From assembly GCF_008704795.1 (NCBI RefSeq), contig NZ_CP023690.1:3916501-3980500 (forward strand): 64,000 bases of DNA, read 5' to 3'. The notes under the pieces are model-generated. The model was not told where the DNA came from, did no database searches, and saw only the letters and a program-made list of their open reading frames with translations. The translations under genes and the position numbers were made by a program. Positions 1-64,000 of the stretch are shown here, piece by piece. Within the stretch, counting starts at the first letter, position 1. Each line of letters begins with the position of its first letter. This DNA comes from Streptomyces spectabilis (GTDB lineage Bacteria > Actinomycetota > Actinomycetes > Streptomycetales > Streptomycetaceae).

Positions 1-151
1 GTGATGGCCACCGCCAGATATGCTGAGCTTTTTCTTCGCATACCTGGAAATATGCTCATTACGGACATGGGTGGCGGGAGACACGCTCAGCGCTCCCCCC
101 ATTAGGCCGACCAGCGGCAGGCTCGACACCCCTTAGGGGCCTGACCGGGCG
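1..151. other. Window edge, AT-rich, probably regulatory
   Basis: The first 60 bases are clearly less GC-rich than the rest of the window. They contain an inverted repeat GCATA-N8-TATGC (38-42 and 51-55) and two copies of ATATGCT (18 and 50), which looks like a promoter or operator. A minus-strand reading frame starting at ATG 68 runs off the left edge (MSVMSIFPGMRRKSSAYLAV...), but only about 22 codons are visible and no ribosome site is seen, so a gene start here is only a possibility. Nothing else is recognised before the stop of the next gene at 152. Confidence 0.25.
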
Positions 152-1009
152 TCAGGCGTCCTTGAGCTCCTGCCGCTGCCGCCCGAGCCCGTCGATCTCC
201 AGCTCCACCACGTCCCCGGCCCGCAGATAGGGCTTGGGCTCCGGCCGGCCGAGGGCGACGCCCGCGGGCGTCCCCGTGTTGATCACGTCGCCCGGGTACA
301 GCGTCATGAACCGGCTGACGTAGCGGACCACCTCCGCCACCGGGAAGATCTGCTGGGCCGTCGTGCCGTCCTGCTTCAGCTCGCCGTTGACCCACAGCCT
401 CAGGGACAGGGCCTGCGGGTCCCGCACCTCGTCCGCCGTCACCAGCCAGGGCCCGAGCGGATTGAAGGTCTCGCAGTTCTTGCCCTTGTCCCAGGTCCCG
501 CCGCGCTCGATCTGGAACTCGCGCTCGGACACGTCGTGCGCCACCGCGTAGCCCGCCACGTGCGCGAGCGCCTCCTCGTGCGAGTCCACGTAGCGCGCGG
601 TGCGCCCGATGACGATCGCCAGCTCGACCTCCCAGTCCGTCTTCACCGAGCCGCGCGGCACGAGCACCGTGTCGTTCGGCCCGACCACCGTGTCCGCCGC
701 CTTCAGGAAGACGACGGGCTCGGCGGGCGGCTCGGCGCCCGCCTCCGCGGCGTGGTCGTGGTAGTTGAGGCCGATGCACACGACCTTGCCGATCCGCGCG
801 AGCGGCGGCCCGATCCGCAGCCCGGCCGCGTCGAGCACGGGCAGGTCACCGGCGTCGGCGGCGGCGCGCACACGGGCGAGCGCGGCGTCGTCGGCGAGCA
901 GCGCGCCGTCGATGTCGCCGACGACGCCGGACAGGTCGCGCAGGCTGCCCCCGGCGTCGAGCAGCGCGGGGCGCTCGGCGCCCGCGGTACCGACTCGCAG
1001 CAGCTTCAT
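152..1009 (-). CDS. Fumarylacetoacetate hydrolase family protein
   Basis: A 285-aa cytoplasmic enzyme of the FAH superfamily, which hydrolyses or decarboxylates beta-diketo acids in aromatic-compound breakdown. The C-terminal two thirds carry the family core: IGKVVCIGLNYHDHAAE, then EPVVFLKAADTVVGPND, the metal-ligand region WEVELAIVIG, and a late NTGTPAGV loop. The exact substrate cannot be read from the sequence; closest in style are 2-hydroxyhepta-diene-dioate isomerase-like members. ATG 1009 is chosen over the longer frame because GGGAGA lies just upstream and the protein then starts with the usual MKLLRVG. It follows yidC on the same strand with a 116-bp gap. Confidence 0.88.
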   Translation of the reverse strand: MKLLRVGTAGAERPALLDAGGSLRDLSGVVGDIDGALLADDAALARVRAAADAGDLPVLDAAGLRIGPPLARIGKVVCIGLNYHDHAAEAGAEPPAEPVVFLKAADTVVGPNDTVLVPRGSVKTDWEVELAIVIGRTARYVDSHEEALAHVAGYAVAHDVSEREFQIERGGTWDKGKNCETFNPLGPWLVTADEVRDPQALSLRLWVNGELKQDGTTAQQIFPVAEVVRYVSRFMTLYPGDVINTGTPAGVALGRPEPKPYLRAGDVVELEIDGLGRQRQELKDA

Positions 1010-1125
1010 GTCTGTCTCCCTTGGTCGAGCCCGGCCCGGCCGATGGAGGTGCGGCGCCATCGGAGGTCGGTCGATCCTCCAAGCCCGGCGTCCGGCCCGC
1101 AAGACCCCGTTCACGTACTGGACCA

Positions 1126-1890
1126 TCACATGGCCGTGGCCATGGCTCCCGCCGCGCCCTGCGGCATGTTCCGGTACAGCACGGCCCGCTCCACCGCACT
1201 CCAGGTCGTGCTGGTCACGACGTACAGCGCGGCCGCGAGCGGCACGACCGCGACGGAGAACAGCGTCATGAAGGACATCAGGGGCATGAACTTGGTCATC
1301 GCGGCCATCGCCTGCGCCCCGGGCATCTGCTCGCCGCCCTGGGCCGCGGGCAGCGGTGCCCCGGCCAGCTGCCGCTTCGTGCGCCGGTAGTTGAAGGTGG
1401 CGACGGCGGCGACGAGCGCGAAGAGGACCAGATAGACGAGCCCGGCCCCGCCGAGGACGCCGCCGTCGCCGAGCGCGTCGGCCCAGCGCCCGCCGAGCGG
1501 CGCCGCGAGCAGCTTGTGGTCGAGGAGCGCGTTGGCCTTCCCGCCGATGTCCGAGCTGGAGAACAGGTGGTAGAGCAGGAAGAACACGGGCAGCTGGAAG
1601 AGGCCCGGCAGACAGCCGGCCAGTGGCGACACGTTCTCCTTGCGGTGCAGTTCGAGGACCGCCTTCTGGAGCTTCTCCGGGTTCTTGCCGTGCTTCTTGC
1701 GCAACTCGGCGATCTGCGGGTTGAGCTTGGCGCGTGCCTTCTGGCCGCGTGCGGCGGCCCGGGACAGCGGGTGGATCAGGAGGCGTACGCAGGCGGTGAC
1801 CAGGACGATGGCCGCGGCCATGGCGGAGCCGTGGAAGAGCGGTTCGAGCAGGTCGGCGAGGCGCGCGACCAGATCGGCGATGAAAGACAT
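1126..1890 (-). CDS. yidC: YidC/Oxa1 family membrane protein insertase (short paralogue)
   Basis: A 254-aa member of the YidC/Oxa1/Alb3 family, which inserts membrane proteins alone or with SecYEG. Visible are the first core helix (AAAIVLVTACVRLLIHPLSR), the positively charged cytoplasmic hairpin (LNPQIAELRKKHGKNPEKLQ), the conserved LAGCLPGLFQLPVFFLLYHL segment, and later hydrophobic helices ending AVERAVLYRNMPQ. It is much shorter than the main actinomycete YidC encoded beside rpmH/rnpA, so it is best read as a second copy. The next gene upstream on the same strand is a small membrane protein, so the two may be co-transcribed. Confidence 0.9.
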   Translation of the reverse strand: MSFIADLVARLADLLEPLFHGSAMAAAIVLVTACVRLLIHPLSRAAARGQKARAKLNPQIAELRKKHGKNPEKLQKAVLELHRKENVSPLAGCLPGLFQLPVFFLLYHLFSSSDIGGKANALLDHKLLAAPLGGRWADALGDGGVLGGAGLVYLVLFALVAAVATFNYRRTKRQLAGAPLPAAQGGEQMPGAQAMAAMTKFMPLMSFMTLFSVAVVPLAAALYVVTSTTWSAVERAVLYRNMPQGAAGAMATAM

Positions 1891-1984
1891 GGGGGTGAGC
1901 CCTCCGGGGGTCTCGTCGTGCCGGGGTGAGTGCGTATCGGCATGACGACCCGCGCGGGGTCCGGGGGGTGGAGCCGGGGGTTCC

Positions 1985-2341
1985 CTACGCGGCCGTCAGG
2001 AGGGGACGGCCGGGCGCTCGCGGGCGCGTGCGGCCCCGGGCGTCGGGGTCGCGCTGGGGCAGGAAGGCGGTGCGCCGCTCGCGGTCGCGGATGGCGGTGC
2101 GCACGCGGGTGCGGGGCACGGCGGGCGCGGAGCGCGCGGCGAGCAGGGAGCAGAGGGCGAGGGCGGAGCCCGCGGCGGCGGTCGCGGCGAACGCGACGGC
2201 GCCCACGAGGCTGCCGGTGTCGGCGAGGACGGTCTCGACGAGCAGGACGAACAGCAGGACGGCGGGCCGCAGGGCCGTGCCCCAGCGCTTGACCAGTTCC
2301 TTGATCAAGGCCGCCCCCTCTCCGAACTCCTGTGCGTACAT
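1985..2341 (-). CDS. Small membrane protein, DUF6412-like
   Basis: A 118-aa protein with two predicted hydrophobic segments (about residues 24-40 and 45-70: ALRPAVLLFVLLVETVLA and VGAVAFAATAAAGSALALCSLLAA) and an Arg/Pro-rich C-terminal tail. From memory it resembles the DUF6412 family often found next to this YidC paralogue in Streptomyces; no function is known. It lies 94 bp upstream of yidC on the same strand. Two TATAAA-containing repeats immediately upstream may supply its promoter. Confidence 0.7.
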   Translation of the reverse strand: MYAQEFGEGAALIKELVKRWGTALRPAVLLFVLLVETVLADTGSLVGAVAFAATAAAGSALALCSLLAARSAPAVPRTRVRTAIRDRERRTAFLPQRDPDARGRTRPRAPGRPLLTAA

Positions 2342-2351
2342 GTCCGCTGCT

Positions 2352-2380
2352 GTTTATACAGGATCCGTTTATACCGGATC
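2352..2380 (-). repeat. Two tandem 15-bp repeats with TATAAA cores
   Basis: GTTTATACAGGATC (2352-2365) and GTTTATACCGGATC (2367-2380) differ at one base and repeat with a 15-bp period. On the minus strand each gives GATCC-N-GTATAAAC, so each holds a TATAAA that could be a -10 for the small membrane protein gene at 2341. The second copy overlaps the 3' end of the HxlR gene. A regulator-binding direct repeat is the alternative reading. Confidence 0.4.
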
Positions 2381-2899
2381 AGTGACGACGGGCTGAAGCA
2401 GCCGTCGGGGAGCGAACAGCGCCCGACTGACCGGATCACTCGGTTCCGGATCAAGCCCCGGGCCGGGCAGCATCTCCACGTCGCCGACCGGCACGAGCAG
2501 GCCGCAGACCGGGCACTCCCCCGCCGCCCCCAGCTCCGTACCGCACCGCGCGTGCCGGAAGTAGCGAAGCGGCGCGGTGTCGGCGAAGGCCTCGCGCCCC
2601 CAGGCGCCGAGCGCGCGCAGCGCCGGCCACAGGGCGCGGCCGCGCTCGGTCACCACGTACTCGTGCCGCCGGGGCGCGTCCGCGAGGGGCCGCTTCTCCA
2701 GGACGCCCGCGTCGGTGAGCGTCTGCAGCCGGGCGGCGAGGACCGCGCGCGGGATGCCGAGGTGGACGAGGAAGTCGTTGTAGCGGCGGACGCCGTAGAG
2801 CGCGTCGCGCACGACGAGCAGGGTCCAGCGCTCGCCGACGACCTCCAGGGCGCGGGCGATGGAGCACTCCTGCGCCGCGTAGTCCTTGCCGAGAGCCAT
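2369..2899 (-). CDS. HxlR family transcriptional regulator
   Basis: A 176-aa winged-helix regulator. The N-terminal half is typical HxlR: QECSIARALEVVGERWTLLVVRDALYGVRRYNDF, then GIPRAVLAARLQTLTDAGVLEKRP and YVVTERGRALWPAL. The C-terminal part carries a Cys pattern (HARCGTE...CPVCG) that may bind zinc. ATG 2899 is chosen because the family motif begins right after it. It is divergent from the MFS efflux gene, and two identical palindromes lie between them, so it probably controls itself and the transporter, perhaps in answer to the exported compound or a redox signal. Confidence 0.9.
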   Translation of the reverse strand: MALGKDYAAQECSIARALEVVGERWTLLVVRDALYGVRRYNDFLVHLGIPRAVLAARLQTLTDAGVLEKRPLADAPRRHEYVVTERGRALWPALRALGAWGREAFADTAPLRYFRHARCGTELGAAGECPVCGLLVPVGDVEMLPGPGLDPEPSDPVSRALFAPRRLLQPVVTDPV

Positions 2900-2928
2900 G
2901 GCGCCCACTGTAGCCCTTTCGCCGACGC

Positions 2929-2993
2929 AAGGTTCATTCATTGAACTGACCCCTGCTACGGTCATGACGCACCGAAGGTTCATTCATTGAACT
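2929..2993. promoter_or_regulatory. Paired identical operators between HxlR and MFS genes
   Basis: The 19-bp sequence AAGGTTCATTCATTGAACT occurs twice without mismatch, at 2929-2947 and 2975-2993. Each contains the inverted repeat GTTCA-N5-TGAAC. Start-to-start spacing is 46 bp, between four and five helical turns. The position between divergent regulator and efflux genes makes these the likely HxlR-family operators. Confidence 0.75.
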
Positions 2994-3051
2994 CGATCGA
3001 GTCGTCGTCGCGTGCGCCTCACCACGCGCATCCCGAAGGGGCACCCCACCC

Positions 3052-4467
3052 ATGCCACGAACAGCCACGGCGGCGGTCACCGCCTCCTCCGCCTCCTCCA
3101 CCGCGCCCGTCCGTGCGGCGTCCCCGGCCCGCACCCTCGCCCTGACCAGCGCCGCGACCTTCATGGTCCTGATGACGTACACGGCCCCGATGGTCACGCT
3201 CTCCGAGACGGCCGCCGCGCTCGGCACCTCCCTGTCCGCGCAGGCCTGGCTCCTGAACGGCACCCCGCTCGGGCTCGCGGCCCTGCTCCTCGTCGCGGGC
3301 AGCCTCGCCGACGACTACGGCCGGCGCCGGATCTTCCTGTGCGGGACGTACGCGCTCGGCGTCACCACGGCGCTCGGCGGGCTCGCCACCTCGACGTGGA
3401 TGTTCACGCTCGCCCGCGTGGTCCAGGGCGCGGCCGGCGCCGCCGTGCTCGCGGCCAGCCTCGGACTGATCGCGCAGGCGTACCCGGCCGGGCCCGGGCG
3501 GATCCGGGCGACGGGGATCTGGGGCGCGTTCGTCAGCGGCGGCATAGCTCTCTCGCCGGTCGTCTCGGGCGCCCTCGCCACGCTCACGAACTGGCGCCTG
3601 CCGTACGCCGTCATGGCCGTGGCCACCCTCACCGTCGGCGTCCTCGGCCCGCGCGCCCTGACCGAGTCCCGGGCGCCGCGCCCCGGCCGCCCCGATCTCG
3701 CGGGCGCGCTGACCTTCGGCCTCGCCCTCGTCGCCCTGCTCGCCGCGCTCACCCTGGGCCGCGACGGCTGGCTGCGGCTGCCCGTCGGCGGCCTGTTGCT
3801 CACCGCCGCCGCCCTGCTCGCCGCGTTCACATATGTGGAACGACGTACGGCGACGCCGATGCTGGACCTCGGCCTGCTGCGCCGCCCGCTGTTCCTCGCC
3901 TCGTCGGCGGGCGGCCTGTTCACCGGGCTCTCGGTGATCGCCCTGTTCAGCTATCTGCCGACGGTGCTCCAGCAGACCCTGGGCCTGTCCGCGATGGGCA
4001 CAGGATGGCTCTTCATGCTCTGGGCCGGTACCGGCTTCCTGGTCGCCCTCCAGGCCAGGCGGCTCGCGGGTCGGGCCTCCGCGGGGGCGCAGCTCGCCGC
4101 CGGGTTCCTGCTGCACGCCGTCGCCGCCGTGACGATGCTGGGCGCGGCCTCCGGCGGCTCCTGGCCGCGCCTGCTGCCAGGGCTGCTGATCTCCGGCGTG
4201 GGCAGCGGCCTGCTGAACGCCGCCCTGCCGCTGCTCGCCGTCGAGTCGGTGCCGCCGGAGCGCGCCGCCATGGGCTCCGGCGCGGGCAACACCGCCCGCT
4301 ACATCGGCTCCGCCGCGGGCGTCGCCCTGATGATCGCGGTGTCCACGGCCTCGGGCTCCTCGCCCGCCGCGCTCGCGCACGGCGCGGACGTGGCGCTCCT
4401 GGTGTCGGCGGGCCTCGGCGTCCTGGCCGCGCTCACCGTCCTGACGCTGCGGGAACGGCGCCGCTGA
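3052..4467 (+). CDS. MFS drug efflux transporter (DHA2-like)
   Basis: A 471-aa polytopic membrane protein with about 14 hydrophobic segments, as in the DHA2 drug:proton antiporters. The loop 2-3 motif (GSLADDYGRRRIFLCGTYAL) and a motif-C-like stretch (GAFVSGGIALSPVVSGAL) are visible. It probably exports a toxic compound using the proton gradient. ATG 3052 follows the paired operators, so expression is probably controlled by the adjacent HxlR regulator. Its last 35 bp overlap tail-to-tail with the 3' end of the symporter gene on the other strand. Confidence 0.9.
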   Translation: MPRTATAAVTASSASSTAPVRAASPARTLALTSAATFMVLMTYTAPMVTLSETAAALGTSLSAQAWLLNGTPLGLAALLLVAGSLADDYGRRRIFLCGTYALGVTTALGGLATSTWMFTLARVVQGAAGAAVLAASLGLIAQAYPAGPGRIRATGIWGAFVSGGIALSPVVSGALATLTNWRLPYAVMAVATLTVGVLGPRALTESRAPRPGRPDLAGALTFGLALVALLAALTLGRDGWLRLPVGGLLLTAAALLAAFTYVERRTATPMLDLGLLRRPLFLASSAGGLFTGLSVIALFSYLPTVLQQTLGLSAMGTGWLFMLWAGTGFLVALQARRLAGRASAGAQLAAGFLLHAVAAVTMLGAASGGSWPRLLPGLLISGVGSGLLNAALPLLAVESVPPERAAMGSGAGNTARYIGSAAGVALMIAVSTASGSSPAALAHGADVALLVSAGLGVLAALTVLTLRERRR

Positions 4468-5971
4468 CCTCGTTGCCCCCGTCATCGCCCTCGCCGTCGA
4501 CCGGGTCCCGCGCGAGCACCTCGCCGTCGGGCCGGGGGTCCCGGTCGGCGGGACCGGCGTACGACACCACGAGCGCGACCACGAGGTTCACACCGAGCGC
4601 GACGATCCCGGCGTTCACGCCGAACACCGGATCGCGGTCGGTGAAGACGAGACCGCACACCACCGCGACGCCCACGACGAGGCCGCTCAGCGCCCCCGCG
4701 AGCGTGAGCCGCCGCCACACCAGGCCCACCAGCAGCATCGGCACGAGCTGCGCCATCCCCTCGTACGAGATGAGCGAGAGCCGTACGAGGGTGTTGGGCG
4801 TCGCGTACGTCAGGACCAGGGCGAGCGCGCCCGCGGCCACGACGACGCCCTGCGAGGCGAGCTTCTGCCGCGCGGGCGACCGCCACCGGGGCAGCAGCGA
4901 CAGCACGCTGCTGCCCCACATCGTCCCGATGACCAGCATGAACACCGCCATCGGCACGATGGACGAGAGCGCCGCCGCGACCCCGATGACCCCGACGGCC
5001 CACGCGGGCAGCGAGTCCACCACCAGCTTGAACAGGGCCAGGTTCGACCCCGCCCCGGTAAGCCCCGGCACCACGAAGAGCGCCGCGATGCCGAGCAGCA
5101 TCGGCACGAAGAGCAGGACGTTGTACGCGGGCAGCCAGATGGCGTTGCGACGCAGGGCGTCGGCGCTGCGCGCGCCGAGGTACCCGGCGACCGTGGTCGG
5201 GAAGATCACGACGGTGAGCGCGTTGAGGAACGACGTCGTGGCGAACCAGGCCTCCCCGTACGGGGATCCGCCGTGGCCGGGCAGCGTGAGCCAGTCGCGC
5301 TTCTCGCTCACGACCCGGTCCAGGAAGTCCCCGTACCCGTCGAAGTAGTGCAGCGGCACGTACAGGGCGAGGAACGCGAGCGTGCCGATGACCAGCACGT
5401 CCTTCAGGACGGACACCCACGCGCTGCCGCGCAGGCCGCTCACCACCACGAACCCGGTGGTGACGGCGAAGCCGATGAAGTAGGCCCAGTTGAGGCTGAT
5501 GGCGCCGTAGGAGATCGTCGAGACGACGACGCCCATCCCCGTGATCTGGAGCTGGATGTACGGCAGCAGGAACACGGTCGCGAGCACGGCGACGCCCGCG
5601 CCGAGCCAGGGCCGGCCGAAGCGGTGCGCCACCATGTCGCTGACGCTGACGAGCCCGTGCCGCCGCGCGTAGTCCCAAAGGAGCGGCCCGACGACGTACC
5701 CGACCGCGTATCCGCAGGACATGTAGGCGACGACGTAGAGGACGGGCGCCCCGTAGTTGTACCCCCAGCCCGCGGCCCCCAGATAGCTGAAGCTCGTGTA
5801 CCCCTCGCCCGCCATCAGGACCCAGATGAACACGGGCCCCAGCGAACGCCCGCCCACCGACCACTCGGTGAGCCCGCCCTGCCCGCCGCGGCCTCTGACG
5901 GCGAGCAGGCCGAGCGCGACGGTCGCGACCATGAAGACGCCGAAGACGGAGGTGGCGACGGCGGTGTTCAC
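4433..5971 (-). CDS. Sodium:solute symporter family permease
   Basis: A 512-aa protein with about 13 transmembrane segments and the SSF signature region (FIWVLMAGEGYTSFSYLGAA, GYNYGAPVLYVVAYMSCGYAVGY, and PTTVAGYLGARSADALRRN). It likely imports a monocarboxylate or similar solute with Na+; the substrate cannot be read. GTG 5971 is chosen because it overlaps the stop of the DUF3311 gene (GTGA) and starts with the hydrophobic first helix; the longer upstream frame is spurious. The C-terminus is acidic and polar, and its last codons overlap the convergent MFS gene. Confidence 0.88.
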   Translation of the reverse strand: MNTAVATSVFGVFMVATVALGLLAVRGRGGQGGLTEWSVGGRSLGPVFIWVLMAGEGYTSFSYLGAAGWGYNYGAPVLYVVAYMSCGYAVGYVVGPLLWDYARRHGLVSVSDMVAHRFGRPWLGAGVAVLATVFLLPYIQLQITGMGVVVSTISYGAISLNWAYFIGFAVTTGFVVVSGLRGSAWVSVLKDVLVIGTLAFLALYVPLHYFDGYGDFLDRVVSEKRDWLTLPGHGGSPYGEAWFATTSFLNALTVVIFPTTVAGYLGARSADALRRNAIWLPAYNVLLFVPMLLGIAALFVVPGLTGAGSNLALFKLVVDSLPAWAVGVIGVAAALSSIVPMAVFMLVIGTMWGSSVLSLLPRWRSPARQKLASQGVVVAAGALALVLTYATPNTLVRLSLISYEGMAQLVPMLLVGLVWRRLTLAGALSGLVVGVAVVCGLVFTDRDPVFGVNAGIVALGVNLVVALVVSYAGPADRDPRPDGEVLARDPVDGEGDDGGNEVSGAVPAASGR

Positions 5972-6198
5972 GAGCGCCGCCCCGTCCGCCGCCCGCGGTC
6001 GGTCCGGTAGGTGAGCCACACCGCGACCGGCGTCAGGAGCGTGGCCCCGAGCAGCCACACGAACAGGAAGGGCAGCCCGAGCACCACCGGGTCGACGCGG
6101 TTGGCGAAGGGCAGCGCCCCCAGGTACAGCACGAAGGGCGCGAGCAGCCAGAGCAGCTGCGGCCGGCGCGGGGCGCGCGGCTGACGGCGAATGATCAC
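5968..6198 (-). CDS. DUF3311 small membrane protein
   Basis: A 76-aa protein with two hydrophobic helices (about residues 15-30 and 38-62: LLWLLAPFVLYLGALPF and VLGLPFLFVWLLGATLLTPVAVWLTY), with PFANRVDPVVLGLPF between them. This is the small partner regularly encoded just before SSF symporters in actinomycetes. Its TGA overlaps the symporter GTG by 4 bp, so the pair is translationally coupled. Confidence 0.85.
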   Translation of the reverse strand: MIIRRQPRAPRRPQLLWLLAPFVLYLGALPFANRVDPVVLGLPFLFVWLLGATLLTPVAVWLTYRTDRGRRTGRRS

Positions 6199-6209
6199 GG
6201 GGCGTCAGC

Positions 6210-6730
6210 CTACCGAGGCGTCGTCGAACGCAGCTTCCCCCACACGACGAGGCGGTACGTGGAGGTGTAGGCCGGGGTGCAGGTGGTGAGCGTGAGGTAG
6301 TACCCGGCCGTCCGGTACCCGTACCCCGCCCGCACGTCACTGCGCGGCACCGGCTTCAGCACCCCTCCGTCGCGCGCCGACGTCCGCGGCAGGACCTGGT
6401 CGACGACGTACGTGTACGTGGCCTCGCGGGTGGCGAGGACCAGCCGGTCGCCGGGGCGGAGCCGGTCGAGGTGCCGGAGGCTCACCGTGGGTGTTGCGGT
6501 GAGCCTCCGGATTTGCCGATGCCTTCGGCGACGGGCTCCTTGCCGGACACGGCCCCCACGCCGGAACTGGAGGCCCGGGCCTGGCGGTTGGTCCACCACA
6601 GCTGGTGCACGACGAGCAGGAGCAGGACGAACCCGAGGGTGACGAGGAGTTCGGCGGCGTACCAGAGGCAGCGGGCGAGCGGCGACCGACGCGGGCCTCG
6701 CACCGCTCGACGGGTGACGACGCGAACCAC
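6210..6730 (-). pseudogene. srtE: Class E sortase remnant (internal deletion and frameshift)
   Basis: The pieces of a class E sortase lie in three frames. The N-terminal anchor is read from GTG 6730 (VVRVVTRRAVRG..., then CLWYAAELLVTLGFVLLLLVVHQLWWTNRQAR). A fragment PVAEGIGKS from the fold's start follows. HRNTHGEP, which holds the catalytic His region, is in a second frame. The last third, with DRLRPGDRL, catalytic TLTTCTP and the Arg of YRLVVWG, is in a third frame ending at 6210. Compared with intact sortases the linker and the stretch between VAEGI and HRNTH are gone, and about two bases are missing after HGEP. No full-length product is possible. A perfect 14-bp hairpin sits exactly at the junction. 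Confidence 0.72.
6474..6510. repeat. Perfect 14-bp hairpin at sortase break point
   Basis: CCGGAGGCTCACCG (6474-6487) and its exact reverse complement (6497-6510) flank a 9-base loop. The hairpin sits where the sortase frame is broken, and the loop still encodes part of HRNTHG. This fits a template-switch or palindrome-directed mutation that made both the inverted repeat and the frame loss. It is not followed by a T-run, so a terminator is less likely. Confidence 0.7.
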
Positions 6731-6965
6731 CCCGGCCCCCTTCCGACGGCTCGGCAGGCCCTTCGCAGGCCCGCAAGACAGAGGCACGGCGATGAAGAGG
6801 CCGGCCCCAGGGACGGGCGCTCCGCGGACGGGTCGCGCACGGGTTTGTGCACGGGTCGCGGAGGGGTCACGGACGGGTTTGCGGACGACCCACCGGAAAA
6901 CCCCGGGCCACACCGACGACGAGGCCCATACACCCCGCCCCGGGTACGGCAGTACGGTGTCACCC

Positions 6966-8015
6966 ATGCGCCCCGACACGCCTGCCGACCACGTCGACCA
7001 CATCGCCGAAGCGGAGCGCCTGGTGCGCACCGCGGGCCTCTACCCCGAGGACGCCGAACACCTCCTCCTCCAGGCCGCGGCCCACCTGGAGCTGGCCGAC
7101 GCCCGAGAGCGCGCGACGACGCTCTACGACCAGCTGCTGTCCCCGTCGGCACCGCACCCGCCGGAGAACCCCACGCTGATCCGCGCGCTCAAGGCCGCGA
7201 ACCTCTGGGAGTACGGCCACGAGGCGGAGGCACGGGCGATCATCGACGGCGTACGCGGCCAGCGGCCGACGGACCCGGCCCCCTGGGTGATCGTGGCGGA
7301 GTCCCTGGAGTCCCACGACGAGCTGGACCAGGCGCAGGACACGTTCTCGCAGGCGCTGACCCTCCTCCTCCCCGCGCCCGACCTCGAACCCCCCTACTCC
7401 ACCCACCCGTTGCTCTACGGCCGCCACCGCGTACGGCGGCTGCTCGGCGCCCCGCACGACAACTGGGACGAGCGCGCGGACCGCGTCCACCGGGCCCGCG
7501 CGGCGGCGTCGGGCCGCACGCCGGTGCCCCTGGACGAGCTCCACGACCCGAAGCGGATCTGGACCCTCGGCTCGGAGAACCCGGAGGAGATCCGCGCCGA
7601 GATCACCCGCCTCCAGGCGGAACTCGGCACGTACCGGGAGGCCCTGTCCCGCCCCTTCCCGGTAGCGGTCCTGCACTGGCCCGCCACGGAACTCACCGAA
7701 CTCCTGACGGCGTATCCCGGCCTCTCCGCCGAATACCCCTCCCACGAGGCCCACTTGGCGACGATAGAGTCCTCCCTCCGCGAACTCTCCGCCTCCGGCA
7801 CCCCCAACCTCGGCATCGTCACCGGCACAGTCCCCTCCTACGAAGCCTTCGCCGCCTCCGAGAACACACCCCCTTCGGACCCGACCCTCCTCCCCCAGTA
7901 CGCGACAACACTGGCGGCCAGGGGACGGGCGGAGGAGTGGCCGCCGAGGCCTGCGGAGAATTGCTGGTGCGGGTCGGGCGATTCCTATGGCGACTGCCAC
8001 GGCGCCGGAAGCTGA
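6966..8015 (+). CDS. SEC-C motif protein with TPR-like region
   Basis: A 349-aa, mainly alpha-helical protein. The first 130 residues are TPR-like (AERLVRTAGLYPEDAEHLLLQAAAHLELADAR..., ...WVIVAESLESHDELDQAQDTFSQAL). It ends in a SEC-C zinc motif, CWCGSGDSYGDCHG, like that of SecA C-termini. The function is unknown; SEC-C domains bind zinc and often mediate protein contacts. It seems to be a backbone gene, and the defence island starts 45 bp after its stop. Confidence 0.85.
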   Translation: MRPDTPADHVDHIAEAERLVRTAGLYPEDAEHLLLQAAAHLELADARERATTLYDQLLSPSAPHPPENPTLIRALKAANLWEYGHEAEARAIIDGVRGQRPTDPAPWVIVAESLESHDELDQAQDTFSQALTLLLPAPDLEPPYSTHPLLYGRHRVRRLLGAPHDNWDERADRVHRARAAASGRTPVPLDELHDPKRIWTLGSENPEEIRAEITRLQAELGTYREALSRPFPVAVLHWPATELTELLTAYPGLSAEYPSHEAHLATIESSLRELSASGTPNLGIVTGTVPSYEAFAASENTPPSDPTLLPQYATTLAARGRAEEWPPRPAENCWCGSGDSYGDCHGAGS

Positions 8016-8060
8016 CAGCGGTTCCCTTCGATCGGGGGCCCGTCCGCACGAGACGAGAAC

Positions 8061-8513
8061 TTGTTGAGTACCGCAAAGCCGTCGTCACCCGGCGTCTCTC
8101 TCCGGATGAGTCGCCAGGCGAGCCGAGACACCGCTCCCGAGATGGCCGTGCGACGGCTGTTGCACGCGGACGGGCATCGATACCGACTCAACGTCCGTGT
8201 CCCGGGAATGCCCCGACGGACGATCGACATCGCGTTCACCCGCGCCAAAGTGGCGGTCTTCCTCGACGGCTGCTTCTGGCACGGCTGCCCGGAGCACGCG
8301 ACGCAGCCCAAGGCGAACGCGGAGTGGTGGCGCCACAAGCTCGACCGCAACATCGCCCGCGACACGGAGACGAACGAACGTTTGACCGATGAGGGATGGA
8401 TCGTTCTACGGTTCTGGGAACATGAAGCACCCGATCGTGTGGCCGAGCGCGTGGCGGCCGCCGTCGCACGACAACGCCGGGTGCGTCGACCGCAGAGCGA
8501 GGGAGAGCAGTGA
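8061..8513 (+). CDS. vsr: Very-short-patch repair endonuclease Vsr
   Basis: A 150-aa Vsr endonuclease, which nicks 5' of T in T:G mismatches left when 5-methylcytosine deaminates. It shows SRDTAPEMAVRRLLHADGHRYRLN, the strand with catalytic Asp in IDIAF (residue about 56), the zinc/active-site region VFLDGCFWHGCPEH with both His residues, and EWWRHKLDRNIARD. TTG 8061 or TTG 8064 is the start; neither has a strong ribosome site. Its TGA overlaps the GTG of the next methyltransferase gene, so repair and methylation genes are coupled, as for dcm-vsr pairs elsewhere. Confidence 0.92.
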   Translation: MLSTAKPSSPGVSLRMSRQASRDTAPEMAVRRLLHADGHRYRLNVRVPGMPRRTIDIAFTRAKVAVFLDGCFWHGCPEHATQPKANAEWWRHKLDRNIARDTETNERLTDEGWIVLRFWEHEAPDRVAERVAAAVARQRRVRRPQSEGEQ

Positions 8514-9481
8514 GCGGCTTGAGATTCGTGGATGTCTGCTCCGGCGGCGGAGGGCTGGCCCTCGGGCTGGAACAGGCCGGCTTCCAACCGGTCCTGCTCC
8601 TGGACGAGAAGCAGGTCGCCTGTGAAACGCTGCGGACGAACAGGCCCGCGTGGAACGTCCTCCAGACGGATCTCCAGGACTTCAATCCGGTCGACCACCA
8701 GCAAACGTACGACGTCGACCTGCTCTCCGCCGGCCTCCCTCGGGTGAAGTCCTCAGCGACCGCGAAGCGCGTCGAGACCGGCGCCGAGCTGCGCCTCCTC
8801 GAGGCCACCGTCTACCTGGCCCACGCCGTACAACCCCGAGCTCTCCTGATCGAGAACGTCCCGGGTCTCGTGGACAGTGAGGCGTTCGACGAGGTGCGCT
8901 CCTTCATTCAGGGGGAGCTCGAGCACCTCGGCTACGGCTTCAGCTGGTTCATCCTCAACGCACAGGATTTCGGTGTTCCGCAGGACCGCAAGCAGGGCGT
9001 GCTCGTCGCCCTGAAGAAGCAGTACTTCGGCAGGTTCCAGCCGCCCACGTCGACGGTGACGCGTTACACGACGGCGGGAGAGGCACTTCACCCCTCGATG
9101 TCGGCGCGAGGCTGGACGGGCACCGACGACTGGGCGAAACAAGCGGACCAGGTGGCTCCGACCCTGGTCGGCGGCTCGGACAAGCGAGGAGGCGCCGATC
9201 TCGGGCTGACCGGCTCCAAAAGGGCGTGGGCCCGCATGGGAATCAACGGCGGCGCGCTGGCCGACGAGGTACCCGGACCGGACGGCGAACAGGAATCGGA
9301 CAATTCCGGCTCTTCTCTGAAGAAGCTCACGGTGGACCAAGCAGCCGTCCTCCAGGCCTTTCCCACTGACTGGATCTTCGCCGGAAAGAAGACGGCCCGC
9401 TATCGCCAGATCGGGCACGCCTCTCCACCACCTGTCGGCAAGGCCTTGGGGACATCGATCGCCGATGCCCTGCAGGGCTGA
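8510..9481 (+). CDS. C5-cytosine methyltransferase-like protein without catalytic Cys
   Basis: A 323-aa protein with the C5-methyltransferase fold. It has the SAM-binding motif I (FVDVCSGGGGLALGL, residues 6-20), motif VI IENV (114-117), DFGVPQDRK (motif VIII) and a motif-X-like region QIGHASPPPVGKAL. Motif IV, usually PCQ or PCP with the nucleophilic Cys, reads AGLPRVKSSATAKR (74-87), so the Cys is Arg. Motif IX/X residues also differ (QIGH for QIGN). The frame is intact with no sign of decay. It may be a partner subunit for the next methyltransferase, a DNA reader, or an enzyme with other chemistry. GTG 8510 overlaps the vsr stop. Confidence 0.85.
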   Translation: MSGLRFVDVCSGGGGLALGLEQAGFQPVLLLDEKQVACETLRTNRPAWNVLQTDLQDFNPVDHQQTYDVDLLSAGLPRVKSSATAKRVETGAELRLLEATVYLAHAVQPRALLIENVPGLVDSEAFDEVRSFIQGELEHLGYGFSWFILNAQDFGVPQDRKQGVLVALKKQYFGRFQPPTSTVTRYTTAGEALHPSMSARGWTGTDDWAKQADQVAPTLVGGSDKRGGADLGLTGSKRAWARMGINGGALADEVPGPDGEQESDNSGSSLKKLTVDQAAVLQAFPTDWIFAGKKTARYRQIGHASPPPVGKALGTSIADALQG

Positions 9482-9543
9482 CCGGCTGCGAAGACTCTCC
9501 CATCGGCTCTCCCGTGCGGACCTGAGCACCACCCGCCGCCGGC

Positions 9544-9557
9544 TACACTTCAATCCC
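9544..9557 (+). promoter_or_regulatory. Likely leaderless promoter of second methyltransferase
   Basis: TACACT at 9544-9549 is a good actinomycete -10 hexamer and ends 8 bases before ATG 9558. No ribosome-binding sequence precedes the ATG. The transcript would begin at or within a few bases of the start codon, so this methyltransferase can be expressed apart from vsr. Confidence 0.45.
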
Positions 9558-10781
9558 ATGACCCCCGCACCTGACCGACCTCTCCGGCCTGCAGATTTCC
9601 GTATCGTGGATCTGTTTGCCGGCCCCGGCGGCCTCGACATCGCCGCCACGGTCATGGGAGTGGAGTCCATCGGGGTGGAGTGGGACGACCCGACACGCAC
9701 CACCCGTGCAGCGGCCCGCCTGCGGACCACGGAGGAGAAGGACGTCGCGAACCTCGGCCCCTGCGATGCGGAGGTCGAGGATGCGAACGTGCTCACGGGG
9801 GGGCCCCCGTGCCAGTCCTTCTCGGTCGCGGGAAACCGCGAGGGACACAAAGCGCTGGAGGACGTCAAGCGGCTGGCCACGCGTCTGAGTGGGCACGAGA
9901 CCGTGGCCTCCTTCGAAGCTGCCTGGAAAGAGGTCAAGGCCGAGACCGACGCCATGTCGGACGAACGCACAGGTCTCGTGCTCCAGCCACTCCGTTGGAT
10001 CATGGAAGCCAAGCTCAAGCGCGGTAGACCGTACGACGTCATCCTCCTGGAACAGGTGCCGACGGTTCTGCCCGTGTGGAAGCACTACGTCCACATCCTC
10101 CGGGACGCCGGCTATGCCGCTGACGCCCACGTCCTCCACTCCGAGGACTTCGGCGTCCCTCAGACCCGCCGTCGCGCCGTACTGATCGCCCGGTACGCGC
10201 CGGAGAGCAGCACCAAGACCGTGGAGTTCCCCCGACCGACCCATCAGCGGTACCGTCCGGGGGCCGAGCGTCTTCCCGAGCGGAAGGAGCCCGAGCAGGA
10301 CCAGCAGGCAGCCCTGTTCGCGCGCCCCGAGGCTGACGATCCCATCGAGCGCTGGACGGCGATGCAGGACGTCCTGCTCGACCGCCCCGCCGACTTCGTC
10401 GTGGTCTCCAACTACGGCTCCGGCGGTGACCCCAAGAAGCGCGGCCGGCGTACGTCCGAGGAACCCTCGGCCACTGTCACCGGCAAGATCCGGCGTAACC
10501 GCGTCTACCTTCTGAAGGAGACGAAGTCCGGCTCGAAGGAGATGGGGGAGGAGCTCGACCGACTGGATTTCAAGGAAGCGGGCCTTCTTCAGTCCTTCCC
10601 CGCCGCATATCCCTGGCGATCGACGGATGTGGCCCAGCAGATCGGCAATGCCATTCCGCCGCGTCTTTCTCTGCACATCCTGAGCTGTGCGCTCGGGTTC
10701 GGGCGACCGGACCGTGACCTGCTCGACAGGCTGAGGGAGTGGCGGCCCCCGGCTGACGACGACTCCGCCGGGAGCGACTGA
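9558..10781 (+). CDS. dcm: DNA cytosine-5 methyltransferase
   Basis: A 407-aa C5-cytosine methyltransferase. Motif I is IVDLFAGPGGLDIAA (16-30), motif IV GGPPCQSFSVAGNR contains the catalytic Cys (about 85), motif VIII is VPQTRRRAVLIAR and motif X is QIGNAIPPRLS. Motif VI reads EQV where most family members have ENV. An unusual segment of about 65 residues with many charges follows motif IV. ATG 9558 is chosen because homology starts there and a -10 precedes it. It may supply self-marking DNA methylation for the island. The target site cannot be read. It ends 22 bp from the convergent operon. Confidence 0.93.
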   Translation: MTPAPDRPLRPADFRIVDLFAGPGGLDIAATVMGVESIGVEWDDPTRTTRAAARLRTTEEKDVANLGPCDAEVEDANVLTGGPPCQSFSVAGNREGHKALEDVKRLATRLSGHETVASFEAAWKEVKAETDAMSDERTGLVLQPLRWIMEAKLKRGRPYDVILLEQVPTVLPVWKHYVHILRDAGYAADAHVLHSEDFGVPQTRRRAVLIARYAPESSTKTVEFPRPTHQRYRPGAERLPERKEPEQDQQAALFARPEADDPIERWTAMQDVLLDRPADFVVVSNYGSGGDPKKRGRRTSEEPSATVTGKIRRNRVYLLKETKSGSKEMGEELDRLDFKEAGLLQSFPAAYPWRSTDVAQQIGNAIPPRLSLHILSCALGFGRPDRDLLDRLREWRPPADDDSAGSD

Positions 10782-10803
10782 AGGCGCCGTCCGACCAGAG
10801 TCG

Positions 10804-11676
10804 TCAGTCTTCACCGTCCTCGTCCGCCACTCGGCCGCGCACCGGCGCATCGGCGAACAGCTCCGCGAAGTGGTCGGCCAGCAACTCCACCGAGCTGCCG
10901 GGGGCCCGCTCCTCGTTCGGTCCCTCCGGGAGCATCCTGCGGGGCACCGGCCCGGCCGACTCGGATGCCTCGATCCACTCCTGTCCCGGAAGTCCGTCAC
11001 GCTCGACGTCCGGAGCGATGACGTCGTACATCAGGGTGGCCGCGGAGGCGTTGACCGCCTTCCCCAAGGCGTTCACTTCACGGCCCGTCGTCACCGCACC
11101 CGTCTCCATCAGCCGCACCATGGCCAGCGCCGTGGGTCGGTGGTCGATGACATCGAGGCGGAGGAGGGTGTTGGGCACGTCCTGAACACCACAGGCCGTG
11201 ACGACGGGCCGATAGTCAGGGCCGTTCCGGAAGAGCTCCGCCATCCACCAGAGTCGAGCGAAGGCTTGTGTGTCCGCGGGCCCACGGAACCGACCGGCCG
11301 CCACCTTCGAGCGTTTACCATGCCGCCAGACGACGTAGTCCGGGGCGATTCCCAGAGCAAGGTGGTTCCACAGTCTTCGGTCGGCGGCTTCCCTGCGGCT
11401 CAGCCGCAGTGTGGCGTGCAGCCGAGGAGCGAGCCAGGCGTCCGCCTGGGTCGGCTTCCCGCCCTCGTACTCGTGCATCGCGTCTTCGACGAGCTCCCTC
11501 AACGGTCCCGACGCGGTGCGAGCTCCCTCGTGGGGCAAGGGTTCCACGACCTTGTCGAGCGCTATGGCAGGGACGCCCTCCTTCCCGTTGAGCAGCCCGT
11601 CCGTGATGTACTGCGCCGCATTGAGATCGGAGAGCAGCGCCAAACGCTCAGGAACATAGGCCGGTTTGTGGATCAT
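10804..11676 (-). CDS. Unknown defence-island protein (DUF6339-like?)
   Basis: A 290-aa soluble protein, mainly helical in character, with no motif that I can assign firmly. The start (ERLALLSDLNAAQYITDGLLNGKEG) resembles from memory the DUF6339 family, which occurs near methyltransferases and ATPases; this is a weak link. It contains a Trp/Arg-rich middle (RRLWNHLALGIAPDYVVWRHG) and an acidic C-terminus ending VADEDGED. ATG 11676 overlaps the stop of the upstream gene (ATGA) and has a GGGGG-containing ribosome site. It is the last gene of the XRE-GHKL operon. Confidence 0.6.
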   Translation of the reverse strand: MIHKPAYVPERLALLSDLNAAQYITDGLLNGKEGVPAIALDKVVEPLPHEGARTASGPLRELVEDAMHEYEGGKPTQADAWLAPRLHATLRLSRREAADRRLWNHLALGIAPDYVVWRHGKRSKVAAGRFRGPADTQAFARLWWMAELFRNGPDYRPVVTACGVQDVPNTLLRLDVIDHRPTALAMVRLMETGAVTTGREVNALGKAVNASAATLMYDVIAPDVERDGLPGQEWIEASESAGPVPRRMLPEGPNEERAPGSSVELLADHFAELFADAPVRGRVADEDGED

Positions 11677-12668
11677 GCGTCCGCCCCCTGGTGAAGTCGG
11701 TCCAGGCCACGGATCGCGGTGGACAGGGCCTTGGGCATCTGGGCCCTCTGTGTGGCGGCGAAATGGATACGGGGCTGGAGATCGATCCATCCGGATGCTC
11801 CGGCGCGTCGTCGATGGACCTCGCCCAAGGCCTCCTCGAGCGGTCGACCGGGCATGACGTCCGGGAGCATCTCGCGGAGCACTTCGCCCCGCCAGTCGTG
11901 GGAGAAGAGTGGCGTACCGTCCTCCTCGATCTCCAGGTCACCGATGGCGACGTGAAACACGGCGGTCCACACGTCCGTGCGCATCTGGGCGAGCATCAGG
12001 TCACGAACCAGCCCCTCGGCTGCGGATCCGGCGCCGGACAACAGGTCCGTGAGGCCCTCGAAGTCGGTGTTCACATGGACGGCCGCCACGTCACCGGAGG
12101 TGTCCACGATCCAGGGCACCCCCTTGAAGGGCTGCAGCCACTGCGGCCCCTTGCTGAAGCTGACTTCGACGACGTCGAGCTCGCGTTGCCGCTTGGGCGC
12201 CCTGGCGGACAGGTCGACGATCCAGTCCTTCTGCGAAGTGGCGATGACACGTCCGGCGACACCGTCGGTCCTGGCGACCACGTGGACGTTCAGAGAAGCG
12301 CGGTCGAGGTGATCGGCACGCCACACGTCCATGGAGCCGGTCCACTCCCGCCCGCTCTCCGTGCTGGGCTCCAGAGGAACGACTGTTCGCGCATTGGTGG
12401 CCCCTTCCGCCAGCACTGCGACGACCGACACATCGGACCAGGGGCCATCGGGGTCCGTGGCCTTGCTCGGAACGGTGGCCGAGAGCTTCAGACGTGCGCT
12501 CTCCCAGTCGTCGCGCTCGGTCCCGCCGAGAGCGACCACCTGCTCGACGGCGGAGAACGCCTTGACGTCGAGTGGTTCCCGACTCTCGCCCGGGGCCTTC
12601 AGTTCCACAGCGGTCACGCGTAGTGACACGCGGCCGGAGAGACGTGGGTACGGATAGGCCCTCATCAC
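11673..12668 (-). CDS. Unknown defence-island protein
   Basis: A 331-aa soluble protein that I do not recognise. The first 130 residues look beta-rich (SGRVSLRVTAVELKAPGE, RLKLSATVPSKATD, VSVVAVLAEG, LNVHVVARTDG); the rest mixes strands and helices (ELDVVEVSFSKGPQWLQPF, WIDLQPRIHFAATQRAQMP). No catalytic signature is clear. GTG 12668 overlaps the stop of the XRE-GHKL gene by 4 bp (GTGA), with a GGGGGAC ribosome site; an ATG 3 bases on is an alternative. Tight overlaps on both sides mean it acts together with the GHKL ATPase and the following protein, probably in a complex. Confidence 0.6.
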   Translation of the reverse strand: MMRAYPYPRLSGRVSLRVTAVELKAPGESREPLDVKAFSAVEQVVALGGTERDDWESARLKLSATVPSKATDPDGPWSDVSVVAVLAEGATNARTVVPLEPSTESGREWTGSMDVWRADHLDRASLNVHVVARTDGVAGRVIATSQKDWIVDLSARAPKRQRELDVVEVSFSKGPQWLQPFKGVPWIVDTSGDVAAVHVNTDFEGLTDLLSGAGSAAEGLVRDLMLAQMRTDVWTAVFHVAIGDLEIEEDGTPLFSHDWRGEVLREMLPDVMPGRPLEEALGEVHRRRAGASGWIDLQPRIHFAATQRAQMPKALSTAIRGLDRLHQGADA

Positions 12669-14788
12669 TTGTCCCCCTTGCCCGTTCGCAGCTCGACGAC
12701 AAGGCTGCTGAGCGTGCTCTTGACCGGGTGGGTCGTCACATCGGTGACGCCGCTGAAGGTCGCTCTCCGCGCTCCGCCGGTGAAGTGCAGTACCCCGTCC
12801 ACCACTTCACAGTTGTGCACCGCTGCGAGTTCCGACCACGCCAGTACCGGCTTCGGCCCCGACCGCACGGCCAACTTGGCAACCGGAACCAGGGGCCAGG
12901 AGTCACCGCCCGCCGGGATCTTCACCTCGGCGGTGATGCACCAGGCGCCGCCATCGCCGATGTGGGCGTGCAACTCGTCCAGCGTCGGCAGACCGGCGAC
13001 CGTCGCGGGCCGCACCGCACGCTTGCCGCCGACCGCCAGTCGCTTGCGGATCCGTTCGGCGCTCGTGCGTCGCTTCTCCTTGGGCGCCGCCACGAGTTCG
13101 CGCACGGCCTTGTGGGTCTCCTGGACCAGGGACCCGATCCGTCGGTACGCGGAGGGCGAGTAACGCGTCCGCAGTTCGTCCGTCTGCCCCCACTTGTCGT
13201 GCTCGGGCGGCTCTGACGCGCGCAGGAAGGTCTCGGCCTCGTCGGCGAAGGGCGCCCCGTCACCGGCGGCGTGTCCGGCAAGCAGCACAGCCTGGAAGGG
13301 GTCGGTACCGATGGGCAGGTTCGGGACCGGTTTCATCCTGACCGTCATGCGGTTGCCCCTCATCGTCGTCAGGGTGTTCAGCACCCCGTCGTCGTCTTCG
13401 GCCTCCGTCACGAGGAGCACTGCCCGGTGCTCCCCTCCGCTCCTCCGCTCCTCCCGGCCGGGCACGCTCAACGGCACGGTGGTCATGACCACTTGGCCCG
13501 CCCCCTTCTCCGTCAGGCGTTCCACCGTCGTGCCGTCCAGGAAGGCCTGCAGTGCGCGGGTGCGCGAAGGTTGTGAGGCCCTGGGGTCCACGCGCTCCTC
13601 CGCGATGACCTCCGCCCCGTTGCGCAGCGTTCGCACGGATGCCTCCAGGAGTGGCCGACGGCCCGCACCGGAGGTCATGGCGGCCCAGAAGTTCCGCTCG
13701 AGAGCCTGGACGAGCCGCCCATGCATGCGGTGCACACTGTCGTCGTCCGCCACCCCGTCACCTTCGGACGACGTGGCATCGATGAGGCTGGCGACGTCGT
13801 GGGCACCGACGATCAGGAACGACGTGCCGGGTTCGTCGCCCTCACGCGTGAGGCGCAGCTGTTCGACGATCCCCTCGTCGGCCCACCAGGAGCGGGCGAC
13901 GTCGGCTCCTTCCACGTGGGGATCCGGCCTGCCGAACCAGGCAGGCCCGGCCCACGCCTTGCCGTCGACCTCACGCCACGGCAGATCGAGACGTCCGATG
14001 AGCCGTCCCTCCGTGCGCCCCTCGTGCGGCTCGTGCAGGGTGGAGTTGACCAGCACGAGGCCGAGTCGGCTGGCCGCCCAGAGCGTGGCCTTTCCCAGAC
14101 CGTACGAACCACCGGCGTGCCTTCCCGACTTGTGACTGTCGAGCTGACGTCGCATGACGGCCGCGAAACGACCATCTTCGTAGTCATCGCCGGTCAGACC
14201 ATGCGCGTTGTAGTCATCGACCCGCAGAAGGACCAGTCGGTCCCGCGTGTTCATGTCGCGGAGACCAGCGGAGATGGCCTGCCCCACCTTCTGGTCCTGC
14301 GACGCCGCAGCCTCGTAGTGCGGGACGAGTTCCTCCCAGCGGATCGCCCGGCGGAATCGAGCCAGGGTCTCCCCTGTCAGCTCGTCCAGCGTGTATCGGA
14401 CACGCACCGGTCGTCCGCCGTCGACGATGCGTTCGTCGAGGCTGTTCTGGGTGGCTTCGCGGGCCAACGCCGACACATCGGCCTCGAACGCGAAGGCCGC
14501 CGGGTTGCCGAACTCCCGACCCCCGTCGAGGGGTGCGGGCCGGTGATACCAAGCAACGGGTCGACCGACGAGGGTGTCCGTAGTGCGATTACGCACCGTG
14601 CCGAGATCCGTACCGAGAGCTTCCGCGATCTTCCTGATCGTCTCGTCGCGCGGTCTCGCCCGCCCGGTGATCCAGGCCGAAACCGCAGCACGCGTCACTC
14701 CCACGGAGGTCGCCAGCTCCGTCTGCGTCCTCCCGGCCATCCTCAACTGCCGGGCCAGCCAAGGCCCGAAGTCTTCCCCACCGTCCAC
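12665..14788 (-). CDS. XRE-type HTH fused to GHKL ATPase
   Basis: A 707-aa protein. Residues about 8-60 form an XRE/Cro helix-turn-helix (MAGRTQTELATSVGVTRAAVSAWITGRARP). A GHKL (Hsp90/MutL-type) ATPase follows: N-box ALAREATQNSLDE (about 107-119), LLRVDDYNAHGL (G1-like, about 188-199) and GGSYGLGKATLW (G2, about 226-237). The C-terminal 400 residues are not recognised. GTG 14788 is preferred because AGGAG lies 8 bases upstream; a TTG at 14848 would add 20 residues. The HTH suggests it binds the nearby palindromes and controls the island. The GHKL part could sense or remodel DNA-bound complexes. It is the first gene of a coupled three-gene operon. Confidence 0.82.
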   Translation of the reverse strand: MDGGEDFGPWLARQLRMAGRTQTELATSVGVTRAAVSAWITGRARPRDETIRKIAEALGTDLGTVRNRTTDTLVGRPVAWYHRPAPLDGGREFGNPAAFAFEADVSALAREATQNSLDERIVDGGRPVRVRYTLDELTGETLARFRRAIRWEELVPHYEAAASQDQKVGQAISAGLRDMNTRDRLVLLRVDDYNAHGLTGDDYEDGRFAAVMRRQLDSHKSGRHAGGSYGLGKATLWAASRLGLVLVNSTLHEPHEGRTEGRLIGRLDLPWREVDGKAWAGPAWFGRPDPHVEGADVARSWWADEGIVEQLRLTREGDEPGTSFLIVGAHDVASLIDATSSEGDGVADDDSVHRMHGRLVQALERNFWAAMTSGAGRRPLLEASVRTLRNGAEVIAEERVDPRASQPSRTRALQAFLDGTTVERLTEKGAGQVVMTTVPLSVPGREERRSGGEHRAVLLVTEAEDDDGVLNTLTTMRGNRMTVRMKPVPNLPIGTDPFQAVLLAGHAAGDGAPFADEAETFLRASEPPEHDKWGQTDELRTRYSPSAYRRIGSLVQETHKAVRELVAAPKEKRRTSAERIRKRLAVGGKRAVRPATVAGLPTLDELHAHIGDGGAWCITAEVKIPAGGDSWPLVPVAKLAVRSGPKPVLAWSELAAVHNCEVVDGVLHFTGGARRATFSGVTDVTTHPVKSTLSSLVVELRTGKGDK

Positions 14789-15228
14789 TGCCGCCACTCC
14801 TAGCTGCTGCCAGCATCGGGGCCCCACCCTACCAGCGCTGTTTGACAAACGGTGCCTTGTATAAGGTTAATTGACAGGCCGATCCGCCCTCGGGAGGATC
14901 GACGGCAGCACGATCCGCACCAATGGCGAGCCTTGCCCGTTTCGTCCCACTGGGCCGTCGGTCACCCCGAGCGGCCAGCTCCAGGCACACCAGATCGCCC
15001 CGCGACCGCCACAGCCCACCGTCGGAACGTGATTGCGTTCCTTTTCCTCAAAGCCCTTGCGACGGCGACAAGGTCAACCCTAGGGTCCTTTGTGCAGAAA
15101 TATCTGCCGCCTCACGGGCATCCCGCGGAGAGGGATTTCGCCACGCCCTCCTTTCCGTATGCACCTTCGCAGAATGCGCCGCACCGCACCACCCGAAGCA
15201 CTTCCATTCCGAGAGGATGAGGATTCCC
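14789..15228. promoter_or_regulatory. Divergent control region of the defence island
   Basis: This 440-bp region lies between the minus-strand XRE-GHKL operon and the plus-strand helicase operon. Near 14840-14876 it is AT-rich: a perfect palindrome GTTTG-A-CAAAC (14840-14850), a second TTGACA (14871-14876, 29 bp from the first) and CCTTGTATAAGG (14855-14866), whose outer arms are inverted. These are plausible sites for the XRE-type protein. The TTGACA to TATAAG spacing is only 12 bp, so a simple sigma-70 promoter is not proved. From 14890 to 15210 no convincing gene is seen; a long frame exists but lacks a ribosome site and family-like sequence. Confidence 0.5.
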
Positions 15229-15579
15229 GTGACCCACTCCTTCGAAGACGATCCCGTGCTGAAAATGATGCGCGACTTCGTGACCCGGTACGACTCCCTC
15301 GCAGGCGAGGAGAGCAAGGCCGCATTCCTGACCGACCAGCACATCACGTTCGGAGTGGTTCAGACCTATCGGAAGCTGCTCGACATCATGGATCGCAGGG
15401 CGGCCGCCCTTCCGGGCACCTCGGCCGCTTCCTCGATCCGTCGCCGCCGTCGCACGCGGCGTGCCCTGACGGCCCCGCCCGGGCGTCCCGGCATCCGTAG
15501 CCGTTCGCCCCGCAAACGCCCCGGCGGCCGCCGTGTCACCCTCGTCATCACGCTGGACATCGACCTCGACACGCCGTAG
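15229..15579 (+). CDS. Small unknown protein with basic tail
   Basis: A 116-aa protein unknown to me. The first 64 residues are acidic and helical (FEDDPVLKMMRDFVTRYDSLAGEESKAAFLTDQ, QTYRKLLDIMDRRAAAL). Residues about 70-100 are very Arg-rich (SIRRRRRTRRALTAPPGRPG, RKRPGGRR), and the end returns to VTLVITLDIDLDTP. The basic stretch could bind nucleic acid. GTG 15229 is chosen because AGGA lies 5 bases upstream; ATG 15217 is an alternative. It is the first gene of the plus-strand operon, 110 bp before the giant helicase gene, so it may be a system subunit or regulator. Confidence 0.5.
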   Translation: MTHSFEDDPVLKMMRDFVTRYDSLAGEESKAAFLTDQHITFGVVQTYRKLLDIMDRRAAALPGTSAASSIRRRRRTRRALTAPPGRPGIRSRSPRKRPGGRRVTLVITLDIDLDTP

Positions 15580-15689
15580 AAACCCCCTGGCCACCGGCCT
15601 GCGCGGTCACCCTCGCCGAGCTCGCCGGTCGTGTCCGTAGCGCGGCACGGCCGGCGCCCACCGCCGCCGATCACAGAAACGGATACCTG

Positions 15690-18600
15690 GTGAGTCATCT
15701 CGAGCGGGCGGACGATTCAGGGTCGTCCCCCGTCATCAAGAAGGTTCTCGAACAATCCGCACGAGTGTTGGAGACCTATCGCGTGGATCCCGGCCTGGTC
15801 CAGGAACACGCAAACGGCGAACGGCGGATCACACAAGGCGGCTACGGAAATCGGCAGATATTCGAGATAGTCCAGAACGCGGCCGACGAAATCGCCGAAG
15901 AACCCGGTGGGACCATCCAGGTGGTTCTCTCGACGGATCATCTCTACTGTGCCAACGAAGGAACTCCGGTCACCCCGGAAGGTGCTGACACCATCCTTCG
16001 GATGAGTGTCTCGAAGAAGCGCGGAAGGCAGATCGGACGCTTCGGTGTCGGCGTGAAATCGGTGCTCGCCATCACGGATGCGCCCCAGTTCTTCAGCGAA
16101 TCAGGAAGGTTCGGCTTCGGCTTCGACCGGGACTGGGCGCTCTCGGAGATCGCCGAGGCGTGTGGAGTCGCGCCCGATGCCGACTTCGAGGCTCCGGTCC
16201 TCAGGATGGCCCGGCCACTGAACGTGGACGAGGAGCGGCAGGCCGACGCGATCCTCGACGAACTCCTCGGCTGGGCGACGACAGTAGTACGCCTCCCGCT
16301 CATCCGTGGGGCTGCGGAGAGACTCGCGGGCGACCTTCGTCAGACTGGCAAGGATTCCGCACGCGACGAGTTCCCCGCCCGGTTCCAGCTCTTCTCCCAC
16401 CACGTCGGAACGGTCGTACTCGAGGACCGCAGAGTCCTGCCCCCCGGACGTCGGGTCATCAAGGTCGAGCACACCGGCTTCCGACACACGATCCATGAGA
16501 CGCGGACCGGGCATCAAGCCGCGCGCACGGACTGGCGGGTCTTCACTCATGCTCATCTCCCCAGCGAGGCGGCGCGCCGCAGCGCCGGGGAGATGCACGA
16601 CAGGGGAACGATCGACATCGCCTGGGCCGTGCCCGAGTACACCGGTGACAAGCTGTTGAGCGTCCCTCGAGGACGGGGGGAGTTCTGGTCGTTCTTCCCG
16701 ACCAAGTACCCGATGACGTTGAGTGGGATCCTCAACGGCGCTTGGAAGACCAACGAGGACCGGCAGAACCTGCTCGACGCCAGCCCCTTCAACGAGGAAC
16801 TGATCCGGGCCGCTGCCGGGTTGGTGGTGGAATCCCTGCCGCACCTGGCGCCGCAGCAGGACCCGGGAGCCTACCTCCCCCTGCTGCCCGGCCGGACGAA
16901 GGAGTCGGAGACCCTCAACTGGGCCGACCAGCAACTGACCGAGCGCGTCTGGGACATGGCGGCGACGCGTCCGTCACTCCCCGATCAGGACGGTACTCTG
17001 CGCGTCCCTCGGGATCTGCGCCTCCATCCGGACATGGGCAAGCGGGGAAAGCTCAAGCTGCGGTGGCTCGAGATGTGGAACGCCTGTCCGGGCCGCCCCG
17101 GTGACTGGCTCCACCCCTCCGTGGAGGCCACCGAACTCCGCTCCGGCAAGGTCGAGCACGTCATCGCCGCGGCCAAGCAGGAGCGCGCCACGGTCCGCGA
17201 GTGGCTGGAGGTCCTCGTCGCCGACGGATCGCCCCGAGCGTCCGCCGTGGCCATCCTCATCCTCGCGGAGATGATCAAGGAGGACTCCCCGTTCGCGGAC
17301 GAGGCGCGTACGGCGCGCATCGTGCTCACCGAGAAGCACGGTCTGGTACCACCGATCGCAGGAAAGGTATTCCGGCAGACCGTCCAGGACGGCCTCGAGG
17401 ACGACCTCGTCTATGCGCACCCGGAACTGTCGGAGGACACATCGCTCACGTCCGCGTTCCACCTCATCGGCATCCGTGAGGCGGATGCACGGGGGCGGTT
17501 CATCGGCGTGCTCGACCAAGGGTTCGATCGATACTCCGCACAGGACTGGACGAGGTTCTGGGAGCTGTTCCGCAGCGCGGGCGGCAGCCACGTCACCGCG
17601 GTGGTCCGCGATCGAGTGCCGCATCCGCAGGTGACTCTCCGTGTCCGGACCAAGGACGGACGCTTCCGCAGCATGTACAACTGCCTAGTTCCCGGCACAG
17701 TGGTGCCCACCGACGGGTCCCGTGATGCCTCGGTCGCCGTGGACATGGCCTTCCACTCCGACGACTTGGCCGTCTTCCGCGAGTTCGGTCTGTCGGACCG
17801 CCCTGTCGGGGGGTTCCGGCCGGAGCACGAAGCCTGGTTCGACGAATACCGGGCGGCGGTCTTCGACAACTACTGTCGCACGCTCGACAGCAAGGCGACT
17901 CGGCCGCACATCTCTCGGATCAAGTTGGAAGGCGCCGCCGTCGGAGGCCCCTTGCACCTGCTCCCGCTGCTCTCGGACGAAGGCAGAGCAGCTTTCGTCA
18001 AGGCGCTCCCGGACGACTCGGTGATAGATGTCTGGACCAGGCAGTTCGGCGCACAGGCCAACACCAGGGCAGCAGTGGCCTCCCCGCTGCGCTGGATGGT
18101 GCGTCGCCATGGTCGCGTGCCGACGTCCAAAGGCATCACAGCGGTGGTCGACGCAGTCGGGCCTCAGCTGGACGCCTACAGCGACGTCCTGCCGGTCGCC
18201 GACATCAGCCCCGAGAAGGCGCGCAAGCTCCACCTCCCCGTGCTGATGGACGACGTACCCGAAGCACACTGGACACATCTGCTGGAGGAGCTGCTCCGGA
18301 GTGAGGACGACAGCTTCGTCGGTCGGACCTATGTGATGTTGACCCGTCTCCAAGTGGCCTTCCCCGAGGGCTCCCTCACCCGCTGTCGCATCGGATCGGA
18401 GTGGGGCTCGAGGGAGGACGGGGAGATCGCCGTGGCAGCTTCGGCCGAGGAGTACCGGGCCCTTCGGTCCGAGCGTCTGCCCGCCCTGCTCGCGGGCACT
18501 CCGGAGGACGCCGAGTTGCTGGTGACACAGTGGGGAATGCTGCGTCACGCCGACGTCATCAGCAAGGAAACCCGGCATGTGGCGTCCGGCGGCGCGGTCC

Positions 18601-20462
18601 CCCTGCGGGACGAATTCCCCACACTCCGGCAACGGCTGGGCAACCGGGTCAACAACTACGAGCTGCAGTTCTGCTCGGAACTGGAAGAGGTGGTCCGAAC
18701 TCCGAACGGTGTCCGAGCCAGGCCGTTGAAAAGCGCGTTGCAGGGCACAACTGTGCTCGTTCTCGCTCCTGCGGACAGACTGGCCACCCTGTGCGCCGCC
18801 GACCACGCGCTCCAGTGGAAGCTGGGAGAAACCGCATGCCGCGCGGTCCTCGAAGCACAGAACCGCCAGGAACAGGATCAGCAGCTCCAGGCGACATTCC
18901 GCGCCGTCCGTGAGGCGGAGTCCATCCGGGCGAAGCTGGAGCTGCTGATCGGTGCCGAAGCCCTCCAGGCGGGCCTTCCGCCCGGCTTGCTGGCCAGCGA
19001 GAAAGCAGAACTCGACGGTGGGGAGCCCTCGGCGCGACGGATCGCCCAGATGGCGTTCAACGCGCACGGCGACGGGGTGCTCCAAGCCCATGTCAAGGAT
19101 CTGACCGCCGAGTACCCCAATCACGCCCCCTCTTCGTTCACCGGGGCGACTCCCGCAGTGAAGTTCGTCTCCGATCTGGGCTTCCCGGACTCCTTCGCAG
19201 GGGTACGCGCTCCTGTCCCGGCTCCCCGCATCGATGTCGACGGCCCGACGGAGTTCCCCCGCCTCCACGACTACCAGGAGCGCCTTGCCACGAACGTCTT
19301 CAGCATGCTGGACCGGCTCTCGCCGCAGCGCGGCATGCTGTCCCTGCCCACAGGTGCGGGCAAGACACGGGTGGCTGCGGAGGCGGTGATCCGCTGGATC
19401 AAACAGAACGAGCAACTGGCCGGTCCGATTCTGTGGATCGCCCAGACCGAGGAACTGTGCGAACAAGCCGTACAGAGCTGGCAGTTCGTATGGTCCAAGG
19501 TCGGCGCCGACTCGCCGTTGGCCATCAGCCGCCTGTGGGCGACGAACGAGGCGGGGCCGGTCGACCACCGCCCTCACCTCGTCGTGGCCACGGACGTCAA
19601 GCTGCGCGTGTGCCTGGGCTCCCGCGCGTACGCCTGGCTCCGCGGAGCGTCACTCGTCATCGTGGACGAGGCTCATACGGCGATCTCGCCCCAGTACACG
19701 GAGATCCTCGAACTCCTCGGCCTGACGCACTCCCGCACCGACCGCCACCTCCTCGGTCTGACGGCGACGCCCTTCCGCAACACCAACGTCGAGGAGACCC
19801 AACGTCTGATCCGACGATTCGGCAGTCGTCGCCTGGACGAAGGCATCTTCGCCTCGGACGACCCCTATGCCGAGCTGCAGGAACTCGGCATGCTCGCCCG
19901 GGTCGCGCACAAGGAACTGACCGGCGGCACCATCGAGCTGACACACGACGAGCGGGTACGTGCCGATCAGCTCAGCATCCTGTCCAAGGGCGCGGAGCAA
20001 CGTCTCGCCGACGACCACGATCGCAATCGGCGCATCATCGACGAGATCCGGGCCATGCCGCGGGACTGGCCCGTCCTCGTCTTCGCCACGTCCGTCGGGC
20101 ATGCCAAGTTCCTCGCAGCGAAGCTCAACGACCAGGGGATCACCGCGGCCGCCGTGGATTCGGCGACCTCTCCGATCGAACGCCGCCGCCGCATCGACGC
20201 CTTCCGGCGTGGCCGCATCCGCGTCCTCACCAACTACGGCGTGCTCACTCAGGGTTTCGACGCTCCCGCCACACGCGCCGTGGTGGTGGCCCGTCCGACC
20301 TACAGCCCCAACGTCTACCAGCAGATGATCGGTCGCGGCCTGCGCGGGCCGCGCAACGGCGGCAAGGACACCTGCCTGATCCTGAACGTACGGGACAACA
20401 TCACCAACTACGGCAAGGCCCTGGCCTTCACCCGATTCGAGCACCTCTGGGGTTCGAAATGA
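15690..20462 (+). CDS. Sacsin-like GHKL ATPase fused to SF2 helicase
   Basis: A 1590-aa protein with two ATP-using modules. The N-terminus is a sacsin/Hsp90-type GHKL domain: N-box IFEIVQNAADE (57-67), CANEGTPV (87-94) and GRFGVGVKSVL (116-126). About 900 residues of unknown middle follow. From about 1190 there is an SF2 helicase: Walker A LPTGAGKT (about 1219), DEAH in VIVDEAHTA (about 1325), TATPFRN (motif III), and QMIGRGLRGP (motif VI). It probably translocates on or remodels nucleic acid; the GHKL clamp may gate it. GTG 15690 has a weak ribosome site. Its stop overlaps the SF1 helicase ATG (ATGA), the first of three such overlaps in the operon. Confidence 0.88.
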   Translation: MSHLERADDSGSSPVIKKVLEQSARVLETYRVDPGLVQEHANGERRITQGGYGNRQIFEIVQNAADEIAEEPGGTIQVVLSTDHLYCANEGTPVTPEGADTILRMSVSKKRGRQIGRFGVGVKSVLAITDAPQFFSESGRFGFGFDRDWALSEIAEACGVAPDADFEAPVLRMARPLNVDEERQADAILDELLGWATTVVRLPLIRGAAERLAGDLRQTGKDSARDEFPARFQLFSHHVGTVVLEDRRVLPPGRRVIKVEHTGFRHTIHETRTGHQAARTDWRVFTHAHLPSEAARRSAGEMHDRGTIDIAWAVPEYTGDKLLSVPRGRGEFWSFFPTKYPMTLSGILNGAWKTNEDRQNLLDASPFNEELIRAAAGLVVESLPHLAPQQDPGAYLPLLPGRTKESETLNWADQQLTERVWDMAATRPSLPDQDGTLRVPRDLRLHPDMGKRGKLKLRWLEMWNACPGRPGDWLHPSVEATELRSGKVEHVIAAAKQERATVREWLEVLVADGSPRASAVAILILAEMIKEDSPFADEARTARIVLTEKHGLVPPIAGKVFRQTVQDGLEDDLVYAHPELSEDTSLTSAFHLIGIREADARGRFIGVLDQGFDRYSAQDWTRFWELFRSAGGSHVTAVVRDRVPHPQVTLRVRTKDGRFRSMYNCLVPGTVVPTDGSRDASVAVDMAFHSDDLAVFREFGLSDRPVGGFRPEHEAWFDEYRAAVFDNYCRTLDSKATRPHISRIKLEGAAVGGPLHLLPLLSDEGRAAFVKALPDDSVIDVWTRQFGAQANTRAAVASPLRWMVRRHGRVPTSKGITAVVDAVGPQLDAYSDVLPVADISPEKARKLHLPVLMDDVPEAHWTHLLEELLRSEDDSFVGRTYVMLTRLQVAFPEGSLTRCRIGSEWGSREDGEIAVAASAEEYRALRSERLPALLAGTPEDAELLVTQWGMLRHADVISKETRHVASGGAVPLRDEFPTLRQRLGNRVNNYELQFCSELEEVVRTPNGVRARPLKSALQGTTVLVLAPADRLATLCAADHALQWKLGETACRAVLEAQNRQEQDQQLQATFRAVREAESIRAKLELLIGAEALQAGLPPGLLASEKAELDGGEPSARRIAQMAFNAHGDGVLQAHVKDLTAEYPNHAPSSFTGATPAVKFVSDLGFPDSFAGVRAPVPAPRIDVDGPTEFPRLHDYQERLATNVFSMLDRLSPQRGMLSLPTGAGKTRVAAEAVIRWIKQNEQLAGPILWIAQTEELCEQAVQSWQFVWSKVGADSPLAISRLWATNEAGPVDHRPHLVVATDVKLRVCLGSRAYAWLRGASLVIVDEAHTAISPQYTEILELLGLTHSRTDRHLLGLTATPFRNTNVEETQRLIRRFGSRRLDEGIFASDDPYAELQELGMLARVAHKELTGGTIELTHDERVRADQLSILSKGAEQRLADDHDRNRRIIDEIRAMPRDWPVLVFATSVGHAKFLAAKLNDQGITAAAVDSATSPIERRRRIDAFRRGRIRVLTNYGVLTQGFDAPATRAVVVARPTYSPNVYQQMIGRGLRGPRNGGKDTCLILNVRDNITNYGKALAFTRFEHLWGSK

Positions 20463-22369
20463 TCGACACACATTCAGGCACCCCCACACTCACGGTCGAG
20501 CAGCGAGCTGTGGTCGCCCAACCCTGGGACGCCCGGCTCCTGGTGACGGCAGGCGCGGGCACAGGCAAGACCCATACCGTCGTACGGCGGCTCGATGCTC
20601 TGGTGAGCCACGAGGAGGAGGCTCTACGGTCCGGTGAGATCCTGGTACTCAGCTTCTCCCGCGCCGCCGTGCGGGAGCTGCGCGAGCGGATCGCCAGTCA
20701 CGGTCGGCACGCCCGCCGGGTCCGTGTCCAGACGTTCGACTCCTGGGCACACGCGCTACTGAACAGCGCCTGGCCGGAACACGACTGGAGCCGTTGCTCC
20801 TTCGACGAGCGCATTCACGAGGCGGAGAAGGCGATCATCGGCGGGGCGGTGGAGGCGGGAGAGCTCGGTGCCCCGGCGCATGTCGTCATCGACGAGGCAC
20901 AGGACCTGGTCGGGGCCCGTCGAAACATGGTGGAGACGCTGCTGGACCGGTTCCAGGACAGCTGCGGGTTCACAGTGTTGGGGGACGGCGCGCAGTCCGT
21001 GTACGGATTCCAGGTCTCCGATCCCGGGGCGCGAGCCGCCGAGAACAACTACTTCTTCGACTGGCTGCGCGCCTCGTACGCCGACGACCTGGTCGAGCTG
21101 CATCTGACGACCAACTTCCGGGCCAGGACCGAGGAAGCGCGCACCGCGCTTCCTCTGGGACCCGCGCTCCGGCGCTCCTGCTCCGACACCGGTGAAGCGG
21201 CGAAGGTCGGCGACTCCTCTTACCGAGCGCTGCGCGAGAGCCTGTTGGCCTGTCCCGACTTCGGCGAGCTCTCGGAGGCCTTCGCCATCGACTCGCTCCG
21301 CCACTACCCCGGTACGTGCGCCGTCCTCTGTCGGGACAACCGGCAAGCACTGATCCTGTCGGAGACTCTGTTCGAGCACCGCGTGCCTCACAAGCTCCAG
21401 CGATCCCTTCAGGACCGCCCGGTGCCCTCCTGGGTGGCAGGCCTGCTGCGGCGGACGGGATCCACGACCCTGGGCGAGGAGCGCTTCCGGCACCTCCTTG
21501 CCGAGGTCGGTGATGCGTGCGACATCGATGCGGCGCGCGCCTGGCGCTCCCTGCGCGGTGCAGCACGCACTTCGCGCGGCCTGCTGGACCTGTCCGCGGT
21601 GCGGCGACTCGTCGCCGAGGGTCGCTTCCCCGACGACCTGGTGGCCGGCGAACCCGTGTCTCTGGTCGTCTCCACGATCCATCGCGCCAAGGGGCTCGAG
21701 TTCGACCGGGTGATCATCGTCGAGCCCCCGGTCGTCACCGAGTTGAGCAGACAGCACAGTCACATCGATTCGGCAGGCGAGGCGCGGGCGCTGTACGTCG
21801 CGATGACCCGCCCCCGGGAGGACCTCTATCGGATCGCCGCTCCGAACACCCGGCACATCCGCCGTGATCGCGCCATCAGTCGTTGGTACGTGGGCGGCCC
21901 GAAGGCATCCATGCGCCGAGGTATCGAAAGCACCGGCCGTGACGTCTGCCGGGAACATCCTCCGGGTACGGACGGCTTCCACCGTGACCCGGCGGCTGTC
22001 CAGGAGCAGCTCGCCACCACTGCTCGCAGTGGTGATCCACTCGTCCTGCGGCGCCTCCATGGCCTTCAGCCGGACGCCGACCAGAGCCCTCCCTATGTGA
22101 TCCATCACCGGCGGACCCCCGTCGGCATGACCTCCGAGACCTTCCGACGGGACCTGAGTGCGTCCCTCAGGATCAGCCGGAAGTGGGAGGTCTCCTGGCC
22201 CTCCGAGATCATCGGGTTCCGGATCGACACCGTGGAGGCGGTGGCAGGCAGCAGGGCTTCAGGATCTCGAGCAGGGCTGGGCGAGCACGGGGTGTGGCTG
22301 GTACCGCGCATGTCCGGCCTGGGGCACTACAAGTGGGGCGAACAGACCCAGGAAGGTCATGAGGCATGA
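20459..22369 (+). CDS. UvrD/Rep-like SF1 helicase
   Basis: A 636-aa SF1A helicase. Motifs in order: Q-motif LTVEQRAVV; Walker A TAGAGTGKT (about 30-38); motif Ia LVLSFSRAAVRELRERI; motif II VIDEAQDL (about 141-148); motif III GDGAQSVYGF; motif V VSTIHRAKGLEFDRVII; motif VI ALYVAMTRPRE. The C-terminal region of about 130 residues has no known domain and no nuclease motif is visible, unlike RecB or AddA. ATG 20459 overlaps the previous stop. It would unwind DNA beside the other two helicases. Confidence 0.92.
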   Translation: MIDTHSGTPTLTVEQRAVVAQPWDARLLVTAGAGTGKTHTVVRRLDALVSHEEEALRSGEILVLSFSRAAVRELRERIASHGRHARRVRVQTFDSWAHALLNSAWPEHDWSRCSFDERIHEAEKAIIGGAVEAGELGAPAHVVIDEAQDLVGARRNMVETLLDRFQDSCGFTVLGDGAQSVYGFQVSDPGARAAENNYFFDWLRASYADDLVELHLTTNFRARTEEARTALPLGPALRRSCSDTGEAAKVGDSSYRALRESLLACPDFGELSEAFAIDSLRHYPGTCAVLCRDNRQALILSETLFEHRVPHKLQRSLQDRPVPSWVAGLLRRTGSTTLGEERFRHLLAEVGDACDIDAARAWRSLRGAARTSRGLLDLSAVRRLVAEGRFPDDLVAGEPVSLVVSTIHRAKGLEFDRVIIVEPPVVTELSRQHSHIDSAGEARALYVAMTRPREDLYRIAAPNTRHIRRDRAISRWYVGGPKASMRRGIESTGRDVCREHPPGTDGFHRDPAAVQEQLATTARSGDPLVLRRLHGLQPDADQSPPYVIHHRRTPVGMTSETFRRDLSASLRISRKWEVSWPSEIIGFRIDTVEAVAGSRASGSRAGLGEHGVWLVPRMSGLGHYKWGEQTQEGHEA

Positions 22370-25300
22370 CGAGCGACACGAGAAACCACTCGGCGCACTA
22401 CGCGGTCCGCGCAAGTCTGCTGGCCCGCCTGCGGACGGACCTGCTGGGCCCCCGGGCCGACGACGAGGTCCTCGTCCAGGATCCTCCGATCACGAGCTAC
22501 CCGATCGGCGTGCTGTTCCCGCGGCCCGCGTCCGGGACGGCCGAGGAAGAACTCGCTGCCGATGTCGCGGAGAACGACGGACTGGACGAGACCGCCGTGC
22601 TCGGGCGGGGTGACATCGAGGAATCCACCCCGGACCTCGGCACCTCCTCGGCCAACGACCGACGCCCCTCCTCCATGGGACTCACCTTCGCGGTGGACCC
22701 CGAGGTCTCCTCCACGATCGTCGTCACAGCCGAGGCCGCCGTGTACGACCCGGTCGACGCCTCCGGACGCCCGGTCACCGCCAGACGCGCCGAGGCACGC
22801 AGCACCGCCGACCAGGTCGAGCGCTGGCGGCGACGGCCGCTGGACCTCCCAGCGGTCACGGTGGATGTCCGCAGCCCCGGCACGCAGCACCCGGGCCCCC
22901 TCGCAGACGGTGTGAGCATCCGCGCCCTGGTCCGGGAGACGTCGCACGACGGCACCGTCACCGTCACCGTCACTCTGATCAACGAGAACCGGGTCGGCGA
23001 ACGTGAACTGCAGGACGCCTTCAGCCTGTTCCAGTGCCGTCTCACCGTGAGCAGCCCCTCGGGTGAGCGGGCGCTGGTCGAACGGCATCCCACCTCGGGG
23101 GCCGTCGATGAGGAGCAGGCCTTGAGCAGGCTGCTCCACCGACACGCTCCGACCTTTGCCACCGGCCACGGCTGCGCTGCCGACTGGGAGTGGGAACCGC
23201 CCGCTGTCGGTTCCCCGGCCGTGGGACGCGCTGCGGTCGACCGGGTCAGGACCGAGTTCGTGCCCACGCACGAAGTGCTGCTGACCGACTCCAACCCGGA
23301 GATCGATGCCTCGGCCCTCGCCATGCACGGGATGGCTCATCGCCCCGACTCCGAGATCCTGTCGGCGCTCGAACGCCTCCTGGCCGGGTACGAGGAATGG
23401 ATCGACCGGAAGGAGGTCGAGGCGGACGGGCTGGCCGGTACGCCTTTCGGTCCTCCCGCCCAGGAGCAGATCGAGCTGTGTCGTTCGGCCCTCGGCCGTA
23501 TGCGCCGTGGGATCGGTCTCCTGGCCGATCACGACCGGCCCGAGATCATGCACGCCTTCAGGCTCACCAATGAGGCCATGGCCCAGCAGCGAGCCCGTAG
23601 CTCCTGGGTGAGGAGCGGCCGGGAGGGTCTGCCCGACCCGGCCGCGGGACGATGGCGACCGTTCCAGATCTCCTTCATGCTTCTCTGCCTCGAAGGGGTC
23701 GTCGACCCGGAACACGAGGACCGGAAGGTCGCCGACCTTCTCTGGTTCCCGACCGGTGGCGGCAAGACAGAAGCGTACCTCGGCCTGATCGCCTTCACCA
23801 CCTTCCTCCGTCGACTGCGCCTGGGGACCCGCGGGGCCGGGGTGACCGTGCTGATGCGCTACACGCTACGGCTGCTCACCCTGCAGCAGTTCGAGCGCGC
23901 TGCCCTGCTCATCTGCGCCATGGAACGGATGCGGCTCTCCGACGAGAAGCTGCTCGGCAGCGAGCCGATCTCCATCGGCATGTGGGTCGGCCAGTCAGCC
24001 ACCCCGAACACCTTGAGTGCCGCAGCGAACAGTCTCCTCGAGCTCCGTAAGGGGAAGTCCCTCCAGGAGAAGAACCCCGTCCAACTCCACGCGTGCCCCT
24101 GGTGCGGCTCCCGTCTCGATGCCTACCAGTACGAGGTGGACGAGGAGGCACGCAGGCTGCGCGTGCGGTGCCCGGACTCCTCCTGCGATTTTCGTGACGG
24201 ACTACCGGTCCACCTGGTCGACGACGCCGTCTACGAGGCCCGCCCCACCCTGGTCATCGCCACGGTGGACAAGTTCGCCTCCATGCCGTGGCGTGAGAAG
24301 ACCGCGGCGCTCTTCAACCGGGATCGCGCGGACGACACGCCTCCCCCCGAATTGATCGTCCAGGACGAGCTCCATCTCATCTCAGGACCGCTCGGGACCC
24401 TCACCGGCCTCTACGAAACCGCGGTGGACCTGCTCGCCGACCGTCCGAAGGTGATCGCGTCGACCGCGACCATCCGCAGGGCGGGCGACCAGGGCAAAGC
24501 ACTGTTCGCCCGCAGTGTCTCCCAGTTCCCTCCGGCCGGACTGGACTCGCGCGACTCCTGGTTCGCCGTGGAGGCGCCCCGAGAACGCCAGGCCAGTCGC
24601 CAGTACGTCGGACTGCTCACCCCGAGCATGAGTCAATCGACCCTGCTCATCCGCACGTACGCCACGCTGCTGCACCAAGCCGTGCAGGCCGAGACCTCCC
24701 CCGAGGTGCGTGACGCCTACTGGACGCTGGTCGGCTACTTCAACAGTCTGCGGCTGCTGGCCGCCGCGGACCTTCAGGTCAAGGACGACGTCGAGGCGTA
24801 TCTGGAGCACTTGGCCGAACGCGACGGCACCGAACGACGGCGCGTCGTCGAGGTGACTGAGCTGACCAGCCGGGCCACCTCCAGCGAGGTCCCCGCGCGA
24901 CTGAAGCAGATCGAACTGCGGCTCCCGCACCCCGAGACGGTCGATGTCCTGCTCGCCACGAACATGATCTCCGTCGGTGTCGACGTGGATCGACTCGGGC
25001 TGATGGCCGTCATGGGTCAGCCTCAGACCACGGCCGAGTACATCCAGGCCACGAGCCGTGTCGGTCGCAGCCATCCGGGCCTCGTCACCGTCATGTTGAA
25101 CTCGATGCGGTCCAGGGACCGCTCGCACTACGAGAACTTTCTGCACTATCACTCCGCGCTCTATCGCGAGGTGGAGTCGACATCGGTGACTCCGTTCTCC
25201 GCCCGCTCCCGCGACCGCGGACTGCACGCGGTGGTGGTCGCGCTCGCCCGGATCCTCATCCCTGCGGCTCGCCCCAACGAGGGCGCGGGACGTATCGATG

Positions 25301-25593
25301 AGTTCCGTGACGAACTCAGGCAACTGGTCAGGCCGGCCCTGCTCGAACGTGTGGGCGCCGTCGACAGCGACGCGTACGAGGCGACGGCCCGTGACTTCGA
25401 CGCGTTCGTCGACCGGTGGGCGGACGAGGCCGACGCCCATGGCGGCCTCCACTACGAGCCTGTACGCGGCAGGAGGACCCCCTCCCTGCTCCGCAGCTTC
25501 GACGACGAGTCGAACGACGGGGCCTGGCCGACCCTGTGGAGTCTGCGCGATGTGGACGCGGAGACCGCTCTGTTCATGGAGGCATCACGATGA
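22366..25593 (+). CDS. drmA: DrmA-like DISARM helicase
   Basis: A 1075-aa SF2 helicase matching DrmA, the core helicase of DISARM. Walker A is WFPTGGGKTEAYLGL (about 460-473) and motif II is the DrmA-type IVQDELHLISGPLGTL (about 664). There is an inserted Cys cluster (CPWC at about 577, CPDSSC at about 605) likely to bind zinc. The C-terminal helicase part has DVLLATNMISVGVDV and EYIQATSRVGR. In DISARM, DrmA and DrmB form a DNA-binding complex that loads on free 5' ends. ATG 22366 overlaps the SF1 helicase stop, and the gene's own stop overlaps drmB. Confidence 0.88.
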   Translation: MTSDTRNHSAHYAVRASLLARLRTDLLGPRADDEVLVQDPPITSYPIGVLFPRPASGTAEEELAADVAENDGLDETAVLGRGDIEESTPDLGTSSANDRRPSSMGLTFAVDPEVSSTIVVTAEAAVYDPVDASGRPVTARRAEARSTADQVERWRRRPLDLPAVTVDVRSPGTQHPGPLADGVSIRALVRETSHDGTVTVTVTLINENRVGERELQDAFSLFQCRLTVSSPSGERALVERHPTSGAVDEEQALSRLLHRHAPTFATGHGCAADWEWEPPAVGSPAVGRAAVDRVRTEFVPTHEVLLTDSNPEIDASALAMHGMAHRPDSEILSALERLLAGYEEWIDRKEVEADGLAGTPFGPPAQEQIELCRSALGRMRRGIGLLADHDRPEIMHAFRLTNEAMAQQRARSSWVRSGREGLPDPAAGRWRPFQISFMLLCLEGVVDPEHEDRKVADLLWFPTGGGKTEAYLGLIAFTTFLRRLRLGTRGAGVTVLMRYTLRLLTLQQFERAALLICAMERMRLSDEKLLGSEPISIGMWVGQSATPNTLSAAANSLLELRKGKSLQEKNPVQLHACPWCGSRLDAYQYEVDEEARRLRVRCPDSSCDFRDGLPVHLVDDAVYEARPTLVIATVDKFASMPWREKTAALFNRDRADDTPPPELIVQDELHLISGPLGTLTGLYETAVDLLADRPKVIASTATIRRAGDQGKALFARSVSQFPPAGLDSRDSWFAVEAPRERQASRQYVGLLTPSMSQSTLLIRTYATLLHQAVQAETSPEVRDAYWTLVGYFNSLRLLAAADLQVKDDVEAYLEHLAERDGTERRRVVEVTELTSRATSSEVPARLKQIELRLPHPETVDVLLATNMISVGVDVDRLGLMAVMGQPQTTAEYIQATSRVGRSHPGLVTVMLNSMRSRDRSHYENFLHYHSALYREVESTSVTPFSARSRDRGLHAVVVALARILIPAARPNEGAGRIDEFRDELRQLVRPALLERVGAVDSDAYEATARDFDAFVDRWADEADAHGGLHYEPVRGRRTPSLLRSFDDESNDGAWPTLWSLRDVDAETALFMEASR

Positions 25594-27422
25594 CCCCGCA
25601 GCCCGCTCGCCGACGCCGAGGCGCCGGTGCTCCCGAGCGCAGCTTTCCCCGACGAGGATCCGTCCGGCGCTCACAGATGATCACGACGTACGGAGTCGGT
25701 TCACTGATCGCGGTCGAGAACGAGTCGTTCATCGTCGCCGGCACGGACTCGTGGAACATCAGCGATGCCTCAGTGATCCGCGAGGACCGGCTCGCACGGC
25801 TCCTCGGCGTGCGTCACTTCCTCCTGCCTCCCGCTTCGAGCGACACCAGCAGGGACGGCGTACATGTACGCCGCTTCCCACTGTGGCACTCGTGCCCGAA
25901 CTGCAACACCTTGCAGCACGTGCGGGATTTCAACTCCCCGCCGGGCAGGAACGAATGCGGTGACTGCCAGGAGGACCTGGTTCCCTCCCGCTTCGTCATG
26001 GCGTGTGCCCAGGGGCACATCGACGATTTCCCCTACTGGAAGTGGGCCCACCGCGACAATCGAACCGAGGACGCGTCGGGCCACTGCAAGGGCGAAATGC
26101 GCATGCGCACGAGTGGCCGAACCGCCTCCTTGCGATCCGTCCTCATCTCATGCACCTGTGGCATTCCGGAGGTCTCGATGGAAGGGGCCTTCCGACGCTC
26201 GGCATTGGTCAACCTCAAGGTACGGTGCGAGGGCAAGCGGCCCTGGCTCAAGCTCGCGTCCCCGGAGTTCTGCTCCGAGCCACCCCGCACCCTCCAGCGC
26301 GGTTCATCCGCGGCCTGGCATCCGATCATCAGGTCGGCGCTCTCGATCCCGCCGGAGGAGAACGATCTGGCCGACCGTCTCGCACCGCACTGGGCCGATC
26401 TCCGCAGCCTCGACCGCTCCGAGATCCCCATTTTCCTGAAGGTCCTCACGATGCGGGGCGGTGGTGAATTCTCCACCGAAGGGGTGCTCGCCCTCCTCGA
26501 CGCAGATCAGTCGGAGAGTCCAGGGCAGAAGGCGGAAGTGGGGGGAGGCGCGTATCTCGCGCTGCGCAAGCAGGAGTACGCACACTTGCGCAACGGAACT
26601 GTCGAGCGCGACGGAGGGCGGGACCAAGAGTTCGTCTGCGAGCCGTCGACCACCGATTCGACCAGACTGACGCGGATCGGCCTGGCACGTCCCATGCTCG
26701 TCAGACGGCTGCGCGAGGTCCGGGCTCTGAAGGCCTTCTCCCGTGTGGAGGCCCCTGACGTCAACACGGAAGTCCACGAGGCCGGGTTGTCACTTGCCGA
26801 CCTCGATTGGCTACCCGCCATGGAGGTCGAGGGCGAGGGGGTGTTCCTCCGCCTCGACGAGGAACGGATCGATTCGTGGTCCCGGAGCGTGGCGGTCTCC
26901 GCCCGGGTGGAACGCATGCGGACGCACCATCGGCGTCAACTCCGGGAGCGGGCCTCGGACGCGAGAAATGCACCCGACTCTCCCGCTACTCCCCGAATGG
27001 TGCTGCTCCACACCCTGGCGCACGTACTCATCAACGAATGGAGCCTGGACGGCGGCTACCCCGCCGCGGCACTCCGGGAGCGTCTCTACTCGGACGACAC
27101 CATGGCGGGAGTCCTCATCTACACAGCGACCAGCGACTCGGCCGGAAGCCTCGGTGGTGTGGTGGCGCAGGGCGAGCCCGAACGTCTGGCCCTCACGTTG
27201 CGGTCCGCCCTGGACCGTGCGCAATGGTGTTCCGCCGACCCTCTCTGCATCGAGTCGGAGGCGAGCGGAGCGGGCAGTGTCAATCTCGCGGCGTGCCACT
27301 CCTGTGTCCTGTTGCCCGAGACGAGCTGCGAGCACAACAACGGCTTGCTCGATCGTGCCCTACTCGTGGGAACCCCGGAGGATCCGTCCACAGGATTCTT
27401 CCGCGGCACCCCGGATCGCTGA
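25590..27422 (+). CDS. drmB: DrmB-like DUF1998 protein
   Basis: A 610-aa protein typical of DrmB, the partner of the DrmA helicase. The N-terminus has the DrmB-type SVRRSQMITTYGVGSLIAVE. Two zinc-like clusters follow (CPNCNTLQ..., ECGDCQ, ACAQGHIDDFPYW). The DUF1998 region near the C-terminus reads VLLHTLAHVLINEW, YTATSDSAGSLGGVV, then Cys-rich CSADPLCIES, CHSCVLLPETSCEHNN. ATG 25590 overlaps the drmA stop and has GGAGG 7 bases upstream. It is the last gene of the island; no PLD gene (drmC) follows, which is where DISARM loci often have it. Confidence 0.88.
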   Translation: MTPQPARRRRGAGAPERSFPRRGSVRRSQMITTYGVGSLIAVENESFIVAGTDSWNISDASVIREDRLARLLGVRHFLLPPASSDTSRDGVHVRRFPLWHSCPNCNTLQHVRDFNSPPGRNECGDCQEDLVPSRFVMACAQGHIDDFPYWKWAHRDNRTEDASGHCKGEMRMRTSGRTASLRSVLISCTCGIPEVSMEGAFRRSALVNLKVRCEGKRPWLKLASPEFCSEPPRTLQRGSSAAWHPIIRSALSIPPEENDLADRLAPHWADLRSLDRSEIPIFLKVLTMRGGGEFSTEGVLALLDADQSESPGQKAEVGGGAYLALRKQEYAHLRNGTVERDGGRDQEFVCEPSTTDSTRLTRIGLARPMLVRRLREVRALKAFSRVEAPDVNTEVHEAGLSLADLDWLPAMEVEGEGVFLRLDEERIDSWSRSVAVSARVERMRTHHRRQLRERASDARNAPDSPATPRMVLLHTLAHVLINEWSLDGGYPAAALRERLYSDDTMAGVLIYTATSDSAGSLGGVVAQGEPERLALTLRSALDRAQWCSADPLCIESEASGAGSVNLAACHSCVLLPETSCEHNNGLLDRALLVGTPEDPSTGFFRGTPDR

Positions 27423-27555
27423 CCGACGGAACTCCCTGCGTTTCCCTCGGTGCCAGGTGTGCCCCTGGGCCCGTTCCGGGCCACGCCCGGGATTCACCGC
27501 CCGTTACCCTCAGGCCATAGAAAGCATCCAAAGACAGCCCGAAGGCGAGGCAAGC

Positions 27556-27864
27556 ATGGCGAAGGTCCAGGTACCCGCGGCAGCCGTCGCGGCGGGTGGG
27601 CTCGTCGGTGGGTACGCCACCGCCCGCCTCACCAAGAAGCGGCCCCTCGGCGGGGTCGTGCTCGCCGCTGCCGGGGCCGTGGCCGTCAAGGGGTGGCGGG
27701 AGCGGGCCGGGGGCAAGGTCGCCGCCGGGCTCGGGGCGGCGTATGTCGCGGCCTTCGCCGGGTCGCACCCGCTCGCCAAGAAGGTCGGCGCCTGGCCCGC
27801 CGTGTTCGGGGTCGCGGGTGCCGTGGGGCTCGCCTCGTGGGTCGTGGCCGACCGGCGGCGTTAG
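27556..27864 (+). CDS. Small hydrophobic protein of unknown function
   Basis: A 102-aa protein rich in Ala, Gly and Val with three or four short hydrophobic stretches (AAVAAGGLVGGYATARL, GVVLAAAGAVAV, VAAGLGAAYVAAFAGS, AVFGVAGAVGLASWVV). It is probably an integral membrane protein. Base use is again strongly GC-rich, so the chromosome backbone seems to resume here. ATG 27556 has GAGG upstream. The 133 bp before it, after drmB, contains no feature that I can support. Confidence 0.65.
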   Translation: MAKVQVPAAAVAAGGLVGGYATARLTKKRPLGGVVLAAAGAVAVKGWRERAGGKVAAGLGAAYVAAFAGSHPLAKKVGAWPAVFGVAGAVGLASWVVADRRR

Positions 27865-27878
27865 GAGGGCGGCGCCGC

Positions 27879-28337
27879 CTACGCGCCGCTCCCGGTACGC
27901 CGACCCGCCCGCGGCCGAGACCGCCGCTGCGGCCGGAACTGTCGTACGAACCCCGCCACCGCGAGCACCACACCCCCACCAGCCACCACGAACACCACCC
28001 AGGCCACCGGCCACAGTGACGCGTCCGGGGACTCGTGGGTCAGGAACGAGGCCAGGAGGAGGCCGGCCGGGGGCGTGGCCACCACCGGGAGGACCCAGTA
28101 CAGGCGGTCGCGGTAGCCGAAGTAGGCCGCGAGGGCCAGGACCGTGACGACGACACCGGTGATGCCCGCGTCCGTGACGGGGGACGTCTCGTCGATGTCG
28201 CCCGGCGACGCGGCGCGGTTGCGCAGGTCCCAGGGCAGGAAGAGGAGATACGTGGCGGCCGCCAGGCCCGCGCCGAGCAGGCGGACCATCCCGCGCTCCA
28301 GGAGGGGGCGGGCGGGCAAGGGGCTCAGTGCGTTCAT
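27879..28337 (-). CDS. Four-helix membrane protein, unknown
   Basis: A 152-aa protein with four hydrophobic helices (MVRLLGAGLAAATYLLFLPW, GITGVVVTVLALAAYFGY, LYWVLPVVATPPAGLLLASF, LWPVAWVVFVVAGGGVVLAVAGF) and a basic C-terminal tail. No family is recognised. ATG 28337 (MNALSPLPARP) is preferred to an upstream GTG because the added residues look non-coding. A perfect palindrome lies 37 bp upstream and may control it. Confidence 0.6.
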   Translation of the reverse strand: MNALSPLPARPLLERGMVRLLGAGLAAATYLLFLPWDLRNRAASPGDIDETSPVTDAGITGVVVTVLALAAYFGYRDRLYWVLPVVATPPAGLLLASFLTHESPDASLWPVAWVVFVVAGGGVVLAVAGFVRQFRPQRRSRPRAGRRTGSGA

Positions 28338-28373
28338 GTGTACGACGATGGTGCGCGGGCGGTGGGCTCCGCC

Positions 28374-28389
28374 TGAGTACTCGTACTCA
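28374..28389. promoter_or_regulatory. Perfect palindrome TGAGTAC-TC-GTACTCA
   Basis: Seven-base arms without mismatch around a 2-base centre, upstream of the four-helix membrane protein gene (start 28337) and downstream of the DUF445 gene stop. This form is typical of a dimeric repressor operator. No regulator gene lies next to it, so the cognate protein may act in trans. Confidence 0.6.
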
Positions 28390-28454
28390 ATTCCCTTCCG
28401 CGTGAGCACAGTTCCCCGCGCCACGCCCCCTCCGCCGGGGGGCCGGCGGCACCG

Positions 28455-29819
28455 TCAGCCGACGAACAGCCGCGACACCGAGTAGATCGCCAGGCCCGCG
28501 AGCGACCCCACCACCGTGCCGTTGATGCGGATGAACTGGAGGTCGCGGCCGATGTGCGCCTCGATCTTCTTCGAGGTGTGGTCGGCGTCCCAGCCGGCCA
28601 CGGTGTCGGTGATGAGGGACGTGATCTCGTCGCGGTACGTCGTCACGACGTACACCGCGGCGCCCTCCACCCAGCCGTCGACCTTCTCCTGGAGCCGGGC
28701 GTCCCCCGCCATCCGCGCGCCCAGCGAAAGGAGCGCCGCCCGCACCCGCAGGCGCAGCTCGCTGCGCTCGTCCTCGGCGGCGGCCACGATCATCTGGCGG
28801 ACCGCCGACCAGGCGGAGGCGATCACGTCCTGCACCTCGCCGCGGGCCAGGACCTCGCGCTTGAGGTGCTCCACGCGCGCCCGGGTGTCCGAGTCGGACT
28901 GCAGGTCGGCGGCGAAGTCGGTGAGGAAGCGGTCGAGGGCGCCGCGCGCCGGGTGCTGGGGCATGTCGCGCATCTCGGTGACGAAGCGGAGCAGCTCACG
29001 GTAGACGCGCTCGCCGACCTTCTTGTCGACGAAGCGGGGGGTCCAGCCGGGCGCGCCGCCCTGCACCGCGTCCATGACCTGGTCCGCGTGCACGACCAGC
29101 CAGTCGTGGGCGCGGACGCACACCAGGTCGACGAACCGCTTGTGGCCGCCGTCCGCGACGACCTTCTCCAGCATCTTCCCCATGCCGGGCGCGATCTCCT
29201 GCGCGTCCGCGCGGCGCGTGATGGCCTCGCCGACGACGGCCTGGACGTCCGAGTCGCGCAGCACGGTCAGGGCGCCGCGCAGGGCCGTGGCCAGCTCGGC
29301 CGTCACGCGGTCGGCGTGCTCCGGCTCGGCGAGCCAGGCGCCGAGGCGGCTGCCGATGCCCACGGCGCGCAGCCGCTGGCGCACGACGGACTGGGAGAGG
29401 AAGTTCTCGCCCACGAAGTCGCCCAGAGAGGCGCCGAGCTGGTCCTTCTTCTTGGGGATGATCGCGGTGTGCGGGATGGGGATGCCCAGCGGGTGGCGGA
29501 ACAGGGCCGTGACCGCGAACCAGTCGGCGAGCGCGCCGACCATGCCCGCCTCCGCCGCGGCCGCGACGTATCCGGCCCAGGCGCCCGCGCCCTCGTGCTG
29601 CGCCCACTTCGCGAGGACGTAGACGACCGCGACGAACAGCAGCAGGCCCGTCGCCGTGAGCTTCATCCGGCGCACGCCGCGCCGCTTCTCCTCGTCCGCC
29701 GCGCTGTAGGTGAAGGCGCCCGCGCCCGTGGCGCCCGCTGCCGGGGGCGTCACACCCGTGGCAGGGGCGTCCCGCTCTGTGACCGCTTCGGACCGGTCCG
29801 TGCCCTTCGTGCTTTCCAT
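28455..29819 (-). CDS. DUF445 family membrane protein
   Basis: A 454-aa protein of the DUF445 family. After about 50 polar residues comes helix MKLTATGLLLFVAVVYVLAKW, then GMVGALADWFAVTALFRHPLGIPIPHTAIIPKKKDQLG, which is the family signature. A long helical body follows, and a last hydrophobic segment (VVGSLAGLAIYSVSRLFV) is at the C-terminus. The biochemical role is unknown. ATG 29819 fits. The neighbouring genes are not clearly related. Confidence 0.88.
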   Translation of the reverse strand: MESTKGTDRSEAVTERDAPATGVTPPAAGATGAGAFTYSAADEEKRRGVRRMKLTATGLLLFVAVVYVLAKWAQHEGAGAWAGYVAAAAEAGMVGALADWFAVTALFRHPLGIPIPHTAIIPKKKDQLGASLGDFVGENFLSQSVVRQRLRAVGIGSRLGAWLAEPEHADRVTAELATALRGALTVLRDSDVQAVVGEAITRRADAQEIAPGMGKMLEKVVADGGHKRFVDLVCVRAHDWLVVHADQVMDAVQGGAPGWTPRFVDKKVGERVYRELLRFVTEMRDMPQHPARGALDRFLTDFAADLQSDSDTRARVEHLKREVLARGEVQDVIASAWSAVRQMIVAAAEDERSELRLRVRAALLSLGARMAGDARLQEKVDGWVEGAAVYVVTTYRDEITSLITDTVAGWDADHTSKKIEAHIGRDLQFIRINGTVVGSLAGLAIYSVSRLFVG

Positions 29820-30056
29820 TCCGCAGCGCCCCGTCTCACGTGGTTCGTCGTACGCATTGTCCCTTCAGGGACCTTCCCGGGCCCCTTCAGAGCGAGTACC
29901 GGGTCCCCCACAGACCGACTCCCGGAACGAACCGTGAGTTCCCGGCGTCTGAGTGGGCGGAGGGGGGCAGTGTCGGCTTCCTCGCGGCCCATGACGCATC
30001 ATGGGGTCATCACACCGGAGCCTCGGGCTCCCTCTGCCCGAGGAGAAAAAGGCCGC

Positions 30057-31391
30057 ATGACCAAGCGTCACGGTTATGCACTGCTGGCCGCTTTGCTCGC
30101 GGTCACCCTGGTCGTCTCGGCCGCCATATACCTCGGCGTCACGGGCGCCGACGACACCAAGGACGGGCTCGGCGCGAGCCCCCGCGCACCGCGCAACTCC
30201 GCGGCCCCCGCCTCCGCGGGCACCTGGGTCGGCACCTGGTCCGCGTCACCGGCGGGCGCCGAGCCCGGCACGGAGGCGAACGGCCTGGCGGGCCGCTCCG
30301 TGCGCAACGTGGTGCACACCAGCGTCGGCGGCGACAGCGCCCGCGTCACCCTCTCGAACCTGTACGGCACGCGGCCGCTGACGATCACGCACGCCTCCCT
30401 CGCGGTGGCCGCCGCCACCAACACGCCGGACGCGGCCCCCGGCACGCTGCGCCGCCTCACCTTCCGGGGCGAGACGTCCGTCGTCGTCCCGCCCGGCCGG
30501 CAGATCGTCAGCGACGCGGCGCGCCTGCGCGTCCCGCACGACGCGGACCTGCTGGTCACCACGTACTCTCCGACGCCCTCGGGGCCGGTGACGTACCACC
30601 CGCACGCGCGCCAGATCTCGTACGTGGCCGACGGCGACCGGACCGAGGACGCGGTCGGCTCCGCGTACCACGAGCAGAGCCCGTACTGGCGGTACGTCTC
30701 CGCCGTGGACGTCCTCAGCAGCGACACCAACGGCACGGTCGTCGTCATCGGCGACTCCATCACCGACGGCATCACGTCCAGCATGGGCGCCAACCGCCGC
30801 TGGACCGACGTGCTCGCGGACCGGCTGCGCCAGGAGACCGGCGCGCCGCGCTACAGCGTCGTGAACCAGGGCATCAGCGGCAACCGCGTCCTGTCCGACG
30901 GGCGTCCCGGCCGGTCGGCCGAGGCCCTCGCGGGCAACCCCAGCGGCCTGTCCCGCTTCGACCGCGACGTGCTCGGCCGCAGCGGCGCCAAGGCCGTCGT
31001 CATCGCCCTCGGCATCAACGACATCCTGCGCAACCCGCGCCAGGCCGACGCCCGGCGCATCCTCGACGGGCTTCGGGAGCTGACCCGCCAGGCCCACACC
31101 CGCGGCCTGCGCGTCGTCGGCGCCACGCTCATGCCCTTCGGCGGCCACCGCGGCTACACCCCGGCCCTGGAGGCGGTGCGGCAGTCCGTCAACGCCGAGA
31201 TCCGCTCCGGCGCGGTCTTCGACGACTTCGTGGACTTCGACAAGGCCCTGCGCGACCCGTACGACCCCCGCAAGCTCCTCGGCCGCTACGACTCGGGCGA
31301 CAGCCTCCACCCAAGCGACGCGGGCTTCCGCCGCATGGGCGAGACCTTCGACCTTTCGGACCTGAAGGGGTCGGGCGCGGCCGAGCTCTGA
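30057..31391 (+). CDS. Secreted SGNH/GDSL-family hydrolase
   Basis: A 444-aa esterase or lipase-like enzyme. Residues 8-28 (ALLAALLAVTLVVSAAIYLGV) form a signal peptide or anchor without a lipobox Cys. The SGNH domain starts near residue 220: block I VVIGDSITDG with nucleophile Ser, block II VNQGISGNRVL, block III LGINDIL, and block V DSLHPSDAG with catalytic Asp/His. The first 190 residues form an extra N-terminal domain (WVGTWSASPAGAEPG..., beta-rich), usual in Streptomyces secreted GDSL enzymes. ATG 30057 follows AGGAG/AAGG. The substrate is not evident. Confidence 0.88.
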   Translation: MTKRHGYALLAALLAVTLVVSAAIYLGVTGADDTKDGLGASPRAPRNSAAPASAGTWVGTWSASPAGAEPGTEANGLAGRSVRNVVHTSVGGDSARVTLSNLYGTRPLTITHASLAVAAATNTPDAAPGTLRRLTFRGETSVVVPPGRQIVSDAARLRVPHDADLLVTTYSPTPSGPVTYHPHARQISYVADGDRTEDAVGSAYHEQSPYWRYVSAVDVLSSDTNGTVVVIGDSITDGITSSMGANRRWTDVLADRLRQETGAPRYSVVNQGISGNRVLSDGRPGRSAEALAGNPSGLSRFDRDVLGRSGAKAVVIALGINDILRNPRQADARRILDGLRELTRQAHTRGLRVVGATLMPFGGHRGYTPALEAVRQSVNAEIRSGAVFDDFVDFDKALRDPYDPRKLLGRYDSGDSLHPSDAGFRRMGETFDLSDLKGSGAAEL

Positions 31392-31426
31392 GAGCACGGT
31401 CACACGCGATCGGCGTCGGGCTGTGC

Positions 31427-31557
31427 TAATGTGGCCGCGTTGCAGTTGTGGTACCCATGAACCTATGTGCGCCTGACGGGAATGCTATCCATCGGGCGCA
31501 TTATTTGTGTTTCCGGCATCTCCGGATGGGGCCTCTGCCTACAGCAAGGAGAATGTC
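31427..31557 (+). promoter_or_regulatory. Structured 5' leader of cold-shock gene
   Basis: A possible -10 (TAATGT, from about 31427) precedes an untranslated leader of around 120 bases. The leader can form a hairpin with TGCGCC (31468-31473) pairing GGCGCA (31495-31500), followed by TTATTTGTGTTT, then a small TCCGG-N-TCCGGA stem and a strong AAGGAG site. Long structured leaders are usual for csp genes and can change translation with temperature. The hairpin with T-run might also act as an attenuator. Confidence 0.45.
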
Positions 31558-31761
31558 ATGGCACAGGGAACCGTGAAGTGGTTCAACTCGGAAAAGGGCT
31601 TCGGCTTCATCGAGCAGGACGGCGGCGGCCCTGACGTCTTCGCCCACTACTCGAACATCGCCACCCAGGGCTTCCGCGAGCTCCAGGAAGGCCAGCGCGT
31701 CTCCTTCGACGTGACGCAGGGCCAGAAGGGCCCGCAGGCGGAGAACATCGTCCCCGCCTAA
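31558..31761 (+). CDS. cspA: Cold-shock protein
   Basis: A 67-aa CspA-family nucleic-acid chaperone, a single OB-fold domain. RNP1 is KGFGFIEQ and RNP2 is VFAHYSNI; the start is [14 protein letters not shown]. It binds single-stranded RNA and keeps it unfolded. ATG 31558 has AAGGAG upstream. The DEAD-box helicase gene follows after a strong terminator hairpin, a common cold-shock pairing in actinomycetes. Confidence 0.95.
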
Positions 31762-31785
31762 TCGCGCCGGACGCGTATCCGCTGG

Positions 31786-31830
31786 CCGGGGTCCGTACCG
31801 TCACGGTGCGGACCCCGGTTTGTGCTTTTT
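31786..31830 (+). terminator. Terminator or attenuator between csp and helicase genes
   Basis: CCGGGGTCCGTACCG (31786-31800) pairs with CGGTGCGGACCCCGG (31804-31818) over 15 bp with one G-U, a 3-base loop, then TTTGTGCTTTTT. It ends csp transcripts. Partial read-through would give the helicase a lower, linked level. Confidence 0.8.
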
Positions 31831-31850
31831 CCAGGAAGGCAAGTACCCGC

Positions 31851-33536
31851 ATGTCCCGCAGGCCCCAGAAGCCGAATCGGCGCGCGTCGTCGTCCACGGC
31901 GACCACGTCGTCCCGGTCCGCCCGGCCGGCCAGGACCTCCAAGCCGTCGGCGTCCAAGGCGCCGTCCGTGAAGGAATTCCGGCTGCCCGAGAACACGACC
32001 CCCGCGCTTCCCGCCGTCGAGGACTTTGCTGACCTGGACATGCCCACGGGGCTCCTCAAGACCCTGGCCGCGCAGGGGGTGACCACCCCGTTCCCGATCC
32101 AGGCCGCCACGCTGCCGAACTCGATCGCCGGGCGCGACCTGCTCGGCCGCGGACGCACCGGCTCCGGCAAGACGCTCGCGTTCGGCCTCGCGCTGCTCGC
32201 CCGCACGGCCGGCCTGCGCGCCGAGCCCAAGGCGCCCCTCGCCCTCGTCCTCGTCCCCACGCGTGAGCTCGCGCAGCAGGTCACGGACGCGCTGACCCCG
32301 TACGCGACGGCCGTGAACCTCCGGCTCGCCACCGTGGTCGGCGGGCTCTCCATCACCAAGCAGGCCGCCACGATCCGGCGCGGCGCCGAGGTCCTGGTGG
32401 CCACCCCCGGGCGGCTCAACGACCTCGTGGAGCGCGGGGACTGCGTACTCGGCGACGTGCGCATCACGGTGCTCGACGAAGCCGACCAGATGACCGACAT
32501 GGGCTTCCTGCCGCAGATCACCAAGCTGGTCGAGCGCGTACGGCCCGGCGGTCAGCGGCTGCTCTTCTCGGCCACCCTCGACCACAACATCGACCGGCTG
32601 GTGCAGCGCTTCCTGACCGACCCCGTGGTGCACTCCGTGGACCCGTCCGCGGGCGCGGTGACCACCATGGAGCACCACGTCCTGCACGTGCAGGACGAGA
32701 CCGACAAGAAGGCCGTCACCACGCGCATCGCCGCCCGTGACGGCCGGGTGATCCTCTTCCTCGACACCAAGCGGTCCGCCGACCGGCTCGCCAAGCGGCT
32801 CCTGGCCGTCGGCGTCCGCGCGGCCGCGCTGCACGGCGGCCGTTCCCAGCCGCAGCGCAACCGCACCCTGGAGCAGTTCAAGAACGGGCAGGTCACCGCC
32901 CTGGTGGCGACGAACGTCGCAGCCCGGGGCATACACGTCGACGATCTCGACCTGGTCGTGAACGTCGATCCCCCCGCCGACCACAAGGACTACCTCCACC
33001 GCGGCGGCCGCACGGCCCGCGCCGGTGACTCCGGCAGCGTGGTCACGCTGGTCCTGCCCGAGCAGAAGCGGGAGGTCACCCGGCTCATGTCGGACGCGGG
33101 CATCCGCCCCCGGACGGCCCGTGTGACGTCGAGCGACGCGGAGCTGGCCGACATCACCGGCGCCCGCGAGCCCTCCGGCGTGGCGGTCACCATCGAGGTG
33201 CCCCAGCCGACGGCACCGGCGGCCGCCCGCTCCGGCCGGACGTCCGGCTCCGAGCCGCGCAGGCGGTCCGGGCGCGGACGCCGCGGGGGCGGCGGCGCCA
33301 AGGCCACGACGGCCGCCGGCGGTACGACGACGGGCGCGAGCACCGGCCGTGGCTCCGGCCGCCGGACCGCGTCCGGTACGAGTGCCGGTACGGGTACCGC
33401 TGCCGGTGCCGCCTCCGGCAAGGCCGTCCGCGGCTCCGGTCGGCGTACGACCGCGGGCGGGGCCAAGAGCGCAGGCGCGGGCACCGGCCGCCGCGGCGCC
33501 GACCGCCAGGGCGGCCGCCGGGGCTCGGCGGCCTAG
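31851..33536 (+). CDS. DEAD-box RNA helicase
   Basis: A 561-aa RhlE/DeaD-like helicase. Motifs: Q-motif TPFPIQAATLP, Walker A GRTGSGKT, Ia PTRELAQQ, Ib ATPGRL, II LDEADQM, III FSATLDH, then HGGRSQPQR, TNVAARGIHVDDL and VI HRGGRTARAG. The first 30 residues are basic and disordered. The last 100 (from about 460) are Arg/Gly/Thr/Ala-rich with repeated GSGRRT-like units, a likely RNA-binding tail. ATG 31851 has AGGAAGG upstream. It would unwind structured RNA, probably in cold with the upstream csp gene. Confidence 0.92.
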   Translation: MSRRPQKPNRRASSSTATTSSRSARPARTSKPSASKAPSVKEFRLPENTTPALPAVEDFADLDMPTGLLKTLAAQGVTTPFPIQAATLPNSIAGRDLLGRGRTGSGKTLAFGLALLARTAGLRAEPKAPLALVLVPTRELAQQVTDALTPYATAVNLRLATVVGGLSITKQAATIRRGAEVLVATPGRLNDLVERGDCVLGDVRITVLDEADQMTDMGFLPQITKLVERVRPGGQRLLFSATLDHNIDRLVQRFLTDPVVHSVDPSAGAVTTMEHHVLHVQDETDKKAVTTRIAARDGRVILFLDTKRSADRLAKRLLAVGVRAAALHGGRSQPQRNRTLEQFKNGQVTALVATNVAARGIHVDDLDLVVNVDPPADHKDYLHRGGRTARAGDSGSVVTLVLPEQKREVTRLMSDAGIRPRTARVTSSDAELADITGAREPSGVAVTIEVPQPTAPAAARSGRTSGSEPRRRSGRGRRGGGGAKATTAAGGTTTGASTGRGSGRRTASGTSAGTGTAAGAASGKAVRGSGRRTTAGGAKSAGAGTGRRGADRQGGRRGSAA

Positions 33537-33543
33537 TCCTCGT

Positions 33544-33581
33544 ACGGGCGGGGGGGGCTCCGGCCGTCACCCCCCGCCCGT
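33544..33581. terminator. Bidirectional terminator hairpin
   Basis: ACGGGCGGGGGG (33544-33555) pairs perfectly with CCCCCCGCCCGT (33570-33581) over 12 bp. It lies between the convergent helicase and roadblock genes and slightly overlaps the 3' end of the latter (stop at 33567). T-runs are poor, as is usual for very high-GC terminators. Confidence 0.6.
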
Positions 33582-33941
33582 CAGGATGGTGTCGATCCGC
33601 CTCAGGACCGGCTGGGACTCCCGGTGCAGCCGGTCGAGGTCGAGGCCTTCGTCTCCCAGGACGACGAACAGGGCATGGTCCCCGACCGCGTACACCGCCG
33701 CGCAGCCGCGGCTGCCGTACGACACCGCCCCGCGCAGCGTGCCCCGCTCGGTCATCGCGACCATGCGCCGGGAGAGGCCCAGGCTGGCCGCGGCGAGCGC
33801 GGCGAGGCTGTCGGCGTCGATTTCCTGGTCGGTGTCGGACACGATGAGCAGTCCGTCCACCGCCGCCACGGCCGTGTCCGTGACGCCCGCGAGCTGCTCG
33901 CGCAGCCCTCGCATCTCCCTCGTCAATGCCTCGTGGTTCAT
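33567..33941 (-). CDS. Roadblock/LC7-type protein
   Basis: A 124-aa protein of the roadblock/LC7 fold: MNHEALTREMRGLREQLAGVTDTAVAAVDGLLIVSD, followed by alternating strand/helix segments (GAVSYGSRGCAAVYAVGDHALFVVLGDEG). These small proteins usually regulate Ras-like GTPases (MglB, CvnB). ATG 33941 has GGAG upstream; the 22-residue upstream extension looks non-coding. It is divergent from the other roadblock/PATAN genes at 34.3-36.5 kb, and no GTPase gene is in sight. Confidence 0.7.
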   Translation of the reverse strand: MNHEALTREMRGLREQLAGVTDTAVAAVDGLLIVSDTDQEIDADSLAALAAASLGLSRRMVAMTERGTLRGAVSYGSRGCAAVYAVGDHALFVVLGDEGLDLDRLHRESQPVLRRIDTILTGGG

Positions 33942-34346
33942 TCTCCGGCCCCCCTCGCGCGTACGGTGCGCGGTGCGCGCACCTGGCCGGTGGCGGCCCG
34001 CCGGCACGGCATCGGGGGCATGTCTAGCAACCGGCGTGCGCCCTCCCGCCGCATTCGCACAATGTGACGGAATGTGGCCCGGCCCGCGGATCGGGAATCG
34101 CTTTCCTTTCGATCGAGCGACTGTTTACTTCTGCTTCACCCATTCCGGGGAGACATTCGCTCATACGCCCGGAGTACCGCCGAAACGCGTCAGGGAATGG
34201 ACGCCCTGCGGCACGGTCCTGTCGTTCCCGGACAGGTTCCGATGGAATGCGCCAGGTCCTTCCGCAGATGTTGTGAAGGTGCATAACCTCCGCGTCACCG
34301 CAGCACGGCACGCGAGCCGCCGCGCCGCGAGGGGAGGGGAGCCCGG
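33942..34346. other. Intergenic region between divergent roadblock genes
   Basis: A 405-bp stretch with no convincing gene. Bases 34080-34300 are less GC-rich (TTTCCTTTCGATCG, TGTTTACTTCTG) and probably hold the promoters of both flanking transcription units. No clear palindrome or known riboswitch was found. Confidence 0.4.
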
Positions 34347-34769
34347 GTGTCCGGAATCGACGTGTGTCTGTACGAAGTCATGGCCCTGCCGGGTGCGCGG
34401 GGCGCCGCCCTCGTCGACTGGACGTGCGGTCTCGCGCTCGGCTCGGCGGGCGAACCGCCGCGCGGAGAGCCCGAGTCGGCCGCCGTCGAAGCGGCGGAGC
34501 TGGCCCGTCTGTCCATGGAGTACGGCACCTTCCGGTCGCCGGACGGCGAGACACCGACGGACGGCGAGGCACCGCCGGGCCCCGGCGCGACCGGGGCCGT
34601 CGAGGACCTGATCGTCACCACCCGCACCGCCTACCACCTGCTGCGGTTCGTCGAGACCGGCCACGACAGCAGCGTGTTCCTGCATCTGTGGCTCGACCGC
34701 GACACGGGGAACCTGGCCGTGGCGCGCCTGTGCCTCAGGGACGCCGCCCGACGACTGGTCCTGGAGTGA
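34347..34769 (+). CDS. Roadblock/LC7-like protein
   Basis: A 140-aa protein related to the one encoded at 36.1 kb. Both share the pattern: GVALVDYSSGMALG there, GAALVDWTCGLALG here; EDLIVTTRTAYHLLRFVET here, EDILITLSEQYHLIRLLKS there. This one has an extra acidic Pro-rich loop (FRSPDGETPTDGEAPPGP). GTG 34347 has GGGGAGGGG upstream. Its stop overlaps the next GTG, so it is coupled to the PATAN-like protein. Confidence 0.65.
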   Translation: MSGIDVCLYEVMALPGARGAALVDWTCGLALGSAGEPPRGEPESAAVEAAELARLSMEYGTFRSPDGETPTDGEAPPGPGATGAVEDLIVTTRTAYHLLRFVETGHDSSVFLHLWLDRDTGNLAVARLCLRDAARRLVLE

Positions 34770-35593
34770 ACGCGCCCGCGCCGCCGACCGTGCGGACGGC
34801 CCTGCCCGCCCGGTCCTCGCCCCTGCTGCGCCTGGCCGCGGAGGGCGCCACCGGCGCGCTGCTGCGCGACACCGGGACGATCTACCTCACGAAAGGCATG
34901 GTCAGCCACGCCGAGAGCGCCTCGGCCCCCGGCGTCGACGTCCTGCTCGTCGCGGGCGGGCGGCTGCCGCGCGCGGTCTGGGACGAGGCGGCGGGCCGCG
35001 CGGGCCCCCGGCGGCAGGTCGGCGGACACCTGGTCACCGAGGGGCACCTCACCTCCGGCGAGCTGGAGATCTGCCTGCTGACCGCGTTGTACGACGCCGC
35101 CCTCTTCGCCCTGGCACCGGGCGGCGGGCCGACCCGCTTCCGGCGCGGCGTCGGCCACGGCATCGGCACGGTGCGGCCCGTGCCCGCCGACGCCGTGGAG
35201 CGGGAGGCCCGCCGCCGCAGACGGCTGCTGGACAGCGCCTGGCCCGGCCCGGCCATCGACACGGCGCCCCTGGTCCGGCGGCGGGTACCGCCCTGCGGTG
35301 GCGGGAGCGTGCCGCTGCGCCAGCGCGCGCTGCTCGACCTGGCCGACGGCCGCCGCACACCGGCCGACCTGGCGCGGCTGCTCGGCCGTCCCGTCTTCCA
35401 CGTCCTGCTCGAAGTGCGCCGCCTGGCCGTCGCGGGTCTGATCGACCCGCCGCGCCCGCCGCCGTCCGGACCCGACGTCCCCGACGTCCCGCCCCGGGAC
35501 TCCCCCGCCGCCCGCCCCTTCGCGGCGGACGGCTTCACCTCGCCCGACACCGCCCTGCTCCGCCGGGTCCGCGACGCCCTGGAGGCCCTGTGA
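34766..35593 (+). CDS. PATAN/DUF4388-like protein with winged-helix end
   Basis: A 275-aa protein. Residues about 18-110 resemble PATAN/DUF4388 domains (GATGALLRDTGTIYLTKGMVSHAESA..., HLVTEGHLTSGELEICLLTALYDAALFAL), found in bacterial signalling proteins of gliding and two-component systems. Residues about 190-235 (QRALLDLADGRRTPADLARLLGRPVFHVLLEVRRLAVAGLI) look like a winged helix. It may be a signalling adapter that binds DNA. GTG 34766 overlaps the preceding stop (GTGA). Confidence 0.65.
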   Translation: MNAPAPPTVRTALPARSSPLLRLAAEGATGALLRDTGTIYLTKGMVSHAESASAPGVDVLLVAGGRLPRAVWDEAAGRAGPRRQVGGHLVTEGHLTSGELEICLLTALYDAALFALAPGGGPTRFRRGVGHGIGTVRPVPADAVEREARRRRRLLDSAWPGPAIDTAPLVRRRVPPCGGGSVPLRQRALLDLADGRRTPADLARLLGRPVFHVLLEVRRLAVAGLIDPPRPPPSGPDVPDVPPRDSPAARPFAADGFTSPDTALLRRVRDALEAL

Positions 35594-35678
35594 CGCCCCG
35601 CGGCACGGCCCCGGGCGTGAGTGCCCCGTGAGGGGGCGGTCCGCATGGCGCCGCGCCTGGAGGAGGCAGCTGACGGCG

Positions 35679-36065
35679 GTGGAACCCGACGTGCTCGACG
35701 AACTCGGACGGCTGCGGGCCCGGATCCCCCGGCTGACCGGCGCCCTCGCGGCCGACACCGGCGGCCGCGTCCTCGCCCGGGACACCACCGACATGGGGGC
35801 ACAGCACCTCGCCGCCCTCACCGCGGACGCCCTCCAGGCGGCCCTGCGGCTCGCGGACGCCGCGGGCCAGGGGCTCGCGGGGGAACTCCTCATCCATGGC
35901 GAAGGAGGCTACGTCGCGGCGTACGCGGCGGGCCCCACCGCCGTCCTGACCCTCCTCGCGGAGCCGGGCGTCAACGTGGGCCGGCTCCAGCTGGAGGGCC
36001 GCCGGTCCAGCGCCCGCATCGGCGAGCTGCTCGACGGGGCGCTCGAACGACTGGAGAACTCCTGA
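35679..36065 (+). CDS. Roadblock/LC7-like protein
   Basis: A 128-aa protein with a roadblock-like layout: EPDVLDELGRLRARIPRLTGALAADTGGRVLARD, a helix with Ala/Leu repeats (AALTADALQAALRLADAAGQ), then strands ELLIHGEGGYVAAYAAGPTAVLTLLAE. GTG 35679 is used because AGGAGG lies 12 bases upstream; GTG 35628 would add 17 Arg-rich residues, so the start is uncertain. It sits 85 bp after the PATAN-like gene on the same strand. Confidence 0.6.
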   Translation: MEPDVLDELGRLRARIPRLTGALAADTGGRVLARDTTDMGAQHLAALTADALQAALRLADAAGQGLAGELLIHGEGGYVAAYAAGPTAVLTLLAEPGVNVGRLQLEGRRSSARIGELLDGALERLENS

Positions 36066-36121
36066 CCATGACTCCTCCCACAGCCCGCTCCACCAACAGA
36101 CGAAAAGGAAGTGCGAGTCAT

Positions 36122-36496
36122 ATGTTCAACACCGAAACGGCTCTCAAAGAGGCGATGACCGCCATCGACGGCACCCTCGGTGTGGCCCTGGTCGACTACA
36201 GCAGCGGGATGGCCCTCGGCACCCTGGGCGGCAGCAAGGAACTCGACCTCTCCGTGGCCGCCGCGGGCAACACCGACGTGGTCCGCGCCAAGGTGCGCAC
36301 CATGGAAATGCTCGGCCTCAAGGGCGAGATCGAGGACATTCTGATCACCCTCAGCGAGCAGTACCACCTGATCCGGCTGCTGAAGTCCCGCAACAACAGC
36401 GGCCTCTTCCTCTATCTGGCACTCGACAAGGGCAAGGCGAACCTCGCGATGGCCCGGCACCAGCTCCGGCGCATCGAGACGGAGCTGGACGTCTGA
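36122..36496 (+). CDS. Roadblock/LC7-like protein
   Basis: A 124-aa protein, MFNTETALKEAMTAIDGTLGVALVDYSSGMALGTLGG, then VRTMEMLGLKGEIEDILITLSEQYHLIRLLKS and NNSGLFLYLALDKGKANLAMARHQL. This is the cleanest roadblock-like member of the cluster. ATG 36122 has AAGGA upstream. It is last in the run of plus-strand genes. Its sister at 34.3 kb is clearly a paralogue. Confidence 0.72.
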   Translation: MFNTETALKEAMTAIDGTLGVALVDYSSGMALGTLGGSKELDLSVAAAGNTDVVRAKVRTMEMLGLKGEIEDILITLSEQYHLIRLLKSRNNSGLFLYLALDKGKANLAMARHQLRRIETELDV

Positions 36497-36527
36497 CCGC
36501 CGCGGCGGCCCGGCGGGGGCGGGCGGG

Positions 36528-37391
36528 CTACTGCCCGTCCCCGCCGTGGATGCCGTGGTGGTTGTCCTCCGCCCGGCGGCGGTGGAGCTCGTGGCGCTCC
36601 TTGTGCCGCTCGTGCCGCTCCTGGTGCCGCTCCCGGTGTTCGAGACGCCGGCTCTCCCGCTCCTCCAGCCTCTCCTGGCGGCGCTGCTCCTTCAGGCGCT
36701 GCCGCTCCGCCTTGCGGAGCTTGCGCTCGACGTTGACGCCGCCCATGAGGGCGAAGCCGGTGACGGTCACGCGCGGGGAGCCGGGCGTGCCCTCGCCGGT
36801 GGCGTCGTCGCCGAAGCCGCCCATGATGCCGAAGCCCTTGACGGAGACGTTCAGTTCGGGCGGCACGGTGACCTGGATGCCACCCATGATCGTGAAGCAG
36901 CGGATGACGACCTCGCGGTCGGCGAAGCGGGCCTCGCGCAGGTCGATCTCGCCGCCGCCCCACATCGCGAACGAGGTGAAGAGCCGCCCGACGGTCCAGC
37001 CGCCCTTGCGGTTGAAGCCGCTCCAGAAGGCGAAGGCGCCGCCGGAGGTGGGCTCTGTGCCCTCGACCACGCGCTCCGCCCAGTCGATCTCCGTCGACCC
37101 GTCGTCGGCGGACCGCTTGACCAGGGAGGTCTTCGGGGCGACCGCGCCCGCCGCGGGCAGGTCCCGGGTGAGGGGCGCCAGGTCGCCGTACGTACGGGCC
37201 CGGTAGGCCGCGTCCACCCGTTCGTTGAACTCGTCCATGTCCAGGCGGCCCTCGGCCATGGCCTCGCGCAGGACCTCGGCGACACGCTCGCGGTCGGCGT
37301 CGGATGCGCGCAGCTCGGGGCTCGGCGAGCCGGGGACGGCCGGCGGCGACGCGGGCGACGCGGGTGGCTGGGAAGACTCGGCGTCCGTCAT
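36528..37391 (-). CDS. DUF1707 protein with LiaF-like C-terminal domain
   Basis: A 287-aa protein. The DUF1707 domain is clear: ELRASDADRERVAEVLREAMAEGRLDMDEFNERVDAAYRARTYGDLAPLTRDLP (about 27-80). A beta-solenoid-like region with repeats FTIMGGIQVTVPPEL, FGIMGGFGD and FALMGGVNVER follows (about 160-225), as in LiaF/DUF2154 proteins. The end is a long Arg/Glu/His-rich coiled coil (KAERQRLKEQRRQERLEERE). It is probably membrane-associated signalling or scaffolding; the true function is unknown. Confidence 0.85.
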   Translation of the reverse strand: MTDAESSQPPASPASPPAVPGSPSPELRASDADRERVAEVLREAMAEGRLDMDEFNERVDAAYRARTYGDLAPLTRDLPAAGAVAPKTSLVKRSADDGSTEIDWAERVVEGTEPTSGGAFAFWSGFNRKGGWTVGRLFTSFAMWGGGEIDLREARFADREVVIRCFTIMGGIQVTVPPELNVSVKGFGIMGGFGDDATGEGTPGSPRVTVTGFALMGGVNVERKLRKAERQRLKEQRRQERLEERESRRLEHRERHQERHERHKERHELHRRRAEDNHHGIHGGDGQ

Positions 37392-37401
37392 ACCCCGAAG
37401 C

Positions 37402-38370
37402 CTACGAGGTCCCTCTGTCGGCGTACATCTTGGCGATGACGGCCTCGATGTCCGGCTCGCGCACGGAGAGGTCGAGCAGCGGATAGCGCTCGGCGACCGC
37501 CGCGACCAGCGGTGCCGCGGAGGCGGCCGCAGGGAAGGCCAGCCACTGCCGGGGGCCCTCGACGCGCACGACCCGCGCCGACTCGACCTCCAGGGGCGGA
37601 AGTTCGTGTTCCAGATCGACGACCAGCATGCGCTCGCTCTGGCCCACCTCGTGAAGGCCGTCGAGCGGGCCGTCGTACATCAGGCGCCCGTGGTCGATGA
37701 CCATGACGCGCTTGCACAGCTGCTCGATGTCGGTGAGGTCGTGCGTGGTGAGCAGGACCGTGGTGCCCGACTCGGCGTTCAGATCGCGCAGGAAGCCGCG
37801 CACCTTCGCCTTGCTGACCACGTCGAGGCCGATGGTCGGCTCGTCGAGGTAGAGGACCTCCGGGTCGTGCAGGAGCGCGGCCGCGATGTCGCCGCGCATG
37901 CGCTGGCCCAGCGAGAGCTGCCGTACGGGGACGTCCAACAGGGCGCCCAGGTCGAGGAGTTCGACACACCGGTCGAGGTTCTCGGCGAACCGGGCGTCCG
38001 GGATCCGGTACATGCGGTGCATCAGGCGGTACGAGTCGACGAGCGGCAGGTCCCACCAGAGCGTGGTGCGCTGGCCGAAGACGACGCCGATGTGCCGGGC
38101 GAGGCGGGTGCGCTCGTGGGCCGGGTCGATGCCCGCGACCCGCAGCCGGCCGCCGCTGGGCGTGAGGATGCCGGTGAGCATCTTGATCGTGGTCGACTTG
38201 CCCGCGCCGTTCGGGCCGATGTAGCCGACCATCTCGCCGCGCGGCACCTGGAAGGTGATGCCGTCGACGGCCCGCACCTCGTGCCGCTCGCGGCGCAGGA
38301 AGCCGGTCTTCTTGCGGACGTCGAAGACCTTCTCGACGCCGTCGAGGGTGATGAACGCGTCGCTGTCCAC
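37402..38370 (-). CDS. ABC exporter ATP-binding protein
   Basis: A 322-aa ABC ATPase of the ABC-2 exporter type. It has Walker A GPNGAGKST (about 53-61), the Q-loop region VVFGQRTTLWWDLP, signature LSLGQRMRGD, Walker B VLYLDEPTIGLD and the His switch LTTHD. The 80-residue C-terminal extension is usual for this subfamily. GTG 38370 starts it, 7 bp after the permease stop. With the two permeases upstream it forms a complete exporter; the substrate is unknown. Confidence 0.92.
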   Translation of the reverse strand: MDSDAFITLDGVEKVFDVRKKTGFLRRERHEVRAVDGITFQVPRGEMVGYIGPNGAGKSTTIKMLTGILTPSGGRLRVAGIDPAHERTRLARHIGVVFGQRTTLWWDLPLVDSYRLMHRMYRIPDARFAENLDRCVELLDLGALLDVPVRQLSLGQRMRGDIAAALLHDPEVLYLDEPTIGLDVVSKAKVRGFLRDLNAESGTTVLLTTHDLTDIEQLCKRVMVIDHGRLMYDGPLDGLHEVGQSERMLVVDLEHELPPLEVESARVVRVEGPRQWLAFPAAASAAPLVAAVAERYPLLDLSVREPDIEAVIAKMYADRGTS

Positions 38371-38377
38371 GAAAGAG

Positions 38378-39271
38378 TCAGCTCCCTGTGCTGCGGTACG
38401 AACGGAGTCCCGCGCGCCAGGCGAGGCCCGCGAGCGCCAGGCACGCGAGGGCCACCAGCGGCGGTGCGAAGGCGGCCCAGCGCGGCAGGCCGAGCGGATA
38501 GGCGCGGTCGAGGACGTACAGTCCGGGCAGCCAGTTCACGAAGGCGATCGGGACGACGAACGTGACCCCGCGCACCAGTTCGTCGGCGAAGACGGTCGGC
38601 GGGTACTGGAGCAGCGTGTTGCCGCCGTACGTGACGGAGTTCTGCACCTCGGAGGCGTCCTGGGCGACGAACTGGAAGGCCGCGCCGAGCACGAAGACGG
38701 CCGCGAAGATCCCGGCGCCGCTGATCAGCATCAGCGGGACGACCGCGGCCTTCAGGGGCGTCCAGGCGATGTCCACGCTCCAGAAGCCGTACGCGAGCAC
38801 GAGCAGCCCCTGGGTGATCCGGCCGAGGCGGCGCAGCGCGAAGCGGTCGGCCGCGACCTGGGCGAGCACCGGCACGGGACGGACCAGGAGGGTGTCGAGC
38901 GTGCCGTCCCTGACCCGGGTGCCGAGCCGCTCCATGGAGCCGAAGGCGAGGTCGGCCACGCCGAAGGCGGTGGACGCCGCCCCGTACAGGAAGGCGATCT
39001 CGCCGAGGCCGTAGCCGCCCAGCCGGTCCACCTGGGAGAACATCAGCAGGATCGCGACGAAGTCGAGGCCGGTCGCGGCGAAGTTCCCGAAGGCCGTCAG
39101 CGCGAAGGAGGCGCGGTAGGCCAGCGTGGAGCGGATCCACATGGCGGTGATCAGACGGTAGGCGCGCACGCCCTCGCGGGTCCTGGCGAGGGGCCCCAGC
39201 GGGGCGCCGAGGCCGCCGCGCTCCGTGCCCGGGTCCTGGTCCTGGTCCTGGTCCCGCAGCAGCTCAGCCAC
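38378..39271 (-). CDS. ABC-2 family permease subunit
   Basis: A 297-aa permease with about six hydrophobic helices. It shows FALTAFGNFAATGLDFVAILLMFSQ, the loop ERLGTRVRDGTLDTLLVRPVPVLAQ typical of this permease family, and GLPRWAAFAPPLVALACLALAGLAW at the end. The N-terminus contains a (Asp-Gln)n run from a TCCTGG tandem repeat (39234-39253). GTG 39271 overlaps the other permease gene by 8 bp. Confidence 0.88.
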   Translation of the reverse strand: MAELLRDQDQDQDPGTERGGLGAPLGPLARTREGVRAYRLITAMWIRSTLAYRASFALTAFGNFAATGLDFVAILLMFSQVDRLGGYGLGEIAFLYGAASTAFGVADLAFGSMERLGTRVRDGTLDTLLVRPVPVLAQVAADRFALRRLGRITQGLLVLAYGFWSVDIAWTPLKAAVVPLMLISGAGIFAAVFVLGAAFQFVAQDASEVQNSVTYGGNTLLQYPPTVFADELVRGVTFVVPIAFVNWLPGLYVLDRAYPLGLPRWAAFAPPLVALACLALAGLAWRAGLRSYRSTGS

Positions 39272-40079
39272 CCTGGACCACCACCCGGCGGGTCGCCACG
39301 CCCTGGAGCAGCCGTCCCACGGCGAGCAGCCCGGCCGCCCAGGCGGCCTGGAAGGCGTAGATCGCCAGGAGCCCGGTGCCCGTGTGCTTGCCGAGGAACA
39401 CGTCCGCGGGCACCTGGAGCAGCGCCGACCAGGGCAGGGCCCGGGCGACCTCGCCGAGGGCGCCGGGGAAGACGTTCAGGGGCAGCAGCATGCCGGAGAA
39501 GAACATGCCCGCGAGCCAGGAGATCTGGGCCACGCCCGCGCCGTCCAGGAGCCAGAAGGCGCTGAGCGCCACCAGATAGCGCAGGGCGAAGCTGACGACG
39601 ACGCCGAGCAGCACCGCGAGGAGCGTCGCGAGCCAGGTCAACGGAGATGTCGGCAGCGCGAGTTGGAAGGCGAGCGCCCCGAAGGTCATCGGCACCACCC
39701 CACGGCCCAGAAGGTGGAACGCGGCCCGGCCCAGATCGCTCGCGAGCCACCACGCCTGGAGGTCGACGGGCCGGTGGAGATCGGTGGCGATGTCGCCGGT
39801 GCGGACGCGCTCCATCAGGTCCGCCTCGAAGCCGCCGCCCATCGCCGCGACGGCCATCAGGAGGGCCTGACCGAGCCAGACGTACGTGAGCGCCTGCGCC
39901 TGGTCGTATCCTCCTAGTCCGGGTCTCTCGTCCCAGAGGGCTTTGTAGGTGTAGGCCAGGATCACCCCGAACACGGTGTTGGTGAACACACCCGCCAGCG
40001 TCGCCATCCGGTATGTGGCGAATCTCCGGAAGTTTCCTCCGGCGACGGCCGCGTACAAGCGGAACCGTCCTGTTCTCAC
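39264..40079 (-). CDS. ABC-2 family permease subunit
   Basis: A 271-aa permease paired with the previous one. It has about six helices, starting RLYAAVAGGNFRRFATYRMATLAGVFTNTVFGVILAYTYKALW, and the shared loop MERVRTGDIATDLHRPVDLQAWWLASDLG. GTG 40079 is chosen because AAAGGG lies 6 bases upstream; ATG 40085 is only two codons earlier and cannot be excluded. It is the first gene of the three-gene exporter operon. Confidence 0.86.
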   Translation of the reverse strand: MRTGRFRLYAAVAGGNFRRFATYRMATLAGVFTNTVFGVILAYTYKALWDERPGLGGYDQAQALTYVWLGQALLMAVAAMGGGFEADLMERVRTGDIATDLHRPVDLQAWWLASDLGRAAFHLLGRGVVPMTFGALAFQLALPTSPLTWLATLLAVLLGVVVSFALRYLVALSAFWLLDGAGVAQISWLAGMFFSGMLLPLNVFPGALGEVARALPWSALLQVPADVFLGKHTGTGLLAIYAFQAAWAAGLLAVGRLLQGVATRRVVVQGG

Positions 40080-40288
40080 GCACATCCCTTTCAGAGAGCC
40101 TCGTCCCGCTTCCAGGCCGAGCGGCCCGGACCGCGTGTCCGGACCGAAGCGCAGGAGCCTAATGTGAGCGGGGCCGTCCGTGCCAGGCAATTTCGCCGCG
40201 CGGCGCGTGCCTGGTCAGAAGGGCATGCGGAGACAGTGTGCAATGGGTCGTACGAGGCGTACGACGCGAACTGGGAGTTCCGCGAGAC

Positions 40289-43252
40289 ATGAGCAGCGAC
40301 GAGCCGCAGCAGCAGCGTGGCCCCGGGCGCGGGCCCGCTGACGGGCCCGGGGAGCCCGCCGCCCCCGAGGACGGGCCTGCGGCCCCGCGCCAGGACGGCC
40401 CCCAAGGGACCCGGCGCCCCGCCGCCGAGCGCCGTCCGGGCGTCCCCGGCGAGGGTGACGGAGCCGCACGCCGGGGTGACCCCGGCGCGGCCCGCGGCCA
40501 GGGCGCGCCCGACCCCGCCACCCAGCAGATCCGGCCGGTCACGGACCGCGAAGGGCCCGCCGCGCCGCCGGGCGGCAAGGGCGGCTCCGCGGCCCTGCGC
40601 AAGAACGGCTCCGCGGCGACGCCCGGGGGCACCCCGGCCGCTCCCGCGAACGACCCGGCGACCCAGCAGATCCGCCCCGTCCCCGCCGGTGGCAAGAGCG
40701 CCAAGGGCGCGAAGGGCGCGGCGGCGGCCACGGCCGCCGCGGCAGGCCCCGCCACGACCCGGCTGCGGCCCGTGCCGCCCGGCGGACCCGGCGCCCGGCA
40801 CCAGGAGCCCGGGAACGGCGAGCCGCGGGGCTGGGCGCCCCGCGACCCCGATGAAGGCGGCGCGGGGGACGGCGACGGCGCGAGCCCCGCCGGGCCCGCG
40901 GCACCCGGCCAGCAGGGCAAGAAGGGCAAGAAGGCGAAGCGGCCCAAGCGCAAGGGCTGGCGGCGCCTGTTCCCGACCTGGCGGATGGTGCTCGGCGCCT
41001 TCATCCTGTTCATCCTGCTCGGCGTGGGCGCGTTCATGACGGGCTACTTCCTCGTGAACATCCCGCCGGCCAACGCCATGGCCACCAAGCAGAGCAACGT
41101 CTACCTGTACTCCGACGGCACCGAGATCGCCCGCGACGGCAAGGTCAACCGCGAGAACGTGCCCCTTTCGAAGGTGCCCAAGGAGGTCCAGCACGCGGTC
41201 CTCGCCGCCGAGGACCGGGACTTCTACAGTGAGTCCGCCGTCGACCCGAAGGCGATGCTCCGCGCGGGCTGGAACACGCTCACCGGCAAGGGCAAGCAGT
41301 CCGGTTCGACGATCACCCAGCAGTACGTGAAGAACTACTACCTGGCGCAGGAGCAGACGGTCTCCCGCAAGGTGAAGGAGTTCTTCATCGCGATCAAGCT
41401 GGACCGCGAGGTGAGCAAGGACGAGATCCTCCAGGGCTATCTGAACACCAGCTACTTCGGCCGCAGCGCGTACGGCGTGCAGGCCGCCGCGCAGGCGTAC
41501 TACGGCAAGGACGTCGAGGACCTGAGCGTCGGCCAGGGCGCGTACCTGGCGACCCTGGTGAACTCCCCCAACGCGTACGACGTGGCGACCCACCCGGAGA
41601 ACAAGCCGCGCGCCGTCGGGCGCTGGAACTACGTCCTGGACGGCATGGTCAAGGAGGGCTGGCTCGACAAGGCCGAGCGGGACAAGGTCAAGTTCCCGAT
41701 GCCGGAGCAGGCGAAGGGCGCGCCGGGCCTGTCCGGCCAGCGCGGCTACGTCGTGAAGGCCGTGGAGGACTATCTGATCGAGAACCGGATCGTGGACGAG
41801 GACGCCCTCAGCACGGGCGGCTACCGCATCACCACCACGCTCCAGAAGCCCCGCCAGGACGCCTTCGTCAAGGCCGTCGACGAGCAGGTGATGTCGAAGG
41901 TCGACAAGAAGGCCCGCAAGATCGACAAGAACGTGCGCGTGGGCGGCGCCTCGGTGGACCCGAACACCGGCAAGGTCGTCGCGATGTACGGCGGCATCGA
42001 CTACACCAAGCAGTTCGTGAACAACGCGACCCGGCGCGACTACCAGGTCGGCTCGACCTTCAAGCCGTTCGTGTTCACCTCGGCGGTGGAGAACGGCTCG
42101 GTCACGCAGTCCGGCGCCCAGATCACGCCGAACACCCTGTACGACGGCAACAACCGCCGCCCGGTGCAGGGCTGGAGCGGCGGCTCGTACGCGCCCGCGA
42201 ACGAGGACGACGTCAACTACGGCGACATCAGCGTGCGCGAGGCCACGGACAAGTCCGTGAACTCGGTGTACGCGCAGATGGCCGTCGACGTCGGCTCGGA
42301 CAAGGTCAAGGACACCGCCGTCGCCCTCGGCGTCCCGGCGAAGACGCCGGACCTGACCGCGTCCCCGTCGATCGCGCTCGGCCCGTCCACGGCGTCCGTC
42401 CTGGACATGACCGAGGCGTACGCCACGCTCGCCAACCACGGCAAGCACGGCACGTACACGCTCGTCGACAAGATCAGCAAGGACGGGCAGGACATCGCGC
42501 TTCCGCAGCGGAAGACGAAGACGGCGGTGAGCCGCGAGGCCGCCGACACGACGACGTCGATCCTGCAGAGCGTGGTGCAGTCCGGCACCGGCCGCGAGGC
42601 GCTGAACGCGGGCCGTCCGGCTGCGGGCAAGACCGGTACGGCGGAGAACGACAAGGCGGCCTGGTTCGCGGGCTACACCCCCGACCTCGCCACCGTGGTC
42701 GCGGTGATGGGCCAGGACCCGGTCACGGCGGCGCAGACGCCGCTGTACGGGGCGCTCGGCGAGGCCCGCATCAACGGCGGCGGCTACCCGGCGAAGGTGT
42801 GGGCGCAGTTCACCAGGGACGCCCTGGAGGGCAAGCCCGCCAAGGAGTTCGAGCTCCAGCTGGAGCCGGGCTCGGAGGAGCCGGTCGCGCCGGATCCCGC
42901 GCAGTCGGCCCAGGAGCCGGACGAGGACGCGGACACCGGCGGCGGTGACGGTGACGACGGCGGTCAGGCCGACGGTGGTGCCGCGGACGGCGGCCAGCAG
43001 GGCGGCCAGAACGGTGGCCAGCAGGGCGGCCAGCAAGGCGGCCAGCAGGGCGGCGGCGACCAGGACGGCCAGAACCAGGGCCAGAACCAGGGCGGCGCTG
43101 CCGACGGCGGCGCGGCCGACGGGGGCGGCGCCGCGGATGGCGGCGGGGCCGACGGCGGGGCCGCGGACGGCGGCGGGGACCAGGGCGGGGCCGCCCAGGG
43201 GGCCCTTGGTGAGCTCACCGTGGGGCCCAGTGGGCGGGCCCGCTCCGATTGA
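40289..43252 (+). CDS. Class A penicillin-binding protein (transglycosylase/transpeptidase)
   Basis: A 987-aa bifunctional peptidoglycan synthase. A Pro/Gly/Ala-rich cytoplasmic head (1-230) contains repeats of DPATQQIRPV (twice) and one related GPATTRLRPV. The transmembrane helix is at about 233-256. The GT51 domain has VLAAEDRDFY with catalytic Glu (about 308), and GSTITQQYVKN. The transpeptidase domain has SxxK as GSTFKP (Ser about 589), SVN and KTGTAEN (about 781). The last 110 residues are an unusually long Gln/Gly/Ala/Asp-rich tail built from GGQQ and AADGG units. ATG 40289 is used. It polymerises and cross-links the wall. Confidence 0.93.
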   Translation: MSSDEPQQQRGPGRGPADGPGEPAAPEDGPAAPRQDGPQGTRRPAAERRPGVPGEGDGAARRGDPGAARGQGAPDPATQQIRPVTDREGPAAPPGGKGGSAALRKNGSAATPGGTPAAPANDPATQQIRPVPAGGKSAKGAKGAAAATAAAAGPATTRLRPVPPGGPGARHQEPGNGEPRGWAPRDPDEGGAGDGDGASPAGPAAPGQQGKKGKKAKRPKRKGWRRLFPTWRMVLGAFILFILLGVGAFMTGYFLVNIPPANAMATKQSNVYLYSDGTEIARDGKVNRENVPLSKVPKEVQHAVLAAEDRDFYSESAVDPKAMLRAGWNTLTGKGKQSGSTITQQYVKNYYLAQEQTVSRKVKEFFIAIKLDREVSKDEILQGYLNTSYFGRSAYGVQAAAQAYYGKDVEDLSVGQGAYLATLVNSPNAYDVATHPENKPRAVGRWNYVLDGMVKEGWLDKAERDKVKFPMPEQAKGAPGLSGQRGYVVKAVEDYLIENRIVDEDALSTGGYRITTTLQKPRQDAFVKAVDEQVMSKVDKKARKIDKNVRVGGASVDPNTGKVVAMYGGIDYTKQFVNNATRRDYQVGSTFKPFVFTSAVENGSVTQSGAQITPNTLYDGNNRRPVQGWSGGSYAPANEDDVNYGDISVREATDKSVNSVYAQMAVDVGSDKVKDTAVALGVPAKTPDLTASPSIALGPSTASVLDMTEAYATLANHGKHGTYTLVDKISKDGQDIALPQRKTKTAVSREAADTTTSILQSVVQSGTGREALNAGRPAAGKTGTAENDKAAWFAGYTPDLATVVAVMGQDPVTAAQTPLYGALGEARINGGGYPAKVWAQFTRDALEGKPAKEFELQLEPGSEEPVAPDPAQSAQEPDEDADTGGGDGDDGGQADGGAADGGQQGGQNGGQQGGQQGGQQGGGDQDGQNQGQNQGGAADGGAADGGGAADGGGADGGAADGGGDQGGAAQGALGELTVGPSGRARSD
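42950..43200 (+). repeat. Low-complexity tandem repeats in PBP tail
   Basis: Repeats of GGCGGCCAGCAG and GCGGACGGCGG units encode (GGQQ)n and (AADGG)n. The region is in frame and probably encodes an extracellular disordered linker. Slippage would change its length between strains. Confidence 0.8.
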
Positions 43253-43327
43253 CAGTGCCGGTGCGTGGGGGCTGGGCGCGCCCACGCGGCGGAGCCGCAC
43301 ATAGACACGGCCCCGCGCCCCTCCCGG

Positions 43328-43648
43328 TTAGTGACCGCTGGTCGCCTTCAGGCCCACCACCGCGACCAGCAGCAGACACACGAAGAAGATCCGGGCCGCG
43401 GTGGTCGGTTCGCCGAGGGCGACCATGCCGACCACCGCGGCGCCCGCGGCGCCGATGCCGACCCACACGCCGTAGGCCGTGCCGATGGGGAGCGTCTTGG
43501 CCGCGTACGACAGCAGGATCATGCTCGCGACGATGCCCGCGCCGGTGAACACACTCGGCCACAGACGGGTGAACCCCTCGGTGAACTTCATGCCGATCGA
43601 CCAGCCGACTTCGAGCAGACCGGCGACGATGAGCAGGACCCAGGCCAT
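43328..43648 (-). CDS. gdx: SMR-family guanidinium exporter (Gdx/SugE type)
   Basis: A 106-aa four-helix small multidrug resistance protein. The essential Glu is in LLEVGWSIGMKFTEGF (about residue 13), and LPIGTAYGVWVGIGAAGA and VGLKATSGH match the SugE/Gdx branch, which exports guanidinium in exchange for protons as a dual-topology dimer. ATG 43648 has GGAGG 7 bases upstream. A guanidine-III riboswitch aptamer immediately upstream strongly supports guanidinium as substrate. Confidence 0.92.
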   Translation of the reverse strand: MAWVLLIVAGLLEVGWSIGMKFTEGFTRLWPSVFTGAGIVASMILLSYAAKTLPIGTAYGVWVGIGAAGAAVVGMVALGEPTTAARIFFVCLLLVAVVGLKATSGH

Positions 43649-43678
43649 GACGGCACCTCCGAGAACGAGACTTCAAGG

Positions 43679-43723
43679 GGTGCGTCGTCTTTGCGGGGCC
43701 CGGTACGGCGCGTCTCGTCGGGG
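43679..43723 (-). promoter_or_regulatory. Guanidine-III riboswitch (ykkC-III type)
   Basis: Read on the minus strand, the leader contains CCCCGACGAGACGCGCC, then GTACCGGG, then AAAGACGACGCACC. From memory this order of conserved blocks (GACGAG, GCGCCGTACC, GACGACGC) matches the small guanidine-III aptamer pseudoknot. It ends about 20 bases before the GGAGG of the Gdx gene, so ligand binding would free the ribosome site and raise export when guanidinium builds up. Confidence 0.82.
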
Positions 43724-43749
43724 TCCCTCCACGGTAGCAAAGGGCAGAC

Positions 43750-43779
43750 AAAAGGGCTGGTGACACTGGTCACCAGCCC
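43750..43779 (-). terminator. Intrinsic terminator after the GroES-like gene
   Basis: On the minus strand GGGCTGGTGAC pairs perfectly with GTCACCAGCCC (43754-43764 and 43769-43779) around a 4-base loop, followed by TTTT. It follows the stop at 43792 and separates that gene from the riboswitch-controlled exporter. Confidence 0.88.
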
Positions 43780-43791
43780 TGAAAGCCCCGG

Positions 43792-44148
43792 TTACAGATA
43801 GAGCCCCGTCGAGTCCTCCGAGCCCTCGAAGCGGTCCGCGGCCACCGCGTGCAGGTCGCGCTCGCGCATCAGCACGTACGCGGTGCCCCGCACCTCGACC
43901 TCGGCCCGGTCCTCCGGGTCGTAGAGCACCCGGTCGCCCGGCTCCACCGTGCGCACGTTCTGCCCGACGGCCACCACTTCCGCCCAGGCCAGTCGGCGGC
44001 CGACGGCCGCCGTCGCGGGGATCAGGATGCCGCCGCCGGAGCGGCGCTCGCCCTCGGCGGTGTCCTGGCGCACGAGCACACGGTCGTGCAGCATCCGGAT
44101 CGGCAGCTTGTCGTCGTGGGTGCTTGATTCCTGTGTCTTGGCGCTCAC
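43792..44148 (-). CDS. GroES-like co-chaperonin
   Basis: A 118-aa protein with the Cpn10 fold: IRMLHDRVLVRQD, the mobile-loop position RRSGGGILIPATA, WAEVVAVGQNV, VEPGDRVLYDPED and TAYVLMRERDLHAVA. There is a 15-residue polar N-terminal extension compared with GroES, and no groEL is nearby, so it is probably a second, specialised Cpn10-like protein rather than the main GroES. GTG 44148 starts it. Confidence 0.85.
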   Translation of the reverse strand: MSAKTQESSTHDDKLPIRMLHDRVLVRQDTAEGERRSGGGILIPATAAVGRRLAWAEVVAVGQNVRTVEPGDRVLYDPEDRAEVEVRGTAYVLMRERDLHAVAADRFEGSEDSTGLYL

Positions 44149-44191
44149 GCCCCGAACCTACCTGCCCGCACGCGCCCTGTACGCCCCCGGG

Positions 44192-44518
44192 TCAGCCCTT
44201 GCGACGGCGGGAGCCGACGGCGACGAGCCCCACGAGACCCACGACCACCAGGGCCACCGGCAGGATCCGCTCCAGGCGCGGCTGGCCGTCCGGCGAGACG
44301 AGCTGGCCGCGCACGTCGGAGACGAAGCGGTTCGCCCCCACGTAGGCCCGGCCGAGGGTGTTGTCCACGCTCGCCGCGACCTTCGCCTTCGCGTCGCCGA
44401 CGATCGTCTTCGGGTGGACCCGCACCCCGATCTCGTCGAGGGTCTCGGCGAGCTGCTCGCGCCGGAGCTTGATGTCCGCCTCGATCTGCGCAGGGGTCCT
44501 GGCATCCGCATCCGACAC
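44192..44518 (-). CDS. DUF3618 membrane-anchored protein
   Basis: A 108-aa protein. The DUF3618 signature is at the start (TPAQIEADIKLRREQLAETLDEIGVRVHPKTIVGDAK), a single helix is near the end (RILPVALVVVGLVGLVAVGS) and it ends in a basic RRRKG tail. The function is unknown. GTG 44518 has GGAGG 7 bases upstream. It is divergent from bcp. Confidence 0.86.
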   Translation of the reverse strand: MSDADARTPAQIEADIKLRREQLAETLDEIGVRVHPKTIVGDAKAKVAASVDNTLGRAYVGANRFVSDVRGQLVSPDGQPRLERILPVALVVVGLVGLVAVGSRRRKG

Positions 44519-44661
44519 CGGGCTGCCTCCGTGGGGTGTGTACTTGTACTCGGACCTCCACAGTCTGTCAGCTTCGCCCGCTCCGCACCCCACGGCACCC
44601 CTATTACGCTCGTCTCCGTCACCACAGCTTGGTGCGTACGCGCACCGTGAGGAGCCCAAGA

Positions 44662-45129
44662 ATGAGCGAGCGACTGCAGCCCGGCGACACCGCCCCCGCC
44701 TTCTCCCTGCCCGACGCCGACGGCCGGCAGGTCTCCCTCGCGGACCACAAGGGCCGCAAGGTGATCGTGTACTTCTACCCGGCCGCCCTGACCCCCGGCT
44801 GCACCAAGCAGGCCTGCGACTTCACGGACAATCTGGACGCCCTGGCGGCCGCCGGCTACGACGTCATCGGCGTCTCCCCGGACAAGCCGGAGAAGCTCGC
44901 GAAGTTCCGCGAGAAGGAGAACCTGAAGGTCACGCTGGTCGGCGACCCCTCCAAGGAGACCCTGGAGGCGTACGGCGCCTTCGGCGAGAAGAAGCTGTAC
45001 GGCAAGACGGTGACGGGTGTGATCCGCTCGACCGTCGTCGTGGACGAGGACGGCAAGGTGGAGCACGCGTTCTACAACGTGAAGGCCACCGGGCACGTCG
45101 CCAAGATCATCCGCGACCTCGGCATCTGA
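44662..45129 (+). CDS. bcp: Thioredoxin-dependent peroxiredoxin Bcp
   Basis: A 155-aa atypical peroxiredoxin that reduces peroxides in the cytoplasm. It has DTAPAFSLPDADG, KVIVYFYPAALTPGCTKQACDF with peroxidatic Cys (about 46) and a second Cys five residues on (resolving), GVSPDKPEKLAKF and RSTVVVDEDGKV. The usual PxxxTPGCT reads PAALTPGCT, which fits. ATG 44662 has GAGGAG upstream. It is monocistronic here. Confidence 0.95.
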   Translation: MSERLQPGDTAPAFSLPDADGRQVSLADHKGRKVIVYFYPAALTPGCTKQACDFTDNLDALAAAGYDVIGVSPDKPEKLAKFREKENLKVTLVGDPSKETLEAYGAFGEKKLYGKTVTGVIRSTVVVDEDGKVEHAFYNVKATGHVAKIIRDLGI

Positions 45130-45249
45130 CGGCCGGGGCCAGGTGCCGGTGAGTGTGAGATAGCCCCCTCCGAACGGGGTCCCTCGTTTGCGATCGCGGG
45201 CTCGGAGTAGGCGTCCTGGAGGACCACCCGCTCCGAAAGGACTCCTTCC

Positions 45250-46776
45250 ATGGCGGCCACCAGGCACCCGGCCGACCCCGAGGCCGACCCCCTCGCTCCC
45301 GGCGCCGACCCGGAGGCGGTGAAGCGTCACCGCCTCCTCTTCCGTACGGTCAGACGGCGCCGGAACCCACCCCTGCGGCGCACCGACATCACCGTCACCG
45401 ACGACGCGGCGGTGCGCCGCGCGGTGAAGGCGGCGTCGCTGGGCAACGCCATGGAGTGGTTCGACTTCGGCATCTACAGCTATCTGGCCGTCACCATCGG
45501 ACATGTCTTCTTCCCGTCCGGGAACGGCACGGTCCAGCTGCTCTCGTCGTTCGCCACCTTCGCGGTCTCGTTCCTGGTGCGGCCCCTGGGCGGGATGGTG
45601 TTCGGGCCGATGGGCGACAAGGTCGGCCGCAAGAAGGTCCTCGCCCTGACGATGATCCTGATGGCGATCGGCACCTTCGCCATCGGCCTGATCCCGAGCT
45701 ACGCCGCCATCGGCTTCTGGGCCCCGGTCCTGCTGATCCTCTTCCGTCTGGTGCAGGGCTTCTCCACCGGCGGCGAGTACGGCGGCGCGTCCACGTTCAT
45801 CGCCGAGTACGCGCCGGACAAGCGGCGCGGCTACTTCGGCAGCTTCCTGGAGTTCGGCACGCTCGCCGGGTACGTGGGCGCCGCGGGCCTGGTCACGATC
45901 CTCACCACCACGCTCGACGACGGCGCCATGGAGGCGTGGGGCTGGCGCGTGCCCTTCCTGGTGGCGGGCCCGCTGGGCCTGGTCGGCCTGTATCTGCGGC
46001 TGCGCCTCGACGAGACCCCGGCGTTCCAGAAGCTCACGGACGAGAGCTACCACTCCGCGTCGGACGCCGCGTCCGCCGTCGAGACCTCCGCCAAGGGGGA
46101 TCTGGCCAAGATCTTCCGCGACCACTGGCCGACGCTGATCCTGTGCGTCGCCCTGGTCGGCGCGTACAACGTCACCGACTACATGCTCCTGTCGTACATG
46201 CCGACGTACCTCACCGACGAGCTGGGCTACGACGACACGCACGGTCTCGTGATCCTCATCGTGACGATGCTGGTGCTGATGCTGGTGATCAACCGGGTCG
46301 GTGTCCTGTCCGACCGCTTCGGCCGCAAGCCGCTGCTGATGACCGGAATGGTGGGCTTCCTGGTGCTTTCAGCCCCGGCGTTCCTGCTGATCAAGCAGGG
46401 TGCGCTGATCGCGGTCGCGGCGGGCATGCTGATGCTCGGCCTGTCCCTGGTGTGTCTGCTCGGCACCATGTCCGCGACGCTGCCGGCGCTGTTCCCGACA
46501 CCGGTGCGCTACGGCTCGCTCTCGGTGGGCTACAACCTCTCCGCCTCGCTGTTCGGCGGCACCGCGCCGCTGGTGATCACCGCCCTGATCAGCCTCACGG
46601 GCTCGGACATGATGCCCGCCTACTACTCGATGGCGGCCGCCGCCGTCGGCATCGTCGCGGTCGCCTGCATGAAGGAGACGGCGCAGCGGCCGCTCAGCGG
46701 CTCGCCGCCGTGCGTCGAGACCCAGGAGGAGGCCGCCGACCTGGTCGAAGCGCGGGCGGCGGTGCCCAAGTTCTGA
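45250..46776 (+). CDS. MFS transporter, proline/betaine (ProP-like)
   Basis: A 508-aa metabolite:H+ symporter. Around 55 hydrophilic residues precede 12 helices. The family motif near helix 1 is GNAMEWFDFGIYSYLA, loop 2-3 is FGPMGDKVGRKKVL, and GFSTGGEYGGASTFIAEYAPDKRRGYFGS follows in helices 4-5. It likely imports osmoprotectants such as proline, glycine betaine or related solutes. ATG 45250 has GAAAGGACTCCTTCC upstream. Confidence 0.9.
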   Translation: MAATRHPADPEADPLAPGADPEAVKRHRLLFRTVRRRRNPPLRRTDITVTDDAAVRRAVKAASLGNAMEWFDFGIYSYLAVTIGHVFFPSGNGTVQLLSSFATFAVSFLVRPLGGMVFGPMGDKVGRKKVLALTMILMAIGTFAIGLIPSYAAIGFWAPVLLILFRLVQGFSTGGEYGGASTFIAEYAPDKRRGYFGSFLEFGTLAGYVGAAGLVTILTTTLDDGAMEAWGWRVPFLVAGPLGLVGLYLRLRLDETPAFQKLTDESYHSASDAASAVETSAKGDLAKIFRDHWPTLILCVALVGAYNVTDYMLLSYMPTYLTDELGYDDTHGLVILIVTMLVLMLVINRVGVLSDRFGRKPLLMTGMVGFLVLSAPAFLLIKQGALIAVAAGMLMLGLSLVCLLGTMSATLPALFPTPVRYGSLSVGYNLSASLFGGTAPLVITALISLTGSDMMPAYYSMAAAAVGIVAVACMKETAQRPLSGSPPCVETQEEAADLVEARAAVPKF

Positions 46777-46823
46777 CTCCGCCCGGCGACCGCGGGCGGG
46801 CGCCCATTACGATGGGGCGGCAC

Positions 46824-46907
46824 GCGGCCGTGGTGGAATTGGCAGTCACGCTGGGTTTAGGTCCCAGTGGGGTAACACCCGTGAGGGTTCGAGTCCCTCC
46901 GGCCGCA
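46824..46907 (+). tRNA. tRNA-Leu (anticodon UAG)
   Basis: An 84-nt class II tRNA. The acceptor GCGGCCG pairs with CGGCCGC with A as discriminator; the anticodon stem CTGGG/CCCAG encloses TTTAGGT, giving anticodon TAG. It has a long variable arm (TGGGGTAACACCCGTG), and GAGGG-TTCGAGT-CCCTC is the T arm. CCA is not encoded. It reads CUN leucine codons, mainly CUA. Confidence 0.95.
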
Positions 46908-46947
46908 CTCACGCGAAGGGCCGACGGGCCCATCGGACGCAGACGTA

Positions 46948-46986
46948 CGAAAGGGCGCCCCCGCCGCACGCGGGGGCGCCCTTTCG
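46948..46986. terminator. Perfect bidirectional terminator hairpin
   Basis: A 17-bp stem without mismatch (46948-46964 with 46970-46986) around a 5-base loop, with AAA/TTT near its ends. It separates the tRNA gene from the convergent rdgB gene and can stop transcription from either side. Confidence 0.85.
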
Positions 46987-47003
46987 CCGTCTGTGCGCGC
47001 CGG

Positions 47004-47606
47004 TCAGCCGAGCAGTTCCCGCACCACCGGCACGAGGGCGCGGAACGCCTCGCCGCGGTGGCTGATCGCGTTCTTCTCGTCGGGCGTCAGCTCGGCGCAG
47101 GTCCGGGTGTCGCCCTCGGGCTGGAGGACCGGGTCGTAGCCGAAGCCGTTGGTGCCCGCGGGGGCGTGGCGCAGGGTGCCGCGCAGCCGGCCCTCGACGA
47201 CCCGCTCGGTGCCGTCGGGCAGGGCGAGCGCCGCGGCGCAGGCGAAGTGCGCGCCGCGGTGGGCCTCGTCGATGTCGCCGAGCTGGGCGAGCAGCAGGTC
47301 CAGATTGGCCCGGTCGTCGCCGTGGCGTCCGGCCCAGCGCGCGGAGAAGATGCCGGGCGCCCCGCCGAGCACGTCGACGCAGAGCCCGGAGTCGTCGGCG
47401 ACCGCGGGCAGACCGGTGGCCTGCGCCAGGGCGTGCGCCTTGAGCAGGGCGTTCTCGGCGAAGGTGACCCCGGTCTCCTTGACGTCGGGGATCTCGGGGT
47501 AGGCGTCCGCGCCGACGAGTTCGTGGTCGAGGCCCGCGGCGGCGAGGATCGCCCGCAGCTCGGTGACCTTGTGGGCGTTGCGGGTGGCGAGGATGAGACG
47601 GGTCAT
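47004..47606 (-). CDS. rdgB: RdgB/HAM1 non-canonical purine NTP pyrophosphatase
   Basis: A 200-aa enzyme that hydrolyses XTP, dITP and ITP to monophosphates, keeping deaminated purines out of nucleic acids. Motifs: LILATRNAHKVTELRAIL, TFAENALLKAHALAQATGLPAVADDSGLCVDVLGGAPGIFSARWAG, TNGFGYDPVL and KNAISHRGEAF. ATG 47606 is chosen because the family start MTRLILATRN is there. It usually follows rph in actinomycetes; here a small lipoprotein gene lies between. Confidence 0.95.
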   Translation of the reverse strand: MTRLILATRNAHKVTELRAILAAAGLDHELVGADAYPEIPDVKETGVTFAENALLKAHALAQATGLPAVADDSGLCVDVLGGAPGIFSARWAGRHGDDRANLDLLLAQLGDIDEAHRGAHFACAAALALPDGTERVVEGRLRGTLRHAPAGTNGFGYDPVLQPEGDTRTCAELTPDEKNAISHRGEAFRALVPVVRELLG

Positions 47607-47675
47607 GGGACCAGTATCCGTCCCGTCGCCGGGACCCGGTCGCACGGCCGGCGGGTGCCCCGCCGCCCCGCCGCG

Positions 47676-48074
47676 TCAGCTCGTGCAGGCCTTGGTGACC
47701 TTGCCCGCGGCGTTCGCCATCGGGCGGAGGTCCGGCGTCTTGTCGCCGTTGTCGACGGCCTTCTCGACGTTGTCGACGGCCTTCTGCATCTCGTCGACGG
47801 CTTCGCTGATGTCCTCGTCGTCCTCGTGGTCCCTGCGGATGTCGTCGAGGTCGCCCCTGATCTTGTCGAAGCGCTTCTCGGACTTCCGGTCCGGGTAGAG
47901 GACCGCGTCCTGGGCCGCCTGCCGCAGGGCATCGGCGCCGTCCGAGACGGCGTCGGCTGCCTTGACGCAGTCGACGGCGTCCTTCGGGTCGCAGGCGACC
48001 AGGCCGAGCGTCGCGGGGACGGCGATGAGAGCGGTGGTTATGGCGACGGTGACACGGCGGTGGCGCACGGCCAT
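47676..48074 (-). CDS. Predicted small lipoprotein, unknown
   Basis: A 132-aa protein with a signal peptide (AVRHRRVTVAITTALIAVPATLG) ending in a lipobox LVAC. The mature part is acidic and helical, with heptad-like repeats (DEMQKAVDNVEKAVDNG). It is probably a surface lipoprotein; the function is unknown. ATG 48074 has GGGAGGGAA upstream. It lies between rph and rdgB on the same strand. Confidence 0.7.
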   Translation of the reverse strand: MAVRHRRVTVAITTALIAVPATLGLVACDPKDAVDCVKAADAVSDGADALRQAAQDAVLYPDRKSEKRFDKIRGDLDDIRRDHEDDEDISEAVDEMQKAVDNVEKAVDNGDKTPDLRPMANAAGKVTKACTS

Positions 48075-48198
48075 GGATGGTTCCCTCCCGTTATGCGGTG
48101 TGCGAGCGCGCGGTCGTACCCGCACGCTCCACCTCATAGAACGCCCGTGGTCGGCGGGACGGTTGCTCGCCGGGAGACGAACCCCTTTACATCGACGG

Positions 48199-48930
<732 letters not shown>

Positions 48931-49013
48931 GCGGTGAGCCTATCCGGCGCCGGGGCCCCCGTTCATCGGCCTGCGGCCTCGTCGAAACGGCGGTCGGCGG
49001 CGCCCCGCGACAG

Positions 49014-49055
49014 CGTGAAGGCCCCGTTCCGGTCAGGGGGAACGGGGCCTTCACG
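49014..49055 (-). terminator. Terminator after nagF
   Basis: A perfect 17-bp stem (49014-49030 with 49039-49055) around an 8-base loop, 20 bases after the nagF stop on the minus strand. The arms contain GAAGGCCCCGTTCC, similar in style to the terminators after nagE1 and nagE2. Confidence 0.82.
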
Positions 49056-49074
49056 GGACCGGCAGGGCCCGGTC

Positions 49075-49308
49075 TCACATCATGTCTTCGATCTCCGCCG
49101 CGATCGGGTCCGCGTCCGTGCCGATGACGACCTGGATCGCCGTGCCCATCTTCACGACGCCGTGCGCGCCCGCGGCCTTCAGGGCCGCCTCGTCGACCAG
49201 GCCCGGGTCGTTGACCTCCGTGCGGAGACGGGTGATGCAGCCCTCGACCTCTTCGATGTTGTCGATGCCGCCGAGCCCGGCAACGATCTTCTCAGCCTTG
49301 CTGGCCAT
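49075..49308 (-). CDS. nagF: N-acetylglucosamine PTS EIIB component
   Basis: A 77-aa stand-alone IIB domain. The phosphorylated Cys24 is in EVEGCITRLRTEV, with VKMGTAIQVVIGTDADPIAAEI following. It receives phosphate from IIA-Crr and passes it to sugar entering through the IIC permeases encoded divergently. In Streptomyces the same set is nagF, nagE1, nagE2 (also called ptsB, ptsC1, ptsC2). ATG 49308 starts it; 222 bp separate it from nagE1. Confidence 0.92.
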   Translation of the reverse strand: MASKAEKIVAGLGGIDNIEEVEGCITRLRTEVNDPGLVDEAALKAAGAHGVVKMGTAIQVVIGTDADPIAAEIEDMM

Positions 49309-49471
49309 TGCTTACTCCCTGCTGTGAAAGGACGCGGCCACGACACCGTAGGTCCGCTTTGTCACGGTAACGCACGGTTGGCCCATCTTCGCGGGCGGTC
49401 ACGGCAGCCGCACCCCATCATGACGATCAAGGTGTCGTCCCTGACCAGGGGGCCGCCGCACACTCGCCCGC

Positions 49472-49489
49472 AACTGGTCTACACCAGTT
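49472..49489 (+). promoter_or_regulatory. DasR operator (dre) upstream of nagE1
   Basis: AACTGGTCTACACCAGTT is a near-perfect palindrome and matches the known dre consensus (ACTGGTCTAGACCAGT form). It lies 42 bp before the nagE1 ATG, where DasR would repress until glucosamine phosphates relieve it. Confidence 0.88.
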
Positions 49490-49530
49490 TTCAACGACCG
49501 CCAAACTGGCCGGTTCCAGGAGGAACGCCG

Positions 49531-50844
49531 ATGAGTTCGGACGCCGCCGCGGTGCCGCAGAAGAAGTGGTGGAACGGCCTCTTCCAAGGCCTGCAGAAAA
49601 TGGGCCGCAGCCTCCAGCTGCCCATCGCCGTGCTGCCCGCCGCCGGCATCCTGAACCGGCTCGGCCAACCGGACGTCTTCGGCGACGACGGCCTGGGCTG
49701 GACGAACGTGGCCAAGGTCTTCGCGGCCGCGGGCGGCGCCCTGCTCGACTCCTCGCTCGGCCTGCCGCTCCTGTTCTGCATCGGCGTGGCGATCGGCATG
49801 GCGAAGAAGGCGGACGGCTCCACCGCGCTCGCCGCCGTCGCGGGCTTCCTCGTCTACTACGCGGTGCTCCGCGCCTTCCCCGAGGACTGCGCCGCCGGGG
49901 CCGACTTCGCGGGCGCCGGGATGTGGAGCGGGGTGTGCGTGGCCGAGGACGGCACCTCGGCGCAGGCCGCGTACCAGAACCCAGGGGTCTTCGGCGGCAT
50001 CGTGATGGGCCTGCTGTCGGCCTGGTTCTGGCAGCGCTACCACCGGGTGCGCCTGGTGGACTGGCTCGGCTTCTTCAACGGCCGCCGCCTGGTGCCGATC
50101 ATCATGGCCTTCATCGGCCTGGTCTTCGCGGGCCTGTGCGTCTGGGTCTGGCCGCCCATCGGCGACGGGCTCACCAGCTTCTCCAAGTGGCTGGTGGACC
50201 TCGGCTGGCTGGGCTCGGGCATCTTCGGCGTGGCCAACCGCGCGCTGCTCACGATCGGCCTGCACCAGTTCCTGAACACGTTCGTCTGGTTCCAGTTCGG
50301 CGACTTCACCAAGCCCGACGGCACCGTGGTGCACGGCGACATCAACCGCTTCCTCGCCGGGGACCCGACGGCGGGCCAGTTCACCTCGGGCTTCTTCCCG
50401 ATCATGATGTTCGCGCTGCCCGCCGCCGCGCTCGCCATCACGCACGCGGCCCGCCCCGAGCGCCGCAAGGTCGTCGGCGGCATGATGCTCTCGGTCGGCC
50501 TGACCTCCTTCGTCACCGGCATCACCGAGCCGATCGAGTACTCCTTCCTCTTCATCGCCCCGGTCCTGTACGCGATCCACGCGGTGCTCACCGGCGTCTC
50601 GATGGCGGTGACGTGGGCGCTCGGTGTGAAGGACGGCTTCAGCTTCTCGGCGGGCCTCATCGACTACGTCATCAACTGGAGCCTGGCCACCAAGCCCTGG
50701 CTGATCATCCCGATCGGTCTGGTCTTCGCGGTCGTCTACTACGCTTTGTTCCGCTTCGTCATCCACAAGTTCGACCTGCCCACCCCGGGCCGCGAACCGG
50801 AAGAAGAGGCAAAGGCGTTGGACGCAGAACAGACCAAGGCGTAG
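49531..50844 (+). CDS. nagE1: N-acetylglucosamine PTS EIIC permease
   Basis: A 437-aa polytopic IIC of the glucose/GlcNAc PTS family. It has LQKMGRSLQLPIAVLPAAGILNRLGQPD, KADGSTALAAVAGFLVYY, LGFFNGRRLVPIIMAF, GLHQFLNTFVWFQFG, TAGQFTSGFFPIMMFALPAAALAI and SFVTGITEPIEYSFLF, the last with the conserved GITEPIE. It lacks IIB and IIA domains, which are encoded separately. ATG 49531 has AGGAGG upstream. It is 68% or so like nagE2 by eye, so the two arose by duplication. Confidence 0.93.
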   Translation: MSSDAAAVPQKKWWNGLFQGLQKMGRSLQLPIAVLPAAGILNRLGQPDVFGDDGLGWTNVAKVFAAAGGALLDSSLGLPLLFCIGVAIGMAKKADGSTALAAVAGFLVYYAVLRAFPEDCAAGADFAGAGMWSGVCVAEDGTSAQAAYQNPGVFGGIVMGLLSAWFWQRYHRVRLVDWLGFFNGRRLVPIIMAFIGLVFAGLCVWVWPPIGDGLTSFSKWLVDLGWLGSGIFGVANRALLTIGLHQFLNTFVWFQFGDFTKPDGTVVHGDINRFLAGDPTAGQFTSGFFPIMMFALPAAALAITHAARPERRKVVGGMMLSVGLTSFVTGITEPIEYSFLFIAPVLYAIHAVLTGVSMAVTWALGVKDGFSFSAGLIDYVINWSLATKPWLIIPIGLVFAVVYYALFRFVIHKFDLPTPGREPEEEAKALDAEQTKA

Positions 50845-50875
50845 GACTCAAGCGGAACCCCGCTCAGAGCCTCCT

Positions 50876-50911
50876 GAAAGGCCCTCGGACCCTCTGGTCC
50901 CGGGGCCTTTC
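50876..50911 (+). terminator. Terminator after nagE1
   Basis: GAAAGGCCC (50876-50884) pairs with GGGCCTTTC (50903-50911), with inner GGACC/GGTCC pairing and a CTCT loop. It lies 31 bp after the stop and makes nagE1 and nagE2 separate transcripts. Confidence 0.82.
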
Positions 50912-50982
50912 GCCATGCTTGTGACGGTATGGCCCAGCCCACAGGAATCGCGGGTTCCTTATGCCGCCTTGACCGTGTTACA

Positions 50983-51015
50983 ACAGGTCTACACCACTGA
51001 GTGGTGTAGACCACC
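50983..51015 (+). promoter_or_regulatory. Two adjacent DasR operators (dre) upstream of nagE2
   Basis: ACAGGTCTACACCACT (50983-50998) and AGTGGTGTAGACCACC (51000-51015) are two dre-like sites, 17 bp centre to centre, and together form a larger inverted repeat. A TTGACC at 50969-50974 may be the -35, putting the sites across the promoter, where two DasR dimers would block it tightly. Confidence 0.85.
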
Positions 51016-51073
51016 TGGATGCTGTCGCACCCCCCGAACTGTCCCCTGACAGCACCCGTACATGGAGGAAGTC

Positions 51074-52324
51074 ATGAGTACGGCCACCGCCAAGGCGGCG
51101 CCCGCGAAGAAGCGGAGCGCCGGCCTTCTGCAGGGTCTGCAGAAGGTCGGCCGCAGCCTGCAGCTGCCCATCGCCGTGCTGCCCGCCGCGGGCATCCTGC
51201 TGCGCCTCGGCCAGCCGGACGTGTTCGGCGCGGACGGCCTGGGCTGGGGCAAGGTCGCCACGGTGTTCGCCAACGCCGGTGACGCCGTGTTCGCGAACAT
51301 GCCGATGCTGTTCTGCATCGGTGTCGCGATCGGCTTCGCGAAGAAGGCGGACGGCTCCACAGCCCTCGCCGCGCTCGTCGGCTTCCTGGTCTACACGAAC
51401 GTCCTGAAGGCGTTCCCGGTAACCGAACTGAAGATCACCAAGGGGGCCGACGTCGCCGCGACGTACAACGACCCCAAGGTCTTCGGCGGCATCATCATGG
51501 GTCTGATCTCGGCCGTGGTGTGGCAGAAGTTCCACCGCACCAAGCTGGTGGACTGGCTCGGCTTCTTCAACGGCCGCCGTCTGGTGCCGATCATCATGGC
51601 CTTCATCGGCACCGCCCTGGGCGTCTTCTTCGGCCTGTGCTGGGGCCCGGTCGGCGACGCGATCACCAACTTCGGCGAGTGGATGACCGGCCTCGGCTCC
51701 ATCGGCGCCGGCGTCTTCGGCGTGGTCAACCGCGGGCTGCTCCCGGTCGGCATGCACCAGTTCGTGAACACCGTCGCCTGGCAGGAGATCGGCTCCTTCA
51801 CCGACTCCGCGGGCGCCGTCTGGCACGGCGACATCCAGCGCTTCATGCACGGCGACCCGACCGCGGGTCAGTTCATGTCCGGCTTCTTCCCGATCATGAT
51901 GTTCGCGCTGCCCGCCGTCGCGCTCGCCATCACGCACACCGCACGCCCCGAGCGCCGCAAGGTCGTCGGCGGCATGATGATGTCCCTCGCGCTCACCTCG
52001 TTCGTCACCGGCATCACCGAGCCGATCGAGTTCGCGTTCATGTTCATCGCCCCGGCCCTGTACGTGATCCACGCGGTCCTCACCGCCGTCGCCATGACGG
52101 TCACCTGGGCGCTCGGCGTGCACCACGGCTTCACCTTCTCCGCCGGTGCCATCGACTACGTCCTGAACTGGAAGTTCGCCGACAAGCCCTGGATGATCAT
52201 CCCGATCGGCCTCGTCTTCGCGGCCGTCTACTACGTGGTCTTCCGCTTCGCGATCGTCAAGTTCAACATCCCCACCCCGGGCCGTGAGCCCGAGGAGGAG
52301 ATCGAGGACCTGACGAAGGCGTAG
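51074..52324 (+). CDS. nagE2: N-acetylglucosamine PTS EIIC permease
   Basis: A 416-aa IIC permease closely related to nagE1. It has LQKVGRSLQLPIAVLPAAGILLRLGQPDVFG, KADGSTALAALVGFLVYTNV, LGFFNGRRLVPIIMAF, QFVNTVAWQEIG and SFVTGITEPIEFAFMF. In S. coelicolor the equivalent gene is the main GlcNAc carrier. ATG 51074 (MSTATAK) has GGAGG 5 bases upstream; the ATG at 51062 would add four residues inside that ribosome site. A strong terminator follows. Confidence 0.93.
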   Translation: MSTATAKAAPAKKRSAGLLQGLQKVGRSLQLPIAVLPAAGILLRLGQPDVFGADGLGWGKVATVFANAGDAVFANMPMLFCIGVAIGFAKKADGSTALAALVGFLVYTNVLKAFPVTELKITKGADVAATYNDPKVFGGIIMGLISAVVWQKFHRTKLVDWLGFFNGRRLVPIIMAFIGTALGVFFGLCWGPVGDAITNFGEWMTGLGSIGAGVFGVVNRGLLPVGMHQFVNTVAWQEIGSFTDSAGAVWHGDIQRFMHGDPTAGQFMSGFFPIMMFALPAVALAITHTARPERRKVVGGMMMSLALTSFVTGITEPIEFAFMFIAPALYVIHAVLTAVAMTVTWALGVHHGFTFSAGAIDYVLNWKFADKPWMIIPIGLVFAAVYYVVFRFAIVKFNIPTPGREPEEEIEDLTKA

Positions 52325-52338
52325 CCTCTCGGACCGCT

Positions 52339-52374
52339 CGAAGGCCCCGGAACCGCTTGGTTCTGGGGCCTTCG
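52339..52374 (+). terminator. Terminator after nagE2
   Basis: CGAAGGCCCCGGAACC (52339-52354) pairs with GGTTCTGGGGCCTTCG (52359-52374) with one G-U pair and a GCTT loop, 15 bp after the stop. Confidence 0.85.
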
Positions 52375-52418
52375 TCGTGGTGCCTGCGGGCGCCGCGGGG
52401 GCGTATCGATACAGCGCC

Positions 52419-53171
52419 TCAGAGCTGGTACGACGCTCCGGGCGCGGCCAGCTCCGTGGGTCCTTCGAACACGGCGCGGGCGTCCGCGAGGTTCACCGCC
52501 GGGTCCGTCCACGGCGGGATGTGGGTGAGGACCAGGCGCCCGACGCCCGCGCGCCGGGCGGACTCGCCCGCCTCGCGGCCGTTGAGGTGCAGGTCCGGGA
52601 TGTCCTCCTTGCCGTGCGTGAACGCGGCCTCGCACAGGAAGAGGTCGGTGCCCGTGGCGAGCTCGTCGAGCGCCTCGCAGGGCCCCGTGTCGCCGGAGTA
52701 CGTGAGCGATCTGCCGCCGTGCTCGACGCGCACGCCGTACGCCTCGACCGGGTGGCAGACCTTCTCGGTGCGCACCGAGAACGGGCCGATGTCGAAGGTG
52801 CCCGGCTTGACCGTGTGGAAGTCGAAGACCTCGCTCATCGACGACGCGGAGGGCGTGTCGGCGTACGCCGTGGTCAGGCGCTGCTCGGTGCCCTCGGGGC
52901 CGTACACCGGGATGGGCGCGCAGCGGCCGCCCTCGTGCCGGTAGTAACGGGCCACGAAGTACGCGCACATGTCGATGCAGTGGTCGGCGTGCAGATGGCT
53001 GAGGAAGATCGCGTCGAGGTCGTACAGACCGATGTGGCGCTGCAGCTCGCCCAGGGCGCCGTTGCCCATGTCGAGCAGCAGCCGGAAGCCGTCGGCCTCG
53101 ACGAGGTAGCTCGAGCAGGCCGAGTCCGCGGACGGAAACGACCCCGAGCAGCCGACGACGGTGAGCTTCAT
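52419..53171 (-). CDS. MBL-fold metallo-hydrolase
   Basis: A 250-aa beta-lactamase-fold hydrolase, related to RNase Z/PhnP-type proteins. Metal ligands: HLHADHC (about 63-69), a His in KVCHPVEAYGVRVEHGG, the Asp of YSGDTGPCEAL and a His in LVLTHIPPW. The start MKLTVVGCSGSFPSADSACSSYLVEADGF is standard for this Streptomyces group. The substrate is unknown. ATG 53171 is chosen by family start. It converges with nagE2. Confidence 0.9.
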   Translation of the reverse strand: MKLTVVGCSGSFPSADSACSSYLVEADGFRLLLDMGNGALGELQRHIGLYDLDAIFLSHLHADHCIDMCAYFVARYYRHEGGRCAPIPVYGPEGTEQRLTTAYADTPSASSMSEVFDFHTVKPGTFDIGPFSVRTEKVCHPVEAYGVRVEHGGRSLTYSGDTGPCEALDELATGTDLFLCEAAFTHGKEDIPDLHLNGREAGESARRAGVGRLVLTHIPPWTDPAVNLADARAVFEGPTELAAPGASYQL

Positions 53172-53390
53172 ATAGCTGGAACCTCCGCGCTGGCGGTCGG
53201 GGGAATTCAGGGGCGTGCGGTCCGACGAGCGTAAGGCGCGAAACGGCACCCCGCTCCTCCGTCGTGGGCCGTTGTGGGCGAACTCACCTGGGCTGTCACC
53301 GGTTCGGGGGGCCGGGCGGGCGTGGGGTGGCGGGGGACAATGGGCGGGAAGGTTTTGGCGGTGTTCCGGAGGGCTGAGGAAGTGTCGGGG

Positions 53391-54470
53391 ATGGCGGGGC
53401 GGACGGGGACGGGACCCGGTCGGTGGCGGGCGGTGCTCGCGGTCTGCTCCGGCCTGGTGCTCCTGCTGGTCCCCGCCGGATTCCTGGCCGCCGTGCCGGG
53501 CGCGCTCGCGCGGGGCGACGCTTATGCCTCAGCGCCCGCCTGCACGGCCGGGGCCCGGCCGGACTCGTGCACGACGACGGTGGCCGCGACCGTCGCGGGC
53601 ACCGAGGAGGAGGGCCGCGGCCGGAAGGTCGACCACTGGCTCCGGGTCACCGAGCGGGGCGACGGCCGGACCCGGCGCGTGCACATGTCCGGATCGCGCC
53701 TCTACGACGTCGTGCGCGCCGGGGACCGGGTGTCCCTGACGTACTGGCGCGGCGAGATCCGCACCGTGCGGTTCGGGTCCGCCGCCGAGGAGACCGACGC
53801 CTCGCCCGCCGACGACTGGCGGCTGCCCCTGGGCATCGGCCTGCTGGGGCTGCCCATCGGGCTCGGCGTCCTGGGCACGGTCTGGTGGTGGCGCCGGAGC
53901 TACGCCGCCGCGGCGCACGCCAGCCCCTGGCAGCTCGGGGTGGGGTTGGTGGCCGGGGCGCTGCTCGGCTGCACCGGGTTCGTCGCGGGCCAGGTCTGCC
54001 CGTCCGTGCCCGCCGCCCTGCTGGTCACGGCCTTCGGGGTGCCCCCGGTGGCGGTGCTGACCGGCCTGGTCGCGTGGCTGACGCGGCGGCGGGAGCGGCG
54101 TGCCGTCGACACCAGCGACATCGTCGCGGTGCCGCCCGCCGGGAGGCGGTGCGTGCGCGCGGCCGTGCTCGGGGACGTGCCCTACCGCGTGGACGGCTTC
54201 GACCATCTGGTCGTCGGGGACGGGCCGCCCGCGGTGACGCCCGACCCCGACGGGCGCGTCGCCCGCAGGCCGCTGCCGCCGTCGCTGACCGTGTGCGGGG
54301 TGCGGGCGCCGCTCCCCGACGACCCCGGGCTCTGGGGAGGCGGCGGCACGTACGACACCGTCGTCATCGAGTGCCGCGACGGTGAGGCGACGGTGCTCCT
54401 CGCCCTCGCCCGCGAGGACGCTCCCGTGGTCCTCGGCGCACTCCGGGAGTCCGCGCGGGCGGCGGGCTGA
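53391..54470 (+). CDS. Membrane protein of unknown function
   Basis: A 359-aa protein with an N-terminal helix (AVLAVCSGLVLLLVPAGFLAAV), an extracytoplasmic Thr/Arg-rich region with two Cys (CTAGARPDSC), then three more helices (LGIGLLGLPIGLGVLGTVWWW, LGVGLVAGALLGCTGFVAG, ALLVTAFGVPPVAVLTGLVAWL) and a soluble C-terminal domain. The family is not recognised. ATG 53391 has GAGGAAG upstream; ATG 53340 is an alternative with poorer spacing. It is followed by a short gene on the same strand. Confidence 0.6.
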   Translation: MAGRTGTGPGRWRAVLAVCSGLVLLLVPAGFLAAVPGALARGDAYASAPACTAGARPDSCTTTVAATVAGTEEEGRGRKVDHWLRVTERGDGRTRRVHMSGSRLYDVVRAGDRVSLTYWRGEIRTVRFGSAAEETDASPADDWRLPLGIGLLGLPIGLGVLGTVWWWRRSYAAAAHASPWQLGVGLVAGALLGCTGFVAGQVCPSVPAALLVTAFGVPPVAVLTGLVAWLTRRRERRAVDTSDIVAVPPAGRRCVRAAVLGDVPYRVDGFDHLVVGDGPPAVTPDPDGRVARRPLPPSLTVCGVRAPLPDDPGLWGGGGTYDTVVIECRDGEATVLLALAREDAPVVLGALRESARAAG

Positions 54471-54495
54471 GGCGCGCGCCGGTACCGTCGGTGCC

Positions 54496-54936
54496 ATGGA
54501 CACGTCGTGGTGGCCGGCGCTCGCCGCGGTCGTCGTGCTCGCGCTCGTGGCCGCCGTGGTCGACGGGTGGGGGCGCGGGCGCCGCTCGCGCGGGGCGGGG
54601 CGGAGTCCCCGGCGCCCCGCGCCGGACACCTCGGACGCCCCGGGCCTGCCGCGGGCGGCGGAGATCTGGTGGGCCGTGGCCGACGAGGCCGAGCGGCCCT
54701 TCCTCGTCCTGTCCGTACGCGGTGACGTCGTGCGCGTCGCGACCATCACCACGCGGTTCCACGAGGAGCAGGCCGGGGTGATTCCGCTGCCGCCCGGGGC
54801 CGTCGGGGACGTGCGGGGGCGGGCCAGCTTCCTGGAGCCGGAGGGGGTGCGGGAGCTGTGGGCCGGGGACTTCCGGCGGCGGGCGGGAGTGGTGGACCCG
54901 ACGCTGTGGGACCAGGTCCGGTACCTGGGCGGCTGA
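54496..54936 (+). CDS. Small protein, possibly PemK/MazF-like
   Basis: A 146-aa protein with an N-terminal helix (WPALAAVVVLALVAAVV) and an Arg-rich linker. A domain starting AEIWWAVADEAERPFLVLSVRGDVVRVATITT resembles the beginning of PemK/MazF-fold proteins (GEIWWA...RP.LVL). Key toxin residues are not clear, there is no antitoxin gene, and the membrane anchor is unusual, so toxin function is doubtful. A TACCGT about 8 bases before ATG 54496 suggests a leaderless transcript. Confidence 0.5.
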   Translation: MDTSWWPALAAVVVLALVAAVVDGWGRGRRSRGAGRSPRRPAPDTSDAPGLPRAAEIWWAVADEAERPFLVLSVRGDVVRVATITTRFHEEQAGVIPLPPGAVGDVRGRASFLEPEGVRELWAGDFRRRAGVVDPTLWDQVRYLGG

Positions 54937-54963
54937 TCCCTCCCGCCCTTTCGGCGCTCCGCG

Positions 54964-55088
54964 CCTCGTCCTCAAACGCCGGACGGGCTGGAATTCTCCG
55001 GTGCGGGCCGGAGGTCCCCTGCGGGCCGCAGACGGGATCCGGTCCGCACCGGCAACGATTCAAGCCCGTCCGGCGTTTGAGGACGAGG
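54964..55088. repeat. 125-bp inverted-repeat element
   Basis: A perfect 26-bp inverted repeat, 54964-54989 and 55063-55088, its outer part reading CCTCGTCCTCAAACGCCGG. A second nested pair (CCGGTGCGGGCCGG with CCGGTCCGCACCGG, one mismatch) extends the structure inward. From memory, sequences containing GTCCGGCGTTTGAGGACGAG are dispersed between genes in many Streptomyces genomes. It holds no gene and lies between the 54.5-kb gene and cysM, which converge. Confidence 0.8.
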
Positions 55089-55127
55089 CCGAAGGCCGAT
55101 CGACCGGTTCCAGGGCGCCCCCCCGGG

Positions 55128-56382
<1,255 letters not shown>

Positions 56383-56551
56383 GGCGATGGGCTCCTGTCG
56401 GGAGGGTCGGTTCGGACGCGTTCCGGGGCGGGGCCCGGGTGGTGCGGGAACTGCGAGAGGTGCGAGAGCCGCGTGGAGCGCGGGGCGTCGGGGCGCCCGG
56501 CGCCCGGGCGAGCGGCGCCTCCGGCTCGGCGGAGCGGGGCGCGGCGGCGCC

Positions 56552-56656
56552 TCAGCGCCGACAGATGGCGCTGGCGAGACGGCACAGGTCGACGTGCAGC
56601 CGGCCGACGAGCAGGGCGCCCGGCGTCGTATGGATGCTCACGTCGTTCGAAACCAT
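56552..56656 (-). CDS. Cys-containing leader peptide upstream of cysO
   Basis: A 34-codon reading frame ending HVDLCRLASAICRR. The form RxHVDLCRxxSAxCRR is familiar from short putative leader peptides before sulfur and cysteine genes in Streptomyces. The two Cys codons near the end could sense charged tRNA-Cys, and the 169 bp to cysO are rich in GC stems. A TACGAT ends 6 bases before ATG 56656, so the transcript is probably leaderless. Confidence 0.7.
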   Translation of the reverse strand: MVSNDVSIHTTPGALLVGRLHVDLCRLASAICRR

Positions 56657-56748
56657 GGGGTCATCGTATCGATTCCCGGTCCGGGTCCCGGAATGTGATC
56701 TCGGATACCGGACGGATCCGGCTCGGCACCCGGACACGGGATGGCCGC

Positions 56749-57590
<842 letters not shown>

Positions 57591-57594
<4 letters not shown>

Positions 57595-58649
57595 GCCGTC
57601 ACTCCCTCGCGCGCCCGGCCCCGGCGCAGCTGCCACAGGAAGAACGGGCCGCCGGTGAGCGCGGTGAGCACGCCCACGGGGATGTCCTGCGGCGCCGCAA
57701 GGGTGCGCGCCGCGAGGTCGGCGACGACCAGGAACACCGCGCCCATCATGGCCGCCACCGGGAGCAGCGCCCGGTGTCCTGCGCCGACCAGCATCCGGGC
57801 CGCGTGCGGCACCATCAGGCCGACGAAGCCGATGGCCCCGCTGTGCGCGACGAGGACGCCGGTGAGGAGCGAGGCGAGCACGAAGACGCCCGCGCGGAAC
57901 CGGGCCGTGTCCAGGCCGAGGACGGTGGCGCCCTCCTCCCCGACGAGCAGCAGGTCGAGCGGCCGGGCGAGCGCCAGAAGCACGGCCGTGCCGAGCGCGA
58001 GCACGGTCAGGGGCACGGCGAGCGTGTCCCAGCGGGCGCTGCCGAGGCCGCCGAGGGTCCAGTACAGGACTTCCTGGAGGTGGTCGGCGCGGGCCGAGAC
58101 CACCAGGATCAGGCTGGTCAGGGCGGACAGGATGTAGGAGACGGCCACGCCCGCGAGGACCAGGCGGCCGGTGGTGAAGCCGCCGCCGGGCTCGCGGGCG
58201 AGCGCGTACACCACGACCAGGGCGAGGAACGCGCCCACGAAGGACGCCGCCGGGATCGTCACCGTGATGGCCAGGCCCGCGCCCCAGCCGAGCACGATCA
58301 CGCCGACCGCGCCCGCGGAGGCGCCGGAGGAGACGCCGAGCAGGAAGGGGTCGGCCAGCGGGTTGCGGACCAGGGCCTGGAGGGCGGTGCCGATGACGGC
58401 GAGACCCGCGCCCACGGCGGCCCCGAGCAGGACCCGGGGCAGGCGGACGTCCAGGACGATGGTGCGGAACGGGGACGGGTCCTCGGCCCGGCCCGTGAGG
58501 ATGTCGAAGACGTCGGCGTACGGGATCTTGACGGAGCCGTATGTCAGCGCGGCGGTACCTGCGGCCGCGAGGGCGAGGACGAGCACGGCCATGAGGGTGG
58601 TGTAGCGGACCTTGCCGGGTGGCCCGGCAAGCCTCTCGGCGGGGGTCAC
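57591..58649 (-). CDS. btuC: Cobalamin ABC importer permease (FecCD family)
   Basis: A 352-aa permease with about ten helices. The family motifs are RLPRVLLGAAVGAGLAVIGTALQALVRNPLADPFLLGVSSGAS and the ATPase-contact loop near GFVGLMVPHAARMLVG. GTG 58649 overlaps the binding-protein stop (GTGA). It is the middle gene of a translationally coupled btuF-btuC-btuD operon. Confidence 0.9.
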
Positions 58650-59608
58650 CGCAGCTGCTCCGAGAGCTTCTTCACCGCCCCTGGTGCGCGTACGCCGAGG
58701 ACCACGTCCGACAGGGGAAGGACCGCGAAGCGCTTGTTCTTGATGGCGGGGACGTCCTTGAGGGCGGGGTCGTCGAGGAGGCGCTTCTTCTTCTGGGCCA
58801 CGGTCATCGCGCCGTAGTCGTAGATGAGGACGACGTCGGGGCGGCGGTCGACCACCGTCTCCCAGGAGGCGTCGCCGAAGGGCTTGTCGAGGTCGGCCAT
58901 CACGTTGCGGCCGCCCGCGCGCTCGATGATGTCGTTGCCGATGCCCTTGCCGCCCGCGGTGAAGGCGGTCTTGTCGCCGCTGTCGTAGACGAAGACCGAC
59001 GGGGCCTTGGCGCCCTTGGCCCTCTTCGCGGCGCCGGCCAGCTCGGCCTCGGCCGCGCGCACCCACTTCTCGGCGCGGTCGCGGACGCCGAAGGTGGCAC
59101 CGGTCTCGCGCACCTCGCGGTAGACGTCGTCCATGGTGACGGGCTTCTTGGCGCAGCCCTCGATGTTCAGACGGCTCTTGACGCCGGACTTGGCGAGGGC
59201 CTCGCGGGAGCGGCCCTGGCCCGCGGCGAAGGCGCTCGCGTAGCCGCCGTAGACGAAGTCGGGGTTCGCGGCGAGGAGCTTCTCGTACGAGGGGTACTCC
59301 TTGGCGAGCACCGGCAGGGCCTTGTAGGCCTTCTCGTAGGCGGGGAGCACCTTGTCGTCGAGGTAGGCGGTCCCGGCGATGCGGTCCTTGAGGCCCAGTT
59401 CCAGGAGGACTTCCGTGGCGTGCTGGTTCATGGGGACGGCGCGCTCGGGGGGCGCCTGGTACGTCGTCTTCACACCGCAGTTGGTGACGGTGTACGGGAA
59501 TCCGGCCGCCTTGGGCTTCCCGGCCGGGTCGTCGTCGCCGGACGACGACGAGCAGGCCGTGAGCGGGAGCAGGGTCGCCGCGGCGACGAGCAGCACGCGG
59601 ATGCGCAT
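58646..59608 (-). CDS. btuF: Cobalamin-binding lipoprotein (BtuF-like)
   Basis: A 320-aa substrate-binding lipoprotein. The signal peptide MRIRVLLVAAATLLPLTAC ends in lipobox LTAC. The mature domain has the class III bilobal pattern: PERAVPMNQHATEVLLELGLKDRIAG, LAANPDFVYGGYASAF, and VDRRPDVVLIYDYG. ATG 59608 has GGAGGAGG upstream. In sequence alone it could be taken for a siderophore or F420-precursor binder; the B12 riboswitch decides for cobalamin. Confidence 0.88.
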   Translation of the reverse strand: MRIRVLLVAAATLLPLTACSSSSGDDDPAGKPKAAGFPYTVTNCGVKTTYQAPPERAVPMNQHATEVLLELGLKDRIAGTAYLDDKVLPAYEKAYKALPVLAKEYPSYEKLLAANPDFVYGGYASAFAAGQGRSREALAKSGVKSRLNIEGCAKKPVTMDDVYREVRETGATFGVRDRAEKWVRAAEAELAGAAKRAKGAKAPSVFVYDSGDKTAFTAGGKGIGNDIIERAGGRNVMADLDKPFGDASWETVVDRRPDVVLIYDYGAMTVAQKKKRLLDDPALKDVPAIKNKRFAVLPLSDVVLGVRAPGAVKKLSEQLR

Positions 59609-59775
59609 GACTGTGCGGTCCTCCTCCAGGGGATTTCCGCGTCCCCTGCGTCAAGTGGGAGGAGGCGGCAGGTCAGTTCCTGACTCCCGGCACGCGCGCG
59701 TGCCGGTCACAGTGGCGGGACCGCGCCGGACTCACACCGGCTTCCTGGGGTCCTGCCGCCTCGAAGGTCGGGATC
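59609..59775 (-). promoter_or_regulatory. Cobalamin riboswitch
   Basis: On the minus strand: closing stem GGCGGCAGG/CCTGCCGCC (59752-59760 with 59664-59672), then GAAGCCGGTGTGAGTCCGGC, the B12 box GCCACTGT (59709-59716) and GGAGTCAGGAACTGACC. These are the conserved parts of the Cbl aptamer. Between aptamer and start a CAGGGG...CCCCTG stem abuts the GGAGGAGG ribosome site, so B12 binding probably blocks translation. Confidence 0.93.
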
Positions 59776-60196
59776 AGTATGCCTGTACGACCTGGACGTC
59801 CTCCTCGGTGACCTCCCCGTCCACGATGCGGAACGAGCGGAACTGGAAGGGGCCCGCGTCGTCGGCGTCGGCGGTGGACACCAGGACGTAGTGGGCGCCG
59901 GGCTCGTTCGCGTACGAGATGTCCGTGCGGGAGGGGTAGGCCTCCGTGGCCGTGTGCGAGTGGTAGATCACGACGGGCTCCTCGTCGCGGTCGTCCAGGT
60001 CGCGGTAGAGCTTGAGCAGGTCCGACGAGTCGAACTCGTAGAACGTGGGCGAGCGGGCCGCGTTCAGCATCGGCACGAACCGCTCGGGGCGGTCCGTGCC
60101 CGCCGGGCCCGCGACGACGCCGCACGCCTCGTCGGGGTGGTCCTTGCGCGCGTGCGCGACGATCTCGTCGCGCAGGGCCTGGGTGATGGTCAGCAT
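59774..60196 (-). CDS. mec: CysO-cysteine peptidase Mec (JAMM)
   Basis: A 140-aa zinc JAB1/MPN protease. The JAMM motif is YHSHTATEAYPSRTD (about 77-91), with the upstream Glu in HPDEACGVVAG. It cleaves cysteine from CysO-Cys, and probably also trims the Met-Val that follows GG in CysO. ATG 60196 (MLTITQALRDEI) is chosen by family start; a TATCCT 9 bases upstream suggests a leaderless transcript. cysO and cysM lie 3.6 kb away on the same strand, with the B12 importer between. Confidence 0.92.
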   Translation of the reverse strand: MLTITQALRDEIVAHARKDHPDEACGVVAGPAGTDRPERFVPMLNAARSPTFYEFDSSDLLKLYRDLDDRDEEPVVIYHSHTATEAYPSRTDISYANEPGAHYVLVSTADADDAGPFQFRSFRIVDGEVTEEDVQVVQAY

Positions 60197-60229
60197 GTGG
60201 GCCAGGATAAGCAGCACGGACGTACGAAA

Positions 60230-60266
60230 GGGCCGCCGCGTACCACCATGTGGTACACGACGGCCC
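60230..60266 (-). terminator. Terminator after amino-acid permease gene
   Basis: A 17-bp stem with two G-U pairs (60230-60246 with 60250-60266), an ATG loop on the minus strand, then TTTCGT. It separates the permease transcript from the mec promoter. Confidence 0.8.
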
Positions 60267-60376
60267 GCATCGTGGGCAGCGCCCCGAAGGGGCGCGGGAC
60301 TGCGTCTCCATGCGGCTCCGCCGCGTGGGCGCGACCAGCCACAGACGGCCCGCAGATCCAGCGAAGCGCTGAGAGG

Positions 60377-61870
60377 TCAGTCCTTGGTGACAGGCGTCGC
60401 GGCAGCGGCGCCATGCTCACGCTTCTTGAAGGCCGCAGCCTCAGGGTTGCGGCTCTTGAGGACCAGGTAGGACACACACAGGATGGCGGCCCAGATCGGG
60501 GCGCAGTACAGGGAGATCCGCGCGTCCTTGTCGATGCCCATCATCACGATGACCATGCCGATGAAGGCGAGCGCGAACCAGCTCGTGTACGGGGCGCCCG
60601 GGGCGCGGAAGGTGGACTGCGGGACGATGCCGCGGTCGGCCTTGCGGCGGTAGTTGATCTGGGAGACCAGGATCATGATCCAGGCCCACATGCCGGAGAT
60701 CGTGGCGAAGGAGACGACGTAGTTGAACGCCTCGCCCGGCCACTGGTAGTTGATCCACACGCCGACGAGCATGAGCGCGGCGGAGGCGGTGGTGCCGACG
60801 AGCGGCAGGCCGTTCTTGGTGAGCTTGGTGAAGAACTTCGGGCCCTGGCCGTTGAGCGCGAGGTCGCGCAGCATGCGGCCGGTGGAGTACATGCCCGAGT
60901 TGCAGGAGGAGAGCGCGGCCGTCAGGACCACGAAGTTCACGATCGCGGCGCCGATGCCGAGGCCCATCTTCTCGAAGGCCGCGACGAACGGGGAGACACC
61001 GGGCTGGAAGTGCGTCCACGGCACGACCGAGAGGATCATGATCAGGGCGCCGACGTAGAAGACGGCGATGCGCCACGGCACGGTGTTGATCGCCTTGGGC
61101 AGGGTCTTCTTCGGGTCCTTGGACTCACCCGCGGTGACGCCGACCAGCTCCACGGCGAGGAAGGCGAACATCACGATCTGGAGGGTCATCAGCGTGTTGC
61201 CGATGCCGTTGGGGAAGAAGCCGCCGTTGTCCCACAGGTGCGAGACGGACGCGGTGTCACCGGCGTCGGAGAAGCCGATGGTGAGGATGCCGGCACAGAT
61301 CAGGATCATGCCGATGATGGCCGTGACCTTGACCATCGAGAACCAGAACTCCAGCTCACCGAAGAGCTTCACGGAGATGAGGTTGGCGCCGTACAGGATG
61401 ACGGTGAAGATCAGCGCGTAGGCCCATTGTGGAACGGAGCCGTGTGTCCAGTACTGCATGTACTGGGCGGCCGCCGTGACTTCGGTGATGCCGGTGACGA
61501 CCCAGAAGAGCCAGTACGTCCAACCGGTCACGAACCCGAAGAAGGGGCCGACGAACTCGCGGGCGTACTCCGAGAACGAGCCCGACACGGGCCGGTACAT
61601 CAGGAGCTCGCCGAGCGCGCGCATGATGAAGAAGATGACGAGGCCCGCGATGGCGTACGCCAGGATGAGGCTCGGACCGGCCTTGTGGATGGCCTTGCCC
61701 GCGCCGAGGAACAGGCCGGTGCCGATGGCACCGCCGATCGCGATCATCTGGATCTGCCGGGCACCGAGCCCGCGCTGATAGCCCTCGTTCTCGCCGGACG
61801 CGTCCGCGCCCGCCACGGCCTCGTTGCCGACGTGCCCGTCGCCGTGTTCTTCGACCTGCACTGAGGTCAT
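60377..61870 (-). CDS. Amino-acid permease (APC family)
   Basis: A 497-aa permease of the AAT group with 12 helices. It has GLGARQIQMIAIGGAIGTGLFLGAGKAIHKAGP (helix 1), ALGELLMYRPVSGSFSEYAREFVGPFFGFVTGWTYW, and AFLAVELVGVTAGESKDPKKTLPKAINTVPWRI. It is closest in style to CycA/AroP/AnsP carriers, so D-Ser/Ala/Gly, aromatic or Asn import are all possible. ATG 61870 (MTSVQVEEH) has AAAGG 8 bases upstream; longer frames are spurious. Palindromes upstream suggest tight control. Confidence 0.9.
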   Translation of the reverse strand: MTSVQVEEHGDGHVGNEAVAGADASGENEGYQRGLGARQIQMIAIGGAIGTGLFLGAGKAIHKAGPSLILAYAIAGLVIFFIMRALGELLMYRPVSGSFSEYAREFVGPFFGFVTGWTYWLFWVVTGITEVTAAAQYMQYWTHGSVPQWAYALIFTVILYGANLISVKLFGELEFWFSMVKVTAIIGMILICAGILTIGFSDAGDTASVSHLWDNGGFFPNGIGNTLMTLQIVMFAFLAVELVGVTAGESKDPKKTLPKAINTVPWRIAVFYVGALIMILSVVPWTHFQPGVSPFVAAFEKMGLGIGAAIVNFVVLTAALSSCNSGMYSTGRMLRDLALNGQGPKFFTKLTKNGLPLVGTTASAALMLVGVWINYQWPGEAFNYVVSFATISGMWAWIMILVSQINYRRKADRGIVPQSTFRAPGAPYTSWFALAFIGMVIVMMGIDKDARISLYCAPIWAAILCVSYLVLKSRNPEAAAFKKREHGAAAATPVTKD

Positions 61871-62282
61871 GGTGACGCCTTTCTCCATGCTGATCCGCGC
61901 CGCGAACTGCGGTTTCGCCGCGGACCAGGTCGTGATCCCCCGAATGGTGATGGAGTGCCGCCGACGGTCTGTCGGCCCCTGGCGTGCCGTCGGCGACATG
62001 GGTGGCGTCACCGAGCGGTCGTGAACATTTATCACGACCGTCACAGTGATCGAATGAGTCAGTTGTGGTGCACACCACAGGAAGAAGCGGACAAAGCTCC
62101 CATTGGCCTGCATACACGGACAGTGTGGTGACGCGATCGTTATCCGGATTTGAGCGTCCGTTGAGCGAACGTCCACGATCTTCAAGAAGAGGTCACACGG
62201 ACGCCGGGAAACCGTCACCCGGTCCGACAGAAAACCTTCACACCGGCCATCGGAAGAACTTCACGCCCGGCCGGATCGCGCC
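61871..62282. promoter_or_regulatory. Operator-rich region upstream of the permease
   Basis: A 412-bp region without a gene that I can support. It holds two perfect palindromes: GGTCGTGA-N7-TCACGACC (62018-62040) and TGTGGTG-CA-CACCACA (62065-62080), 46 bp apart centre to centre. The first contains GTGA-N7-TCAC, loosely like a Crp half-site pair but with the wrong spacing. Both are about 150-210 bp upstream of the permease start, so a long leader or distant regulation is possible. Confidence 0.6.
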
Positions 62283-62891
62283 TCACCCGGTCAGGGTGTC
62301 GACCAAGGTCTCCTGGAGGCCTCCCAGCCAGAGGTACGCCATCACCATCGGCTTGCGCGGGTCGGAGTCCGGAAGGCGGTAGAGGATGTCGGTGTCCTCC
62401 TCGTCGGTCACCTCCAGGCGGGTGCCGATCGCGAGCCGCAGGTCGTTGAGCGCGCCGAGCCAGCGGCGCGAGTCGTCGACGGACAGCTTCAGGACGGCGC
62501 CGCCCTCGCCCGCGACGGTCAGCGCGTCCAGGCAGCGGATCACCGCGAGGGCGTCCTCCCGCTTGCGCGCCCGCAGGTCGTTCTCGGTGAAGCGGCGGAA
62601 CTCCGCGGAGTACGAACGCAGTTCGGCGGCCTGCGCCTCGGAGGCGCCCTCGCTGCCGGGGCCGCCGTACGCGTCCGGGAGCAGCCGCTTGAGCACCGGG
62701 TCGGCGGGCGGCTCGCTCGGGCCCGGCGCGAACAGCTCGGCGAAGAGGTCGCCGTCGTCGCCCGCGGGCTCGTCGCCGGGGCCGATCAGCTCCAGGAGCT
62801 GCACGGCGAGGGAGCGGATGATGGAGATCTCGACCTCGTCGAGCGCGACGGCCGCGCCGCCCCCCGGGATCGGTTCGAAGTGTCCTGGCAT
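62283..62891 (-). CDS. DUF2017 protein
   Basis: A 202-aa helical protein of the DUF2017 family: GHFEPIPGGGAAVALDEVEISIIRSLAVQLLELI, RRFTENDLRARKREDALAVIRCLD, VDDSRRWLGALNDLRLAIGTRLEV, and DPRKPMVMAYLWLGGLQETLV. The function is unknown; it is regularly encoded right after clpS in actinomycetes. ATG 62891 (MPGHFEPIP) is chosen, 12 bp after the clpS stop. Confidence 0.9.
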   Translation of the reverse strand: MPGHFEPIPGGGAAVALDEVEISIIRSLAVQLLELIGPGDEPAGDDGDLFAELFAPGPSEPPADPVLKRLLPDAYGGPGSEGASEAQAAELRSYSAEFRRFTENDLRARKREDALAVIRCLDALTVAGEGGAVLKLSVDDSRRWLGALNDLRLAIGTRLEVTDEEDTDILYRLPDSDPRKPMVMAYLWLGGLQETLVDTLTG

Positions 62892-62902
62892 GGGTCGCGT
62901 CG

Positions 62903-63220
62903 CTACTTCCGGTCCTGCTGGAGGGTCGCCCACAGTCCGTACCCGTGCATCGCCTGCACGTCGCGCTCCATCTCCTCGCGGGATCCCGCGGAGACGACGG
63001 CGCGGCCCTTGTGGTGGACGTCGAGCATGAGCTTGGTCGCCTTGTCCTTGGAGTACCCGAAGTACGTCTGGAAGACATACGTCACGTAGCTCATGAGATT
63101 CACCGGGTCGTTGTGCACCAGGGTGATCCAGGGGACGTCGGGTTCGGGGACGGCGAAGGTCTCTTCGTCCGCGTCCGGGCGGGTGATCTCTGCAGGAGCC
63201 GCGCTACTCACTTGTCCCAT
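62903..63220 (-). CDS. clpS: ClpS adaptor protein
   Basis: A 105-aa adaptor that delivers N-degron substrates to ClpAP/ClpCP. The core is [46 protein letters not shown], with the HNDPVN substrate-binding loop and VHHKGR. About 30 acidic residues precede it. ATG 63220 is used; GTG 63211 is possible. It is divergent from pncB across 80 bp. Confidence 0.93.
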
Positions 63221-63287
63221 GCTGCCACCCGCCGGGCCCCATCGCACAAACGGACCCCCGAAATCGTCAGAGTGACGAGATGAGGGG

Positions 63288-63300
63288 TAGCATCCGTCAT
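63288..63300 (+). promoter_or_regulatory. Likely leaderless promoter of pncB
   Basis: TAGCAT at 63288-63293 lies 7 bases before ATG 63301, and no ribosome site is present. This fits leaderless transcription, though the -35 is not clear. Confidence 0.45.
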
Positions 63301-64000
63301 ATGAACTCTGGGGAGCATGATCTGGGGCTTCCGGTCGACGTGCCGTCGACTGCGCTCTTCACGGATCACTACGAGTTGACGATGCTGCAGGGCACCCTCA
63401 AGTCCGGTGCCGCGCACCGCCGCTCGGTCTTCGAGGTGTTCACGCGCCGCCTGCCCGAGGGCCGCCGCTACGGAGTGGTCGCCGGGACCGGCCGGGTCCT
63501 GGACGCCGTCGAGAACTTCCGCTTCGACGCGGACGTCCTCTCCTTCCTGCGCGAGCGCGGCGTCGTCGACGAGCCGACGCTCCAGTGGCTCGCCTCCTAC
63601 CGCTTCAGCGGGGACGTGTGGGGCTATCCGGAGGGCGAGGTGTACTTCCCCGGCTCCCCGATCCTGCGGGTCGAGGGCAGCTTCGCGGAGTGCGTGCTCC
63701 TGGAGACCGTGATCCTCTCGATCCTCAACCACGACTCGGCCATCGCGGCGGCCGCGTCCCGGATGGCCTCCGCGGCGGGCGGGCGGCCGCTGATCGAGAT
63801 GGGCGCGCGCCGCACCCACGAGCTGGCCGCCGTCGCGGCCTCCCGGGCCGCCTACGTGGGCGGCTTCACCACCACCTCGGACCTCGCCGCCGGGTTCCGC
63901 TACGGCATCCCGACCGTCGGCACCTCCGCACACGCCTTCACCCTCGTCCACGACAGCGAGCGCGACGCCTTCCGCGCCCAGGTGGACTCCCTCGGCCGCG
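63301..64000 (+). CDS. pncB: Nicotinate phosphoribosyltransferase (5' part)
   Basis: The first 233 residues of an NAPRTase, which joins nicotinate and PRPP in NAD salvage. It begins [31 protein letters not shown] and has [68 protein letters not shown] and [26 protein letters not shown]. Catalytic His is probably in RRTHE. The gene runs past the window's right end, so the C-terminal half is not seen. Confidence 0.93.

Follow-up and report, generated by a model that had tools for sequence, protein, structure and literature searches.

Ten intact genes occupy positions 8061-27422 of the analysed window (64,000 nucleotides of Streptomyces spectabilis), and our profile searches with Pfam, PADLOC and NCBIfam models point to a DISARM variant with an exchangeable self-marking module. 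The explanation that we favour, with somewhat more confidence than doubt, is an antiviral system of the DISARM lineage made of two modules, an effector operon and a self-marking and control cassette, whose functional steps we infer from sequence. Sequence comparison establishes that the locus has two modules, that this layout is conserved, that the site is a hotspot and that one methyltransferase-fold gene is without its catalytic cysteine; the locus is probably antiviral.

Gene arrangement and recurrence

The original prediction described DrmA- and DrmB-like genes, an SF1 helicase, a 1590-aa GHKL-SF2 protein, two C5-fold genes, Vsr and an XRE-GHKL gene, and all were found in their places. The cassette consists of Vsr, the two C5-methyltransferase-fold genes (MT1 and MT2) and a divergent operon of XRE-GHKL, orphan and DUF6339 genes (the triplet).

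8061..8513, + strand: Vsr-family very-short-patch endonuclease (cassette; exact start codon uncertain)
8510..9481, + strand: MT1, C5-methyltransferase fold with Arg78 in place of the catalytic cysteine of motif IV (cassette; predicted pseudo-methyltransferase)
9465..10781, + strand: MT2, C5-methyltransferase with catalytic Cys116 (cassette; predicted active; true start may be further in)
10804..11676, - strand: DUF6339 protein (cassette; predicted all-helical)
11673..12665, - strand: orphan, "UNK" (cassette; N-terminal part predicted as a beta domain, C-terminal part as helical)
12665..14791, - strand: XRE helix-turn-helix and GHKL-type ATPase (cassette; candidate regulator)
14792..15689, no strand: divergent intergenic region between cassette operon and effector operon (candidate control region)
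15690..20462, + strand: fusion of GHKL (sacsin/Tiamat-like) and RadD-like SF2 helicase, 1590 aa (effector core)
20459..22369, + strand: UvrD/GajB-like SF1 helicase, 636 aa (effector core)
22366..25593, + strand: DrmA, YprA-family SF2 helicase (effector core)
25590..27422, + strand: DrmB, DUF1998/MZB partner of DrmA (effector core)

As had been proposed, the core genes are joined by overlaps: three of 4 bases each (20459-20462, 22366-22369 and 25590-25593) link GHKL-SF2 through DrmB. The 4-base overlap was kept between GHKL-SF2 and SF1 in 40/40 relatives, between SF1 and DrmA in 39/40 and between DrmA and DrmB in 31/40, a conservation across 40 relatives that is not expected by chance. For SF1 the start is at 20459 (the long open reading frame from 19433 overruns the preceding gene) and for DrmB at 25590; the start of DUF6339 is probably at 11676 and that of XRE-GHKL probably near 14791 rather than 14848. 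The intergenic region measured 413-1162 bp in 39 relatives and in the window contains two imperfect inverted repeats (14889-14971 and 15604-15637). Third-position GC was 0.78-0.85 in all ten genes, compared with 0.87-0.98 in the eight flanking genes measured. The Rfam gathering scan found no known RNA element within the island (one tRNA and two riboswitches lie elsewhere in the window), and a consensus scan for promoters and terminators 3' of DrmB gave nothing useful.

Searches with defence-family HMMs and comparison of gene order across genomes, the check suggested at the outset, revealed that the set recurs across families and the core in two phyla, Actinomycetota and Acidobacteriota. Our scan kept 80 named loci, and in 75 of these GHKL-SF2, SF1, DrmA and DrmB follow one another directly, so the outcome that was to refute the prediction, genes recurring only separately, did not occur. 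Gene order and strands were the same in most relatives examined within the order. Actinomadura, Yinghuangia, Umezawaea, Amycolatopsis and Rhodococcus also carry this set, Vsr included or not. Pairwise-distance correlations, which still include shared host ancestry, reached r 0.93-0.96 among the four core genes and 0.92-0.96 among the triplet genes. Within the order, 51 of 391 genomes carried SF1 and 92 carried MT1, and reading the two occurrence tables together placed MT1 within about 15 kb of SF1 in 48 of those 51. As judged from the relatives' sequences, the site is a hotspot: in four of the eight relatives fetched, the same chromosomal interval holds other defence genes (a different DISARM, type IV enzymes or a mads2-like gene), which agrees with the defence-island context anticipated earlier.

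The idea of a DISARM-like island was supported, with a refinement. The gene set does recur, and the "island" is two modules, because the methylase/XRE-GHKL cassette pairs with other effectors too. MT1 occurred without an SF1 match in 42 genomes, of which we sampled 18. In 10 of these 18 stretches without this core an identified helicase effector lay beside MT1; MzaC-like helicases made up five of the six large MT1 neighbours tested, and a different DrmA-DrmB operon stood beside the cassette or cassette parts in 5/18 neighbourhoods. MT1 was without PCQ in 18/18, a PCQ-bearing C5 gene lay within the same 20 kb in 16/18, and the triplet in 11/18. Among 77 core loci, 55 had the triplet and a Cys-less MT1, two the triplet alone, none MT1 alone and 20 neither, indicating that the cassette is dispensable.

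The effector core among known systems

DrmA passed the NCBI DISARM cut-off (NF038325, 1013 bits against 950) and matched chain 7s9v_A of the Serratia complex in the PDB (2.7e-248). As expected of a DISARM DrmA, it is a YprA-family SF2 helicase without a DUF1998 part of its own; relative to the Serratia protein it is shorter by ~130 residues at the N-terminus, and its Val1063, which aligns with Serratia V1296, was invariant in 12 sequences. DrmB is likewise a separate DUF1998/MZB protein, as in DISARM, passing its cut-off (NF038324, 482 bits against 240) and matching 7s9v_B (4.5e-86). The GHKL-SF2 protein exceeded the cut-off of NCBIfam P_loop_sacsin (67 bits; cut-off 50), matched PADLOC TmtA (3.3e-41) over residues 17-452 of 1590 only and resembled the RadD structure 6jde (1.1e-34), and its ATPase motifs were kept in 12 sequences. 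The SF1 protein matched Pfam UvrD-helicase (5.6e-25) and PADLOC GajB (3.3e-26), and its Walker A and DExxD residues did not vary among 12 sequences; its helicase match starts at about residue 12 of 636 aa, leaving no space for a RelE domain. No DrmC/PLD, DrmD, DrmE or adenine methylase was found among the ten genes in the complete Pfam and NCBIfam matches and the PADLOC matches listed (the first 25 for four of the proteins), and the earlier statement that PLD, DrmD and DrmE were lacking stands within that scope.

In a DrmA tree of 45 rows, four of them class 1 and none a verified class 2 DrmA, the DrmA proteins of this kind of locus made up a clade of their own (SH-aLRT 100), the four class 1 rows forming a separate branch. 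Nested in the former clade is a Tsukamurella plasmid that encodes a DrmD-like helicase together with a protein annotated as restriction subunit M, with no GHKL-SF2 annotated in the stretch. The ~800-aa neighbours in loci L107 and L199 gave no match to DrmE models.

We used PADLOC's definitions, in which, according to the accessible part of PMC9252829, type I requires DrmA, DrmB, DrmC, DrmD and DrmMI, and type II requires DrmA, DrmB, DrmC, DrmE and DrmMII. Neither published DISARM type fits our locus, because no DrmC, DrmD, DrmE or adenine methylase was matched among the ten genes. With type I (class 1) it shares DrmA and DrmB, as curated models and the sequence match to the Serratia complex 7s9v show; it differs in the shortened DrmA of separate clade and, instead of DrmC, DrmD and an adenine methylase, for which there was no match, it carries SF1 and GHKL-SF2 as partners along with a C5 cassette. 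The likeness to type II (class 2) is the predicted cytosine, not adenine, methylation. However, DrmE and DrmC matches are missing, one of the two C5-fold genes has no catalytic cysteine, and both score far better with other PADLOC families than with DrmMII. Tiamat (PADLOC TmtA) is resembled by the N-terminal GHKL region of the 1590-aa protein, whereas the C-terminal RadD-like SF2 helicase and the operon partners are additional, and the match falls short of the whole length. The PADLOC candidate PDC-M33 was matched only in part, by XRE-GHKL (M33A, 4.6e-19) and weakly by DUF6339 (M33C, 1.4e-4); no M33B match at E<=0.01 appeared among the ten genes, and no publication under this name among the literature matches listed.

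ARMADA type II, as far as the excerpt of PMC12458937 describes it, likewise pairs a GajB-like SF1 helicase with a helicase of the YprA family, and the GHKL-SF2 family occurs in an operon of Rhodococcoides corynebacterioides that we classified as ARMADA-II-like. However, we rejected ARMADA membership: in contrast to the system of that excerpt, DrmA and DrmB are separate genes, a BrxHII-like helicase, a PglX-like methylase and a single-chain YprA-DUF1998 protein are absent among the ten genes, and SF1 carries no RelE. Mza/paraMORC-type restriction operons combine GHKL, an SF2 helicase, a C5 methylase and Vsr (Iyer 2008, PMC2292703, partial text); our locus similarly brings together a GHKL ATPase, C5 methylases and Vsr, and the same cassette also stands beside MzaC-like helicases. 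No named system with this gene set was present among the PADLOC model, NCBIfam and literature matches listed, and in that scope the other refuting outcome, an already catalogued set, did not arise. Many uncharacterised DISARM-like classes exist according to the excerpt of the 2025 preprint (PMC12458937).

The methyltransferase-fold pair and the triplet

Vsr scored 117 bits with NCBIfam TIGR00632 (cut-off 97.85) and 3.9e-17 with Pfam Vsr, and was found within the fetched stretch in 57/75 core loci. MT1 matched PF00145 (1.2e-43), and its motif IV reads AGLPRVKSSA against GGPPCQSFSV in MT2, meaning that the motif-IV cysteine of C5 DNA methyltransferases is missing in MT1 and present in MT2. The cysteine was also missing in 56 of 57 close homologues from named loci, defined by a score of at least 340 (54 R, 2 S, 1 C), and Arg stood at this position in 120/120 best database matches listed, the window's own protein included. 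MT1 is thus a predicted pseudo-methyltransferase, and databases label a Cys-less protein family as cytosine methyltransferases. The original prediction had overlooked the missing cysteine. MT2 matched PADLOC MTase_II (PDLC03374, 8.2e-182), its catalytic Cys was present in 52/52 MT2 rows from named loci, and its motif VI is EQV instead of ENV.

Two ideas about MT1 were abandoned. That it tracks the core (0.72-0.79) far better than MT2 (0.51) came from rows mixing dead and active genes; when the comparison covers the 46 loci that have MT2 and a Cys-less MT1, the gap is small. Its target-recognition part was not unusually conserved, with a mean identity of 0.59 against 0.66 in motifs I-VIII (0.46 against 0.59 in MT2).

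XRE-GHKL matched HTH_3 (1e-12) and had no Pfam GHKL match; we call it GHKL because E112..N116..D119 and GGSxGLGK at 227-234 were invariant in 16 sequences. The orphan, present in 38/40 relatives, gave no Pfam match at E<=1 and three PDB matches by sequence, all with E>=0.21; its AlphaFold model had pLDDT 86.9 and pTM 0.55. DUF6339 matched PF19866 (3.9e-8, 33.7 bits over a cut-off of 23.2), its model reached pLDDT 86.7 and pTM 0.87, and no PDB relative was found by sequence at E<=1.

Proposed mechanism, alternatives and meaning

In Serratia, DrmAB of DISARM loads on ssDNA or 5'-overhang DNA and is restrained by methylated DNA (PMC9142583, available part). In the two-module explanation, the effector operon (GHKL-SF2, SF1, DrmA, DrmB) would recognise and process DNA without the host mark, and the cassette would make this mark and restrain the effector. 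MT2, judging from its motifs, would methylate host DNA at its own site; DrmAB would load on ssDNA or 5'-overhang DNA of unmarked invaders and, as the conserved valine suggests, be held back by methylated DNA. The SF1 and GHKL-SF2 motors may join DrmAB, replacing DrmD, and cutting could fall to Vsr or a host nuclease. The role of MT1 we infer: it may bind the target site without modifying it and signal the state of the site to the complex, a putative methylation sensing. XRE-GHKL, orphan and DUF6339 may repress the divergent effector promoter until the host is marked.

Several observations count against this explanation. The triplet and dead MT1 are dispensable, as described above, Vsr was not in view in 18/75 core loci, four core loci had no C5 gene in the fetched stretch, the divergent triplets of L119 and L185 adjoin a Cys-bearing gene only, and L150 has XRE-GHKL but no C5 gene. 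Only 4 changes of the triplet fall on the tree, and in about 3.5 of them MT1 changes in the same direction (sign test p 0.125). No dedicated effector nuclease was seen among recurrent unassigned ORFs inside the array in the 80 loci; a hidden nuclease gene there was considered and dropped, recurrent extra ORFs lying only outside the array under a GC3 filter that could miss an atypical gene.

In another reading, which we hold as possible, though tentative, MT1 and MT2 together form a two-protein methyltransferase in which MT1 regulates or targets the activity, as DNMT3L or DRM3 do for their active partners; the locus would then be a DISARM with a heteromeric methylase. A Cys-bearing C5 gene is present in 56/56 named loci with the Cys-less gene, the two usually adjacent. 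Across the 46 loci that carry MT1 and MT2 together, the distances of MT1 are correlated with those of MT2 (0.57) nearly as well as with those of the core (DrmA 0.60, GHKL-SF2 0.66); as far as these distances tell, MT1 is not clearly tied more closely to the effector than to MT2, which also counts against the two-module explanation. DRM3 (PMC2965745) and inactive DNMT3B forms (PMC3716610) offer eukaryotic precedents, both taken from partial texts. However, the correlation of MT1 with XRE-GHKL is a little higher (0.67), a Cys-less gene is absent from 18 of the 74 loci that have C5 genes, and in 2/18 outside-system loci MT1 had no other C5 gene within 20 kb, a result unfavourable to the two-module explanation as well.

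It is unlikely that two or three independent systems, a restriction-modification or paraMORC-type set and a DISARM remnant, are stacked in the hotspot and functionally uncoupled. The site itself, the cassette's other effectors and the core loci without triplet (20/77) would suit such stacking, but order and strands are conserved in most relatives examined, the same set reappears from Actinomadura to Rhodococcus, and MT1 has a helicase effector beside it in 10/18 stretches without this core. Relatives of YprA, UvrD and RadD act in repair in other bacteria. Nevertheless, a role in chromosomal DNA repair or transfer control instead of antiviral defence seems very improbable, given the patchy distribution (51/391 genomes), the lower third-position GC than in the flanks and the exchange with defence genes at the hotspot, even though some DISARM acts on conjugation too (PMC9142583, available part). 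We also rate as improbable the reading that this is an ordinary DISARM, of class 1 or class 2, in which drmC has been lost and the accessory genes have merely diverged: DrmA and DrmB are bona fide and DrmC was not needed in one tested DISARM (same source), yet DrmD, DrmE and adenine methylase matches are missing, the replacement partners are conserved, and DrmA has its separate clade (SH-aLRT 100), with class 1 rows (n=4) on their own branch in a tree without a verified class 2 DrmA.

In DISARM, methylation matters, yet phages without the methylation site are also restricted, as the available part of PMC9142583 reports. For self versus non-self discrimination by DISARM-type systems, the conserved dead methyltransferase of our two-module locus would be a testable candidate for a separate reader or a methylase partner. 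The dead MT1 travels with the predicted marking enzyme and a candidate GHKL regulator and is combined with different helicase effectors, and DrmAB can stand together with motors other than DrmD.

Gene set and DISARM affiliation

The ten genes at 8061-27422 of the window (positions 3916501-3980500 of the 9.8-Mb single-contig genome) were all open, with no internal stops. They stand as originally predicted, though several start codons were shifted. DrmA and DrmB matched the curated DISARM models (1013 bits vs. a cut-off of 950 and 482 vs. 240, respectively), Vsr matched its own (117 bits, cut-off 98), and a curated model placed a sacsin-type ATP-binding domain in the GHKL-helicase protein GHKLSF2 (67 bits vs. 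50). Alignments revealed conserved ATPase motifs: the N-box and glycine box were kept in both GHKL proteins, GHKLSF2 and XREGHKL, and the Walker motifs in GHKLSF2, the helicase SF1 and DrmA. Third-position GC was 0.78-0.85 in all ten genes, whereas it was 0.87-0.98 in eight flanking genes.

PADLOC requires DrmA, B, C, D and MI for type I DISARM and DrmA, B, C, E and MII for type II (PMC9252829). The window set differs from type I by lacking DrmC, DrmD and MI, and from type II by lacking DrmC and DrmE: among the Pfam, NCBIfam and PADLOC matches listed, none of the ten genes matched DrmC, DrmD, DrmE or DrmMI, and the first three had not been visible from the sequence alone either. Judged by gene content, the system fits neither published DISARM type. 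An already catalogued set would have spoken against novelty; no published description of this gene set was found among the open-access literature matches listed.

Recurrence and chromosomal site

Of 391 genomes sampled within the order, 51 had an SF1 match (E<=1e-30), the window's own genome counted, and neighbourhoods were fetched for 40 of the 50 foreign matches. The core, GHKLSF2-SF1-DrmA-DrmB, stood in this order in all 40, accompanied by the triplet genes XREGHKL (39/40), UNK (38/40) and DUF6339 (24/40, because many fetched stretches stop there). Twenty additional upstream stretches carried DUF6339, UNK and XREGHKL (19/20 each), Vsr (18/20) and the C5-methyltransferase-fold genes MT1 (17/20) and MT2 (16/20). 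MT1 was placed downstream of DrmB in G337; only the core was found in G012, and core plus triplet in G071, with Vsr and methylases not in view.

In a phylum-wide sample of 396 genomes, a GHKLSF2 profile found full-length relatives in four and the SF2 part alone in two more. A scan of named-species genomes gave 228 relatives, of which the best 80 were analysed; because these loci share some genomes with the order sample, the two cannot be treated as independent, and two loci each come from two of the contigs. The core was consecutive in 75 of these best 80, interrupted by contig ends in L139, L147 and L157, while L119 and L183 had GHKLSF2 without an adjoining SF1-DrmA-DrmB run. In view across the 75 were a C5 gene (71), at least two C5 genes (55), Vsr (57) and the full triplet (55); recurrent unassigned ORFs of the 80 loci all lay outside the gene array. 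Hosts included Streptomyces, Actinomadura, Microbispora, Nocardia, Rhodococcus, Pseudonocardia, Amycolatopsis, Actinoplanes, Blastococcus, an Acidimicrobiia MAG and two Acidobacteriota (L117; MAG L181). A minimal form, consisting of the four-gene core with Vsr and a C5 gene but lacking the triplet, was seen in the Acidimicrobiia locus (L100/L109). The original prediction that the genes recur together in unrelated genomes was borne out for the core in both samples, in Actinomycetota and Acidobacteriota.

The right flank gene (28455-29819) was present in 41/41 genus genomes and the left (152-1129) in 40/41, the left gene not being found in one. They lay at most 80 kb apart in 29 genomes (27 kb in the window, with extremes of about 3 and about 79 kb), far apart on one contig in three (G782, G783, G785) and on different contigs in eight. 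The right flank protein had no NCBIfam match at 1e-5. Eight flank-to-flank intervals were fetched and 10 of their 113 candidate ORFs, all from intervals other than that of G799, were run against PADLOC. Four held other defence genes, in keeping with the predicted island setting: G779 had a different DrmA-DrmB-C5-Vsr set (L207 8050-16115; DrmA 35%, DrmB 34%), G092 and G790 had type IV restriction enzymes, and G777 had a mads2-like gene. The G788 slot was almost empty, and the one protein each from G778 and G794 run against PADLOC had no match. This varied content among relatives points to a defence-gene hotspot with horizontal exchange. Two Rfam features lay in the window outside the island:

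43679-43749, guanidine-III riboswitch
59654-59771, cobalamin riboswitch

DrmA lineage and GHKLSF2 in other settings

A DrmA tree of 45 rows (the window, 27 of 77 DrmA-bearing loci, 16 plasmid loci and one G006 locus) was built by a quick method, with long branches in the other rows and verified class 2 DrmA not among them. The 28 DrmA of GHKLSF2 loci fell in a single clade of 29 (SH-aLRT 100), the nearest named DrmA to that of the window being from Streptomyces, and four class 1 DrmA from annotated plasmids formed their own branch. The 29th member came from Tsukamurella plasmid NZ_LR134452.1 (L103 4792-21117), which encodes a C5 methylase, a RelA/SpoT-domain protein, a UvrD helicase, DrmA, DrmB, a DrmD-like helicase and a protein annotated as restriction subunit M; it looks like a hybrid DISARM in which DrmD naturally replaced GHKLSF2. 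Azospirillum and Rhizobium plasmids (L104, L189, L190) carried UvrD helicase-DrmA-DrmB-NERD sets, with no DrmC, DrmD or DrmE annotated beside them; their DrmA formed a separate alphaproteobacterial branch. In G006 (L101 578-16290), an SF2 helicase, a long DrmA and DrmB adjoined an Mza-like set (MzaB-E matches).

The N-terminal part of class 1 DrmA is described as EVE-like (PMC12458937). The alignment of the window DrmA with Serratia DrmA begins only at residue 135 of the latter, so this part is absent here. With the trigger loop, a stretch of similar length aligned poorly. V1063 aligned with Serratia V1296, proposed as a methylation sensor (PMC9142583), and was invariant in 12 sequences.

In Rhodococcoides corynebacterioides (L099 64-18957/L157), GHKLSF2 (52%) came after genes for a type IIG/DrmMI-like methylase, a YprA/DruE-like helicase of 2238 aa and a GajB-like helicase, with two further unknown genes in the operon and the far side lost at a contig end; the gene order resembles ARMADA type II. 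In Streptomyces tropicalis L183, a second GHKLSF2 adjoined a UvrD gene of 873 aa, itself a relative of the Rhodococcoides GajB-like helicase; DrmA was not in view. From these two cases besides the window system we infer that GHKLSF2 and a GajB-like SF1 helicase look like a recurring pair, usable with either YprA branch.

The Cys-less protein MT1 and a possible mechanism

MT1 (8510-9481) retained motifs I, VI (ENV), VIII and X and carried AGLPRVKSSA at the position of GGPPCQSFSV in MT2, so that it would be a dead METHYLTRANSFERASE. C5-type ORFs of 200 aa or longer were compared across the named loci: MT1 rows scoring at least 340 had Arg (54), Ser (2) or Cys (1, Acidimicrobiia), and Cys was present in 23/23 MT1 rows below 340 and 52/52 MT2 rows. 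A Cys-bearing C5 gene occurred in all 74 loci having such an ORF, an additional Cys-less gene in 56. A search of 5.8 billion proteins returned 1919 MT1 relatives at E<=1e-40; the 120 listed, which include the protein from the window itself, had Arg without exception. Where the source names them they are usually called DNA cytosine methyltransferase, and the nearest named ones listed were from Streptomyces. Among the open-access literature matches listed, none described a bacterial defence locus with a dead C5 methyltransferase, and none was relevant to two-subunit methylases.

Of 77 core loci (L139, L147 and the 75 consecutive ones), 55 had both the triplet and a Cys-less MT1, 20 had neither and none had MT1 alone; the triplet stood alone in L170, where a C5 gene was not in view, and in L172, whose MT1 is broken (Fisher p 1.6e-16, computed on related loci that are not independent); the weak triplets of L119/L185 and XREGHKL of L150 were exceptions below the thresholds used. 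The broken remnant in L172 (4071-4601, Rhodococcus koreensis) stood beside MT2, triplet and core. On the tree the triplet changed four times and MT1 followed in about 3.5, never opposite (sign test p 0.125). Core genes covaried pairwise at r 0.93-0.96 and triplet genes at 0.92-0.96. In 46 loci with Cys-less MT1 and MT2, MT1 correlated with XREGHKL (0.67), core (0.60-0.66) and MT2 (0.57), and MT2 with core (0.46-0.53) and triplet (0.59-0.65). Shared host ancestry inflates every one of these values, which fit MT1 both as a reader for the effector and as an assistant of MT2. In the mechanism we propose, MT2 would mark the DNA, MT1 would read it, XREGHKL, UNK and DUF6339 would restrain the system, and DrmAB would act together with two further motors, GHKLSF2 and SF1.
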